The position numbers and the translations under genes were made by a program. Source: Antedon mediterranea (taxonomy: Eukaryota; Echinodermata; Crinoidea; Comatulida; Antedonidae). From it: a DNA stretch of 64,000 nt. The notes beneath the pieces were generated by a model. That model was given only the letters and a program-made list of their open reading frames with translations, was not told the origin of the DNA and did not search any database. Below are positions 1 through 64,000 of the stretch, piece by piece. How positions within the stretch are numbered: the stretch's first letter is position 1; every line of letters begins with the position of its first letter. The DNA lies in assembly GCF_964355755.1 (NCBI RefSeq), contig NC_092680.1, positions 14,919,001 through 14,983,000 of the forward strand, written 5' to 3'.

Positions 1-449
1 AAGGTTTCAATTTTTGTGGGAAATACAGCACTCAAAGGCTCTGACCTGTAAATGACACTGTAAATGTCAAAAATTAAGGATTTTTTTTTTTGCAGAATTT
101 TGAGGTTTCAATTGTTGTTCTCCTAGAATTTTCATCACACACACAAATTATATACAAACCAATAGTGGTGACAGTAGTCTGTGAGTGCCACTTACCTGGA
201 TAAACCAAAAATAGCCCATGTGCTCGCCAGAGAGAGGGTTTAGATGCGGAAAGTCAAAGTTCCTAGAACACCCTTGTACCAGTAACTATAATGGACTAGT
301 CCACAACCACAACCTCATGTGGGAACATACAACAGTCATCATTTCATATATCCTCCCTCTAGACAGCATGAGCTATTGTCGGTTTATTCAGGTAAGCTAG
401 GCACAAAATAGAAGCTTCTATTCTAATCAATTATTAATAATAGTATCAC
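1..449 (-). other. intron of the GLMP-like gene, with no further exon recognised
   Basis: This stretch follows the only clear exon of the minus-strand GLMP-like gene and begins with its donor (minus strand GTGATA at 449-444). Most of 190-396 is an inverted-repeat element. On the minus strand an acceptor-like site near 51 is followed by codons VRAFE, which resembles a conserved NCU-G1 stretch, but a stop follows within 13 codons, so I did not call an exon. Confidence 0.45.
190..396. mobile_element. short inverted-repeat element (MITE-like)
   Basis: The two ends are imperfect inverted repeats of about 45 bp. The left end reads CTTACCTGGATAAACC and the reverse complement of the right end reads CTTACCTGAATAAACC; both continue into AATAGCYCATG and an AGAG(A/G)GAGG stretch. 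There is no coding capacity. The ends mimic splice donors on both strands (CAG followed by GTAAG), which makes false exon calls likely here. No target-site duplication was found. Confidence 0.6.
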
Positions 450-731
450 CTTTGTAACAAGCATTGCCATTGAATAAGTTGGTACAGATGTGAATTCAAT
501 GGACTTAGAAACATCTTCTTCAACTAGCAACTTCTTCCAATTAACCATCAACTGAGATTTATGATCAGTGACCGCTAAAAGAATTGTTGGACCACCTACA
601 GATGACCAAAGGTAGTGGACTGTGTCATTGTCCCCAACAGCAACAACATGAGCAAGGTTGAAGGTGTTACTGCTTTCATTTTTCCCTTCACATTCTGGTA
701 TGTCACAGTCTTCATTATAAGTGATAGATAA
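450..731 (-). CDS. internal exon of a GLMP / NCU-G1 lysosomal membrane protein homolog
   Basis: This minus-strand exon of 94 codons is open throughout, has an AG acceptor before 731 and a GT donor after 450, and is phase 0 at both ends. It encodes the start of the luminal NCU-G1 domain: two cysteines (EDCDIPEC), then NLAHVVAVGDNDTVHYLWSS and GGPTILLAVTD, which match the LLHIRAVG.NSTLHYVWSSLG block of vertebrate GLMP. GLMP is a glycosylated lysosomal membrane protein; the vertebrate protein is reported to act as a partner that stabilises the MFSD1 transporter. The signal-peptide exon should lie at higher coordinates but was not recognised, and the remaining exons lie left of the window. The family call rests on remembered similarity. 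Confidence 0.75.
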
Positions 732-1369
732 CTTTGATTTAAAAAAATCAAATCAACAATTAATTTTATAAAAAGTTCACTGTGTTCTGATTTGTGTGTT
801 TGTGGGGTGTGGGGTCACTCTAAAAAATATTGATACAGGGAGGTGCCGCATTTCTGAGGTATATTTTCATGGACCTGGTAGAACAAGTGTGGGAAAATAC
901 AGGGGAGGTGAAGCGTTTATGGGGATTATTTTTTAGGATTTGGTTACGTAATACAATTTTTACAAGGAATTTTAGGTATACTGGATGCTAAGCCCATTGC
1001 TTGAGGGGTCCTAACTTTGAATCAATGAAAACCAGTCAGCAGCGTTATTGCAAACCCCATTGCAAATGGCTCCCCTTCGCCGAGAACCAGTACAAATATT
1101 GCTTTCGCTCTGGCATGGCTTTTTTTCTGTCATCTTAGTATTTTACAGTAAAACAGATAGCACAATTGCTTCATTAATGTCTGCTGCATCTATTTGGTTT
1201 GTATGCAAGCCAATCAACTAAGATTTAGTGTTATTACTGTATATCTAGGCTCATGGATAAACCTTACTCGGCCAGGACATTTTACAAAATGAGCACTTTA
1301 ATCTATTGAGGCCTATTTCTAACTAATGGATTTCCTTTAGTTTATGATATCGGTCCTGTTAAAATCAAC

Positions 1370-2836
1370 TTCCGGCATTTTGTATGGCGCACCACAAGAG
1401 CTATACTGTTGATTATCAGTCATTTTTTTTTGGAGCGGGATGCATGGGGGCGGGATATACATTTTCCTTGTTTATATAGATTCAATCGATATTTTTTATT
1501 ATCAATAATTAAATTATTAATTTTTTTATTTTACAGGTCGCGGAGAAGGATCTGTCTTTCAAAATGGCAATTTCTAAACACATTTAAATATTATTAAAAT
1601 TAGGCATATAGGCCTAATATGTTAACTCTATTTATTTACGCCGTGGCTAAAGATACGGTACCATATCCCAACTTCCGTCTACTAAAGGTACGGTAAAATT
1701 GCATTACGTCATAATCAGCTGGTACGTGTGTGACGTCATCGTATAAGAACTTTGGATTTTTTTTTCACATCTGAATGCCTATCGACGGCGCCAGGCTTTA
1801 TTGATGTGTGCCCGGTGCGCTGATGATTCTGTGACTCAGCCTCGGGGCTAGACCTAGCAATGTTGAATCCAGAATCGTCGATGCACTCAATCTCAAATAT
1901 TATTTCATTATACAACATTATACACTACAGCAGAAATATGTTGATAGCCGAATTAGAAGTAAAGGAATGAATTATAATTCAATGTTGGAAATTGTGTTGC
2001 GTCAAAGAATATATATTCTTTGGTTGCGTCTAACTCATTCGTCCATAGTTACTATAAGGGTTTTATTTTTATTCCAAATGGCCTATATTTTTTAATAAAC
2101 TTTGTTCACAGATGGTGACCATAAACAAAAGCAAATGCGGACAATAAAGGGCCCTCAAATACTATGATTTAGACAATAGGCCTAGCCCCAGGTCTTAGTC
2201 ACAGAAATCAGCGCACACATGCAGCTGGCCCCAGCCTGGCAAACAATACTCATATATCGAGGCTACAGGTTATGCGCCTCTTTTGAAACGGTAAATTTCT
2301 GTATTCTAGAATTAAAATCAACATGTTTTGGCCTATCAATAATAACGGACGTAGTAGGCCTAGGCTACATTTAGTTTTTGTCACACACACGACGGGGATA
2401 TTTTATTATAGCGATAAATGAAGCATAAAGAAAATGTTAAGCCGCAGCTTGATCACTGTTTTTATTTCGCGATATGAAAAAAAATCCCAAGTCCTTATAC
2501 GATGACGTCACACACGTACCAGCACCCCATTGGCTGATTATGACGTAATGCAATTTTACCGTACCTTTAGCAAACGGAAGTTAGGATACGGTACCGTATC
2601 TTTAGCCACAGCGATTTATTTATATGTAATTAATACAGTATTATTTAGAGGATATACTGTACTTTTATAATGGAAACAATTACAGTACATAAAAGAGAAC
2701 AATTTATTAAAAAACATTACCAACATCCATATTATTCGATCACCTTATTTTTATTTCTATTTTTATTATAACACGACCAATATCAAACGTAACTATATGA
2801 TCGTATCTAGCGGCGCTCCATACAAAATACCGGATG
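1370..2836. mobile_element. 1.5 kb element with long imperfect inverted repeats
   Basis: The outer ends are inverted copies: TCCGGCATTTTGTATGGCGC at about 1373 and its counterpart ending near 2836. A second inner pair is longer and better kept: 1640-1760 matches the reverse complement of 2460-2615, including CGTGGCTAAAGATACGGTAC and GTGTGTGACGTCATCGTATA. The right inner arm carries about 9 extra bases. Arm spacing differs (about 270 against 220 bp), so the element is decayed. There is no transposase-like reading frame, which suggests a non-autonomous DNA transposon. Confidence 0.6.
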
Positions 2837-3344
2837 TATGATTTTTTTATTTCACCTGGAACCTTACCTTTCCTCCCACTAGCTAGACTACTACTTTATC
2901 TAGGCCTCTAGCTAGGCTACAACAAGGCAAAGATGTATGGGACGAATTGTCCCACCAAACCTGGGCCCAATCGTCCCCGAACTTCATCCACGTCCTTGTA
3001 GCCCTGCTGAGAGTGACACAAAACCTAACATCCGGCCTACCTTTTAGTTAGCAAGAAAGGGCACGCTACTAGCTTTTTTTTACCTATTAGTATTAGGCCT
3101 ATACCTACCTTTCTACATTTTATTTCTGAGATCCCAAACGCAAATACAAGAAAAACACCAGCAAAACTGAATAAGCACCTCGATAGGAACATTGTATTTA
3201 AAATACCATAAATACAAAGCTAGGCCTACATCATGAACAGTAAACCGACTCTCTCAAAAACTGTTGTTTAGATCACATGATGATTGCAAAAAGGTGTTCT
3301 GATCTCAGTCAGGGTGTCATGTGACCTTATCAGGTGCGTGAACG

Positions 3345-3470
3345 ATCTTTTTAGTCGCGTGCAACTCGAATCTAGATCTACAGCAGCTCACTATGTCGGT
3401 CGGTTGGTCGGTCAGTCGGTTGATCGGTAAACACTAACTTGAACACGCGACTGCAGCCATGTAGGCCTAT
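3345..3470. repeat. dispersed repeat, copy 1 (TAGTCGCGTGCAA family)
   Basis: It shares TAGTCGCGTGCAA, GCTCACTATGTCGGTCGGTT and GACTGCAGCCATGT with 9928-10018. The copy has an expanded GGTCGGTCAGTCGGT stretch. The ends AGTCGCGTG and CACGCGACT are inverted relative to each other, which suggests a small DNA element. Confidence 0.6.
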
Positions 3471-4309
3471 ATGACCTTGTTTCATTACATTATTTCGCAT
3501 TATTTTTGTTTCTCTTTTGTGGTTTACCATCACTTTTATTCATTAAATAAATAAATTGTTCATAATATGCCTACACTACCATTTTGTTTTCATTCTTTTT
3601 CATTCAAAAATCAAACTTTTAGGCGTACTCGTGTTGTTGAGTTTCGATAAAATACAAAACTAATTCGTTTCCTTCCGCATAACATAATATTTCATCTATG
3701 GTGTGAGACAGGTTATATGCCTTATCATTTAACACCAACAATAAATTGGGTTACTAATTATTTTGACATGGGCCTATTATTTCGTTGTGAAATCAATTTG
3801 TCATACTGTAGGCCTACATTATTTTAAATAATTAACAAATGATTTTTAAGATAGGGTCGTTGTACTGGAGTGTCATGACCGGTTGCTGATGAGTAATTTA
3901 TCAATTTTGTAAGTGTAATAATGATTGACATCATTATAAATTAATTAAATGAATATCGTTGGATTTATTCTGCAAAAGGATATGTATTTCCCCAGTGTAA
4001 TGCTAAAATTAAGCCTCTCCTAGAAATAGGAAATAGTGTCGTTGTAAAATACATCAACATTTGAACATGCATGAATAAATGTTTAAATTGTTTTAATGAA
4101 ATGGTAAAATAAGATAATTATTACTAATTGTCCATTTATAATGGGCGTGGTTAGTGAGTGAAGTCAAGATCACACAATGGTTAAATAACATCAATAATTT
4201 ACAAATATATATTCAAAAGTTGAATAAATTTTCTAATGGGAAGTGCATTCTGGTTTACCCAATTAATAATGTATTTAAATAATTTTAAATTTCAGTAAAT
4301 ATACGGTCA

Positions 4310-4690
4310 TGCCCTTCCTTATCAGGAGATCTTCTTGTCCCTCGTCCTTACCTTGAAATCTTTAAACTTTCTTTTAGTTTCAATTTTTTCTTTCTCCTTC
4401 TTTCTTTAATTCTCTACCTTTAAGCATTCGTAACTCTAACAATATCTTCTACATTAAATCTCTTTTGAAAAAACACCTGTTTCTCTCTCTCTCTTATTTT
4501 ATATCTTTTTATTCTTCTTTCATTGTTGGCCTAACTGTATATTATATATATTTTTTTTATCTTTGTTAATTTTGTGTTGTTATAGTTTATTTTGTATTTT
4601 CTGTTTGTATTGTTTGAGGGTCCCTAATGATCAGCCGATGCTGGATGGACCACCCTCATAAAATATTGTTGAAATAAAAATTTAAAACAA
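4310..4690 (+). mobile_element. 3' end of a non-LTR retrotransposon
   Basis: A C/T-rich stretch with remnants of a reverse transcriptase C-terminus is followed by a 3' untranslated segment (GGGTCCCTAATGATCAGCCG, ATGCTGGATGGACCACCCTC) and then GAAATAAAAATTTAAAA. The layout (GGGTCC block, short hairpin, A-rich tail) resembles CR1/L2-type LINE tails. The element is truncated upstream; the family is not certain. Confidence 0.45.
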
Positions 4691-6333
4691 ATCTAATGTG
4701 TAGGCCTTTGGTACTCATAACATGCATCAACTTCCTTTATTAATAAATGATATTCTTAAACAAATAGCATACAATTACATTAATGGCAGTTTCTTGATTA
4801 TAAAGGTTATTCTTTTTTAATTTAATCGTGAATGAATTGAAATAAATTAAATTAAATTAAATAATTTATGCGCGAAATAATATTCGTGTTTTATTACTAA
4901 CATTACTAAAAAGTCGCTTTATCGCGGGTGGTTTTAAACAAAATATTCTTGTCAATTTATCTTGTATGATACATAATTATTTTAGAATGTTTTTTCAGTA
5001 CAATATACGATGGAAACACACAGTAATTATAAATGACCACAGCATTGGCTTAGAAACATAGTTCTAATGTACCCTGGCTGACTCTGTCCTTATGGCTTGT
5101 TTGTCTTCTTCTCTCTGTTCTGTTCTCTCTTCACCATACGTGCATAATATGCATATTATTAGATAGGGACTTTCAGTAAGCGCGCCAAAGTTTAGATTAT
5201 AATTTTTTTTCTGCCTTCCACTCATGAAAGCATAACCTCGTTGTTGAAAATCTTTTCTAAACTACTACTATACTCTATTATGCCTAGGCTATATACGGTA
5301 ATAGAACAAAGAAAAGAAGAAAATTATTAAAACAATGATTTGCTTTGGCCCCAAAGTGGACCGAATTGTCCTAAATTGACCCGAATATTAGTTGTTGAAC
5401 AAAAATCAGAATAAATTTAGTATAGGCCTAAAGGAACCAAAGAAGAGATGTTATCTATGAGAGCGAACGAATTTCCATTTTCATGAGTTGACAACATATT
5501 CAACTCCTTTTAAATGCCAAAGGAAATTCTTAGAACATGTGACCAGTTTCGACTCAAGACAACATGATATAGGCCTATACTATAATAATTAACAGCACCA
5601 TAAATAATGAAACAAATGTATCTATTGGTTTTAATCTTGATGATGACTCGTTAGTTTTTCTTTCCATTTTACTTTCATTATTTATTTCTGACTTATATCT
5701 ACCAGTTTGACAATGAAGTGCCTCGTACAGATAAAGAGAAGCAACGAAATGAAATGTTTTTATCCAGTTCATACTAGTATAATATCGACGTTAGTAGGCC
5801 TAAAGTTCTTCACATTCACCACAGCTTTCTGTCAACAACCGACTCTCTAAACGGATAATATCAGGTAGTCGTGCATAATAGGCCTACCAACAAAATGTTA
5901 TGAAACAGTCTTTATTTTGAGATCGGACATGTTTAAAAAACCATTTCTCATCATCAGTCTAGTACAATGATTATGTAGGCGACATTTCTTAAATACCATC
6001 TTAACAACTGATGCAAATTTAGCAATTAATTAGCATAATAAAGAAAGAAGCAAATAGCGTAACAATCTAATACCAAGCGTCAAGGTTGAAAGTTTGTTCA
6101 GAGATGGTTGTTGCAACAAAGTAGGCCTTCGTAACTAGGCGATTCAACTTTCCTTTTACAATAACAGTAGCGGACCTAATGATTATTTAATGTACTGAAA
6201 GTTGGAGTAGAGGAGCACACCATTCCCGGCAATAGTGGTTATTGTACTGCTCTTGCCTCTCCTCAGATAGCTCTCCACTTCCTTTTTTGCATATTTGTTG
6301 TTTGTGTTCTGCTATGTGTCTGTTGGAAGGAAT

Positions 6334-6365
6334 AAAATAAACAAGAAATATATCTTGTTTATTTT
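6334..6365. repeat. perfect 13-bp palindrome
   Basis: The arms AAAATAAACAAGA and TCTTGTTTATTTT are exact inverted copies around a 6-base centre. Each arm contains a forkhead-type core (TAAACA). It may be just an AT-rich hairpin. Confidence 0.5.
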
Positions 6366-6479
6366 AAACGCCGCTCTACTCTTTGACTAACAATTTTAAT
6401 CATTGCTCTTTCTTCAGATAGGCCTATAATGGTTAATTATTATATAACTCCAGAGTACAAAGGTAAAATGTAACCGATA

Positions 6480-6635
6480 ATTTTTATCTAATTTTAACAA
6501 TTTTTAGCCTCTTAACTTTTTGTGTGTTTTTTTGTAAATTGTATTTTATATTTTTGTATTTTGCCAGTTTTCAAATCACATTTCTGTTTTTTAAATTGAC
6601 AATAAAGTATATATGACTATGACTATGACTATTAT
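6480..6635 (+). mobile_element. probable LINE 3' tail with an ATGACT repeat
   Basis: A T-rich stretch with TTTTGTAAATTGTATTTTAT leads to GACAATAAAGTATAT and then three copies of the hexamer ATGACT. A polyadenylation-like signal followed by a short tandem repeat is a common way for LINE insertions to end. No coding part remains. Confidence 0.35.
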
Positions 6636-7483
6636 ATTAATCATTTTTGTTTAACAATCAGTAGTAAACATTTTATGTAAATATAGTCTGGCCTACTGTA
6701 CAGAACAAAAATACAATCATAAACTAAACTACAGTAAATGTAGACGTACATATCCCAGGGTAGGAGCATGGACCTATCTAATTTATTGGTCCATGGTAGG
6801 AGCATTCGAGATTATGACTAATTACTCCCTAATTTGACCCGGTCCACAGGTATATAGGCATATACTACCTATCTGGGGATAACGCTGCAACATTAAAGTT
6901 AATAGCATACATTGCCTGTTGATATTCTGTATCAATATTAAAATAAGGAATCTGACTTGTAGAGAAATATAAGACCCAAAACATCGCCGAAAATAATAGT
7001 TTTTAGCCACGAACGAAGTGAATAAATTGCGCCTTCAGTAGGCAATTGAATGAACTTTAAAAATTACTGTTTTTAGTAATATATTTTGTATATCAACATT
7101 GTAAAATTCAATCAAATATGATATTACATGTTTATTAAATAAAAAAAGAGTGTTTATTTAACCTAAAATTCAAGGAATTTCAATACATTATTTTCCCGTG
7201 TGTTGGACATAATATGCAGTCCTCCACTTTGTGTTGATTCGCGTCAAGTCAACCAAAGGTATCGTTCAACCGTGAGCCCTCATAGACTCTTTTTTCCCAG
7301 ACGTTTTTTGGGTCCACCAGCTTGGACCTATCAATTTAGTCGACTTTACAAAATACCGAAAATGTCAACCATAGATAATAAGCTTTCCGCTTAATATAGC
7401 TTCTGGGTGTATAGCTGGCTAAAGCCGCGGCGCGAAAATTATTGTCTATAATGGTGTGCACCAATTGTAATAGTAATTATATT

Positions 7484-7995
7484 ACCTCCGCCAAGGAGGT
7501 ATTTTCACCCCTGTATGTGTGTGTGTGTCTGTGAACAGCCTGGAGGCCACAGTTTTCATCCGAATCTGACCAAAATTTAGCCACAATGACCTATGCCTCA
7601 AAAGCTCAGACTAGTTCGATTTTGAGGGGAAAGGTCACAACAAAACACTATTTTACTGCCTAGAGACCACAGTTTTTATCCGATTCTCATTAAATTTAGC
7701 CACAATGGTCAATGACTCATCATATAATTATGGTTAAATTGTGATGGGTCAGGGTCAAAGATCAAGGTAAAAAAAGGGGAAAAAATAATAATAATAAAAA
7801 AACCTCAGCGGGAATTGAACTGTGAGAGGCTGGACACATAACCAATCACCAAACTCTCATCCACAACTATGTAGTGTGCATATTTACACTTAGATCTAAT
7901 ATAAAAAATGTATTTTTTTTTTCCGGGGACATTTTATGTAGGGGAATTTTACAGTAGGCTTTGTACTCTCTCGGAGTACCCTCTATTTTTTGTAT
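7484..7995. mobile_element. 0.5 kb dispersed element starting ACCTCCGCCAAGGAGGT
   Basis: The left end carries the self-complementary ACCTCCGCCAAGGAGGT followed by a short GT run and CTGTGAACAG. The interior has two diverged repeats around GACCACAGTTTTTATCCGA and TTTAGCCACAATG. The right end (TTTTACAGTAGGC, CTCTCGGAGTACCCTCTA) recurs at 37095-37165, where GGCGGAGGT is intact and inverted relative to the left end. It is probably a non-autonomous DNA transposon of a type widespread in marine invertebrates. Confidence 0.55.
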
Positions 7996-9927
7996 AAAAT
8001 AACATTTTTATTTTCCTTATAGGAAAATGAACTTCAATTCATTGTCTTTTTGAAACAAATGTGTTAAAAAGTTCAAAAGTTATAAATTAATAATAACCAA
8101 GTATTCTGGATTGAGCCGACGTGGGTGTAAGTAAGGTTAAATGGTTGAGGATGTTATAAAACATTGTAATTAGGTGCATTTTCATTTGTTGGTGATTCAC
8201 TGATCAATTTAGAAGGCATTGAAATCTGTGAAACGATATACAACGAATACCCTTCATTTAAGTAGATTTCAGAGTTCATGATTTAGATATTTACAATTTA
8301 TAATACCGTACCACTACTTCAATTGTACCTAATAGGCCTATTCTTTTCCCCCCAAAAAACCGAAATATATGATACATTCGTATTCAAAACAAGGCCAATT
8401 CACAATCAAGGAAGTGTAGACAGTTATAGTGAACACACGTTATCTCTATTATTCAATGGACAGACTTCAAATTTGATTCCTGCCCGCTCTAGGGCCGGGC
8501 GCGACGCAAGGAAGTACGCGCAACGTAAATTAACCAATTGTTCGTTCCGTCCTAGTTACAACCTGTTGACTCACAAGCGCAGTACACGTGGCATTCTTTC
8601 CTTTGACAACTGTTAGTTTTATTAGCAGTATTATGTCCATCTTTGTTTCCATCCGTACCTATTTTCTCCTAGTCAATGCGACTCATCAATATACCTGTAC
8701 TGGTCTTTTTTTCTGAATGTAACATTATTATTGGCAGGTTTCATTACATTCAAGGATTATTAATTAATAAATGAAAGCTATACAATGATTTAAAAAACCT
8801 ACTAATTGGTTTAATAGTCAACATATATGACTATTTCCCCACAAAATAATAATTTCCTTCTAGTTCCTTCGTAAGATACAGTCAAAGTTTAGTCTATATA
8901 TTTTATAGTAACACATTTCAAACTCATTGATATCTTGAATTGATATTAATATTTCTTCGTAGTGAAGTTAATGTTGATGATATTGTGTAATTTGTTTCCT
9001 GTCATGTTTATTTTCTATATCTGTTTAACATTTCTATTGTTTATTAGGGCCTACTAATATAAACCGTTGCTACAACATTGGTAATAACCGGAAATTCGTG
9101 TAATGTTTTACCGATATTGACTGTCATGTATGCAAATTTAAGGCATTTTAAATTTTTTTTAAATGTATAAATCGAAAGAACAATCGTTTTTACACAGGAA
9201 CATACTCATTTTAGTGGAAATAGTTACCTTAAGTAATTGAAAATCAGTAAAATTCTTATATTAAACATTATTATAAAAAATACTCGTAGCACCACTTATT
9301 TCACAATTCTCGTTCTGCTCTTTGTCACACAATAAGTGAGGTAATTATAAAAGACTTATATTTTATATTAAACATTGGAATATTTTATACCCGGAACTAT
9401 ACCCTTTCATCATACTGTAATTGGTTTTTGTATTTAAAAAAAATTAGAGAAATTTTTAAATGTTGGATTCTTTATGTGTATTTTTTCCTGGACTGTGAGA
9501 TCATTTATTACTACTTTCTTATTCAATCAGCATTACGGAAATATTCATTAACGATAAAGAAAACAAAATCATAATGTTAAACCCATGCTAATACGTTGTT
9601 TCTGGTTTTTTTTCGAAGCTTATAATTTAAAATTTTTGCGATTGTTTGCAACAAAATGGAAGTTGAAAGTAGAAAAATATCAGGCCTATTAGTAACAAAC
9701 TATAATTAAAATAAGAAAACGATTATCAAATTAATTTCGAACTAAAAACCGAGAAGATAATTTAAAAAGGAAATCCAGTTGCCATGTCAATGGGCCTAGA
9801 ACTGTATGCTTTATTTCAGCAGTTTTTTGCCCTTTTTCCCACTTTCTAGGGAGTCACTGGATATGGTATTGGTTAAACTACCTAACTACTGAAAAGGTTT
9901 GTATTTGACAATTTTAAGAAAAATTCA

Positions 9928-10018
9928 TGTTTTAGTCGCGTGCAACGCGACTCTACAGCTCACTATGTCGGTCGGTTGGTCGGTAAACGCAAACCTGAGC
10001 ACGCGGCTGCAGCCATGT
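9928..10018. repeat. dispersed repeat, copy 2 (TAGTCGCGTGCAA family)
   Basis: This is the shorter relative of 3345-3470, sharing the CTCACTATGTCGGTCGGTTG core and the GCAGCCATGT end. Confidence 0.6.
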
Positions 10019-10877
10019 TACACATATTTGTTTTATGTGTACATTTAACCATATTTTAAATTCATACCTGTAACTAAGCTTTAATTCATGCTTTAATATT
10101 ATTAATATACATACTAAACATTACAAAGATAACCCAAAATACTTTGATATTCCTACAGATAGGCCTGCAATCTAATCTAAATTCATTCATTCTGCTTTTA
10201 TTCAATATTTCTCTTTGCAGTATATATAAAATAAAACTGAATTGCGAGAGATTTACATATAAAATTGGTACAAGCTTTCAAACATCAAAATTGGAAGAAA
10301 CTGATGAAAGTACTTATTACTTATTATTATTATTATTGTTGTGTTTATTTTGGTTTATTAATTAGTCTACACAGTGCTGGGAAACATGAGTTGTTGGAAA
10401 AATAATTACATGAATGCCGTTTTTAAATCATTTTACGCGTTTTTAATGAGCCGGGCTTTTTTTTAGAGATTATTGTTATTTAGCTACTTTTGTTTTGTGA
10501 TAAGAATTACATGAGCCTAGCCTAGTAGACAACTGCTATCGAAACAAGTTTTTAAATGACGTATCTGTAACTAATAGTAACCGTTTGGTGATTCGTCGTA
10601 AGTTATTCGTTACTTCGCACCTGCGCAACAAACACTTAGTGTCTGTGGGAGTGAAGATAATAAAGGGTGCAAGACCATCTGAATGTAAATAATTATCGCC
10701 GGAAATCTCCCCAGAGAAGCAAAAAGTGTAACAGGAAAGAGTGATTTTGCTTTCTTTGAGTCAGTTAAAATAAAAAGCCTGACACCGATCTCTCTATACC
10801 ATTTGAGATCTTGAAGCGTTTGGAACCTACTGATATATTTTGCTTTTAAAGTTGCTGGTACGACAAAAGCATAAACC

Positions 10878-13069
10878 ATGAAGACCTTTATGATGACCAT
10901 TTGTTTATTGCTGGTTGCAATTGGTAAGTTTTTTTATATTATAAAATATATATAAATAGGCTATTTAATTTATTTTGTACTGTTCTATACTTTCATTTAG
11001 AAGTATTAGGTATTTTGAAGATGAGTTAATACTTGTTATTGTGCTTCTTACAATAATGTTTCTCTATAAAGTGTTGACACTTTTACCCTTTCTCTGTATG
11101 TTCGTTCAACCAGCGTTCAACTATATTTTTATGTAGAAATAATAGGAAATATAGTAATTGAATAAACTTGCATTCGTTTCTGATTTTCTATATTTGGGTT
11201 ATACAAATGTTTATCATCGAAAATGTTGATATTTCATAGTTTATGAATATATATATATATATTAAAACATATACCGTATTCCTTTTGTGAGAACTATGGT
11301 TAATAAATTAATACAATTGAAATTGAATTAAATTTGTATAGGGGCTATGAAAATCATTTCTGCAAAGAAAAAGAAAAGTCAGAAATATAAGGTTACACAA
11401 TATCATATTTAGAAAACCCGATTAATATAAAAATTTAAAATGAAAGTATTAACAAATACTGTAACGGCAAATTGTGTTAAATGCGGTATTTTAAAGATGT
11501 GTTGTCCCCAAACAACATGACAAATGAGGTTAATAAAAAAACTTTAAATAGGCTATTTTCGTTGAAAAATTATTTCACTTATAAAAAGACAAAAAAAAAA
11601 ACCGGTTAAATACAGTTTTCAGGTAGGCCTAAATAATATTTTGTGAAAAAAGTGAATAAATATTAAAAACATTAAAAACAATTTTTTTTTTCAGGGAGAC
11701 AAAAATATATCTTAAAATAATTGCCTCAAGTAAATATATTTAAGTCCCTCAAAAGCCCTGATGTGTATAAATCAAGTTATCACATCTTCTAACATCAATT
11801 CAAAGTTCAATAGGATTAGGATAATATTTATGCTATCCAAAATACATAACTTTTAAACTCCTCAGAGTATTTTCCAATCATTTTGAACAACATATTAAGG
11901 CTTCAAATTAATTCCGAGATTAGTGTATGCTCTATCTCATTAAAAAAAATAATTTATCGTGACTTTCAAAATGAAACATGTTTTATTAAATTTGCCAAAA
12001 TATTAATTGATATTAATAGGAAAGTTTAATTATAAAATAGATTACCTAAATTTCCGAAAAGACAAAATGATTTGATTAGTTTTTAGTCCAGTTGGCCTAT
12101 ATCAACAAGAACATTACTAAACAAGTAAAATAATATTTCCAAAAGTAGATCATGATAAAAAGGATGTTTACCTTATTTTCCATATAAGGCAAAGCTGAAT
12201 ATATGTCCAATATGGAAAGTAATTAATTTAGAAGATCTTTTCTTGCCTTTTCTACTAAATGATCTCTAGGTGACCTGTGATAGTATCTCTGACTCAGACC
12301 CGACACGAGGTGGTACATTACCATAGGAAATTCAATTATAAAGTTTCCTATTCTTTTTTATACACACTTCACTTCACTCAAACACGTGATTTACCTAAAA
12401 TAACTAATTCAGAATTAGTAGTTTGAGTCCTCAACTAAGAATTACTTTTAAATGTCCAATAGGTTTATGTAATTATTAATTATAATTAAAAGGAAAAATA
12501 ATTTGATTGTTATATTATGTTTTTTTCATGTTATTACAGCATCAGCTCAGTATCGATCTACAACCCCAAAATACTTCGCCCCAGTTGCTGGTGGAGGCGG
12601 GGTTAACATCAACGACCCAAACATCAACAGGAACAACCCACACATGAACAACCCAATGAACAACCCAAACGTCAACATCAATGATCCAAACTTTGCACAG
12701 CCCGCTAATGGTATGGGACAGTTCTCATCATATAACAAAAACGGTGGTGCTTCATCTTATTTTGCCAATAATGGTGCAAGTATGCCCCCTAATATTGCAG
12801 CCGGAGGTCTATCAAACAGCGCAGAAAACGTAGCTGACACACAAGGCCTAGGAGCATCAATTAATGACGTCGATGGTTCTGATGCAGCTGATGGCAGCTT
12901 CCTAAATCTGGATAATGATAGCGACTCAGAAGCAAGCATGAAGCAAGGAGTGAACGCAACCGCTCTTGGAGTTGTCTTAACGATCATCATCGTTCTCGGC
13001 ATCTTCGGAGTAGTTGCAATTATTCTAATCCGCCAACGACGACGACAACAACTAAATCGTTTAGAATAA
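10878..13069 (+). CDS. Asn-rich single-pass membrane protein, unknown family (191 aa, 2 exons)
   Basis: Exon 1 is 10878-10923 (ATG to a GTAAGT donor) and exon 2 is 12540-13069, joined in phase 1; 576 nt in total. Residues 1-19 form a signal peptide (hydrophobic MMTICLLLVAIASA, then Q). The ectodomain starts with TTPKYFAPVAGGGG and continues with Asn/Pro repeats of the type NINDPN and NNPMNNPN (about residues 33-62), then a Gly/Ser/Asn stretch and an acidic segment (about 110-145). A transmembrane helix (VVLTIIIVLGIFGVVAIILI, about 158-180) ends in a very basic short tail (RQRRRQQ). No known domain is recognised. It sits directly upstream of two large membrane proteins with the same topology and strand. 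An in-frame ATG at 12503 exists inside intron 1 but lacks a real signal peptide context. Confidence 0.75.
10924..12539 (+). other. intron 1 of the Asn-rich protein gene
   Basis: This phase-1 intron runs from GTAAGT to TTATTACAG. It is AT-rich and I see no exon or clear repeat family in it. Confidence 0.6.
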
Positions 13070-14493
13070 ATTGTCAACTAAACTATAGACTTATATGAGA
13101 TGCAACTTTTTTATTATACTCACCGGAAAAAGATTATTTTAGTAAATTTTGCATTGAACTTTTATGAACATCAAATTTGGCTGTTTCAGTATAATGAGTA
13201 TAATCTTTAATATTGTAATGTAGGCTGGCCTCCCTAGAAACTTCCTGGCGAATATAATATTAATTGCATGGTAACATGATACTTTATATTTCGGTTGTCG
13301 TAATTCTAGCAGATTGATCTGTAGGCCTATGCTAGGCTTAGGTCTATGGAATTTATGATACCGTGTTTAGTGCGTAAATTAAGTGACTAGGCCTACAAGG
13401 CCTTGTAAAATTATAGACCCAAAACTCCCAATCAACCATTATAAAGTTAGCATTAGTACATGGTTATAATTTGCGTGCAATACTTTAGAAGTGTGTCCTT
13501 CTAAATGACGTAATCCCAGAAAAATTTAAATAAAATGATTTGACATCGTAAAATAATAATGCGTTTATTGATTACTTGTTCCTGAGTTACTATTTTGTCT
13601 CTGACGCATTAGTACCTTGGTTAGTTAGTTCTAAACTGTTTGATGGCAATTAGTGTACGCCTATTTCTGGTTAAATTTGAAGCGTATACAGAGAGTTAAG
13701 CGCTGTCTCTCAAACTTTATGTTACACAATGTGACGTCACATAACTGCCATATTTGGGCACATTACACTTTGTCAAACTAGTTTGATAGTGTTTCAGATA
13801 ACTACGATGCATAATGTTATTTTATATTGGTTCAAGAGACGCATGCGCAGCATACAAAGTCACTGGTGGAAGAATACATTCAATTCTGATATGTAAAGAA
13901 AAATTGAATTGAATAGTCCTGTACCTCTTGTCTGACTCGTCACACGGAGCTACACATTGCAGATAGGGGAGATGTCCTATTACGACACTTGTCATTCAAT
14001 ATTAAATTTACGCTGACATTGTGTATCTTTACCGTGTTTTTGACCCCATTTAAAAATGTAATTTTCGGGTGTGAGGTCAATTAAAACACTTCATCTAAAT
14101 AAGGACACGCTTGGATCACGTCATTGTTGCCAGTTAATCATTACACATTGTCGGCGTAGCTTCAATTGACCATTTCGTCCAGCATTGTTTTGACTGAGCT
14201 AATCAGTAATTTTGTTTAAAAATAGAAAAAGAGCATGAACGTATTGAACATTAATTACACTATATTCATAAAAGAAGTAATCCGCTACACTAGACCAATA
14301 TACAAAAAACACTTATATAACAATGAAAAGATAAAGTAACACTTATACTAGCCCTCGAATTGTTTGCTGCATTAAAAAAAGATAATCTATATAATTCTGA
14401 TGACAATACCAGCAGAAAATTATTATACGTTTCATCATTGAATATATTCTAATTTAGGAGTATGGCACAGTTCAGATAAACCTTGGTTGTACA
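13070..14493 (+). other. 3' UTR and spacer between the Asn-rich gene and the first MAM gene
   Basis: A canonical AATAAA at 13529-13534, about 460 bp after the stop, is the best polyadenylation candidate for the Asn-rich gene. A MITE copy lies at 13701-13797. A TATATAAT stretch near 14389-14396, about 100 bp before the MAM-gene start codon, could be a TATA element, but AT content makes this weak. Confidence 0.4.
13701..13797. mobile_element. MITE family 1, copy 1 (short)
   Basis: Left end CTGTCTCTCAAACTTTATGT and right end AGTTTGATAGTGTTTCAG are inverted relatives of each other. The interior shares GTGACGTCACAT and CCATATTTGGGCACAT with the copies at 21902-22059 and 44134-44400. Confidence 0.6.
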
Positions 14494-17400
14494 ATGTGTC
14501 GTTGGTATTTGGTTGTTCTCTTTGTAGTCTTTAGTTACTGTTCTATTGCTGTTTGTGATTTGAACTGCGGGTTTGAGCAAGACTTATGTGGGTTTACCAC
14601 AGAATCAGAATTGGGATGGAGAAGAAGAAATGCAAGCATGAGTCAACTACCAGAAACAGACCATACTCTTAGAGCTGAATCCGGTAAGCAATGTTGTAAG
14701 GAAATGGTTAGTGGCACTAGTCTTAGCTATATAGGCCTACCTACCGTGCCAGTTTCAGCACAAAAGATAAGGACAACCCCAAAAAACTAATACCAATAGG
14801 GTTTACTGAATTTTAGGCTTATTTTAAATTATGAGATATCTACGTATATGACCTTCTATAAATCTTAAACATGATGAAAGTAGTTTAAAATATTTCTTTT
14901 ATTCTGAGATTGAGTCTTTTTGTAGTGTTTCTTCTTTTTAGAAACTAGAAAAAAATTACAAATCTAGAGTCGAGAATTTATTAAACATATGAAAAAGAAG
15001 GAATCTTACATTTTTGGTCAAATTTCCATTATTAAAACACTTGCATTGTCTAAGTTTATATATAACACAAGTATACCGTAATTAATGTTTCAAAAGATAT
15101 TATAAAACAAATAGAAAAGCTACTACTATATACGTTTCATGGGAACTAGAAGTGAAAAGATAAAAAGAACAATCTTAATTAAAAATCTCAAAGAAGGTGG
15201 TTTAAACATGCCAGATATTAGCTCTGTGGCTGAATCACTTAAACTAAATTTGGTCAAGCGACTGTTTAGTCCAGATTCAGGTAAATGGAAATGCATACCA
15301 AAATATTTCCTTCACCCAATTGAATATACAGAAAAAATTACTAAACTTAATTTAGATGATCATGCTAACTTGAGAGATATGCCTACATTCTACAAGAATA
15401 TGATGAATGCTGTTGTAAAATGTAATAATATTGTGTATCCAGAACCAACAACTTTAATAGAAATAAAAAATCAACAATTATGAGAAAAGAAGTTTATAGT
15501 ATCTAAAAAAACATTTGTACTTCAAATCATAGTTATATTCTGATTTTAAAAACAATTGGTGATATATTTATAAATACGAGTACGAACTGCAGGTGAAATA
15601 ATTTAAAATTTGTATAAAAAACATAATGGTTTAAATGAGTAATTTCAGGTTATGAATGCCAAACTAAATGTGTGGAAAGAAGTTATTAGAAGAGACAATC
15701 CAAATAATCAAGATGTAGGTAGTAATGATTCATTGCTGCATAAGACCATTAAAGGATTTATATACTATTAAATATTTTTATAAACAAACGTTCCAGTGAA
15801 CCAGGTTCACAAAGTGGGAATGTGAACTAAATAACGTAGAAATAGATTGGAATAAAATATGATATTATGAGGTAAGATGAGACAACTTTAAACTCCTACA
15901 TCGAATCTTACCGTGTGAAAAAAAGATTAAAACTATGGAATTTAGCAGAAAACAATTTATTTGACAATTGTATAAATCAGATTTAAAGGTGTGTTGTCTA
16001 ATTACTTTCCAGCTGAAGATAATATTACTTTGTTTAAAATTGTTACAGGAATAAAAAAAAAAACAATATTATAAATGAATTCGCTGTTTTTATTCTGTAT
16101 ATACAAGGTGTACACATAATGTCCAATGTTGAAAGAAAAGATAAAGATGAAAAAACATATCTGGATTCTTTTCACTCTTGAAGTGAAAAATCTAATAGAA
16201 AATGAACATATGTGTAACTTAAATAAGGCACAACAATAGGGTACCAAAAAAAAAACTCTGCTACAATTGATAGCATGAAATATAAATTGTGTGAAGTGTT
16301 TTTTCATATTTTCTAAATGCAATATGTGTTTATTTCTCAAATACGAATTGTATACAATAGTAGTATTATAATAAGATGACATCTGGTATGAATCGTTTTA
16401 CATACACACAGAGCCAAAATGGCATCTTGGACTTGCAGTGTATGGATTCTAACCTTACGGTTTTCATTAATTATATCATTCCATGCTATCATCCTAATTA
16501 TCTAAATTTCTTTTGCATTCCCGTTTTTTCATCTCATCCATTTTTTCTCGGTGAAAAGGGAGGATATTTATATTCCTCCTCTGAGTTTAAAGCCTCACTA
16601 CCCGAACACGGACACAATTTTAAGTACGATTTTAATGACTGTATAACCATGTTTTATCTATATATTTTAATTAACATCTTCTTTGAAAAGCAAATATGGT
16701 TCTATATTGAAGTATTATTATTATTATTATTATTATAATTATATAAATATATTGTATTTTACTACTTTTAACACTGTAAGAATCGTAATAGCCTATGAAA
16801 CAATAGAGAGGAAAAAATATGCAAATATTAATTGTCACAAATGAAGTACACACTGTCTGACGTGTCAGAGCTTTAGAGAAGAAGCATAAGCATATTGAAC
16901 ACATTTAGTGGGATAATATATACTCTATTTATTTATAATGCATTATTACTACCAATATAATTTGTGCTAAATGATCTTACTAGGTAACATTATTGCATTG
17001 ACGTGGATTGATTCCGACGAAACACAGCAACCAAGGCGCATTCGAACACCAGTAGTAAAACGAAGCGATCTTCTATATTGTCTGGAGTTCTATTACTTTG
17101 TAACAGAAATCAATAACAGAATTGAAGTGTTAATAGAACAAGATGGCCAAGCTGTAGAAACTACTTCGATTTGGAATCGTACTGAACTCGCGTCATTCCA
17201 ATGGAAACGTGCTTTGATAGACATTGATTCTGTCAAGTCGCACTTTGTGGTAGGTTTGCAACAATTAGCTTAAAAACAGTATTGGGTTTGAGATAAACAT
17301 TATTCGATGTCTAAAAGAATGAATAACAATGAACCAGTAAGGAATAATTACTTTAAGGTGCAACAAAAACCCCATAATATAATTTTAAAATTCCTGGCAC

Positions 17401-17720
17401 ATAAATGTTAGGTAAAATGAAGTCCCAAAAATGTTTTAACTACACTTCAACTATAATGGTATGGATATTATCATACCAAGTAATTATCTATAAAAGTTTC
17501 TTCTATTGTTAAGTAACAAATATTTCTGAACGTATTTAGTATCTTAGCAATTGCCAAATCTATGAACAAAGATTGTAAATGTTCTTGAAACTGATCTTTC
17601 TACTCAAATCTTATCCATAATGGTAGATTATCTTTGAAGGGACAGTCTTCGATTCGGATCCGGTTGAATCACTTATTGCACTTGATGATATTAAGCTTCG
17701 AAGTGGCGCTTGTAATCAAG
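14494..17720 (+). CDS. first MAM gene: signal peptide and MAM domain 1
   Basis: Exons are 14494-14683 (signal peptide, [18 protein letters not shown]), 16984-17249 ([10 protein letters not shown], then SIWNRTEL) and 17627-17720 ([16 protein letters not shown], final Cys in GACNQ). All four MAM cysteines are present. The GHY-type start of the middle exon is diverged to GNIIALTW. The 2.3 kb first intron holds an L1-like fragment and the third intron a minisatellite. Confidence 0.8.
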
Positions 17721-20700
17721 GTAAACAATTTGTAACAATGAGTCAGCAGTTCTATCATTCTGGTCTTTCCATAAAAAGGATTTAAAGAAGATGGTTGGAG
17801 ATCAAATGAATATAAAAATAGACGTATAACATTGTTAAATATAAAAATTTGTCTTTTATCATACTCACTTCACGTATATTTCTGAGCCTATAAAGACAAG
17901 GCTGACCACGTCGTGTTCAGGTCTGAGCCCGATTTAAAGACAAGGCTGACCACGACGTGTTCATTTCTGAACCCGACTTAAAGACAAGATTGACTATGAC
18001 GTGTTCATTTTTTAGCCCGACCTAACAACAAGACTGACCATGACGTGTTCATTTTTTAGCCCGACCTAAAAACAAGGCTGGCCATGACGTGTTCATTTCT
18101 GAGCCCGACCTAAAGTCAAGGCTAACCACGACGTGTTCATTTCTGAGCCCGACCTAAAGACAAGACTGACCACGACGTGTTCTTTTCTGATCCCGACCTA
18201 AAGACAAGACAGACTATACTATGACGTGTTCATTTCTGAGCCCGACCTAAAGACAAGACTGACCATGACGGGTTCATTTTTTAGCCCGACCTAAAAACAA
18301 GGCTGACCATGACGTGTTCTTTTCTGATCCCGACCTAAAGACAAGACTGACTATAACGTGTTCATTTTTTAGCCCGACCTAACAACAAGGTTGGCCATGA
18401 CGTGTTCAGTTTTTAGCCCCACCGTAAAGACAAGGCTGACCAAGACTTGTTCATTTCTGAGCCCGACCTATAGACAAGGTTGACCACAACGTTTTCATTT
18501 CTGAACCCGACCTAAAGACAAGACTGATCATGACGTGTTCATTTCCTCCCTTAAGAGTATAACGTAGTGGTAACATTCTAAAAATATTTAAAAGGAATTT
18601 TTTGTCTACATTCTATGTCCGACAATAGTTTTTAAGTTAGACATTATTATTCAACACAAAGAAAATAGCCTACATTAACAATTTTCTTTTTCTAACTTAA
18701 TCAAGAACCCAGATAGGCTTACAGTTTATAATGTTCGACTATCATTATTGTTTAATTTTCACACAAAATTATTTATTCCAGCATTTTAGATAACGGAAAA
18801 TAGAAAGTTAGGATATTACTTTACTTACAGAATTTGCTTGCGATTTTGAGGATTCATTTTGTCTGGAGCAAGTTACTGGATCTGACCATTTTGATTGGAG
18901 AATTGGCAGTGGACAAACGACTTCCGTTAATACTGGTCCACGCTTTGACCATACACTGGACGACACGACAGGTATTCATCTTGGAATTGTTCCATGAAAT
19001 TAACAAAAAAAATCTGACATTGGTGAAATTAAATAACATTTCAAACAGCAACAACAACTAAACATTAATATAATTTCTGATAACTAACCGATCCTTGTAA
19101 TCTTAGAAGTCGATCATTTTAAGTAGTGCCAATGATGGAACCCATAATATTTTCTCTTTCCAAGTTATTCCTTCACAGCCATTTCCGTCTGCGATGACTA
19201 TACTTCTTCATTCAAAAACAATCGTAGATTATAACACTTGATAAACTACCAAGGTGAATGAATGAATTGTGATAATGCCACGCTGTAGGATTGCCTTTAA
19301 TGTTGTTTAAGCATAAAAGTAATCTAAATCTAATTCATTGTAGGCCGTTATGCATACATCGAAACAAGCTCACCCAGACGACAGGGAGATGAAGCCATTT
19401 TGAAGACATTGGCCATCGCTCCATCATCTGACCTCAGGCCTCATTGCCTCCATTTTTGGTACCATATGTATGGTGAGCATATAGAATCTTTAACTGTGAA
19501 CATCTCTGTGGTGAATGACAGTGGACCAGGAGTAATGGTGTGGTCAAAATCTGGGAGTAGAGGAAACGTTTGGAGACCAGCGGAGATTGAACTGCGTCAA
19601 AATAACACATTTGAAGTAAGTAAACATTATGAATTATTATTCATTTAGAATATAAAAATATTTGTTTTGTGTTCTGTTCAAAATTAATAATGGCACGGTT
19701 AAAATATTACTGTTATTTAAAAAATGTTGAATCATATTTCAATAAGAATATCATTTTTGTGGTTTCCCCCACAAATTAGAACGAGAAATATTAGCAGAAA
19801 GCAAGTGATAAAGAATTCCACTCTCCGTACTCTATCTTAATTTGTTCAGTATCTTAAGGTACAGCGTCACATATTCATAACAAATGTACAGTATACATAT
19901 TTGTTTTTAAATAAAATAAAAATTGTTTTCCTGAATGTTTACAACAAATGGTTGTTGTTTCTATATCTTGCACCAAACAGAGGGCTTCAATCATACAGCA
20001 CTTTTCCTTGTTTTACTTGCTTGTAAGAGGCAAGATGGCATAACTTATTTTCTGTAAATGTTATCAAATGCTTAACAATATCCAAGTGCATCTAATAATT
20101 AAATGAATGAATGTTTTGTATTAAAATGATAGGTAATGTTTCAAGCAGTACGCGGTGCAGGAATACGTGGGGATATAGCCATAGATGATATAAGTGTTGA
20201 ATTAAGATCGTGTATTATTCATGGTATGTGTACAAATACATTGATAAAGTAGGCCTACTTATAATCAGCCTTACAAACAAATGATCACTACACGAGACAG
20301 ACAAATAAACGAACAGATTAACAGATGAAGAATTAAAAATAGAACAAATGTCTTATGAACCAACATAAACCAATGAACGAATACATTACAGTAGTGCAGA
20401 TAAATGGACATGTTAACGACTGGTTAAATATGAACGAACTTAATTCTCAAATTAAAATGGTTGATTATTTCTTTCAATTAGATCTCTCAAATGTTACTAA
20501 TGCATCATGTGAATTTGAAGAAGCTGAGGTTTGCGGCTACATCCAGGATGATAATGACGACTTTGACTGGGTGTGGAAAAATGGAGCCACGGCTTCACTC
20601 GGAGTTGGTCCGTCCACAGACCATACAATGATGAATGGCTTAGGTAAGAATAGTTTTAAATGTATCGGTACCGTCTGTATGTTAAGCTGCACTGTTAAGC

Positions 20701-23700
20701 TTGCTTCACTAGGAAACGCAATGTAAGCGAATTGACCAGTCACATGCGTTGGATTATTCGAATTTCACTTGTAATTGGTCAACACGTAATGCAAGCGTTA
20801 CGTCCTTGTATTTTGTCTCCAGTGGGAACCAATTTACACAGACGAGCGGTAACCGTAAGCGGTAAACGGTAAGCGGAAAAAATAAATGTTATTTCTTATT
20901 ATGACCATTTACATCATACGGAGTTGATGGGTGGTTGAGCGGTGGTTAATTGTAGCTTAACAAAGATGTTCACTTGATGGTCTACACAATGACAACGTGT
21001 AACTATAACCTGCCATGGGAAGTGAGCTACTGCCATAAAGGTAGGCTTACTATCGACGCTGCAAGTATTCTATGATTAAGTTTATAAAGTCCACATATGG
21101 TTATTATGGTGGTGTAATTAAAGTTAATTAGTTAGTTTCTAATTGTCACCATTCTTTGTTGCATTCTCGTTAGATAATATTTGAAAGGACTCAGGATAGA
21201 TGCATATTTTACGTGGGACAAGCACTTTACAGCAGCTCATCTGTATAAATCTATTTTTATTCATTTTCTCTGCGTGTGATGAAACTGAAAATAATTGTGA
21301 TAGTGTCAATCAATATGATGACAATCCTCGGATGATGAGGATAAACATGGAATAAGAAAAATTACATTATTACAGCATTTGTGTAAAATGCCTTTTAAAT
21401 CCACCATGTGGTTTAAAATTGCTAAATATCTTTAGAACCGTACAGTACATTCGAGTAAAATATCAATACATAATATTGTTTTCTTGTTAGGTTTTTATAT
21501 GTATGTAACAATGACAGATCCGCGATTACAAGCACAGACTGCTCGTTTTATATCACCAAAAATAACTAGGCCAGAAAAATCACACTGCCTGGAGGTTTGG
21601 TACCACATGTATGGAAATAGAGTTTATCAAATGTTATCCGTATACAAACTCGATGCTGACCAATCAGAAATCAAACTGTGGAACGCAGATGGTAACCATG
21701 GTGATTACTGGCATAGAGCGGCGTTTGAAGTAGAAAGTAAATCTTCATATAAAGTATGTTTTTCATTCAATAAATGAGAAAATCTTATTTTAGTATGATT
21801 TTCTGTTTTGTATTGTTTTTTTTAGGCTATGTACGGAATTTTTATTCTGAAATAAAGTTATCAATCAATCAATAATTAGTAAAATAATTCACATTATATG
21901 AAGCTACACTACCAAACTTCATGTGACAAAAAAAAAATGTGATGTTTCCATATATGGACATGATGATGTCATATCACTCTCATGTTTGGAAATATCACTA
22001 CCATATTTGGGCACATCACACTTTTTTGTTAAATAGTTTGATTGTTTGATAGTGTAGCTTAACAAAGATGTTCACTTGATGGTCTACACAATGACAACTT
22101 GTAACTATAACCTGCCATGGGAAGTGAACTACTGCCATAAAGGTAGGCTTACTATCGACGCTGCAAGTATTCTATGATTAAGTTTATAAAGTCCACATAT
22201 GGTTATTATGGTGGTGTAATTAAAGTTAATGGTTGCTGTTTCTAATTGTCACCATTCTTTGTTGCATTCTCGTTAGATAATATTTGAAGGGACTCTTGGA
22301 TATTCTACATTTGGCGATATTGCTATTGATGACGTCATTGTTACAGAGGGGGTATGTCAAATACATGGTAAATATGCATGATCCTAACTTTAAAATAGAG
22401 ACTTATTTTATGATTCAACATGTATCTGGAGTTAATTTACATGAGATAAGAAAAGGACGACAAAACGAAACACGGCAAGAACAAAAAGCAAAACTGCACA
22501 GTGTAGATGACATCAACCGTTACTGTGGATTGTCACAGTGAAAAGTTTAATGAGCCTTTTCCATTATTCGAAATATTCATGCCATACCAAAGCTGTTCAT
22601 TCATTAACATTTAACGAACGTGGATATACATATTGTGTATCGAATATCAAATCAGAAAACTATTTTCTTTTCTATTCGAAAGTCTACAACTTATACACAT
22701 GTCTTTCATCCTGTTCTTATTATAGCCGTCACAACACCTCCACCGCAGCCAGAAAACACCGTTACGAATATTTCATGTGAATTCGAAACACGTGATGTCT
22801 GCAACTACACTCAAGGTATATATGATGATTATGACTGGGTGCCAGGTCAGGGCGGTGGCGTCATCTTTGGGCCTCAATACGACCACACTCTGCAATCATC
22901 ACGTGGTAAGATATCATTTCATTGGTTTATAATTATCATAATCAAAGTACTTTAAGTTATTACCGTTTTTGCATTACCAAAAAGTGCAAGACAATTACAA
23001 TTCTTATCTTTATCTTCTCTTGTAATTATCACTATCTATTATAATCATTACGGTTTCCACGATTTAGTCAAATTATGTGTTCATACCATTTTAATCGTCT
23101 TTAATTTAATTATTTATATTATCTAATAATATCTCTTGTTGAGTACCCAGAGTTCACTTTTATATATACAAAAATGTCAAGCTATATGCATCAAATAATC
23201 GGAATTTCACATCTATGGACATTGTTTTGTGTTCTAGCGATGATTTATGTTTTTATATAACGATTAATTATTATTAATAATATTGTGTGTATCGGGACTT
23301 CACATTCCTTAATATTTGCTTCTTATCCTTATACATTATTATACAGTATTTTATTTAATAAAATGCATTCTGTAATAAACGTTCAAATACGTTTTCGTTT
23401 CGAACATTCTAATTGTTTCTTTTCAAATACATATTACTTTTGAAACATATAGTAATGTCAATTTCGTTTGATTTTCTTTCTAATTTATACGGACTAAAAC
23501 ATTCGGTATTGGCTAAATTCAGTCGTGTCTTTAAAACATCATCATCAGTCGGCTGCGGAGCAGGCGACTACAAGCTTTCTCCAGCCACAACGGTCCTTGG
23601 CTAACTCTGACAGCCTATCAGAGGTAATCATGCCTCCTTCATCCCCTAAAAGCTGTTGGATGTATCTCAGAAAGTTGGTTCTCTGCCTTCCTCGTTTTCT

Positions 23701-26700
23701 TTTCCCATGTTGAGGAACATACAGAGCGTAATCGTTGCATGGTTCGTCATCAGGCATTCGAAGCGCGTGGCCCAGGAACTTTAATTGACGGGATCTAATA
23801 TTTTCAACTAGCGGTCTGGTCTGGGTAGGTCATTTAAAACAACTGACGAATTATTATGGTTTTTTGTGCTTTTTGTTGGTTGGTCAAGAAGCAGTGCATT
23901 GTGGACTGGTGGCCCTCTATAACGTATGAATATCTTGTTATTTTCAGGTCATTTTATGTATCTTGAAACTTTCTTTTGGAACTACAATCAAAAAGCTAGG
24001 CTGAATTCGCCATTAGTTATGCAAACAATAACTCCTTCTTGTGTTAAATTTTGGGTGTATATGGATGGCGAAGATGTGGATTTCTTCAATGTTTATATAC
24101 AGAAATATTCTGAACCACTTGGCGATGATCCACTCATAGCAGTTTATGGTGATTATGGCCCGAAGTGGTTTCATGAACAGGTTGAAATACCACCCTCACA
24201 CGAACCATTCAAGGTAAGCTTCTAAGAATTAGTTGTACGTGTGTGTTTTATCTTTTATTTTTGTTCTCTTAATTCTGTTTAGTTCAGTGATCCAAGTAAG
24301 TACACAGTACCAAAGTTAATTTGTTCTTTATTTACAACAACGATGGCCTGATATAGTACATCTCATTCACTGGTCTCGCCCATCTGTATCAACAATGAAC
24401 AGTGGTTACACGTTTACAGCGTATTTTATACCGTTATACGTAACAATTTATAAATAATTCACGCTGAAAGCCGATTTTCCACAAGGCGAATTTCTTCGCG
24501 CGAATCGAAAGCGTCAGTTTATATGCATGCGTATTTATTTTGCCATCTTCCAATACTTTCGATTCGCGCAAACAAATTCGCCTAGTTGAAAATATGCTTT
24601 TTAAGGTCAATTTACACAGACGAGCAGTATCGGTAAGAGGAAAACTGCGTGCTTGCCCCATGTGGAATCTGTAAATCCAGGATAAAGAACATAGATTCAA
24701 TGTTTTTGTTTTCCGCTTAGCGTTACCTCTCGTCTGTGTAAATTGGCCATGACGAATGCACAGCGGCATAACAGAAAACATGTTTTGTTTGATGCCAGGT
24801 TGTGTTTGAAGGTGTTAGAGGTAGTGGATACTTGGGTGTAATTGCCATTGATGATATTAGCTTTTACCGCTCAACGTGTACATCAAGTGAGTTGCAACAG
24901 TTTAAATTAAAAATGCATTGTTCTAAGGCTTAGAATACCGAAGGAGATTTGAAATAATTAGGTCACTAAATTGTTCACAAAAAGGGTATATAAACTGTAT
25001 TTATTCACGAGACTGAACATTGATTGTTGTTACTGAAGTTCGTGATATTACAAAATAATAAAACAGCATATAAATACAAAAAATTAAAATATTTGAAAAA
25101 AAATTACAACAGAATCCCTTCCATCGGGCACCCTTATTTAGGGGACGCCATACCAGTGCTTCCTGCGTAAACGGAAACCTCTATCAAAGAGGACACTTGA
25201 CTGTCATACAGATAGACCCGGGTTCAATTCCCGACAACTCCCAGTCCACTCAGCTGTAATTAAGGACCTAGTTGAAAATACTAGGGAGAAAAATGGCGGC
25301 GTGGGAAGGAACTAGCCACCCTACCACATAATGCCGAGGCTTAGTACAATGCGCTCCTAACAGCTCATTCTCTTATGTTCAGAATAAACACGGGACTCAC
25401 CTCACCTCACCTCTACTAAATATTCAATCGCGGTTCGGTTTAATATTCGTAACGAGAAGAACATTTTTTTTTTTTTTTTTTTATTTTTTTTTATTTCATT
25501 TCATCACATACATAATACAAAATTAATATATAAAGGCAAAAATAAGAGAGTAATGAAATTAAAGAAAAAAAAATAATGTATCGCAAAAATACACTTAATA
25601 ATAATCATTTTGCTAATAATATGGTTGCCTTGTATTTTTGGTAAATGTAAAATAAATGATTATAATTAAGTAATTGTTTTTTGATTTTGCAACTAAATAT
25701 GTACCACTTTGTAATTAAAATTAAAATGTTTGCATCACTGTGTGTTTTTCCAAAACCAAAACATATACTTTCTTTGGTGATAATTAAGTTATTGTTGATA
25801 ATTCGATACATATATTGTTTTACATTTTCCCAAATTTTCTTTACCAGATCACATTCAAAGAACATATGTAGCAGTGTTTCCTGCTTTTCCTTGCAAAAAC
25901 TACACATTGGTGAATCGACCTTTGACATCTTAAAGAGCATTGTATTTGTATAAATTATACGATGAATAAATTTAAATTGAACATTTTTTAGCTTAGTGTC
26001 ATTTGTACAGGCGTGTAAATTTGAGAAAAGGTTTTTCCAATTAAGTTTGTTGTCAAACTCCTTTTCCCATTTGGATTCAATTCCAATTGGCTCTTCAACA
26101 TTTTTTAATATAATGTGTTTATAGATATAATGACAATTTCTCGTTTTCACAGAAATGAATGTCTGTAATTTGGATTCAACTTCATTAGTTGTGTTTATAC
26201 CTTGTTCAATTAATTTCTGTTTCCAGAGCTTTGGAATTGAATTTACAATCTGGTGATATAATAAGAAGTCTGGTTTAAAATTATATTTTTGGTTAAATTC
26301 GTCTAGTTCTAATATTTTCCCTTCTTTGTTCACGATATCTTTTACATAGTTTACATTTTTAACCAACCAATTTTTTTCAACTTTAAATTCTCTTTTATCA
26401 AAACATGAGAAGAACATTTGGTACACCATGTCATACCTACTATTGTTACAAACATACTCACAAGTGGCGCTTATAACGATTAAAATTAAATGTTAATGTA
26501 AATAAGATGTCCCAATTTCTACAAATATACAAAAAGAGATCATTATTAAACTTCAAACCGATTAATAATTCTTGCAGATTATTACTTATTGTTGTATTTG
26601 CCATTGCTTACTCACAGACTTATAGATGAATAAAATGTTTATTTTGGTGAACTAGTTTTCATTTGTTGTATTTTACTCATTTTAAATATCTCATATATTT

Positions 26701-29700
26701 GTTATCATCATTTACAGCTTTTCATTGTGATTTTGAAAATGGTATACATGAATGCGGATTGACACAAAGGAAGAATGGAAATGGAGATGATTTTGATTGG
26801 TATTTACGGCAAGGTTTTACCAGTTCACATGGTAACACACCAATCACTGACCACACTTTCGGAACCGAATCAGGTTGGGATAATTTTTTCCTGGTATAAA
26901 AAGAAAGAACAATTGAAAAAAAAGTTTAAATGAAGAGTTTACAAATAACATTCAGCATTGCTGAAATTTTTTTCTAAATGTATAAAATGATAATAAAATG
27001 TTCATGAACGAAACGCTTCTTATGGATGTAAATGGCTTTTATAAAACTTTGGGTTGGAGAGGGATCCGATGCCTTTTTTGTATCAGTTTTCTAAAATGTT
27101 CAGCCTATAATCCAGAACCGTTATGACTAGCCCTGCTTTTTTTTTGTTCACTGCCTTCAATATTCAAAACGAATCGGTGCCTTTGAATAGGAAATAACTA
27201 AATCTAAAGTGTGATAAATCAATATTGTGACACTTTTATTATTTTAACTTTCAAAATTTTCATTACTAAATTTAAAATTATGCTTACAAAGGGTGAAATA
27301 TTTAGTGGAGCGTCTCTAAAAAAAACAAATAAAAAAGTAATCTTTCCTGGTAAGTTATTAAATTTTACCACATATTAGCAGTTTATATTAACTTGATTTC
27401 CATCCGCATAAATCTGGAAAACGTATTAATTCACTGTTAGAGTTACAACGTGAACTATAATTGACATACATACTTAATGTACATATTTCTGTCACTCAAG
27501 ATGTAAGCAGACATTTCTAAAACATCAACATGAACTCCCCCTTCTTGGTCAAATCTGGAAATCTTTTTATAAAACAGTTTAGTTGTAAAACTTTACTTGG
27601 TATAATTTGTATGATTGTAAATAAGAATGAGTTCGAGGTAAATCCGTTTGATCGCAATAGACAATGTTTATTTGATTGAGTATATTCTGAAGAAAAAAAA
27701 ATCCTTGGAGTAATTAAAAAATAGAAGCAATATTAACTAAAAATGCGTTTAAAGGTATATTTTTTCTACGATTTTACAGGGCATTATGTTTACATTGAGG
27801 CATCACAGCCCCAGCGGCCTGGTTACATAGCAGTGCTTACTACACCACTCCTTAAAGGTGTTATGACACCCACATGTCTCAGGTTCTTTTATTATTCGTA
27901 CGGGGAACAGCATAGCACCATGAAGGTATCAATGTCTAACCGAGGCACTGTCAAGATGCTTTGGACAAGCTCTGGTAGTTCCAACAGCTGGGAGAGTGCA
28001 GTGATCCAGCTGCCAATATCATCATTGAGTTACCAGGTGATTATTTAAACCAATAAACAAAATCGTTATTTTAATATTTAAAAAAACCGTCCTGGTTCAC
28101 TGTTATGTGACATACATCATGCCTAATTAGAATAATTATCAGTGGATTGAATCCTATCCTATCCTATCAAGAAGTTACTATGTTTGGTTTATTGATTATT
28201 ATTTTGAACAACGTTGAATTTCTCTCACGCTATAATATAAGACAATCAATTTAACAATTTCCATGCTTTCGGTTTGCATAAAATGTTGCAATTTCGTTTT
28301 CTATTTTTCTTTCATGTTATAGGATTTTGCATTATAGTTCAATCCAAATAGACCTAGGCCTGTATATGTAAATTTAAAGGTCTAAAAACCATGTTCATTT
28401 CATTACTTCACAGGTACATTTTGAGGGTAAAATTGGGGAACATTTTCAAGGGGATTTGGCTCTCGATGATATATCCATATCTCAAGAAAATTGCATTAAG
28501 CCGACGACTACAAAACCAGCCACACATACACAAACCACGACTGTTTCTAAACATCTTACAATTGATAAACATCTTACAATTAATAATACAGACAAACATG
28601 TGGAAGTTACTATCAACCAACACTATATAATTTCTTATTTTGAATGTCATTTTCAAGTGGATATTAGCACATGTGGGTTAATACAATCTACATCTGATGA
28701 TTTAGATTGGAGCTATAATGACATAAACATTCTCCAATCGTTACCAGGATTAGAAGGTAATTTGTATACTTCCTTACTTAGTTGATCGTGGACGTATGAA
28801 TTATGTTTTCATTAGAATCTGTCGTTCATTGGCCTGTATTGCAATTGTTTAAAAAAAAAGTCAATGGCTCATGTGATGGATGTATTTATGATAAAATAAA
28901 GTAAAATATTCTGTACTGTTTCATAATCATATTTTGTATTTTATAAATCTGAATACTTGTACATTTCCAGACAATTGATGTTATATTTAAATATCATATT
29001 TCCCCTATAGTAAACAATATAAGACATTTTGTTCTTGTCATTTTCATGTCCCTTTCACATGTCAGCATATTTCCTTTTTAAAACAAATAGGTGGAAAATC
29101 ATATATCTACATCAACCCAAGCAATGGACAAGTTGGTCAAAAGGGTCAAATTGAGACTCCTATTATCAAAACAAGTACAAATCAGTGTATACGAATTGAC
29201 TACAATATTAACCAAACTCCTCAAGTTTTAAATCTGTATATTGTTGTTGGCAAACTGTGGACCCGAATTTGGAGAACTTCGGATACTACTAACAGTTGGA
29301 AAGCTCAACAAATTAACTTTAATTCCGATTCGTCAACGTTTTCTGTAAGTAATTTAGCATTTTTTTCTTTTAAAGCATAATTCGACGGCTGATGGAATTA
29401 GTAGGGCGTTATTCCCCCGGCAAATGATATTCATGTGCTCAGACATCAAACCTAACCCTCTCTACACAAACAACACATTTACAAACAATGCAGAGTTGAT
29501 GATTCAAACTAACAAGCACGACACGCGATTAACAAACCATAGCATTAAACTGTGGACTCATTAACTGATCGGCTTTTGACGTAACAGTTTTTATTATTGT
29601 TCTTTCTCTATTAAATTGAATTACATTCTATTTAATAATTCAAGTGAAATAATGATTTATTATCAATTATCAGTAGTACTTTCATTTATTTTCCCCATGA

Positions 29701-30446
29701 AATGAAAAGTTATCCATTGAATCTTATTAGTTCAGATACATTTTGTTTTTATTTCTTATTAAAACATAATATTTTAACAGATAATAATTGAGGGAGTCAT
29801 TGGAAACTCTGAGAACGGATTGATTGGTATTCGTCGTTTTGAAGTTATACCCGATTGTATAATAGGTAGGTTAACATAATAAAGATAATAATTATTACTG
29901 TGGAGCCTGTCAACAATCTTCTGACGACAATAAGCTAAATGCATTCTACTTTTATTTACAACTTATCTGGCTTGATATACTTGCTTGATGAGTGCAAAGC
30001 TTTCTCCCTTTAAATTACGTCATTTATTAATTAATCACGCGTAACGGATTGTAACGAGCGCCATCGCATTACTATTCACCATTAGTTATCATCGTGATCA
30101 ATACCTGTATTCTAAGGTTGGTTATTGATTAAAATAATTGCATTCACATCATTATAGGAGTAGTCATTAGTAAATGTTTAGTATACTTTATTCTACAGTT
30201 CCGAACGTAGCAGCTGGATCAACCTCAGACAACAGAACAAGAAACAAAGTCATTGGTGTATGTGTAGCCATCTTAGTTGTATTGATAGCTGTAGTACTTA
30301 CCGTGTACTTTAAATTCAGATCAAGAAAAAGAGATCCTCCACTTATATCCACCATTAAATTTGATAATAAACCAATCACTGACAACATTGTCATCGAAAA
30401 TCCTCTTTACTTAACAACAGAAAATATTACAGAATCTGCAAAGTAA
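14494..30446 (+). CDS. six-MAM-domain type I membrane protein (1148 aa, 18 exons)
   Basis: I assembled 18 coding exons totalling 3447 nt; all 17 junctions preserve frame. The protein has a signal peptide ([17 protein letters not shown]), six MAM domains (about residues 25-183, 184-351, 352-523, 524-701, 702-866, 917-1066), a Thr-rich linker (about 867-915), one transmembrane helix (about 1084-1104) and a 44-residue tail with an NPLY motif at 1134-1137. MAM domains are extracellular adhesion and oligomerisation modules with four conserved cysteines, found in meprins, neuropilins and receptor tyrosine phosphatases. Lack of any other domain type makes this a pure MAM receptor. The start codon is the ATG directly before the signal peptide. 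A candidate AATAAA lies at 30822-30827. The next gene is its tandem paralog. A ligand or signalling role is inferred only from the domains. Confidence 0.85.
15139..16100 (+). mobile_element. decayed L1/Tx1-like LINE fragment
   Basis: An open stretch at 15139-15483 encodes [21 protein letters not shown] and [10 protein letters not shown], the conserved segment that follows the reverse transcriptase domain in L1/Tx1-type LINEs. Related but frame-shifted coding text continues to about 16000 (for example [12 protein letters not shown]). It sits in intron 1 of the first MAM gene in sense orientation. Borders are approximate. It is probably related to the minus-strand fragment at 25467-26406. Confidence 0.65.
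17878..18544 (+). repeat. 44-bp minisatellite, 15 copies
   Basis: The unit begins CTGAGCCCGACCTAAAGACA and ends with TGACCATGACGTGTTCATT. I count 15 consecutive copies with point differences and one copy longer by 4 bp. Two unit types, starting TCTGAGCC or TTTTAGCC, are interspersed, which suggests expansion of multi-unit blocks. The array lies in the intron between MAM1 and MAM2 of the first gene. Confidence 0.85.
18831..20223 (+). CDS. first MAM gene: MAM domain 2
   Basis: Exons are 18831-18971 ([20 protein letters not shown]), 19344-19615 ([44 protein letters not shown]) and 20133-20223 ([20 protein letters not shown], final Cys). This is a full-length, well-kept MAM domain. Its closest counterpart in the second gene is MAM4, which shares the [11 protein letters not shown] block. 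Confidence 0.85.
20482..22367 (+). CDS. first MAM gene: MAM domain 3
   Basis: Exons are 20482-20643 ([29 protein letters not shown]), 21491-21753 ([20 protein letters not shown]) and 22277-22367 ([19 protein letters not shown], final Cys). Two N-glycosylation sequons (NVT, NAS) precede the first cysteine. The counterpart in the second gene is MAM5. A diverged copy of the sequence leading into the third exon lies in the preceding intron (20951-21192). Confidence 0.85.
20695..20832. mobile_element. MITE family 2, copy 1
   Basis: Ends TAAGCTTGCTTCACTAGGAA and TCCAGTGGGAACC are inverted relatives of the family end TTGGTTCCCACTAG. The interior keeps ACGTAATGCAAGCGTTACGT. It lies in the intron after MAM3 exon A, 50 bp past the donor. 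Confidence 0.65.
20826..20882. mobile_element. MITE family 3, truncated copy
   Basis: The sequence CAATTTACACAGACGAG, then GGTAACCGTAAGCGGTAAAC, matches the left end of the complete element at 24605-24749. It abuts the family 2 copy without a gap; the right half is missing. Confidence 0.55.
20951..21192 (+). pseudogene. duplicated intron end with a dead start of MAM3 exon C
   Basis: This 242-bp segment is about 95% identical to 22053-22295, which contains the acceptor and first codons of MAM3 exon C. The copy keeps the acceptor (CTCGTTAG) and the codons for IIFE, then diverges (R, T, Q, D, R) and runs into a stop. It lies upstream of exon B, so the order of exons is not served by it. It is a relic of a local duplication and a possible decoy splice site. 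Confidence 0.75.
21902..22059. mobile_element. MITE family 1, copy 2
   Basis: The left end AGCTACACTACCAAACTTCA and the right end GTTTGATAGTGTAGCT are inverted copies. The interior has GTGATGTTTCCATATATGGA and ATGATGATGTCATATCACT. Its right end coincides with the left border of the duplicated segment 22053-22295. Confidence 0.7.
22053..22295 (+). repeat. second copy of a 242-bp duplication, covering the start of MAM3 exon C
   Basis: This is the intact partner of 20951-21192. Offset is 1102-1103 bp, with only a few substitutions and a 1-bp length difference. Confidence 0.8.
22726..24886 (+). CDS. first MAM gene: MAM domain 4
   Basis: Exons are 22726-22905 (Pro/Thr linker [12 protein letters not shown], then [27 protein letters not shown]), 23948-24213 ([34 protein letters not shown]) and 24799-24886 ([18 protein letters not shown], final Cys). 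The insert [16 protein letters not shown] is shared with MAM6 of the second gene (YGDPLVDYFGGYGSRW), marking the two as counterparts. Confidence 0.85.
23535..23830 (-). mobile_element. LINE fragment: C-terminal end of an RTE/CR1-type ORF2
   Basis: Minus-strand codons read [20 protein letters not shown], then [22 protein letters not shown] and [16 protein letters not shown], followed by a stop near 23540. This is the extreme C-terminal region found after the reverse transcriptase in many non-LTR elements. It lies antisense in the intron between exons A and B of MAM4. The fragment is short and truncated on both sides. Confidence 0.75.
24469..24598. mobile_element. MITE family 4
   Basis: Inverted ends: CCACAAGGCGAATTTCTTCG with CGCGAATCGAAAG on the left, and CTTTCGATTCGCGC with AAATTCGCCTAGTTG on the right. 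It is directly followed by a family 3 element. Non-coding. Confidence 0.65.
24605..24749. mobile_element. MITE family 3, complete copy
   Basis: The left end GGTCAATTTACACAGACGAG and right end CTCGTCTGTGTAAATTGGCC are inverted repeats of about 20 bp; subterminal CCGCTTAGCGTTACC pairs loosely with the left side. It ends 50 bp before MAM4 exon C. Confidence 0.7.
25195..25415 (+). mobile_element. tRNA-derived SINE
   Basis: A polymerase III B-box-like GGGTTCAATTCCC at about 25220 is followed by a body (CCAGTCCACTCAGCTGTAAT, GGCGGCGTGGGAAGGAACTA, GCCACCCTACCACATA, CAATGCGCTCC) and a CTCACCTCACCT end. I recognise this body type from SINEs of marine invertebrates. The A-box half is not clear, so the copy may be 5' truncated. 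Confidence 0.55.
25454..26419 (-). mobile_element. 5'-truncated L1-like LINE with 13-bp target-site duplication
   Basis: The 13-mer GAGAAGAACATTT occurs at 25454-25466 and 26407-26419 and brackets the insert. Directly inside the left copy is a long T run, the poly(A) tail of a minus-strand element. The minus strand then has a nearly full-length open frame (26406 to 25605) with the zinc-knuckle-like C-terminus [16 protein letters not shown] (zf-RVT type) and [12 protein letters not shown]. The element is truncated at its 5' end and is antisense in the MAM4-MAM5 intron. The open frame and intact duplication suggest a fairly recent insertion. Confidence 0.85.
26718..28494 (+). CDS. first MAM gene: MAM domain 5
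   Basis: Exons are 26718-26873 ([30 protein letters not shown]), 27780-28036 ([25 protein letters not shown]) and the first 81 nt of 28414-28756 ([19 protein letters not shown], final Cys). The donor after 26873 is GTTGGG, the weakest in the gene. [11 protein letters not shown] is almost identical to [11 protein letters not shown] of MAM7 in the second gene. Confidence 0.8.
28495..29865 (+). CDS. first MAM gene: linker and degenerate MAM domain 6
   Basis: The end of exon 28414-28756 carries a Thr-rich linker ([13 protein letters not shown]) and then MAM exon A content ([20 protein letters not shown]). The intron that separates cassettes elsewhere is absent. The exon lacks the usual TGP..DHT segment. 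Exon B is 29091-29344 ([20 protein letters not shown]) and exon C 29781-29865 ([10 protein letters not shown], then LIGIRRFEV in place of IAIDDI, final Cys). Confidence 0.75.
30199..30446 (+). CDS. first MAM gene: transmembrane and cytoplasmic exon
   Basis: A short juxtamembrane stretch leads to the helix [20 protein letters not shown], a basic stop-transfer (KFRSRKR) and a tail ending [21 protein letters not shown] fits the NPxY type of PTB-domain binding or clathrin-adaptor endocytosis signal, and its Tyr could be phosphorylated. The function is inferred from the motif only. Confidence 0.85.
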
Positions 30447-31652
30447 AGCAGCAATGTTTACCCAGAATGCCTTCTTAATGCATTGCTTGCCAATGTGCAA
30501 AGAAGATAATGCCTGATAATGAAACTTAGCTATGTCCACACCAAGTCTTCCAAGCTTTGTTGACGACAATCACTCCAATGTTTGTTGACGCCAATCTCGA
30601 GCAAATTCCGCTCGGTGAGAGAAACGTAGGCAGGTTATGTTGTCTGGCCGCCGTGAAAGAAAATAATTCGATAAAATCTTCTGCAATTGTAGTAAGCATT
30701 ATTATCATACTAATGAAAAACATGGGAGTGAATAGAAACTCTGACAACAACAACTAGGTTTACATAAATATAATGAAACAAAAAGGTCGACGCAAATTTT
30801 AATTTTGTTAAATATTATTAAAATAAAAAAAACAAAACGAAATAGACATTATATTTGACAATTTGTTTCGTTACTAGTCATTATATAAAGAAAATCAATT
30901 GATATAGGCCTAAGTATAGGAATATGTTACATAATCAGCGTTAAGTAGCATAGAGATAAATAAAGAAATGTTCCTGAAAAATATGAAATAAAAAAAACCC
31001 ATTTTTTAAACCAAAAAATATTTTGTCGATTTGTGAATGTATTTAGAAAATTATATATGTTTTGTAAAATATGTGTAAATATCTGCAAAATTTCAGCCAA
31101 GTTGGATAATACATTGCCAAGTGAAATGAATTAATACATGAGACATTATCTTAAGGAGCTGACAATAAAGTAAGTTATATGTCGTCAAGGGGAAAACGGT
31201 TTACATTTTGTTTAGGTACTGTAGGCTAGATAGTATAATAGATAAATAATGTTCACATATATCAAAATCTCACTTTGTAACACATTAAAACAAAAAATGT
31301 AAAGTTAACAAGAAAAACTTCTATAATAATATAGGCCTACTTTAATTTATATCGATCGATAAATGTATTCCTTTGATTAACCTACGCAACATTTGCAAAT
31401 ATATATATATTCGTACTTACAACAAATTAGCTAAAATAAACCAACGATTTTCTTATATCAAAATCTCAAATTTAATTTCTTTAAAAGAAATCACCCATTA
31501 CCCCATACGGATAAAGTAATCTCGCGCCTGTTACAATCATGAACTACCGGTAGTACAAGTTATATTATCATCCAAGATCACATACAAAACATAGTTTTTG
31601 TAGGGAGTTCAGTTCATTTGACGGTTGATTTTTGGGGAAATCATTAACAAAC
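30447..31652 (+). other. 3' UTR of the first MAM gene and spacer to the second
   Basis: AATAAA motifs at 30822-30827 and near 30958 are polyadenylation candidates. The spacer to the next start codon is only 1.2 kb and holds no recognisable gene, so the promoter of the second gene must lie here or in its first intron. Confidence 0.45.
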
Positions 31653-33710
31653 ATGTCGTTTACCAGTCGGCAAGTTTTGCTGATGATTTGTATGTGTTCT
31701 ACTGGGGTTCTGACAAGAGCCCAGGTAGATCTGTGTAGTTTTAATTCTAACCTTTGCGGATTTACTAATGATGCAAATAATAACATTGATTGGCAGAGAA
31801 TTCAAAATGGAACAACTAGTGGTAGGTAGTTTACATTATTTATTTGTAAAGCCAGATACAAATCGTGCTATTTACAATTACAATCGCATGCTCGCAATCG
31901 TTTCATAAATACAGTTAAAGTTAGTTATATCTTTCGTGTAGCTTAAAACTACACATAAATTAACTACCAATTCTGTAACTACAAACCAAATGTATGATAT
32001 ATAATGAATTCATACATATAGGTCTATCCTCGTGTTTAGCTTTTCGATATTAGTATCAAAACAAGAGAAAGATGGGTAGTTATTATTTTTATAAATAGTA
32101 AAGCAACCCCCTCTTCCACTTCACCTACAAACATTCAAATTGTATTACAGAGTTATGAAGTTGAAACTTTTGTAAGTGGGAACACATGTTTTAAGCCAGA
32201 AAAAAGTGGTCGTAATAATTTATACATTCAAAGTTACAAGCAAACATTGTCCATGACCCCTTCGGAGGCGTTTTCTACTCAGGAGAGCAATGGAGGATGT
32301 AGGCCAAAAAATAATATTTTCGCATTCCTTCTGAATCTGATATGGATGTAACTATTTTTCTTCACATTTTAAAGAGATAGTCAGTCAGAGGCAGGCTACA
32401 AAATATTACATACTATTTCATTCATTTAATTTAAAATGTAATGTTGTTTTTATACAGATTATTTTCTATCGTTGTCAACAACGAGCACATCATCTGACAA
32501 AACCGGAAGAATTACAAGCCAAACTCTCGCGCCATCAAGCACAAGTCTATGCCTAGAATTCTTCTATAGTTCTAGAAACACAACAGGAAACGCTCCAGTA
32601 TTTAAAGTTTATTATAAGAAAGCTAGTGGGGCATCAACCGAAGAAATGGTATGGCAGACAAATAATTCAACTGAAAACAACGTGAAGCATTTCTTGGTTG
32701 ACTTCACCAACGTTACGGAAGATTACAAGGTCGGTATAAAGTGCATAACCCCTACCCCTCCCCAAATACAAACACACAATCTGTGGCCGCAACTAAAACA
32801 CTGTTAAAAAGATTACCAAATTATTCTGCAATTCATATTTATCCACACCAAAACATGTTTAAATTAGTTTACTTAAATCCATACCGCATGCTGAGGTACA
32901 ACCGAAAGATATCGTTATATTCTGTTTTAACAATTATGATAATATGTTCTGTCAATTCAGTACTGGTTCATGTTTCCCTACTTGAGTAGTTATATGTTGA
33001 AGATATTTTGAGACTTTCTAGAAAAGTACCTTGTTAATAATTTAAATTGAAATTAATATAAAAACAGTCTACGCATAGTTTACTACATACTACCGACAAT
33101 TGCAGAAAAGAGAAAACTGAGAAAAATAAGCCACCTCAGCATAGGTGAAGCTAGCAATGAACCTTTGTAAGTTTTAAATATTTTATTTGGCAGTAACTCA
33201 TCTTATAATAGGCTACTTTTTCAGATGATTTTAGATTTTATTAAAATTTCCAATATTTATTCATTTACTTAATTCCTTCTTTCTTACGGGATTGAATTTT
33301 TAGTAACGTAATACTGCTTTACAATATGCTATATTTGTGTATCTTTATAATAATAAAATAGCAATATAAAAATATAAATATAAATTATTCTTAAAAGATT
33401 GGGAAATATTAGTACGATAAAAACCAGATAAATATAAAATATAAGCATTTATATAGCTTACACACACATTATTGCACAAAACCTAAGTTTTAATATGCTA
33501 TTTTATTCGTAAAACAATGTCTCAAAATATCTTCAACATAAATATTCAAGTACACAAACATGAACCTGTATGATGTAAATAATTAATGTAATACTAAAAC
33601 TACTAAAAATTTCTTTATAAAGATTGTATTTGAAGGAAAGTTATTGAGAAATAGTAATGCACGGATAACAGTTGATAATGTTAAAATGTTAAATGGGAGT
33701 TGTTTCAGAA
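31653..33710 (+). CDS. second MAM gene: signal peptide and MAM domain 1
   Basis: Exons are 31653-31821 (signal peptide, DLCSFNSNLCGF, NIDWQRIQNG), 32458-32729 (DYFLSLSTTSTSS, LCLEFFYSSRN) and 33623-33710 (IVFEGKLL, ITVDNVKM, final Cys). Exon A ends before a TGP..DHT segment. Several N-glycosylation sequons (NTT, NNST, NVT) are present. It corresponds to MAM1 of the first gene, also a diverged copy. Confidence 0.75.
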
Positions 33711-36700
33711 GTAAGTTGTTTGTTTAATTACCGTAATAAATTATCAAGACACATAAGTTTCAATTAAAATTGTATATTCAAATAAAATTACAGAGAGAGG
33801 CTGAATCAACACATTCCTCCTATAGATGCAATAAGGTGCAAAGTATGACTTAAAATTTTGCTTAATTTACAATGTTAAAATACATGCGTTGCTATTAACA
33901 TTTATCATTATGAGACTGTTTAATGTAGTTTAACCAGCTATTAAACTAGCTGGTTGTCTGTAAAATAATTAATTTGGATTTAGTTTATATACTTAGATAC
34001 TTGATAATTGATCCTTCATTCCTTAGGGCCGGGTAGTTATCTTGTACAGGTCTATTCATTTCATATTCCTCGTATACTTTGTATGTGGCACGTTGAAGAA
34101 TATGTATCAAGAAATACAGCTTCAATCAATCTTAAACAATAATTTATTGATTTATTGTAATGTTTCAAAGAATTTATATGCGATTTTGAGGGGACGTCAT
34201 TCTGTATGATACAAGACACAGGGGATACAGCAGATTTTGATCTGAATCGTGGTTATACGGCGTCATATGGAACAGGCCCATCGGCTGACCACACTCTAGG
34301 CACTGCACAAGGTAGGCCAATTCTTTCTGCTTAAGATTGCTACAGGTACTTTGAAGTTGCATAACGAGATAATTTGCTAATTAGTTTACAGGTTGTAGGT
34401 TAAACAAGCACGTACAAGGTGGGCATTTAGAAAATAACCGTACGAGCAGAACTTAGATGTGAATACATGTGTTATACAGCATGGACGTGTACTCAAATGC
34501 GAATACTGTTGGTAGTCCTACATGCATATAATGCATACTTGAATTGGTATCTAAACTACTGTTTTTATTTGGTATATATCACTTGGTGCAATTGTAATAA
34601 GGCAAATCATTGCATCCCCTCTTTTTAAACTAAAATGCCAATATTGTGGTAGCCTCGGTATAATAATACTATTTTTGTTGACTAGATAAAGGTTATTATT
34701 TGTTCTACTTATTCTTTACTTATGCGAATGATTGAAGATAAGTTTATAAAAACATCACGGACAAATGCACAAATGGGTACAGTAGATGTTCAACGAAAAA
34801 CATAGGCCTATGTCGTATTCGATTGGATTAGTTGTAAACATAAAGATTCGTTTAGTACTTTTTGTATTCGAATGGTAAATTTTAAACGGATTGAAAAATC
34901 ATTCGAATAGAAAACGTTAAGCTTTTTCGTTGAAAAACAATCTCAACGCTCAAAATATACTTCGTTAAATATATAAGTACTCAATGGAATGAATAGGCAT
35001 ATGCCATTGGCTTTCAAACCATTTTCTCACTAATCTATTGTTTGTTTACAGGTCACTATGCGTATTTAGAAACATCTTATTACGGATACTACGATAAGTA
35101 TGCGCGTATGAAAACACCCTTACAGCGAACATCCAGTGAAGTTAATGATATGTGTTTGATTTTTTGGTATCACATGTGGGGTGTACATATCGACAAACTG
35201 AGTGTTTATATCCGTCGATACGGGGAATCCAACGAAGTAGAGTTATTTACTAAAACTGGCAACGGAGGTAGAGTTTGGAAAACGGCACATATCCCTATAA
35301 ATGAGGAAAACAACTTTAAGGTTGGTAATGTGTAGTCACTGATTTGGTTAATCATTTGTCTATTGAGCTAAAAAAAATCCCACATTCCCCATTTATTTCG
35401 ATTGGTCAATAAATTGAACAAAAACCCAAAGTATTCTTCAAAAAAATTAATGTGGTGTTTGCGCCACAAAAGAGAAAAAAAAGTCTGCTTCAAAAGACTC
35501 TACAATCTGTCTTATTGACTGACGTCATTTTATAAGCACTTGTATTTCTTAATCCTGATTTTTTGCAAAGCGTTTTTCATTTATTTAGAAAAGAAAATTA
35601 AAAATTCTAAAAACAGGGGCGAGATTTCCAAATTCATCCCTATCTACCCTGACAAACTCGCAAAAATTAGATTTTTGCCTGATTTTGGTAACCTGATAAT
35701 ACAAAGGCTTCACTCATTTCTTTCTAGCTTCCTAATCATAATGTTTCCATTTTTATCTTGTATTATGATATTATGCCTATTTATGTATCTCTTTTTGAGA
35801 ATTGAAAGAATGAAAGAAAGAATAAAACTCATATGCAAACAAAGCTAATGAGGATATACAATGAAATATAACGGTCATGGCGATTTTTTTAAATTACAAT
35901 TTCAGATAATATTTGAAGCTAATAAGGGTAATGGATATAGGGGAGACATTGCTGTTGACGACATAACAATATCTTATGAAAAATGTCTGATAGGTAAGAT
36001 TATTATTAATATTGTACTATGGTTTTTTACACAATAATAACCAAACTGTATTATTTCCGCTATAGAAATCAATTTTTCATTATCCTTTTGCTACATTTAA
36101 CTTGAATGGTGATTTAAGACCTTTAAAGCTCGGGTACAGGCATGAATTTTAAATATAATATTTGTAACTGTAATCAAGACGAAAATACATGAATTTCTCT
36201 TAATATGGTCAAATACAAAATTTGGCAAAATTCTGCTATAAAAACCAGGAAGACTTTTATTCAGTAGTTAGGTAGTTTAACATATTGTAATAACATGTTT
36301 GGTGACTCCCTAAAAGGTAAAAAAAGATGGTGGATATACGGTGGATAATGTTTGCTATAGCATGAAAATTAAAATCTGAAGTTGAATAAAAATACCAGAA
36401 ATGTCAAATTCAAGTTATATTACCTATATTTAGTCATCTGATAACATTTTTTACCTTACCATTTATTTTTCATAGCTTTTTAAAGTGCCTCTCTATTTAC
36501 AAAATTTGTGTACACATTACTGTGTAATTTGAACTATCTCCCCCCACCCCCCACTGATAAGAAAGTGCTTATTTTCAACAAGCTCGTGTAACACAAATAA
36601 AATCCCAAAAATTATAAAACATAGAGAAAACTGTAGATCGATAATTTTTGGAATGTATGATCAGACATTTTTGGCCCGCACCTGGCCTTTAAACTATGTA

Positions 36701-37467
36701 TCATGTATTGCTTGACTGACTTAACTATAACTTTGTGAAGATAGGACAGAATTTTTCAAAAGCCGGCGAGCAGTCTTAAAGTAACAAGTAAACTGAAATT
36801 GCATTTTCTCGAGAACTACTTGTCCAAAAAACTTCATTTTTGAACAAGAGGCAAGAGTTATAATTTGTGATTTGTAATTTTAAAACGTAATCTGATTTAA
36901 TGTGCACGTTTTTTGATGCGGGTAGTTTAAAAAACCTATTTCTTTTCAAATTCACTCGTTTGATTTTCGCGTTGCTGTTCTATTGTTAGTCGACTGAAGC
37001 TATTGTTAATTGAAAGGCTTGTTACATTACCATTACACCAAACTCGCATACACATGCTTGTAATGAAATTAGCCTAAATCACAAACAGCATTAAGACCCG
37101 GAGAAATCTTATGTAGGAGAATTTTACAGTAGGCGGAGGTATGCCCTCTCGGAGTGGCTTTCTAGTTCGTTAATTTATTCTGACTCTTTCCAGAATTCCG
37201 GAAACGCGAAAAACTATTAAATGGTTTTATACTTAAATATCTTTGTGTATCTTTGACATCAAAATGTTATAAACATTCAGGATTATTTCAGCTTGAATTT
37301 GAATATAAGTTTTCAAATAAATCAAACATTTTCTTACCAATGCTTTTAAAATAATCATTGAAATCCAGATTTATGTTGTTTTTCTAATCTGTGAATTTGT
37401 TTTATTCGTCCTACAGTTTACGATCACTTATGTTCGTGTTCAATATTAACAAAATAATTGAATTGAC

Positions 37468-37549
<82 letters not shown>

Positions 37550-37559
37550 TAATTAATTA

Positions 37560-37590
<31 letters not shown>

Positions 37591-40500
37591 TAATCAATAA
37601 ATACTGTTACTGTTCTTGTAGCCGTATCTTATGAAGAGACATGTCTGTCACGTTTATACCACACTATACACTTTTATTTGATTTTTATGTAACTATGTAA
37701 TTATGTAATTGACATTAAGAACTACGTTATTAATCAATCAATCAATTTCTTTATGTGATTTCTTTAGTATATCAATTGCATTATTCAAAGTATGGTAAAT
37801 TATTGAAAATATTAAAAATAATATGTTTATGTCACTGCTGAAGAATAAATAACAATAAACTAACTTCATCACATAAGCACATTTATTACATAGTCATGTT
37901 ACTAAACACATTCTCGATACAAAATGATTTAGATATATGTTGTTTTTTTTGTTTAGATTTCCAGTGTGATTTCGATCATGAAGCATGTTATGAACAAAAC
38001 ACAGATGATGATAAAGATTGGTCTATTGGTCGCTATTGGAATCCAGACACTTATTACACTGTGGGAGATCATACGTCTAGTACTCGTTATTCTGGTAAAT
38101 AAGTTGATATACAAATAGAGTAGTCATTATGTAACTCTTTTCTAATAACTGTTTAATTTTGTTTTAATTATTTGTGTTTATCCTTCATACATTGAGTGAT
38201 TCTCAAATTTACTTTTAGAAAAATAAAAAACTATGAATAAAATGATACAAACCATAGTAATGCAATTTAACTAATTAAAAAATGTAATTACTGTACTTCC
38301 TTCATGAAGTAGATTAGTACAAAACATTACATGACTTACCACAAACAGACCAGAGTCTACGTGCTCATCAACGCCAATAATACAGTGGAATTATTTAAAA
38401 CGGGGGAGGGAGGGGGGATTCGGGGGGGGGGGGGGGTTCGTCACAGTAAATATTTTACCTGACAAGCTGTAAAGCCCAAACCTACGATGAGTGGTGGTAA
38501 GATGAGTGAAACTAAAATTATGGCACCTCAGCCTTCCGGAAATTCTCAGGAAATCAATCTCAAGCAACCCTTTTCATTTATCGCATAGTTAGTTCTTAAA
38601 TATCTTTCTTCTCTCGCACTTGAATTCAGGAATATTTATTTAATACATATTATTCTTCAAAATCAATATGCCTATCTCTCTGCTTTAAATTTTACAGGGA
38701 AGTATGCATTTCTAGATGCACAGTATTTACGTGAAAATAAGATTGCAACAATTTCTACTCTACTTCTGACATCGTCTTCGGAAGATGAGAAGTTTTGTTT
38801 GAAGTTTTGGTACATCGTAAGTGGTACCAGTCAGATGTCCGTGTTTATTGCTAATTCAGAAAGTACTAATATACTGTGGAAACAGCATATTACAAAAAAT
38901 GACGATACGATTGTTTGGAGAGAGGGAGAAATTACATATACACCAGACGAAAATTACAAGGTAAATAACTTGTATTATATAACACCTAAATAAATTCCTG
39001 TCATTTGATTGGACGAATGTGGGTCACATGGCGTGCAATAGTACGCACTATTAAACATTCATTATTTGTATATTAGTGTAACAAATGTATAGTGTAACAC
39101 AAAGTAGACATTAATAGACAGAAACGTAAACAAGATCGATATCAATTTCAAAACCCACTGGCCCTTCACAAGGTAGTAGACCCAGCTTTAAAATATAAAC
39201 CTCTGCAGCACCAAAACAACAACAACCAATAATGCTTGTTTCAAACTTGGAAAGCGATGGATAACCCGAACTTTCTCTTCTGATCAACTCACTTCGTTCC
39301 GTTATGTCTAAGTGTGAATGGTACCAAACTTATTCAAAACAAGCATCGTGAAATACATTCGTCCTAGGTCCCCTTTGCTTAAGCTTGGTTCCCACTAGAA
39401 CGTAACGCAAGGACGTAAACGCAACGCAAGCGTTTTAACCAACAACAAGCGAAGTTATATACAGTTAGCAATCACTAGCGAATAAGCCATCGCTTGTGAT
39501 TGGTCAATTCACTTGCGTTGCGTTACGTCTTTGTGTTGCGTCGCTAGTGGGAACCACGCTTTAACGAGCGAGAACTTAAAACATAGGCTTATTTCACGAC
39601 GTTCTTTCTGCACTTCACATCTGGGGCTATTATCAATGTTGCAAGGTTGATATTTATAATACTACAATGTAATACCTTCAAATGCACAATATTTAATTTT
39701 ATAAGTTTGAAGAGTCAATGTTTATATCAATTTTTATATATAAAACTAGTTTAATATAGTGTAGATACGGTGGGCACATCCTTTGTTTTATCGTAGATTT
39801 CATTTCAAGGAAAAGGAGGATTGGAAGGACAGGGATTCATTGCCATTGATGACATCAAAATACACAATGAGCCTTGTGTTAACAAGGAAGGTGACTAGTC
39901 TTTTATCAATCCTTTATATATTTATTTTTTTATATCTTTCTTTGTATAATAGCAAAGAATATATATCACAAGAATGAGTATTCCGCGATTTTCGCATGAG
40001 AAATTTGTAACGGAGAGCTCCAGAGAGTGATGCCCGCCCTCATAAGGGCGGATGTATACATACTAAATAAGACTTGATTTAATAGATATTATACATGTCA
40101 CATTAAATAGAATTATGATAATATATTTCGCAATTGTAAACTATTTTATAATACATATTTATTAACAAACTAGTGTACATTAACTTTTACAGACAATTAT
40201 TTACTAACATGCTAAATTAGTTCACAAAAAAGGCCTAACACAGCAACACCAAAATCAACGAATCGTTACTCAGCACGGCCTATTCTTACCATTGCCGCGT
40301 ACTACTCTACGCCCGGTAAATTAAGTATTGTTTTTATGATATAAATTAGTATAAAATACATGTTATTAATAGGATAAAATGTTAAATGTCATTAACATTT
40401 ATTTGTTTTACCAGAAACAAGTTAAATATAGGAATATTATTAAACTATCCTTCGTGAAAACGCGTAAACACCAACACGCCCGGTCAAGCTATCGTAGCGC

Positions 40501-43500
40501 CCGGTTGATAAAGCTAACTGTTTATATGGCAGTTTTTACTAAATAAATTGCATAAAACGAACAATTAAATATCCAAATAGCATTTAACATGATGTTGGCA
40601 TGTAGTTGATAACATTGTTTATCATGAAAATACTACCGGTGGTCTAGCCTTTGATTAGTGAAACCGTCACAAAAAGTTGTATACATCCCAGATACATCCA
40701 CACTTATGGCGGCGCCCTACCACGGACATGGACAATATTACTGTTACAGGGAAAATCGCGGAATACTCATTCTTGTGATATAATATTCTTTGATAATAGT
40801 GACTAGTATGTTTCTACCCTTCTTTGTATAAGTGTCTTATATTTTTCAATCAATAGTGACTAGTCTCATATCTTTTTTCCAATCCTTGTTTGTATAATAG
40901 TGACTAGTATCTGTTTGTATCCTTCTTTATAATAGTGATCTATATTCACTTTAATATCTTTCTTCTATTTTGTACATATTCATTCATTATTATCTAAATA
41001 AATATTATCTGAATTATCTGAATTATCTGAATTATCTGACTTGTATATTTTTCAATCCTTCTTTGTATAATAGTGACTTGGCTTATATATTGTTCAATCC
41101 TTCTTTGTATAATAGTGACTTGGCTTATATATTGTTCAATCCTTCTTTGTAAAATAGTGACTTGGCTTATATATTGTTCAATCCTTCTTTGTATAATAGT
41201 GACTTGCCTCATATATTTTTCAATCCTCTTTATGTAGTGACTTGTCTTTATAAATTTAAAACAAAATATAATATAAGCATACCAAGTAGAGACCTTTGAG
41301 TTGAGCATGTTTATGCTGAATAAACGACACTAGTTATAACATACTTTTTGTTGTTGCTAATTTTATAATATATATATATATATATATGTGTGTATATATG
41401 TTCGAGTCTCGGTTGGGGTGACTTTTTCTCATTCTCACAGATTTCCTCATCTTTATCGTTTCAAATTAATTAATTATATTTCAGTATATCACCGGGCGGT
41501 TTAGAATTAATGTGCCTCTTGTGTTTATATATATATGTGTGTATATATAATTTGCTCGACAAAAAAAACGGTCTAACATTACTATTGTTTTTGTCATTAA
41601 AGTATTCAATTGTACCTTTGAGGGTGACAATTTCTGTGGTCTTCAAAAAGGTGCAAGTACTGATAATTACATCTGGAGTCTTCACAGCCGGGCAGATACT
41701 TACAATGCAGGGCCCTTTTTTGACCATACACACGGGGATGAAAACGGTTAGTAATGTTTTCCAATTGTTCATTTGTTCGTTCATTCGTGTTATAAGTGTT
41801 TTTCAATCGTTCATTTGTTCTTTATTTGTTTGCTCGTTCGTATGGTTCGTAAATGGTATTATTATTATTAAGATCTTTATTGTTGAATTATCACATTCTT
41901 TATTGTTATTGCCACTTACTTTAATAATTGTAACACAAACACAGGGCATTATGCGTTCGTTGATACACATGACTATAACAGCATTAATGACACGGCAGTA
42001 ATATTGACACCGGTACTACACAACTCTGATACAAATAGTTCAAAATGTTTGATCTTTTGGTATCATATGTATGGACTCCACATCGAGACTTTAGATGTGT
42101 TTTTGTTAACAATGCAAGACAATTTACCGGGAAGAAAAATTTGGAGCAAATCTGGAAGTAGGGGGAATGTATGGAGGGCGGCAGAGGTGGAATTGTCAGA
42201 AGAAAACAGTTTTCAGGTAGGTATCATGACAGTGAATCAGTTAGTAAAGAGGTATGATGTTCGTCTAAAATGTTTAGTTTGACAATGTGTCATAAATCAA
42301 TGAGAAAAAGTAAGCCAAGATGTATGCTCGAAAATAATGAAATAATGCGCGTGCGTGAGGTAATTTATTGCATGATCGTAATCAAAACGGTACTGGGTTT
42401 GGTCTACTAGCGTTCCTGATCCCAATCCGTCATCTATTCATAGAAGCCTTGATGGAGTAAGCCTTGTTCATAGATATTATTATTATATTACTAATAACGG
42501 TTTGTAACTACTAACATTTTAAGAGAGTGGGAGAAAGCATAAACACAAGCTAGTTCAGCTAGATTTAATTTTTCTGCAAAACATGAAAAAACGCACGGTT
42601 ACACAACCAACATTACTACTGAATGAAAATATGCATACAAATAAATTAAACACTCAGTGTTTCAATTTCGTTGTTTCCTTTAATTTCACATATATTACTA
42701 TTAGTCATCGTTGCATAGTATATTTGCACACATTAGGTATATCGGTAAGGATGTAAGTGACATCCGTTAGGTAGATTGTGGAATTTGAGGGCAAAATAAT
42801 TTCCCAGAATTATACCATTATAATTTATTATATTAATATAGTATCTTGTATTGAAGCGATTCTGTTTTGTAAGGCCCTTTTACAAATAAACTATTACCTA
42901 ATGCAATTCAGTGTTGTTCATCAATGTAAAGTCATGTAGTATATTTACGTCTATATTTAGATAAGTACCGTACTTAATTAAAACATTATTACTATTACAT
43001 TATAATTACCGCAATAACAAGCTTATAAAGCAAATTAATTTTCATTTTATTGTGGGAATATTCGAGAACAATCACATCTGTTAAATGTAATACATGATTT
43101 GGTAATACCTAGCCATACATTTTGCCATCAATCTTATAACTTTATGAATAAAAATACAAAGGTTTAGTAGATTAATACACAGAATAAATTGTAATTATTG
43201 TAATATATATTAATATTTTCTCTGTTAAATCATTGTATGCGATTGGATACTCTACATTTGAACTTTATAATATCAAACATCTTTTGCAGGTTGTTTTCCG
43301 AAGCATAAGAGGCAGTGGGCTAGATGGTGATATTGGTGTTGATGATATCGTAATACGAAATGGGTCTTGTAGGAACACTGGTAATAAACTTAAATAATTA
43401 CTGTTGCCTATTAGTTGTTTTATTTTATATACTATAGTAGGCTGTGGTTATAGAGTTGCAATATATTTCATAATGGCACTGCTTTTAATATAACAACTCC

Positions 43501-46500
43501 TATGATACAGTTTCTGATATACTTTCCTAATACCTGTATTCATACCTATTAATTTAAATCATCGGACTTATGAAATCGTAGGTCTACTTTATTGTAAAGT
43601 CATTTAAATTGTATACAGTTATTCAAACTGGTTACAAATGACTTTTAACATTTATTGTTTTTACAATTCAAGGTGAGAAAGAAGATATAGGTGTATCTTG
43701 TAAATTTGAAGAAACGCATATTTGTGGATATACGCAGGCTATGGATAATGATTTTCCTTGGACGTGGACAAACAGCGCCCTTGGATCAAAACATGAAGCG
43801 CCCGGAATACCTACAATCGACCACACGAAAAATACAGGCTTAGGTAAACTATATATTATATATATTACACGTCACCGTTGTATCACCTGGAAAATGGTCC
43901 ATACATGGAGGTATACCTCTATGGTCCAAGGTGCCGTCAAATGGGTTATCAGTCAGATTTATGAGTCAAGATCCAAGTTTGCAATTATGATTCATTAGTA
44001 TGTAATTCAATGCTGCGGTAGGAAAATCTTATCATTAATCAATATTATGTTTGTTCTGTCTAAATTTAACATGAACATGTAATGTTCACCTTAAATTTGT
44101 ACCAAAGCCCTGATTGATTGACACGATATAACTAAAGCTTTGTCTATATTATCAAACTTTATGTGACAAAAAAAATGTGATGCGCCCATATTATGGACAT
44201 GATGATGTCATGTCACTACTATATTATGGCATATCACTAGCATATTTGGGCATGTCACACTTATTTTGTTAAACTACTTTGATAGTTTGACAAAGAAGTT
44301 TGATGTACCCAAATATGGTAGTGATGTGACATCATCATGCCCATATATGGGCACATCACATTTCTTTTCACATAAAGTTTGATAGTGTAGACAGGGCTTA
44401 AGATTGCACAGTCGGTTGGTCACCACTTTTGAGATTTTTAACAATTGTTTAGTTAACAGACGTATCAAAAGTAGGGAAAACCTCCTCATGTTTACAGCCA
44501 AGGGTTTATGATGTACAGCATTTGAATCTAATATCATTTCTTAGTAGGCCTATAGCACAATGTTCAACAAATTACAAATTTCGACATAGTATTTTTTTTT
44601 GGGCTATTTCGAAATGTTGACATATTTTGACGTATTTTTGTTTTATTTATTTCTTTTTTGCTTTTCGACATAGCTATATTTATGTGGCAGGATTACTGTA
44701 GGCTTTCTTAATAACGTCTCTTTGCCACAGTTTGTCCCGAAGAATCATTACAAGTCCTAATTCATTTATCCTGAAATAAGACGACACAATTAAAGAACGT
44801 GTGCAGAATTATCCGTTTTGAATATGATGTAGGCTTATCATAATGTCCGATATTCTACCAAACGTAGATTTTATAATGTTGTAATTATAGCGGATACATA
44901 TAAAATTGTACAACATTAATTTTTTCTATTACCACGACAACATGATGGGCTTTGGATTAAATCCTTTCAATTTTTTTCACATGCAGAAATGCATGGTAGA
45001 TTTTGACATTGACAGTATTTTAATTATCTTTCAGGTTTTTTCATGTTTGCTGATTTTCGAGAGTCTATTATGATAAGACAGTCATCCAGACTCATCTCAC
45101 CCTTTAATGACGATACATCTAAACAGTGTTTAGAGTTTTGGCATTTTATATATGGAACAACTTCACAAGAACTTAGGGTTTTATTAAATCAATCAAATAC
45201 AATCGAAGTGATATATTCTATCAAAGGTAGCCGAGGAGCTTATTGGCAAAGAAGTGCAATTGAAATTACACCTACGGTTAAAAATCAGGTACATTTAAAC
45301 ATGAACTAGAAATAGTGTCTCAAATTAGGGGTGTCTCCAGAATAGGCGTTGGCCGTATAGTTTTAAAAGCATATATTGCTCCCCGTTCATTTCACCAAAA
45401 AGTATGGTGTATCAAGTAAATTGTAACTCGAAAAAAGTAGCATAATGAACCGCTTTTGATCCTAATTAAAAGTAGTCAATTGTTAAACGATCTTAATTAA
45501 AATTGAATAAAACCTCTTTAATTTAGAGTGTTAAATATGTAAAATAAATCGAGTCTAAATGAATTCTGAATTCATTTTATTTTTAGATTGTTTTTGAAGC
45601 AAAGTCAGGGCTATATCCAACAGGTGCAGTAACAATTGATGACGTTTCTATGTATAGAGGAAACTGTAAGGCTGCTTGTAAGTTGAATGCTATACTTACA
45701 GTATTAATGTTTCAGGTTTTATTAAGATGAACAATGTATGTATATACCTAGATTTACATGTTACAATGTTAAATCAAATTTATCTTCGCCAGATTTTATT
45801 TCATAATTAATTTATCAGATGTTTCTGCGATCTAGTTCATAAAACTAAAGTAATCTGATTCGTTTTTTTATTTACACAGCCCCAACAACTACACCTAAAA
45901 TAAAAACGGTGACAAACGTAGATTGTAATTTTGAAAGCGACGATCTTTGCGGATATATCCAGGCTATAGACGATGATTATGATTGGACGCTTCAATCTCC
46001 TGCTATCATGAAGAAGTATTACTCAAACATTTGGTGGTACCGGTGGTGGGGCGTGGGACACGAGTGGTATCCACTTTCGGACAGAACTGATCCACATTCT
46101 GATAAAGGTAAGACAGACACAGATATTGTTTTAAGTTATTTTATTATGGCCGATTTTTGTCGTGAACGACAATACCAATTAGTCTTATATTCATATGAAT
46201 TATAGATGGAACTAAGTCAGGACGGTTTAAAGCACATTTGGCTGGTCCTATTAGTGATCTTAACTAGAGGAGAGACATAAGCCAATACGTCTGAGGAAGA
46301 TACTAGATGCAGGGGCTGTCATGAGAGTCAGCAGTGCTGATTTAAAATGCATAATGCCTTACAGCCTATACAGCACCCGATATTCCCAGATCTCTCATCC
46401 AAGCTCTAACCGGGTACAACGTTGATTAACTTCGGTGATCTGACGAGAACCGGTGTTTTAACTTTCAAATGGCGGATATTATAACGAATGAGACAACTGT

Positions 46501-49500
46501 ACGTTTTATTTCTGTTCTGTTTGACTAAATTGTACCGTAAATCTAATATAAAATAACCCAAAGTTGTTCTTGTCTTTAAGGATATTTTTTGTATAACGAA
46601 GTACCATTTTACTGGTATCAATGGTGGTACGATATTGGGAACACGAATGGTTTGGTTGCTCGTTTAATGTCCCCGTTAATCGAACAAAGTGAAACTAGCA
46701 CCTGTTTAACATTTTGGTATTACAAACAACAAGAGGAAAGTGACTTTTTGAATGTGTATGTGCTGCCATATAATCAGGTTTTATATGGTGATCCTTTGGT
46801 CGATTATTTTGGAGGCTATGGCAGTCGATGGATTTTTCAAAAAATTGATATACCAGCATCAGATCATTTCCAGGTTAGTATATTTTAAGGTCACGTTGAG
46901 CTTTTGATTTGCAAAGACTATGTCATGTTAATTCGTCATAAATTTCCACTAGAACGTAACGCAATGACATAAACGCAACGCAAGCGTGTTAACCAATGGC
47001 AAGCGACAGTTCGAATAATCCATCGCTTGTGATTGGTTAATTCGCTTGCGTTGCCTTACGTCCTTGTGTTTCGTCTCTAGTGGGAACCAAGCATAAGCGA
47101 GCCTCAAATTTAAAATGATTTGGTATCACATGAAGCTATAGATATTACAATGTTTAGTTCATCAACAAATGAGATTATCTCGCTTTTCTCTATTGCATGT
47201 TTTTTTAATTGAATTATGTTAATTGGTCAGATGCTTCTCTTATACTACTGTGAGGTACAAATTTCGCCAGAGTAGGGCAAACATCTGACCAAATACTCCA
47301 CACCCTGACGCAAAGCTATTCCACAGTAGTTAGTTACAAAGAATTACAATCCTGTTGCGGTACTCACTGCTTACTTAGGCGAATCTACCCCTAGCCATCA
47401 GTGCAAGCTCGGTGATACAGAGGTATAGACGTCAGGCTAATGATCTGGAGGTCGAGGGTTGGAGTCCCACCCTATAATTTTTTCAGAAGTATTCTTAATC
47501 ACTTCAGAGTAGGACAAACATCTGACCATATTATTACTTAACACTCTGACGCAAAGCTACTCCACAGTAGTTACAAACAGTTACAATCCTGAAGTAAATT
47601 ACTTTTGCAATGGCAGGCGGAACCATTGTCATGAAAACTTCAGTAAAGTCTTTAGTAAAACTACTAATTGTCAGATATAATATGTAAAGTTTTTATTTTT
47701 ACAGATAATTTTTGAAGTCACAAATGGAGCTTGGCATTACACGAGTAGCTTTATTGATGAAATTAAATACACAAGATCACCTTGTGATGATGGTAAAATC
47801 ACATTTTATTCTACATTTTGAATTACCATGAAGATTATACCACCAGTAACATAACTATAAAGAACAGAACAACAGTAAGATAGTATACGTGTGGCTATTT
47901 CATTCATTTATCTGCTACGAAACATCCGACCAATTACCTAACTTCCTGACGCAAAGATAAAAGATTAATTGCTAACGTGAACACAGACCGGGATAAAGAA
48001 CAATACAGTTATAGGCCTATTAACTAGCCAAAATGTGAGATTGTAATTTAATTCCAAAGATATTTTGGACGAGTGCAGGCCCCAAATTTTACCTTTTTTT
48101 GAAAAAAAAAAATTGTCGATTTAACCTCCACCGACACACATCTTTTGTTTATCTGAGCCTCCCTCCGTAGATAAGACTTAATATTTTACATTTCAGAGGA
48201 TATGAAATGTGACTTTGAAAAAGGTTTTACTGATTGCGAACTTGCAGCAGATCCGTCTAGTAAGTATGGATTCAAGTGGCAGCTTTCAAGAGGAAACACA
48301 GCAACCAAGGATACTGGTCCAAGCGTTGATCACACCTGCAGGGACAACAACGGTATTTAATTTATTAATTGTTTAAAAAAATCCTAATTTTAGATGTATT
48401 GTCCACCAAAACACGGAAAATTAACATAATCATTTGTAGTTCCAATAAAATGAATTATTATTATTATTATTATTATAAAATAAAATGAGCTACATGGTTT
48501 AGCCGAATATGGAATAAAAGAAGTAGTTCTGCGATCAATCGCCTTACAGATCTCTGGGCGCAATGTTCCCGGATATTGATTCAGGCGACACATGCGCAGC
48601 AATTAATGGAAAAAACACTAAATCATACGTTTATGTAAAGACAAAATCATTTAATATTCATGAAAATATATAATATATATATAAAAAAATATAACTAGAT
48701 TTGAACTCGTCACTTTGACAAGTTCGGGTTATCCGCGCAAACGCAACATGCACATACTTTAAACTATATGAACCTCGACAATTATTATGCCATCCTATGA
48801 CATGAAATAAATGTGTTTACAGTGCTGAATTGTACCTATTTTGTAGCATACATCATATTACAGTATTTACAGAATACACTGTATATGTTATATACAGTGT
48901 AGGATAGACGAAATTACGAGACCCATCTTTTAAATCCAATTATTAACACGATAACGTCATCAAATTGACATATTATAACATAACAATTTTAGAAGATAAT
49001 TATCTAATTAATTACATTAATACAAATTTGAAAAATCTTGGGCACGTAAAAGTGAGATGCGCTCTCGTTTAAGCGCAATGAACTTTTACGCAAGAGATGA
49101 AAATATGAATTTTTGAATTTAACTGGCCATATGATGACGTCACAACATCTGATTGGCAAAATAATTACATGAATTCGTATCTAAAATCCAATGGCTTCCA
49201 GAAAACGTTTTAATCATGATTATCACTTTTTATTCTGACGAGCTATAACAGATTGAAATTTACTGTAAAGATGAAAATAGGTGACCCACGTTATTTACAT
49301 TTTTAGACATGATGACGTCATAAAAATTAAAATATTTTTAACTTATGCGAAAGCTAGTTGATTTACATAGACAGCATTAAAATATCTGAGGAAATTGAAT
49401 ACGTATAAGCGAGATGCGCTCTATTTAATGTGATAAGCAATAACGAAAGAGTAAAAAATCCTATATTTTACATTCGTGTGGCAATACAATGACGTCATAA

Positions 49501-52321
49501 CATCCGAGGGGTAAAGATTCTGCATGAATTCATATCTACAATATATCTGCTTACATATAAAATTAAAAAAATTGGGGGTCATGGATGATTCTGAGGAGCT
49601 ATAATAGATTAAAAATAGGCATAATTTTGACAATATGCTGTCACTTTTGCAACTAAAACGCGCGCAAAATGGTCTAAGTCAACGTGTTCGTATGACGTCA
49701 TTTTAATTTGAAATGTTGTCAATCTTTTTTAAAATGACTAGGAAAGGCTATAAGATTATAATTCAAAAGAAAAACACATGATTTTCATGCTCTGTGTGCA
49801 CCTTACGCGTACAATTTTTCGCGCGCGTGGGAATTTTTGACATGCTCAAAATGTCATGATCAGCGTAGAAAGTTGATAAGAAATTAATTTTGCGCATTTT
49901 GAAATTTTAAATGCGCGTGCGCGCGTAACTTTTTGTGGACTATTAAACCTCATCCATTATCTAGTCAGCCACGAGAAAAAAAGTGGGCTGGTTTTCCCAA
50001 GAAAAGGGAACAATCTCTGTTGAAGAAGCCATGACTGTGAAAAGTTATCAGGTTGAAACCTTACCAACCATACTGGTGGCTATGGCCCTGTTCTATTTCC
50101 GTTTACTCTGGATACTTACTTAATGTTAATGGACCTAGGTATAGATTAAATTCACTTAATCATAAAATAGATTGTCTAATTAATAATTATTTGCCAGTAA
50201 TGTGTTTACTTGAATTATATTGAATTAGGTGTTTACATATACATCGATGCTTCTCAACCTCAGCGTCCAGGCGATACGGCAACCGTGGCTACTCACTATT
50301 GGAAACAATATAACAAAGATACCTGTCTTACCTTCTGGTATTATTGCAATAACAGTTTTGCCGATAGTTTGGTTGTTCACAGTCATTCGAAAAATAGGAA
50401 AACTGTTCTATGGAAAATGCCAAGGGTGTTCGAGAGTGACTGGAAGGAAGTTAGAAAACAGTTATCGCCACAGAATGCGTCTTATCAGGTACGGAAGTAC
50501 AATAACATTATTTTTCTACAGTACGGTATATCAAGATAAAAAAACATGCTCTTTCACAGTATTGCTTTAATGTAAGATATATGAATATCAATATGAAGAC
50601 TAAAGTTCGGTTGATACCTATAATTTGTTCTACTTGCCATTTTACTATTTTGGTTGTTTGTTGCACTATTATAGCGTCCATAATTTATCGTCTTTAATTT
50701 TTGGCGTTAATAAGTATATTTAAGGAACATGCATATTGATATATTTGTGACGTCATAAAATCTTATTACTGTATATTAACATTTCGAATTACCTGTTCCT
50801 TTAATGTTAGAAGCATTTTGTATAAGTACTTCACTCGCCTTGTTTATTATTATATGTTCCCATCGTTTCGTACTGAACAGATTGTATTCACGGGAACAGT
50901 CGGGGAAAGTAAACTTGGCGACATTGCTTTAGATGATATATCATTGTCATCGACCCCATGTTTTGAACAATCTTCATTATTACCACCACCACCCGAAGCC
51001 ATCCCGAATACTACATCACTCCCAGTAAAAAGCTATGATTGTGCTGCAGATAAAGGGAAGTGCACAATTACTCAACTGTATTCAGATCAATTTAATTGGT
51101 TGTATTCAGGTAAATTATCTCAGTTTAATAGTGTTTGATTAAGCGACATCAAAACGAACCTAAGGAGTTTTCTACCGTGTTCTTTTCTCATCGTATAGAA
51201 TGCATACATTTGCATTAGACTTTTACTTGTTATTGTTCTACAGAATATGACAGTTCCTACATGTGTAGTTCAAAGAACAGGTACATAGGACAGAAGGCAC
51301 AGTTGAAAACGCCACAATTTGTAAAAGAGAACCGGCAATGTCTTACAATCACTTACAAAACTACTGGTGTTTCTGTTCCAATACTCTCTGTGTTAAGAGT
51401 GGAAAGCAAAAGTAAAATTCAACGTCTTTGGAAATCGGATACAATAGCTGACGAATGGACAACTGCACTTGTTTCAATAGATAAATCTCCAACAAGTTAC
51501 AGTGTAAGTAACTAAATAAAAGGGCCGTAAATAACCATACTGATTTATTCAATTATTAATCCAAAATAATTATCGTACAAACATTTTTCGAACCTTACTT
51601 TAACGTAGATATTAATTGAAGCAATGGTGACAGAAAGTGGAAATGGAACAGTATTCATTCAAACAATAAACATGTCATCGGGAAAGTGTCCAAGTAAGAA
51701 ATCACAATATGGATTTTGTTTCATTGTGACTCCAAAGGCTCGAATGTTAAAATCTTCTGTGCAAACAATCCGCTCAAATACCATGTTGGTGTTTTCTATC
51801 AGTTTATGAAATACGTGATTATGTTCTATACCCTCTACCAATTACTTTTCGTCGGTAGATAACAGAGACATTTAAATAAGTATTATAATCTATAGTGAGC
51901 CTTGGCACATGGTAGACATTGTTAGCATCATGTTGTACGCCTGACAGAAGAACTCGGTACACTAAAAAAAAGTCTAATCCTATCTAATAAAATCCAATTT
52001 ACATTAATGATTATGTAACTTTTATTGATGTATGTAGCAAGCAAGTTGCTATTTATTACATACCGATATCTTTAATGATTTAATGTTTCAATTACACATT
52101 ATGTTGTTTATATTCATTTTTCAGATTTATCATCCAGTCAAGTTGCGCTCATTGTCGTCATTATCTTAGTCTTGGTCGCGTTGGTGGCAATATCATTGGT
52201 TTTGTATCGATACCGAACAGCATTGAGGAGCTTCAATATAAATGTTCGTCATCAGACTTTAAGCGAAGACGTTTCCATTGGAAAGGTCCAAAACGATAAA
52301 TCACCGATTGTGGACCCATAA
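31653..52321 (+). CDS. eight-MAM-domain type I membrane protein (1446 aa, 24 exons)
   Basis: I assembled 24 coding exons totalling 4341 nt with all 23 junctions in frame. The protein has a signal peptide (VLLMICMCSTGVLTRA, then Q), eight MAM domains (about residues 25-176, 177-342, 343-507, 508-676, 677-848, 849-1051, 1052-1217, 1246-1381), a transmembrane helix (about 1387-1408) and a 38-residue tail without an NPxY motif. It is the downstream paralog of the six-MAM gene on the same strand, with the same cassette phases and the same fused exon before the last MAM. MAM2 and MAM3 have no clear partner in the first gene. An upstream in-frame TTG at 31632 is not needed; the ATG at 31653 starts the signal peptide. 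AATAAA at 52978-52983 is a polyadenylation candidate. Confidence 0.85.
34171..35993 (+). CDS. second MAM gene: MAM domain 2
   Basis: Exons are 34171-34311 (FICDFEGTSFCM, GPSADHTLG), 35052-35320 (GHYAYLETSYYGYYDKYAR, CLIFWYHMWGVHIDKLSVY) and 35906-35993 (IIFEANKGNG, GDIAVDDITI, final Cys). The usual D.DW of exon A reads ADFDL. No counterpart is evident in the first gene. Confidence 0.85.
37095..37165. mobile_element. right end of the ACCTCCGCC-type element
   Basis: GAATTTTACAGTAGGCGGAGGT with CTCTCGGAGTGGCTTTCTAG matches the right end of 7484-7995 and keeps the GGCGGAGGT that the other copy has lost. Confidence 0.55.
37468..37598 (+). repeat. (TCAA)n microsatellite
   Basis: More than 25 near-perfect copies of the tetramer TCAA, interrupted around 37550 by an AATTAATTAATC change. 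Confidence 0.95.
37957..39890 (+). CDS. second MAM gene: MAM domain 3
   Basis: Exons are 37957-38094 (FQCDFDHEACYEQ, DDDKDW, VGDHTSS), 38698-38960 (GKYAFLDAQYLRE, FCLKFWYIVSG) and 39797-39890 (ISFQGKGGLEGQGFIAIDDIK, final Cys). The donor after 39890 is GTGACT, which is also the first unit of the minisatellite that follows. No counterpart is evident in the first gene. Confidence 0.8.
38402..38436 (+). repeat. G-rich run with quadruplex potential
   Basis: Four or more runs of at least three Gs, including one run of about 16 Gs, lie in the intron between exons A and B of MAM3. It is the only such tract in this AT-rich window. Confidence 0.7.
39379..39563. mobile_element. MITE family 2, copy 2 (best preserved)
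   Basis: The left end AGCTTGGTTCCCACTAGAAC followed by GTAACGCAAGGACGTAAACG, and the right end CGTTACGTCTTTGTGTTGCG with CTAGTGGGAACCACGCTT, are inverted repeats of roughly 60 bp. It is non-coding and lies in the MAM3 B-C intron. Confidence 0.75.
39953..40792. mobile_element. 840-bp DNA transposon with about 44-bp TIRs and a 7-bp target duplication
   Basis: The left end CAAAGAATATATATCACAAG continues to AATGAGTATTCCGCGATTTT; the right end is its inverted copy. A second inverted pair lies inside (CGGATGTATACATAC on the left, GTATACATCCCAGATACATC on the right). ATAATAG flanks both sides (39946-39952 and 40793-40799), a likely target-site duplication. No transposase frame is present, so it is non-autonomous. 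It has inserted into a unit of the surrounding minisatellite. Confidence 0.85.
40938..41041 (+). mobile_element. LINE 3' end relic with (ATTATCTGA)n tail
   Basis: About 89 bp match 61289-61377 with few differences (TTCACTTTAATATCTTTCTT, ATTCATTCATTATTATCTAA). It ends in four copies of the 9-mer ATTATCTGA, against two at the other locus. Confidence 0.7.
41398..41560 (+). mobile_element. 5'-truncated copy of the tRNA-like SINE
   Basis: It begins inside the tRNA-like part (GTTCGAGTCTCGGTTGGGGT) and continues TTTTTCTCATTCTCACAGAT, TTCCTCATCTTTATCGTTTC, AAATTAATTAATTA, then TTTCAGTATATCACCGGGCG and a TATATA tail. The two copies at 56.5-56.95 kb are the same sequence in reverse. It ends just before MAM4 exon A. 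Confidence 0.75.
41603..43380 (+). CDS. second MAM gene: MAM domain 4
   Basis: Exons are 41603-41746 (FNCTFEGDNFCGL, GPFFDHTHG), 41945-42216 ([45 protein letters not shown]) and 43290-43380 (VVFRSIRGSG, GDIGVDDIVI, final Cys). It is the counterpart of MAM2 in the first gene, the most similar cassette pair I can see. Confidence 0.85.
43673..45677 (+). CDS. second MAM gene: MAM domain 5
   Basis: Exons are 43673-43843 (VSCKFEETHICGYTQ, GIPTIDHT), 45035-45288 (GFFMFADFRES, CLEFWHFIYG, KGSRGAYWQRSAIEI) and 45587-45677 (IVFEAKSG, VTIDDVSMY, final Cys). The counterpart is MAM3 of the first gene. A MITE family 1 copy sits in the A-B intron. Confidence 0.85.
44134..44400. mobile_element. MITE family 1, copy 3 (longest)
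   Basis: Inverted repeats of about 85 bp: the left arm has TATCAAACTTTATGTGACAA, ATGTGATGCGCCCATATTAT and GATGATGTCATGTCACTA; the right arm is the reverse complement with a few changes. The outer ends AAGCTTTGTCTA and TAGACAGGGCTT are also inverted. No coding capacity; it is almost wholly palindromic. Confidence 0.8.
45880..47792 (+). CDS. second MAM gene: MAM domain 6
   Basis: Exons are 45880-46107 (Thr/Pro linker, VDCNFESDDLCGYIQ, DDYDWTL, a Trp-rich insert NIWWYRWWGVG, LSDRTD), 46581-46873 (GYFLYNEVPFYWYQWWYD, CLTFWYYK, YGDPLVDYFGGYGSRW) and 47705-47792 (IIFEVTNGAW, then SFIDEIKY, final Cys). The aromatic inserts in exons A and B are unique in the row. The counterpart is MAM4 of the first gene. 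Confidence 0.85.
46265..46476 (-). mobile_element. 5S rRNA-derived sequence (5S pseudogene or SINE3-type element)
   Basis: Reading the minus strand from about 46476, the sequence follows 5S rRNA: ACACCGGTTCTCGTCAGATC, ACCGAAGTTAA, CAACGTTG, CCCGGTTAGAGCTTGGATGA, GAGATCTGGGAATATCGGGT, GCTGTATAGGCT (end near 46362). Several positions differ from a functional 5S gene (TGGATGAGAGATC in the internal control region, changed 5' end). About 95 bp of unrelated sequence (AGCACTGCTGACTCTCATGA and on) follows, as in 5S-headed SINEs. It lies in the MAM6 A-B intron. Confidence 0.7.
46938..47095. mobile_element. MITE family 2, copy 3
   Basis: Ends TTTCCACTAGAACGTAACGC and GTCTCTAGTGGGAACCAAGC; the interior has AACGCAACGCAAGCGTGTTA and ATCGCTTGTGATTGGTTAAT, also seen at 39379-39563. 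It starts about 65 bp after MAM6 exon B. Confidence 0.7.
47268..47595. repeat. pair of 85-90 bp direct repeats around a tRNA-like segment
   Basis: Blocks 47268-47353 and 47503-47595 share AGAGTAGG, CAAACATCTGACC, CCTGACGCAAAGCTA (CTCTGACG in the second), TCCACAGTAGTTA and ACAATCCTG. A third remnant with ACATCCGACC and CTGACGCAAAG lies at 47925-47965. Between the two is a tRNA-like stretch (47408-47475: GATACAGAGGTATAGACGTC, GGTCGAGGGTTGGAGTCCCA) with A-box and B-box resemblance. It is probably a SINE flanked by copies of its own target or body. Confidence 0.5.
48197..50961 (+). CDS. second MAM gene: MAM domain 7
   Basis: Exons are 48197-48352 (MKCDFEKGFTDCEL, FKWQL, TGPSVDHTC), 50229-50488 ([25 protein letters not shown]) and the first 81 nt of 50881-51109 (IVFTGTVGES, LGDIALDDISL, final Cys). 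The counterpart is MAM5 of the first gene. The 1.9 kb A-B intron holds tandemly arranged, diverged repeats. Confidence 0.85.
49040..49690. repeat. two diverged tandem copies of a ~360-bp segment
   Basis: GAGATGCGCTCT, then ATGACGTCA followed by AACATC, then CATGAATTCRTATCTA and GAGCTATAA occur in the same order at 49050-49260 and again at 49410-49620. TGACGTCA palindromes recur about every 180 bp across 49130-49700. Source element unknown. Confidence 0.5.
50962..51693 (+). CDS. second MAM gene: linker and degenerate MAM domain 8
   Basis: The rest of exon 50881-51109 encodes a Pro/Ser linker (SSLLPPPPEAIPNTTSLP) and a reduced exon A part (YDCAADKGKCTI, FNWLY) with no CxFE and no TGP..DHT. Exon B is 51244-51503 (SSYMCSSKNRYIGQ, QCLTITYKT) and exon C 51609-51693 (ILIEAMVTES, TVFIQTINM, final Cys). 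As in the first gene, the acidic DD of exon C is lost and the cassette-separating intron is absent. Confidence 0.75.
52125..52321 (+). CDS. second MAM gene: transmembrane and cytoplasmic exon
   Basis: The helix VALIVVIILVLVALVAISLV is followed by a basic stop-transfer (YRYRTALR) and a tail ending KSPIVDP. The tail has Ser/Thr residues in acidic context (TLSEDVS) but no NPxY, so any sorting or signalling differs from the first gene's product. Confidence 0.85.
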
Positions 52322-54311
52322 TTAGATACACCGATTGTAAATGGATTATTTTAGTATTTTGCGCCTTGGTGACACTGCCATTGTCCTGTAGTTAGTCTGT
52401 ACCAAGCCAAAGTTTCCTTCCGTGATTAGAAACGAACAGCTCCACTCATAGTTATTGCTAATCGTATGGACAGCCATTTAAACGGTTAAATGCTTTAGTT
52501 ATGCCTAATGATTCACTTTGGTAAATTCAGGAGTGGTATTGTTGTAATGTCCAACCCTTTGTTCTTATGTGACGTTATGGACAGAAAGGGACATTTTTAA
52601 AAATAGAACATTCCAAACCAACTTAGAAGTTGGTGAATAGTGCGCATTCGATACCAACTTATAGGCTTAGTGCGCTTTTTTTTAAAGTAGGTGTGTTTAA
52701 ATGTTTGTTCCATAATATAAAACATATTTAGGCCTACGTTGCCTATTTCGAGTTCCTATGAGCCTCGGAGTCTCTAAAATCATAGACCTACTATTTTGGA
52801 GGTCATAGTTTTAACCAAACTCGAAAATGTATTTTGTATTCTAGAAGATAGGTACGTAAAAATAATGTATTGGTATTAATATTACGTATTATATTATTTT
52901 ATCTTAATATATCATATCAAATAATTTTAGTTAATCAAATTTAAATTTTAATTATTAATCAAAACTTTAAAAAAATGAATAAAATATTTCCTTGCTGAGC
53001 TACCGGAATAGGCCTACATTGTATGTAAGAAAAATAACAAAAGTAAATGAAATAAAATAAAACGATTATATCGTTTTGCATGTATGGTTTGTTTATTATT
53101 TGTAACTCATGCCTATTAACTATTTATCGTCAAATTGATGATAATGATTCGTTTCATTTAAAGATTTATTGTCCCCCTGAAAATAATTTTTTTAAAATTT
53201 TTTTGCCATTTTAATGTTATATAATAGTTATTGACTTCGACCAAGAATTGGATCCGAAAAAAAATGTATTTACATGAAAAAAATGGAATTTAAAGCAAAA
53301 AATGGTCAAATTGGCTGCCAGCCAATAGATTTTTGGTTGAATTTAACCATTTATCATGTTATTTTATAAGTTTAAACATTATTGTTTTCCGGATTTGTTT
53401 TACGGAAGTGATTCACTTTATTAAAGCTACAAAATAACCTATTCAAAGTCTGATTTAATTAATCTTTATTTTTCATGTTTTTGGGAGACAATACATCTTT
53501 AAGACAGATGTAAATTGATAACATTCATACTTTTCTTTAGCATAAACAGGTTTTAATCGCAGTTTACAATTTTAGCGGCTTGTATCTACTTCCGGTTTGG
53601 TGCCTTCTCGTGATAGCTCAAGCAATGTCGTGGTTTATGCTAATGAATAATTATAACTGAACTGAATAACAGAACTGAACTCATACTTCACTCAACAGAG
53701 AAAAATTCCAACTGGAGATCGAATTGTTGTTAAGAGAGGTCGTGTCGTCCACCGCGCTCTCGCGGGAGCATGCCTAAAGCATTGTTGTTATGCTGTGGTT
53801 AAGGGGTTGCACTGCAAAAATAGAAATATACCGCGCTCGCGAGAGTGAAAACAGGGCAGTTGTTTTCTATCATGTGACCCACAATCTTTCAATAAAATTA
53901 GGAATTTATTTAGGTTTATATAATTAAATTATAACCACATCATAGTTACCATTGTTTATAATAGTATGAGAGAGAAAAGAAAACCACTATTATTACAAGA
54001 AAAAGAAACACACAGTTAGAGTGTAAGAATGTTAAATAGTACTTTTTTGTTTTAGTACATGCTGTTTATACATACATTTATTTATGATTAATCGATTGAC
54101 TTGACAAACCAATGTTGTTGTGAAATGCATTAAATGTGAAGGTGTTGTTTACAAAATGCCACCAAAAAAAAATTACACTTTGCTCATTCATCTTGTATCA
54201 TAGTAGTAATTGTATTTATATTTTGCATAGAATAGCATTAATTACAACTGCTAAAGTACAATTTCTAGCTGACAGGTTTCACCAAATAAATGTAAATATC
54301 TATAATTCAAA
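52322..54311 (+). other. 3' UTR of the second MAM gene and spacer
   Basis: AATAAA at 52978-52983 and again near 53049 are polyadenylation candidates. At 53745-53865 two CCGCGCTCTCGCGGGAG-like sequences face each other, perhaps a small inverted-repeat element. No gene is recognised. Confidence 0.4.
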
Positions 54312-55536
54312 TTAGTTTATTCTGAAAACATGTACTACTCCTGTGTCTGTTCTATAGAAATTGTCTTCTAAAGGTTTTTCAACACGCGTCCACCTTCCAT
54401 CTTGTACTAGCTGTTCAAAAGCCTCATTCATCGTCTTTATATTCCCATTCTGATAGCCAAATTGTATTGATTAAGAGGATAACATGACCACCTAAACGTA
54501 AAAAAATTCCAATAAGAATGTATTATTTATCTAATAGATACACATTTCACAGACAGAATAATTTCAAAACCTATCATCAATAGATAATCTTTGTAGATCA
54601 GAGATTTTGCAATACATTCAGTTTATATTAAGCCAACTCAGGCAGCTGCATCGTACGACGAGATTCGTATATATATGGCCTTGTTTGAGGACGATAAAGT
54701 TGCCATTTACCCGTTTACACTACAGAGAACGACTAGAAATAAGATACATATAACCTATATACAGTTCGAAATAAACTTAAAGGTGGAATTTTCGAAACTC
54801 TAAATAAACGGTGCAGCTCTCGGTTGTGGACAGAAGCATTAGCGCCGTTTGACTATAGGCCCGGCCCCAACGGATGAACTTGAGGGGAGATGAAAGTGGC
54901 CCACATATTGCGCAATGCAGTCCAGTTGAGCTTCAAGACATGAGGTATTTCACAATTACTATTTATATTTAATCTTCAAAGATTGATGAATTAATTAGCC
55001 ACTAGCCTTAACGGCTATGTGACTATCTGGCTTCTCCGGGAGACATGTCTCCGAATTGTAATAAATAAAAAATGAATGTTACATATCAGTTTTTAAATTT
55101 CCGGTACATTATTGGTGACCGAGCAATATTAAGTGAGGCTTGTAAACAATCGACGGCGTGAATATTAGTAAACCCAGCAAGTTTTGTCTAAATACAGTAC
55201 ATAGTTAATAATCAATTATCATCCAGACCAATATATCATTTATTAACATTTTTAATCATTGTATCAATTATTGATATTCATAAACATATGTTTAGTATTT
55301 ACCATAACTATATTTCACTTACCAGTTCTCCAAAAAGTCCAGTTCCTAAGCAACAATCAAGTATGGTATCATTTTTGCCGGCGTACCTCTCTAAAAATTG
55401 TAAACTCAATTTAGGTCCTTTAAAATTGACTGTAGTGTTGTCTGCATCGTGTGTCTTTGCCCATTTGTCATAACAATTAGGAATATATTCGCCATCGTCT
55501 TTAGCAACAACATCGCTAATCCGTTCTGTTACCGTT
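54312..55536 (-). pseudogene. METTL27-like methyltransferase, broken or partial
   Basis: Two minus-strand exons resemble METTL27 (WBSCR27) class I SAM methyltransferases. Exon 55323-55536 encodes YDKWAKTHDADN, GPKLSLQFLERY and motif I ILDCCLGTGLFGEL (human ILDVACGTGLVAAEL), with AG and GT borders; its incoming phase requires an upstream exon that I did not identify. Exon 54312-54491 encodes GGHVILLINTIWL, WEYKD, then, in another frame, MNEAFEQLVQDGRWTRVEK and a C-terminus ending VVHVFRIN and stop. The frame change falls near 54425-54438. The central part of the fold (motifs II-III) should lie in the 831-bp gap but is not visible. Either a decayed gene or an assembly error. Confidence 0.6.
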
Positions 55537-56017
55537 CTATAATTATAAAGACAAACTTAGTTGGTTGAAGTTACACGTTAACACTAGTCTCTTTTTAAAA
55601 ATGTCTTTGAAAAGCTGGTCTAAAACTTTTCAGTCTTCTGGCTCGATTGCCATAATTATCTTGTTGCTACAGTAACTTTGCGTCAATTTTGTTGATGGAT
55701 TGCTTGTATTATTGTATATTTAGATGGAATAATAATCATTTATGTGTAATGAAAAGATTAATAGCCTGATGATACAATTAATTAATATTTGTCTATGTTT
55801 ACTCAGAACATCATGAGCTATAACAACCCTTAAATGACGTTAAAGGTAACGTTCTACATTACTAACTTTTGCTTCGAGATTCCTGTTCATTCATTTTGTT
55901 GATCTATAGGACATAGTACAGGAGTAATTTTAGGGGTTAATTAGAGGTCATTATGAGACAAGTTTTACTTCTAATTTTGGTCCTAAGATGGTAATATAAT
56001 AAAAAGAGAACTTTCTT

Positions 56018-56104
56018 CGTTTTGATTTAGCTTTTCGCTTTTTATTTTTGTATCTCCATTGAGATCCAGCCACTGATACCCACAGCATTGTCATTTTTTT
56101 CAGT
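56018..56104 (+). repeat. 87-bp direct repeat, copy 1
   Basis: It runs from CGTTTTGATTTAGCTTTTCG through CATTGAGATCCAGCCACTGA to GTCATTTTTTTCAGT and recurs almost unchanged at 56420-56506. The two copies frame a 315-bp middle part. Confidence 0.8.
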
Positions 56105-56162
56105 AATTTGCCTTTGGATTTATATATATTTTCTACTGTTTGTATCAATTTTGATCTGATTT

Positions 56163-56445
56163 TGCTGTAATTATGGAGGGTACTTTGGATAACTTTACCA
56201 AATTACGTCGCCTGTCCGAGAAACGTGACAGGTATCGTCACCATTTACTCTTATTCAGACTCCACCCTGGCTCCCTTTGTTATATTTCTTTTATTCCTGT
56301 CCACCCAGGCACCACTTGCCAGCTTTATACTATGACGTTATCCAAATTCCTTCACTTGCACTGATGAAGGGCTAGTGTTGCCCGAAAGCTCTGCTAACTT
56401 TTCTGGCTGTTTACTTTATCGTTTTGATTTAGCTTTTCGCTTTTT
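56163..56445 (+). mobile_element. Penelope-like terminal segment with a hammerhead-like motif
   Basis: At 56363-56393 the sequence CTGATGAAGGGC, TAGTGTT, GCCCGAAAGC has the CUGAUGA and GAAA cores of a hammerhead ribozyme separated by a 4-bp GGGC/GCCC helix; a short AGC/GCT helix III can follow. I could not find a helix I, so the motif may be inactive or coincidental. Such motifs are known in terminal repeats of Penelope-like elements. The CTTTTCTGGC, ACTTTATCGTTTTGATTTA end recurs inverted at 56988-57030. No reverse transcriptase or endonuclease part is left. Confidence 0.4.
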
Positions 56446-56506
56446 ATTTTTGTATCTCCATTGAGATCCAGCCACTGATACCCACAGCATTGTCATTTTT
56501 TTCAGT
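56420..56506 (+). repeat. 87-bp direct repeat, copy 2
   Basis: Second copy of 56018-56104, 402 bp downstream. It passes directly into a TATATA stretch that begins the SINE tail. Confidence 0.8.
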
Positions 56507-56720
56507 TTATATATATATATAAACAAATCAGGCACAGAACATTAATTAAAATTAAAATTTAATTAATTAATTTGAAACGATAAAGATGAGGAAATCTGTG
56601 AGAATGAGAAAAAGTCGCCCCAACCGAGACTCGAACTCGGACCGTCTGCTTGATATGCAGTTGCCCTAACCATTAGACCACTGGGGCTTTCATGGTATTG
56701 TTCTTTAACTCGATCGGATA
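56505..56720 (-). mobile_element. tRNA-like SINE, copy A
   Basis: On the minus strand, 56687-56617 folds like a tRNA: GCCCCAG, D-arm TGGTCTAATGGTTAGGGC, anticodon arm CTGC, ATATCAA, GCAG, T-arm GTCCGAGTTCGAGTCTCGG, then TTGGGGC. Position 34-36 would be ATC, which is not a normal animal anticodon, and the anticodon stem has only four pairs. The tail TTTTTCTCATTCTCACAGAT and further matches 41398-41560. I therefore call a SINE and not a tRNA gene. Confidence 0.75.
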
Positions 56721-56739
56721 ACGACCCTTTAACATAAAC

Positions 56740-57035
56740 ACATTATATAATATATATATAAACACATTAGGCATAGAACATAATTCTAAACCGCCTGGTG
56801 ATATACTGAAATTTAATTAATTAATTTGAAACGCTAAGATGCGGAAATATGTGAGAATGTGAACAAGTCTACCCAACCGAGATCCGAACCCGGACCTTCT
56901 GCTTGATATGCTAACCATTAGACCACTGGGGCGTTCATGGTATAGTTCAAACCCGATTGGATACGGTAGCGACTCTTTAACATTCTCGGCGTAAATCAAA
57001 ACGATAAAGTAAAAAAGCCAGAAAAGTGGACAGGA
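56740..57035 (-). mobile_element. tRNA-like SINE, copy B, joined to a Penelope-like end
   Basis: The tRNA-like part (56932-56872) lacks the 5' half of the anticodon arm. Upstream on the minus strand it shares GTTAAAGAGTCGCTACCG and ACTATACCATGAA with copy A, and continues to ACTTTATCGTTTTGATTTAC and ACTTTTCTGGC, the sequence also found after the hammerhead-like motif at 56390-56440. The SINE is thus part of a larger composite repeat. Confidence 0.6.
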
Positions 57036-57302
57036 ATAAAAGAAAAACAACAAAGGAGATAGAAAAGGTGAGGGTAGAAAACAAAGAAGATAGCTTGGTA
57101 GATATAAACAATATTGGAATGGAACCAAAAAACAGCTAACATGTTGGTTAATATTAAAACTTAAATCTGAGAGTATGTTCCTAATGATAATTCCAAATGA
57201 GTTTTTCTACAGCTGAAAAAAAATGTAATGTAAAAAGTATACGTAGATCTAGGCCTACTTGTTTTGATAAACTATAGCTTATATAAAAAAGAAATATAGA
57301 CC

Positions 57303-58620
57303 AGTAGTGATATTGAAAAAGGTGATTCTTTTGTGGATATTTGTGCCGTTGATTTTACGAAAGCCTTCGACCGAATTGACCATACGGTCATTGTTAGAAA
57401 GCTTGTCGACATCGGAGTGAGAACATCTATTATTCCCACCATCTGTGGCTTTCTGACGGATCGTAAAATAAATACTAAACTTAGTTCATCCTTTTCCCCT
57501 TATGCCAACATCACATGTGGGATTCCACAGGGTACAAAGCTTGGGCCAATTTTGTTTCTTATATTAGTCAATGATATCTCTATGGAAGGCTGCAGATGGT
57601 GGAAGTATGTTGATGATCTCACTCTTGGTGACACTGTTAAACATGGTAATGCCCCTAAACTTCAATCTTGTCTTGATGACCTTACTGAGTGGTGTGATAC
57701 AAATCACATGGTCCCTAAACCCTCTAAGTGTCATATCATGAGAGTTAATTTTTTGAAAAGAAATATTCCCCCTCCTAATTATTACCTTAGTGGTACAACA
57801 CTTAATGTTGTTTCGTATATGAAGCTCCTTGGACTTATAATCCAGGATGACTTGAAATGGGATAATAATGTCAGTGACATGGTAAAAAGAGCATCCAAAA
57901 GGTTGTATACGTTATATATCCTTAGAAGGGCCAATGTACCAGTTCATGATATGATATCCGTTTATGTTTGTTATATTCGCCCAATCTTAGAATACGCCTG
58001 CCCTGTGTGGCATGGAAGCATCAATAAGGCCCAAATATCGACCATTGAAAGAGTGCAACAGAGAGTTTTACGTATTATTCTGGGTCCCGCTTTCCTTACG
58101 TATGATTCAGCTCTTGAGCTTACTGATATGACCACTCTCGCATCCAGACGAGAGACGTTGATTCAAAAATTTGGAGAAAGGCTCTTGAAATCGGAATTGT
58201 ACAGAACTATTTTGCCCGACTACCGCATTATTAATAGAGAGCTTAGATCAACCACGGTAGATAAACCCCTAATTAATATACCTGTTTGCAGAACTAACCG
58301 TCTTAAGACTTCGCCTGCCCTTACCATAAGTAGAATCCTTAATTCAAACAGTACCTGATCACGCTGAAGATGGTTATGTTATAAATATTTACATATATTG
58401 GCCTATGCATTTGTATATAAATTTTGTAATCTTTTTAACATAACATAATTTTATTTTTTTAACTGATTTATTCAAATTTTTTAATGTTTTGTATAAATTT
58501 TTGTATTTTTTTAAATGTTTCTGTTTCCATATATTTATATATATATTTTTGTAAATCAACAATTTCAGCCTTCGGGCTGCATGTTTTTTATTGTATAAAC
58601 CTGAATAAATAAATAAAAAA
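57303..58620 (+). mobile_element. CR1-like LINE, 5' truncated, ORF2 C-terminal half intact
   Basis: An uninterrupted frame from about 57303 to 58358 covers reverse transcriptase motifs: DFTKAFDRIDH, GIPQGTKLGPILFLILVND, the catalytic box WKYVDDL (YVDD in place of YADD), KPSKCH, LLGLIIQDDLKW, then the thumb-like RPILEYACPVWH and ERVQQRVLRIILG. The 3' part has a CAGCCTTCGGGCTG hairpin (58567-58580) and ends in CTGAATAAATAAATAAAA. Endonuclease and N-terminal RT are missing. It is related to the element at 61384-63190. Confidence 0.85.
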
Positions 58621-59542
58621 AATAAAATAGATAGTTAATTGTTATTTTATCATTGTATTGTATAAGATAATTATTAGTTTTTAAAATGTATTTTGATACT
58701 TATGGGAAATTGCTTAATTTTTTTGCGCTATAAGTTTTGTAATTATTCATTTTAAAAGGCTCGTCAAAAAAAACGTTGCATATTAATGTATGGTTTATAA
58801 TAATAATTATAATTATATTTTCAACGACTGAAATTATAAACCCAGAATTCCCACAACGTTGTCAATTGTCAACATATCATGCCCAAAGGACCGTTTGTAC
58901 ATACGGTACTGGAAAATGATATGATATTAATAAGGTCATATTTGTTAGTTACTATATTATAACATTTCAACGTTATCGTATAGTTACCATTTATTGCAAG
59001 CGTTTTGAGTTATTGTAAACATGTCTAATACTATAATATCTAATTTGGAGACACCAATCTGACAAGTTGACGTCACTCAAGGGCAACGTCACATCACAAT
59101 CCATTGAGATCAATATATATTTTTTTATGAAATGTGAATTGTATTGTAGATCTTTCAGTTTTTCAAATCAAACATCAGGTATGTTTTATAAAATAGCTTT
59201 TCAGGTTGATGGATTGTTGGATTAAAAAAAAATCTCTTAGATAGGTTACGTTTACACAAGATGCAATTATGATTGTATAGAAGTGTATATGAAATGTATT
59301 GTATTCGTTGTAGAAGCATATGTAGGCGCATATCCTGGAGTGCTAAGCTAGGAAAAGATGATCTACATAAGCTTAATCACGCAACGGCGAAGAGTTGGTG
59401 AGTAGTGAAGTATACATCTATAGATTTGAATTCATTTTGAATACGTATATTAGACTATCCACTTTCACTTCATATTGATAGGCAGTATTATGACATCAAT
59501 CGCACATTTTGCGAACGCGTTCACATCACATACTGAGAATGG
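58621..59542. other. AT-rich spacer, no gene recognised
   Basis: No coding sequence or clear repeat family is visible in this stretch. Confidence 0.5.
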
Positions 59543-59700
59543 TCGAGTGTGTGGCCGAGCGGTTAAAACCGTGGAACCGTAATACATAGCCATGATCGGC
59601 AAGGATTCAAGCCTCACTCGGTTCATGGTTCTGGTGGTATAACGAGTCTTCTCGGGTAAGGACTATAAACCGTAGGTCCAGTGTACAAAAAACAAATGGC
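59543..59700 (+). mobile_element. tRNA-derived SINE (Leu/Ser-like head)
   Basis: A-box-like GTGGCCGAGCGGTTAAAAC at 59551 and B-box-like GGATTCAAGCC at 59603 sit at tRNA spacing. A body with CTCGGGTAAGGACTATAAAC and GTAGGTCCAGTGTAC follows, typical of SINEs with this head in marine animals. Not a functional tRNA: the anticodon arm does not pair. Confidence 0.65.
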
Positions 59701-60059
59701 GATGTGCACCTAGTACATCTTTCGAGACGAGTAGGGAGTTACGCCGGTGTATTTGGCCTACTTGTTCCGTAATAATCAATTTGTTGATGTTGATTGTGGA
59801 ACTCACGACCACGACGATGGTGAAGATGAAGATGGTCAGTGAAATCACTCAAACTACATTCAAATCATCAGTCTATGGTCGTTACTATGTTTTTAGTATA
59901 GTATTTGTTGTGTTCGTGTGACTATGATTTACTGAGGTTTAAATGTTACAAACTCTCAATGGATCTGTCCTACATATAGCTCAATACCAACTGCTTATAA
60001 GTGTATAACTTAGACTCTGTAGTCTAATAATGCTGGTTCACATTGATTAATACAGTAAG

Positions 60060-61380
60060 CAATCGGCCTCTTTCCAAGTGGTCTGTTGCCATCCGGCAAT
60101 GATGAATTAACAAAATTTTGTGACTGGTTTATTTCAAACAAATTACTTATTAATACTCTTAAAACAAATTATTTAATTTTTCACAATTCTCAACGTAAAC
60201 TAAAAGTTGATGACCTAAATATACTTCTTGGCGGAATTCAAATTGAACGCAAAACTGAAACACTTTTTTTAGGTGTATATATTCATGAAAACCTCAAATG
60301 GACCAGTCATCAAAATTACGTTTCGAAAAAAATATCAAGATCTATTAGTATTATTAACAGACTTAAGCACTTCTTCCCTCTAAATATTTTAAATTCTCTT
60401 TATAACACACTTGTACTTCCTTATTTCCAGTATTGTAACATTATTTGGGCTGCAGATTACTCTTCTAATATTGCTAGATTAACTAAATTACAAAAACGTG
60501 CAGCTAGATTTATTACTTTTTCACCATATAGAACCTCATCTGAACCCCTTTTTAAACGTCTTGGTATATTAAAATTAACGGATATCCACAATGTTCAAGT
60601 TGCCAGTTTTATGTTTAATTATTTTAAAAACCAACTTCCTATTTCTATGATTGATATGCTCTGTAAACGTACCAAATTTCACAATTACAATTTAAGAACT
60701 TCTCATTTAAACATTCCTTTTGCTAGACTTACAAAAACTAAATTTTTTATAACTATATCAGGTCCTAATTTGTGGAATCATATCCCACCAAATATCAAAA
60801 CGTCAATATCATTATTTACTTTCCGAAAAAAGTTAAAGAATCATTATATATCTAAATATTATACTGCTTAGTTAATATGCTTATTATCATTATTTATACT
60901 CATATACTATTTATGTCTTACACAAAATATTAGTTGTTGTTTATTATTGCAATCTTTAATCTATACTATATATAATGTATATATAGTATATACTATAATA
61001 TATACTGGAATTATAATTAAGTATACATATTTTTTTTTCATTTACCAATATCGGTAGTTATTTCATTTATAATTATCATGAAACTATTGAAATATAATTT
61101 AAATAATTTTTATAAAGAAGATGTTAGTTATGTTATTATACTGTAATTTTTTATCCTAAATTATATAATTATATATTCTAGGTTATTTTTTATTTTTTTA
61201 GTAATGTGTTTTGTTATGGGTCCCTACGAGACAAGTTTTTAACTTCTAGAAGGGATCCATGATAATAATGACTACCAATTACTGCTTTATCTATGTTCAC
61301 TTTAATATCTTTTTTCTATTTTGTATATATTCATTCATTATTATCTAAATAAATATTATCTGAATTATCTGAATAAACAA
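60060..61380 (+). mobile_element. LINE 3' half (reverse transcriptase C-terminus plus 3' UTR)
   Basis: The frame 60086-60871 is open for 261 codons: FCDWFISNKLLINTLKTNYL, ETLFLGVYIHENLKW, LPYFQYCNIIWA, LTKLQKRAARFITF, FKRLGILKLTDIH, GPNLWNHIPPNI. This is the region after the catalytic box; the YADD motif itself is missing. The 3' UTR has GGGTCCCTACGAGACAAGTT, TTTAACTTCTAGAAGGGATCC and ends in two ATTATCTGA units, which match 40938-41041. It is a different LINE family from its neighbours. Confidence 0.8.
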
Positions 61381-61383
61381 CTA

Positions 61384-63190
61384 TGTAATCTTAAGACTAA
61401 AAATACTAATTTCACCTTGCCTGGGCTGTCCAAAGTTGAAACTGCCTCTGAGATTAATGCCCATTTCTCTAGTGTTTGTAAATGCCATCCCTCCTCTTAA
61501 TTTAAACGATTTACCTGCTTATCTCCCAGCCCCTGGGCCACCACCTTTAATCTATGCTGTTCAGGTCCTAAAAGCCCTTTGTAAACTTAAGACTAACAAA
61601 GCTGACCATCCAGATGAACACCCTATTAAATTATATAGAGATTTTGCTCCTGAACTTGCTGAGCCTGTTGCGGATATCTTCAATCATGCATTGAAGGATG
61701 GTGTTTTCCCTGACCTTTGGAAAAGGGTTACTGCAGTTTCCATTCCTAAAACTGTGAATGCTAGTTCTGTCTCTGACCTTAGACCTATTTCCCTTACCTA
61801 TATTCTTGCCGGGGTATTTGAATCTTTTATTGTTAAGTGGATTCTTGAAGATATTAAGGGTAAATTAGATTCTCGTCAATTTGGTAGTAGGAAAAAGGCT
61901 TCCTCAACTCACTATCTTGTTAGTCGTATTGACTCTACACTCAAAGATGTTGAGAAGGGTAAATGTTATGTGAACCAATGTGCCACTGACTTTACTAAAG
62001 CTTTTGATCGTGTTGATCATAATGTTATTATTATAAAGTTGATTGAACTGGGTGTGAGGTCGTCCATAATTCCCATCGTCTGCAGCTTTCTCACTTCCCG
62101 TTCTCTCAACACCAAGTTTGCTGGGATTTTGTCATCTTCCAAGTCATTGACTTGTGGTGTCCACCAGGGGACATTGCTTGGCCCTGTACTTTTCCTAGTA
62201 CTTATTAACGATGCTTAGTGTGTTGATTGCTGCAGACGATGGAAATATGTGGATGACCTCACCCTTGGGGAGGTCGTTCACAAAGGTGATTTGCCTTCCA
62301 TGCAATCCCTGTTAGATGATCTGAGTGTTTGGTGTTCATCCAATAATATTATACCCAAACCCTCCAAATGCCATATCTTGGTTGTCAATTTTCTTAAGGA
62401 CAAATCGGATGATATTATATCGCCTTCTTTTAGTCTGAGTGGTTCCATTTTACAAGTAGTTGATCACATGACGCTTCTTGGTGTAATCTTTCAAAATGAC
62501 CTAAAATGGGAACTTAACACTAATAATATTGTGTCTAGAGCTTCTAGACGTTTTTTTCCTTGTGCATTTTGAAGAAAGCTGGAATCTTAATTAATGATTT
62601 GTTGACTGTTTATATGGCTTATATAAGACTTATTTTAGAATATGCTGCCCCTGTTTGGCATGGCGCTATCACTAAGGATATGTCCAAGTCTATTGAAAAG
62701 GTACAAAAGAGAGCATTGCGAATCATGCTAGGTAACAACTATTTGTTCTATGATCACGCAATGTCAGTTACTGGTTTACCTACTCTTGTTGAGAGTAGAA
62801 ACAAACTGGTGTTGTCTTTCGGGGAAGGCTTATTAAAATCCGAGCTGTTTAGAGAAATACTTCCCCCTCTTCATAAGCCAGCTCGGTCCCTCAGATTCAA
62901 CCGCTTTCTGGAAGTACCTCATTGTAAAACCAGCAGACTTAGGTCGTCTCCAGTTCCCACCATGGTGGATATAATTAATAGGCACCACTAGCTCTTTTTT
63001 AGATATGTAATAAGTGTATGTTTTAAGGTTTTTTTTATTCATGTATGTTTTTTAATTTTATGGTACGATATCTAATTTTAATAAGATGTTTCTATTTTTA
63101 TAGCAATTTTAACTAATTTTTATTTATTTGTAATACAATTCATTTCAGTCCTTGACTGTCGTTTTGTAATATATTTTTATATACCGAATA
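61384..63190 (+). mobile_element. CR1-like LINE with reverse transcriptase, three disabling lesions
   Basis: Coding text covers FPDLWKRVTAVSIPK, SDLRPISLTYILAG, DFTKAFDRVDH, GTLLGPVLFLVLIND, WKYVDDLTLG, KPSKCHI, LLGVIFQNDLKW, LILEYAAPVWHG and EKVQKRALRIMLG. Lesions: a frame change near 61478-61490, an in-frame TAG at 62216-62218 just before the YVDD box, and a frame change in a T run near 62550-62556. The end at 62991 is followed by an AT-rich 3' UTR to about 63190. It is of the same family as 57303-58620, with roughly half of residues shared. Confidence 0.85.
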
Positions 63191-64000
63191 AAAAAAAAAT
63201 ATATAGCAATGTACCACAAAATAGGACATTGGCGTTTAGCTGGCGACAAAACGATATGTTTTGTGACATTACACATAGTCAGGCTAGCTCTTCTTCCTAA
63301 AAGCCTAGCTTCATAAAAAATGTGATATTTATGCGTGTATAAGCTAGAACAGATGAGCAACCATTCGTTTATCAACTAACAGAATTCATTCCAATCCACC
63401 AAAAATGGAATCTATTTTATTTAATACAATTGCGCCCTCTATTCAAATAATATTTGGGTATAACTTTTCACCAAATTACAACAAATAAAAGACAATTCTT
63501 GTAGACGGGATAGAGATAACTACGAAACATCATTTAATTTACCACAAATAGTTTAACCTAAATTTTTTTCATCGTCAATTATTCTCAAAATCAAACTCAA
63601 ATTAATTAGTATACTTAAATATATGAGGTGATAAAAACAGTACTGGAAGTAGGTACTATTGGGTTGTAAGTCAGGTAGATGCAACCAAGGCTACAACCTT
63701 TTGATAGCAGTGATTAACTTAAAATTGACACTTCAATTAAAGACACTGTACCGTTACTATACTCTATTATAAATTTATTTCTTATTTATAATGCCTAATT
63801 TACTTTCCAGCCACATTAATGTTTTTTCTTTTTAATTTTCATACATAATTTATACATTTACTTGCTTGCCCACACACACACACAAACAAGATACCACGTT
63901 TCCAATAACATGTATCTTAAAAATTTTTCAAGAAATTAGCAATTAACACTGAATATCAATATTGGAATAAATTATTACACCTGATTTTACTTACTTACTC
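63191..64000. other. AT-rich end of the window, no gene recognised
   Basis: No coding stretch, repeat family or RNA gene is recognisable. Confidence 0.5.

Follow-up and report, generated by a model that had tools for sequence, protein, structure and literature searches.

A tandem array of at least eight genes for MAM-row membrane proteins in Antedon mediterranea, with dispersed relatives suggestive of an endocytic ancestry

The analysed window is a 64,000-bp stretch of the genome of the crinoid Antedon mediterranea (C11:14919001-14983000; the genome comprises 354 Mb in 18 contigs). It contains two genes on the forward strand, G1 and G2, whose exons were identified with exon profiles (HMMs) built from the window itself, followed by splice-site refinement; exon-HMM matches of weak score (E-values up to about 2, partly on the minus strand) did not enter the gene models. 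The coordinates are collected in Table 1. The joined exons of both genes contain no internal stops and all introns are GT-AG; since splice sites were picked as GT-AG and in phase, this shows the existence of a consistent model rather than transcription. Both proteins have a hydrophobic N-terminal leader (judged by eye) and one C-terminal transmembrane (TM) helix (Kyte-Doolittle). The Pfam search found MAM domains (PF00629) in six stretches of G1 (635.5 bits) and eight stretches of G2 (714.5 bits), both above the Pfam cut-off of 26.4 bits, and no other Pfam family in either protein up to an E-value of 0.1. The description offered by an earlier sequence-only reading, in which each protein consists of a leader, a row of MAM domains, a single TM helix and a short tail, with MAM as the only domain, is borne out by the spliced models and Pfam. 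The same reading took the two for separate genes, and the models support this: a TM exon and a stop codon end G1, and a separate leader opens G2 1.2 kb downstream, which leaves a single fused gene unsupported.

A MAM module is typically encoded by three exons, A (phase 1-1), B (1-0), and C (0-1), so the module as a whole is of phase 1-1. In both genes the C piece of the penultimate MAM and the A piece of the last one lie within a single exon.

Table 1. Features of G1 and G2 (window coordinates) and extent of G3-G8 (coordinates of the extended window). P1-P6 are position labels of MAM modules.
Feature	Position	Strand	Details and evidence
G1: leader, 6 MAM, TM, 44-aa tail	14494..30446	+	18 exons, 1148 aa; spliced model, Pfam
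G1 start codon, likely signal peptide	14494..14562	+	in-frame ATG, hydrophobic leader; exon shared with start of MAM1
G1 MAM1 (P1), three exons	14563..17713	+	exon HMM matches, splice sites
G1 MAM2 (P2; 11-residue motif), exon start to last Cys	18831..20213	+	exon HMM, splice sites; top score with G2 MAM4
G1 MAM3 (P3), exon start to last Cys	20482..22357	+	exon HMM, splice sites, tree
G1 MAM4 (P4; DDPL..YGDYG), exon start to last Cys	22726..24879	+	exon HMM, splice sites, tree
G1 MAM5 (P5), exon start to last Cys	26718..28494	+	exon HMM, splice sites, tree
G1 MAM6 (P6)	28639..29858	+	splice sites, tree; A part and MAM5 C part in exon 28414-28756
G1 TM helix and cytoplasmic tail	30199..30446	+	NPLY codons at 30399-30410
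G2: leader, 8 MAM, TM, 38-aa tail	31653..52321	+	24 exons, 1446 aa; spliced model, Pfam
G2 start codon, likely signal peptide	31653..31733	+	ATG, leader
G2 MAM1 (P1)	31734..33703	+	exon HMM, splice sites, tree
G2 MAM2 (probable extra P2-type copy)	34171..35986	+	exon HMM, splice sites, tree, scores
G2 MAM3 (probable extra P2-type copy, long branch)	37957..39877	+	exon HMM, splice sites, tree, scores
G2 MAM4 (P2; 11-residue motif)	41603..43370	+	exon HMM, splice sites, scores
G2 MAM5 (P3)	43673..45667	+	exon HMM, splice sites, tree
G2 MAM6 (P4)	45880..47785	+	exon HMM, splice sites, tree
G2 MAM7 (P5)	48197..50961	+	exon HMM, splice sites, tree
G2 MAM8 (P6; A and C parts degenerate)	51037..51689	+	tree; A part fused to MAM7 C part, exon 50881-51109
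G2 TM helix and tail, without NPxY	52125..52321	+	Kyte-Doolittle TM, tail scan
G3	64830-82599	+	945 aa, 5 MAM
G4	95651-113473	+	1457 aa, 8 MAM
G5	117275-133725	+	1479 aa, 8 MAM
G6	144218-155782	+	1482 aa, 8 MAM
G7	159255-172840	+	1493 aa, 8 MAM
G8	179546-192921	+	1502 aa, 8 MAM

Other features of the window lie within introns or between genes. A G2 intron contains a tandem repeat at about 40955-41250 (+) that is open across several units (FNPSLYNSDLAYIL). A zf-RVT match in a G1 intron (25605-26492, minus strand) and RVT_1 matches between G2 and G3 (57300-58358 and 61373-62218, plus strand) are probably LINE-type elements. Just upstream of G1, an open frame at 12473-13066 (+) has a leader-like hydrophobic start, an Asn/Pro/Gly-rich stretch, one hydrophobic helix and a short basic tail, with no Pfam match up to E 0.01.

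In the 201-kb region examined (C11:14919001-15120000, i.e., the window and the next 137 kb), G1 and G2 are followed by six similarly built genes on the same strand, up to C11:15.112 Mb; past C11:15.120 Mb no further MAM match near the array occurs among the matches listed. At least eight genes, all in one orientation, make up the array, and their products are type I membrane proteins consisting of MAM rows. The earlier description as a tandem pair captured the tandem duplication with collinear domains but not its scale: the six additional genes rule out a mere pair, and at least two relatives exist elsewhere in the genome. The models of G3-G8 contain a leader, a MAM row, a TM helix and a short tail, and no internal stops; the TM helices of G4, G5, and G7 were identified through their likeness to that of G6, and the stretch 186186-186716 of G8, counted as two exons, is probably one. 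Pfam was run on G1 and G2, and the MAM domains of G3-G8 were called by the exon HMMs from the window. Linkers between adjacent MAMs of G1-G8 are 3-48 aa long and free of cysteines, with the exception of one G8 linker with a single Cys; because they are so short, G3-G8 appear to have no room for extra domains. The single-pass type I build with several MAMs and a short tail recurs throughout, the tails being 28-56 aa long over ten genes (the array and two dispersed relatives).

The exon joining the C piece of the penultimate MAM to the A piece of the last one is present in all eight array genes. G4-G8 have the P4-P5-P6 trio twice, as MAM3-5 and again as MAM6-8. At the DNA level, G4-G7 can be aligned along the bulk of their exons (3532-4243 bases per pair) and little of their introns, while the exonic DNA of G1-G3 and G8 has almost nothing in common with that of other array genes. 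A DNA match between G1 and G2 (248 exonic and 1811 other bases) was rejected as a sign of shared introns, since it comes from overlapping flanks included in the comparison. Two matches outside the genes, to the G6 tail exon at 142698-142727 (E 1.3) and to the G8 tail exon at 194242-194310 (E 0.002; both in extended coordinates), are perhaps remnants of lost copies.

The order of domains is largely collinear between G1 and G2. The pairing 1-1, 2-4, 3-5, 4-6, 5-7, 6-8 has a total score of 1474.5, the top of 20160 injective assignments, with the runners-up at 1449.5 and 1448.5. Starred pairs in the tree of the 59 array domains are G1_1/G2_1 (98/92), G1_4/G2_6 (99/94), and G1_6/G2_8 (100/91); G1_3/G2_5 (99/63) is inside a starred trio with MAM2 of G3, and G1_5/G2_7 has support of 94/70. 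No supported grouping exists in this tree among G1_2, G2_2, G2_3, and G2_4, pair 2/4 included. Forcing the G1 domains together costs 92 log units (p-AU 1.8e-8) and forcing the G2 domains together costs 77 (p-AU 1.9e-6), so clustering of the MAM cassettes within each gene, the outcome that would have contradicted the proposed pairing, is ruled out by the AU test. The weak link is the first pair: G1_1/G2_1 scores 128 vs. 130 for G1_1/G2_7, and in a larger tree of 97 domains the pair splits, with G1_1 joining the P4 group (97/87) and G2_1 adjoining a domain of the C7 set described below (82/75), both on long branches. Overall, the collinear pairing is confirmed, pair 1/1 being weak.

Two further details of the sequence-only reading probably require revision. 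MAM2 and MAM3 of G2, said to have no partner, have their best scores with G1_2 and H1_2 (MAM2 of the dispersed relative H1) among the G1 and H1 domains, which makes them look like additional modules of the P2 type; in the 97-domain tree they group with these domains at 86/77 and 99/80, with the long-branched G3_1 inside. A single clade of G1_2, G2_2, G2_3, and G2_4 has p-AU of 0.467, being neither rejected nor demonstrated, and we consider the two domains to be probably derived from the G1-MAM2 type. Secondly, the 10-residue motif proposed as a diagnostic insert of G1 MAM5 and G2 MAM7 is close to YIETSSPR of many C7 MAMs, and given this likeness it is probably a retained general MAM motif.

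The two relatives outside the array are known from separate exon matches. H1, at C11:1.652-1.668 Mb, contains a TM exon and six MAMs and keeps the module order including P2; no leader exon could be assigned with certainty at the locus, so that its topology is deduced from the TM exon. For H2, on the minus strand at C6:3.3125-3.3255 Mb, a leader, a TM exon, and five MAMs were identified, P2 being absent. In both, the C and A pieces before the last MAM are again fused in one exon. To place them, the 97-domain tree combines the 59 array domains, six of H1, five of H2, and 27 from the C7 set, i.e., the domains of a MAM row on contig C7 with complete adjacent A, B, and C matches, other C7 domains being left out; the last MAM of H2 was included without its C part, and G1_6 is two residues short.

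In this tree, domains of all ten genes fall on one side of a branch for P6 (99/98), P3 (93/93), and P5 (79/75), whereas P1 requires five label changes, P4 three, and P2 and C7 two each. All seven labels together require 9 changes (the minimum is 6) vs. a mean of 61.3 after shuffling, and none of 200 shuffles was as low; the labels were assigned after the 59-domain tree, and the near-identity of G4-G7 favours clustering. The homology of the modules and the relation of H1 and H2 to the array are demonstrated by these groups, and, as read from the tree and the exon maps, the module order of the family is P1-(P2)-P3-P4-P5-P6, with the A piece of the last MAM fused to the preceding exon. Given the position-specific groups shared by the array, H1, and H2, there seem to be two array lineages, one with P2 (H1, G1, G2) and one without (H2, G3, G4-G8).

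Domains of H1 and H2 are mostly nearer in the tree to the C7 MAMs than array domains are. Mean distances to C7 are 1.94 (H1) and 2.36 (H2) vs. 2.70-3.57 in the array for P1, 1.97 (H1) vs. 2.33-3.45 for P2, and 2.00 (H1) and 2.13 (H2) vs. at least 2.44 among the array domains listed for P4; G5-G7 domains are represented at P1 and P3 only. The exceptions are at P3, where G3_2 (2.27) equals H2_2 (2.28); at P5, where G3_4 has the smallest distance (2.01) and G8_4 (2.27) also lies closer than H1_5 (2.36); and at P6, where G3_5 and G4_8 (3.80) lie closer than H1_6 (3.98). Array copies have probably changed faster for the most part, though not uniformly, as G3_2, G3_4, G3_5, and G4_8 illustrate.

The MAM domain is strongly expanded in this genome, with at least 151 matches in a profile search of its contigs. 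At C7:20.588-20.708 Mb, dozens of canonical MAM domains extend over about 110 kb, nearly all matches being on the plus strand; this row has one LDLa-like motif (forward frames) and probably represents one or several MALRD1-like giant genes. At C11:7.958-7.9745 Mb, two adjacent loci contain two MAMs apiece, with a TM-like helix after the first, and may be a further pair of MAM receptors. Other clusters are located at C3:33.8-33.9M, C6:24.3M, C10:21.4-21.5M, and C4:19.9-20.3M; many of their matches extend to profile position 150 or further without a break in the open stretch, as most B exons of the C11 array do not, which suggests another exon structure.

Pairwise dN/dS was calculated among G4-G7, since dS was saturated or undefined in comparisons with G8. 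The ectodomain values are 0.29-0.40; by domain they are 0.27-0.56 for domains 1-4, 0.14-0.22 for domain 6, and 0.21-0.43 for domains 5, 7, and 8, and the highest 20-codon windows by domain reach 0.68-1.11. With pairwise dN/dS below 1, positive (diversifying) selection is unsupported among these genes, by pairs and by windows. Domain 2 of G4 and G7 differs at 22 of 101 synonymous sites, compared to 38-59% in the other domains of that pair (p=9.5e-7), and this is the only one of 48 domain-by-pair tests below 0.05/48; neither G5/G6 domain 2 (p=0.0015) nor domain 3 of G4/G7, which is more divergent (p=0.0031), falls below the threshold. Gene conversion or unequal exchange of domain 2 would produce the G4/G7 pattern, and we take it as a sign of either.

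These data bear on the possibility that the array is a polymorphic self/non-self or immune recognition locus supplying variable receptors. A tandem array of eight related receptor genes, the exchange sign in G4/G7 domain 2, and the dN/dS of domains 1-4 exceeding that of domain 6 all agree with it, yet the whole-ectodomain ratios (0.29-0.40) stay under 1, which such a locus would be expected to exceed, and the window maxima by domain are 0.68-1.11. We regard this explanation as quite unlikely. The more general expectation of an expanded family of recognition or adhesion type is supported.

The NPxY motif is present in three of ten cytoplasmic tails, as NVDNPLY in H1, AVDNPAY in H2, and VIENPLY in G1, and is absent from the other seven, those of G2-G8. 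In 200000 shuffles of each of the three tails, NPxY arose in 0.6-0.8% and Phi-x-NPxY in 0.21-0.27% (0.2-0.3% when rounded). A possible YxxPhi sorting motif in the G7 tail (YASF) and loose PDZ-type motifs at the ends of the H1 and G5 tails were given no weight. NPxY recruits PTB/clathrin adaptors for endocytosis, as in the LDL receptor, and also serves PTB signalling without uptake.

The likely uptake signal in the tails of H1 and H2 suggests that the family began as receptors carrying bound material into the cell. We infer the functions of G1-G8, H1, and H2 as follows. The MAM row of the founders would bind a protein or glycan ligand outside the cell, and their tails (VDNPLY in H1, VDNPAY in H2, IENPLY in G1) would recruit PTB/clathrin adaptors, by which the bound material would be internalised. 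Tandem duplication would then have produced the array copies, with ectodomains mostly changing faster and tails mostly lacking the uptake signal; these copies probably remain on the cell surface and serve in recognition or adhesion, or as decoys, for related ligands. Belief and doubt are about evenly balanced in our assessment of this reading, in which an old MAM-only family with endocytic-receptor founders was amplified into an array mostly devoid of the uptake signal. It is favoured by eight stop-free spliced models, all with a leader, MAMs, a TM helix, and a short tail, by the position-specific domain groups and the exon fusion common to all ten genes, by the three NPxY tails, and by the mostly greater distance of array domains from C7; the counterpoints are the seven of eight array tails without NPxY, G2 among them, the use of NPxY in signalling, the uneven acceleration in the array, and the five and three label changes at P1 and P4. 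A combined version seems very unlikely. In it, the array would be a MAM-only immune or allorecognition locus, with H1 and H2 as conserved endocytic founders outside; its copies would have lost the uptake signal and duplicated the trio nearest the membrane, and they would swap parts of domains and differ from one individual to the next.

Another account, in which a dispensable gene was duplicated and its copies drift without having gained a role, would explain why most have no NPxY and why P6 domains such as G2 MAM8 are degenerate. It is hardly credible in view of eight open models of 945-1502 codons and of dN/dS well under 1 among G4-G7.

The third alternative is homophilic or heterophilic cell adhesion, in a tissue or between gametes, similar to the role of MAM in RPTP-mu or MDGA; the tails would then be anchors, and NPxY in three members would bind PTB scaffolds. 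Long ectodomains of 5-8 MAMs with short linkers and a single TM helix would suit this role. Also in its favour, a profile built from 27 of the 59 array B exons and run against solved structures matched 18 sequences, of which MDGA1, neuropilin-1, enteropeptidase, and RPTP-mu came first; an SR-C-like protein was among the others. On the other hand, G1 and G2 have none of the Ig, FN3, or catalytic domains of RPTP-mu/MDGA-type proteins, and no sign of self-binding appeared in this analysis; we consider this adhesion account rather unlikely.

Returning to the proposed endocytic founders, the family counts ten or more MAM-row genes, and in nine or more of them both leader and TM helix can be read; its founder-to-array history is traceable, with the shared exon fusion as a marker. 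A tail motif found in both dispersed relatives and one array copy, and absent elsewhere, makes for a clean case in which to ask what MAM rows bind, and whether an array of receptors can originate when an old uptake receptor is separated from its sorting signal.

Well-studied MAM proteins mostly pair this domain with others. RPTP-mu/kappa, neuropilin, MDGA, meprin, and enteropeptidase, whose solved MAMs match the B-exon profile, carry Ig, FN3, CUB, phosphatase, or protease domains alongside it; none of these was found by Pfam in G1 and G2, and G3-G8 were judged by linker length only. MAMDC2 resembles the array in being MAM-only, but is secreted and has four MAMs and no TM helix. No tandem array is known for MAMDC4/endotubin, the apical endosomal glycoprotein. 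Endotubin is otherwise similar, being a single-pass endosomal protein with a large ectodomain and a short tail of 40 aa whose residues set its endosomal location (PMC11125477), and having MAM domains (PMC4890752); the latter paper also ascribes LDL-receptor domains to it, unlike the array. MALRD1/Diet1 shares the long MAM rows, and the C7 array of this genome resembles it, but it combines MAM with LDL-receptor domains (PMC4890752). Pfam detects no LDL-receptor domain in G1 and G2, and forward frames of the 201-kb C11 region contain no LDLa-like motif, with the proviso that a motif split by an intron would escape such a scan. Insect scavenger receptor class C is, like the array proteins, a MAM-bearing membrane receptor, one that binds and takes up foreign protein: according to PMC6191154, the MAM domain of Sf-SR-C binds a bacterial protein with Kd of 463 nM and the receptor mediates endocytosis. 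The same paper describes CCP, MAM, and somatomedin B in one protein, whereas CCP and somatomedin B domains are absent from G1 and G2 by Pfam. A MAM-only receptor array of this kind is not described in the openly licensed literature searched, which is a weak negative. By domain content (Pfam for G1 and G2, linkers and the motif scan for the rest), G1-G8 are not endotubin, MALRD1, RPTP, MDGA, or SR-C; by analogy, founders of the H1/H2/G1 type may work like endotubin or SR-C.
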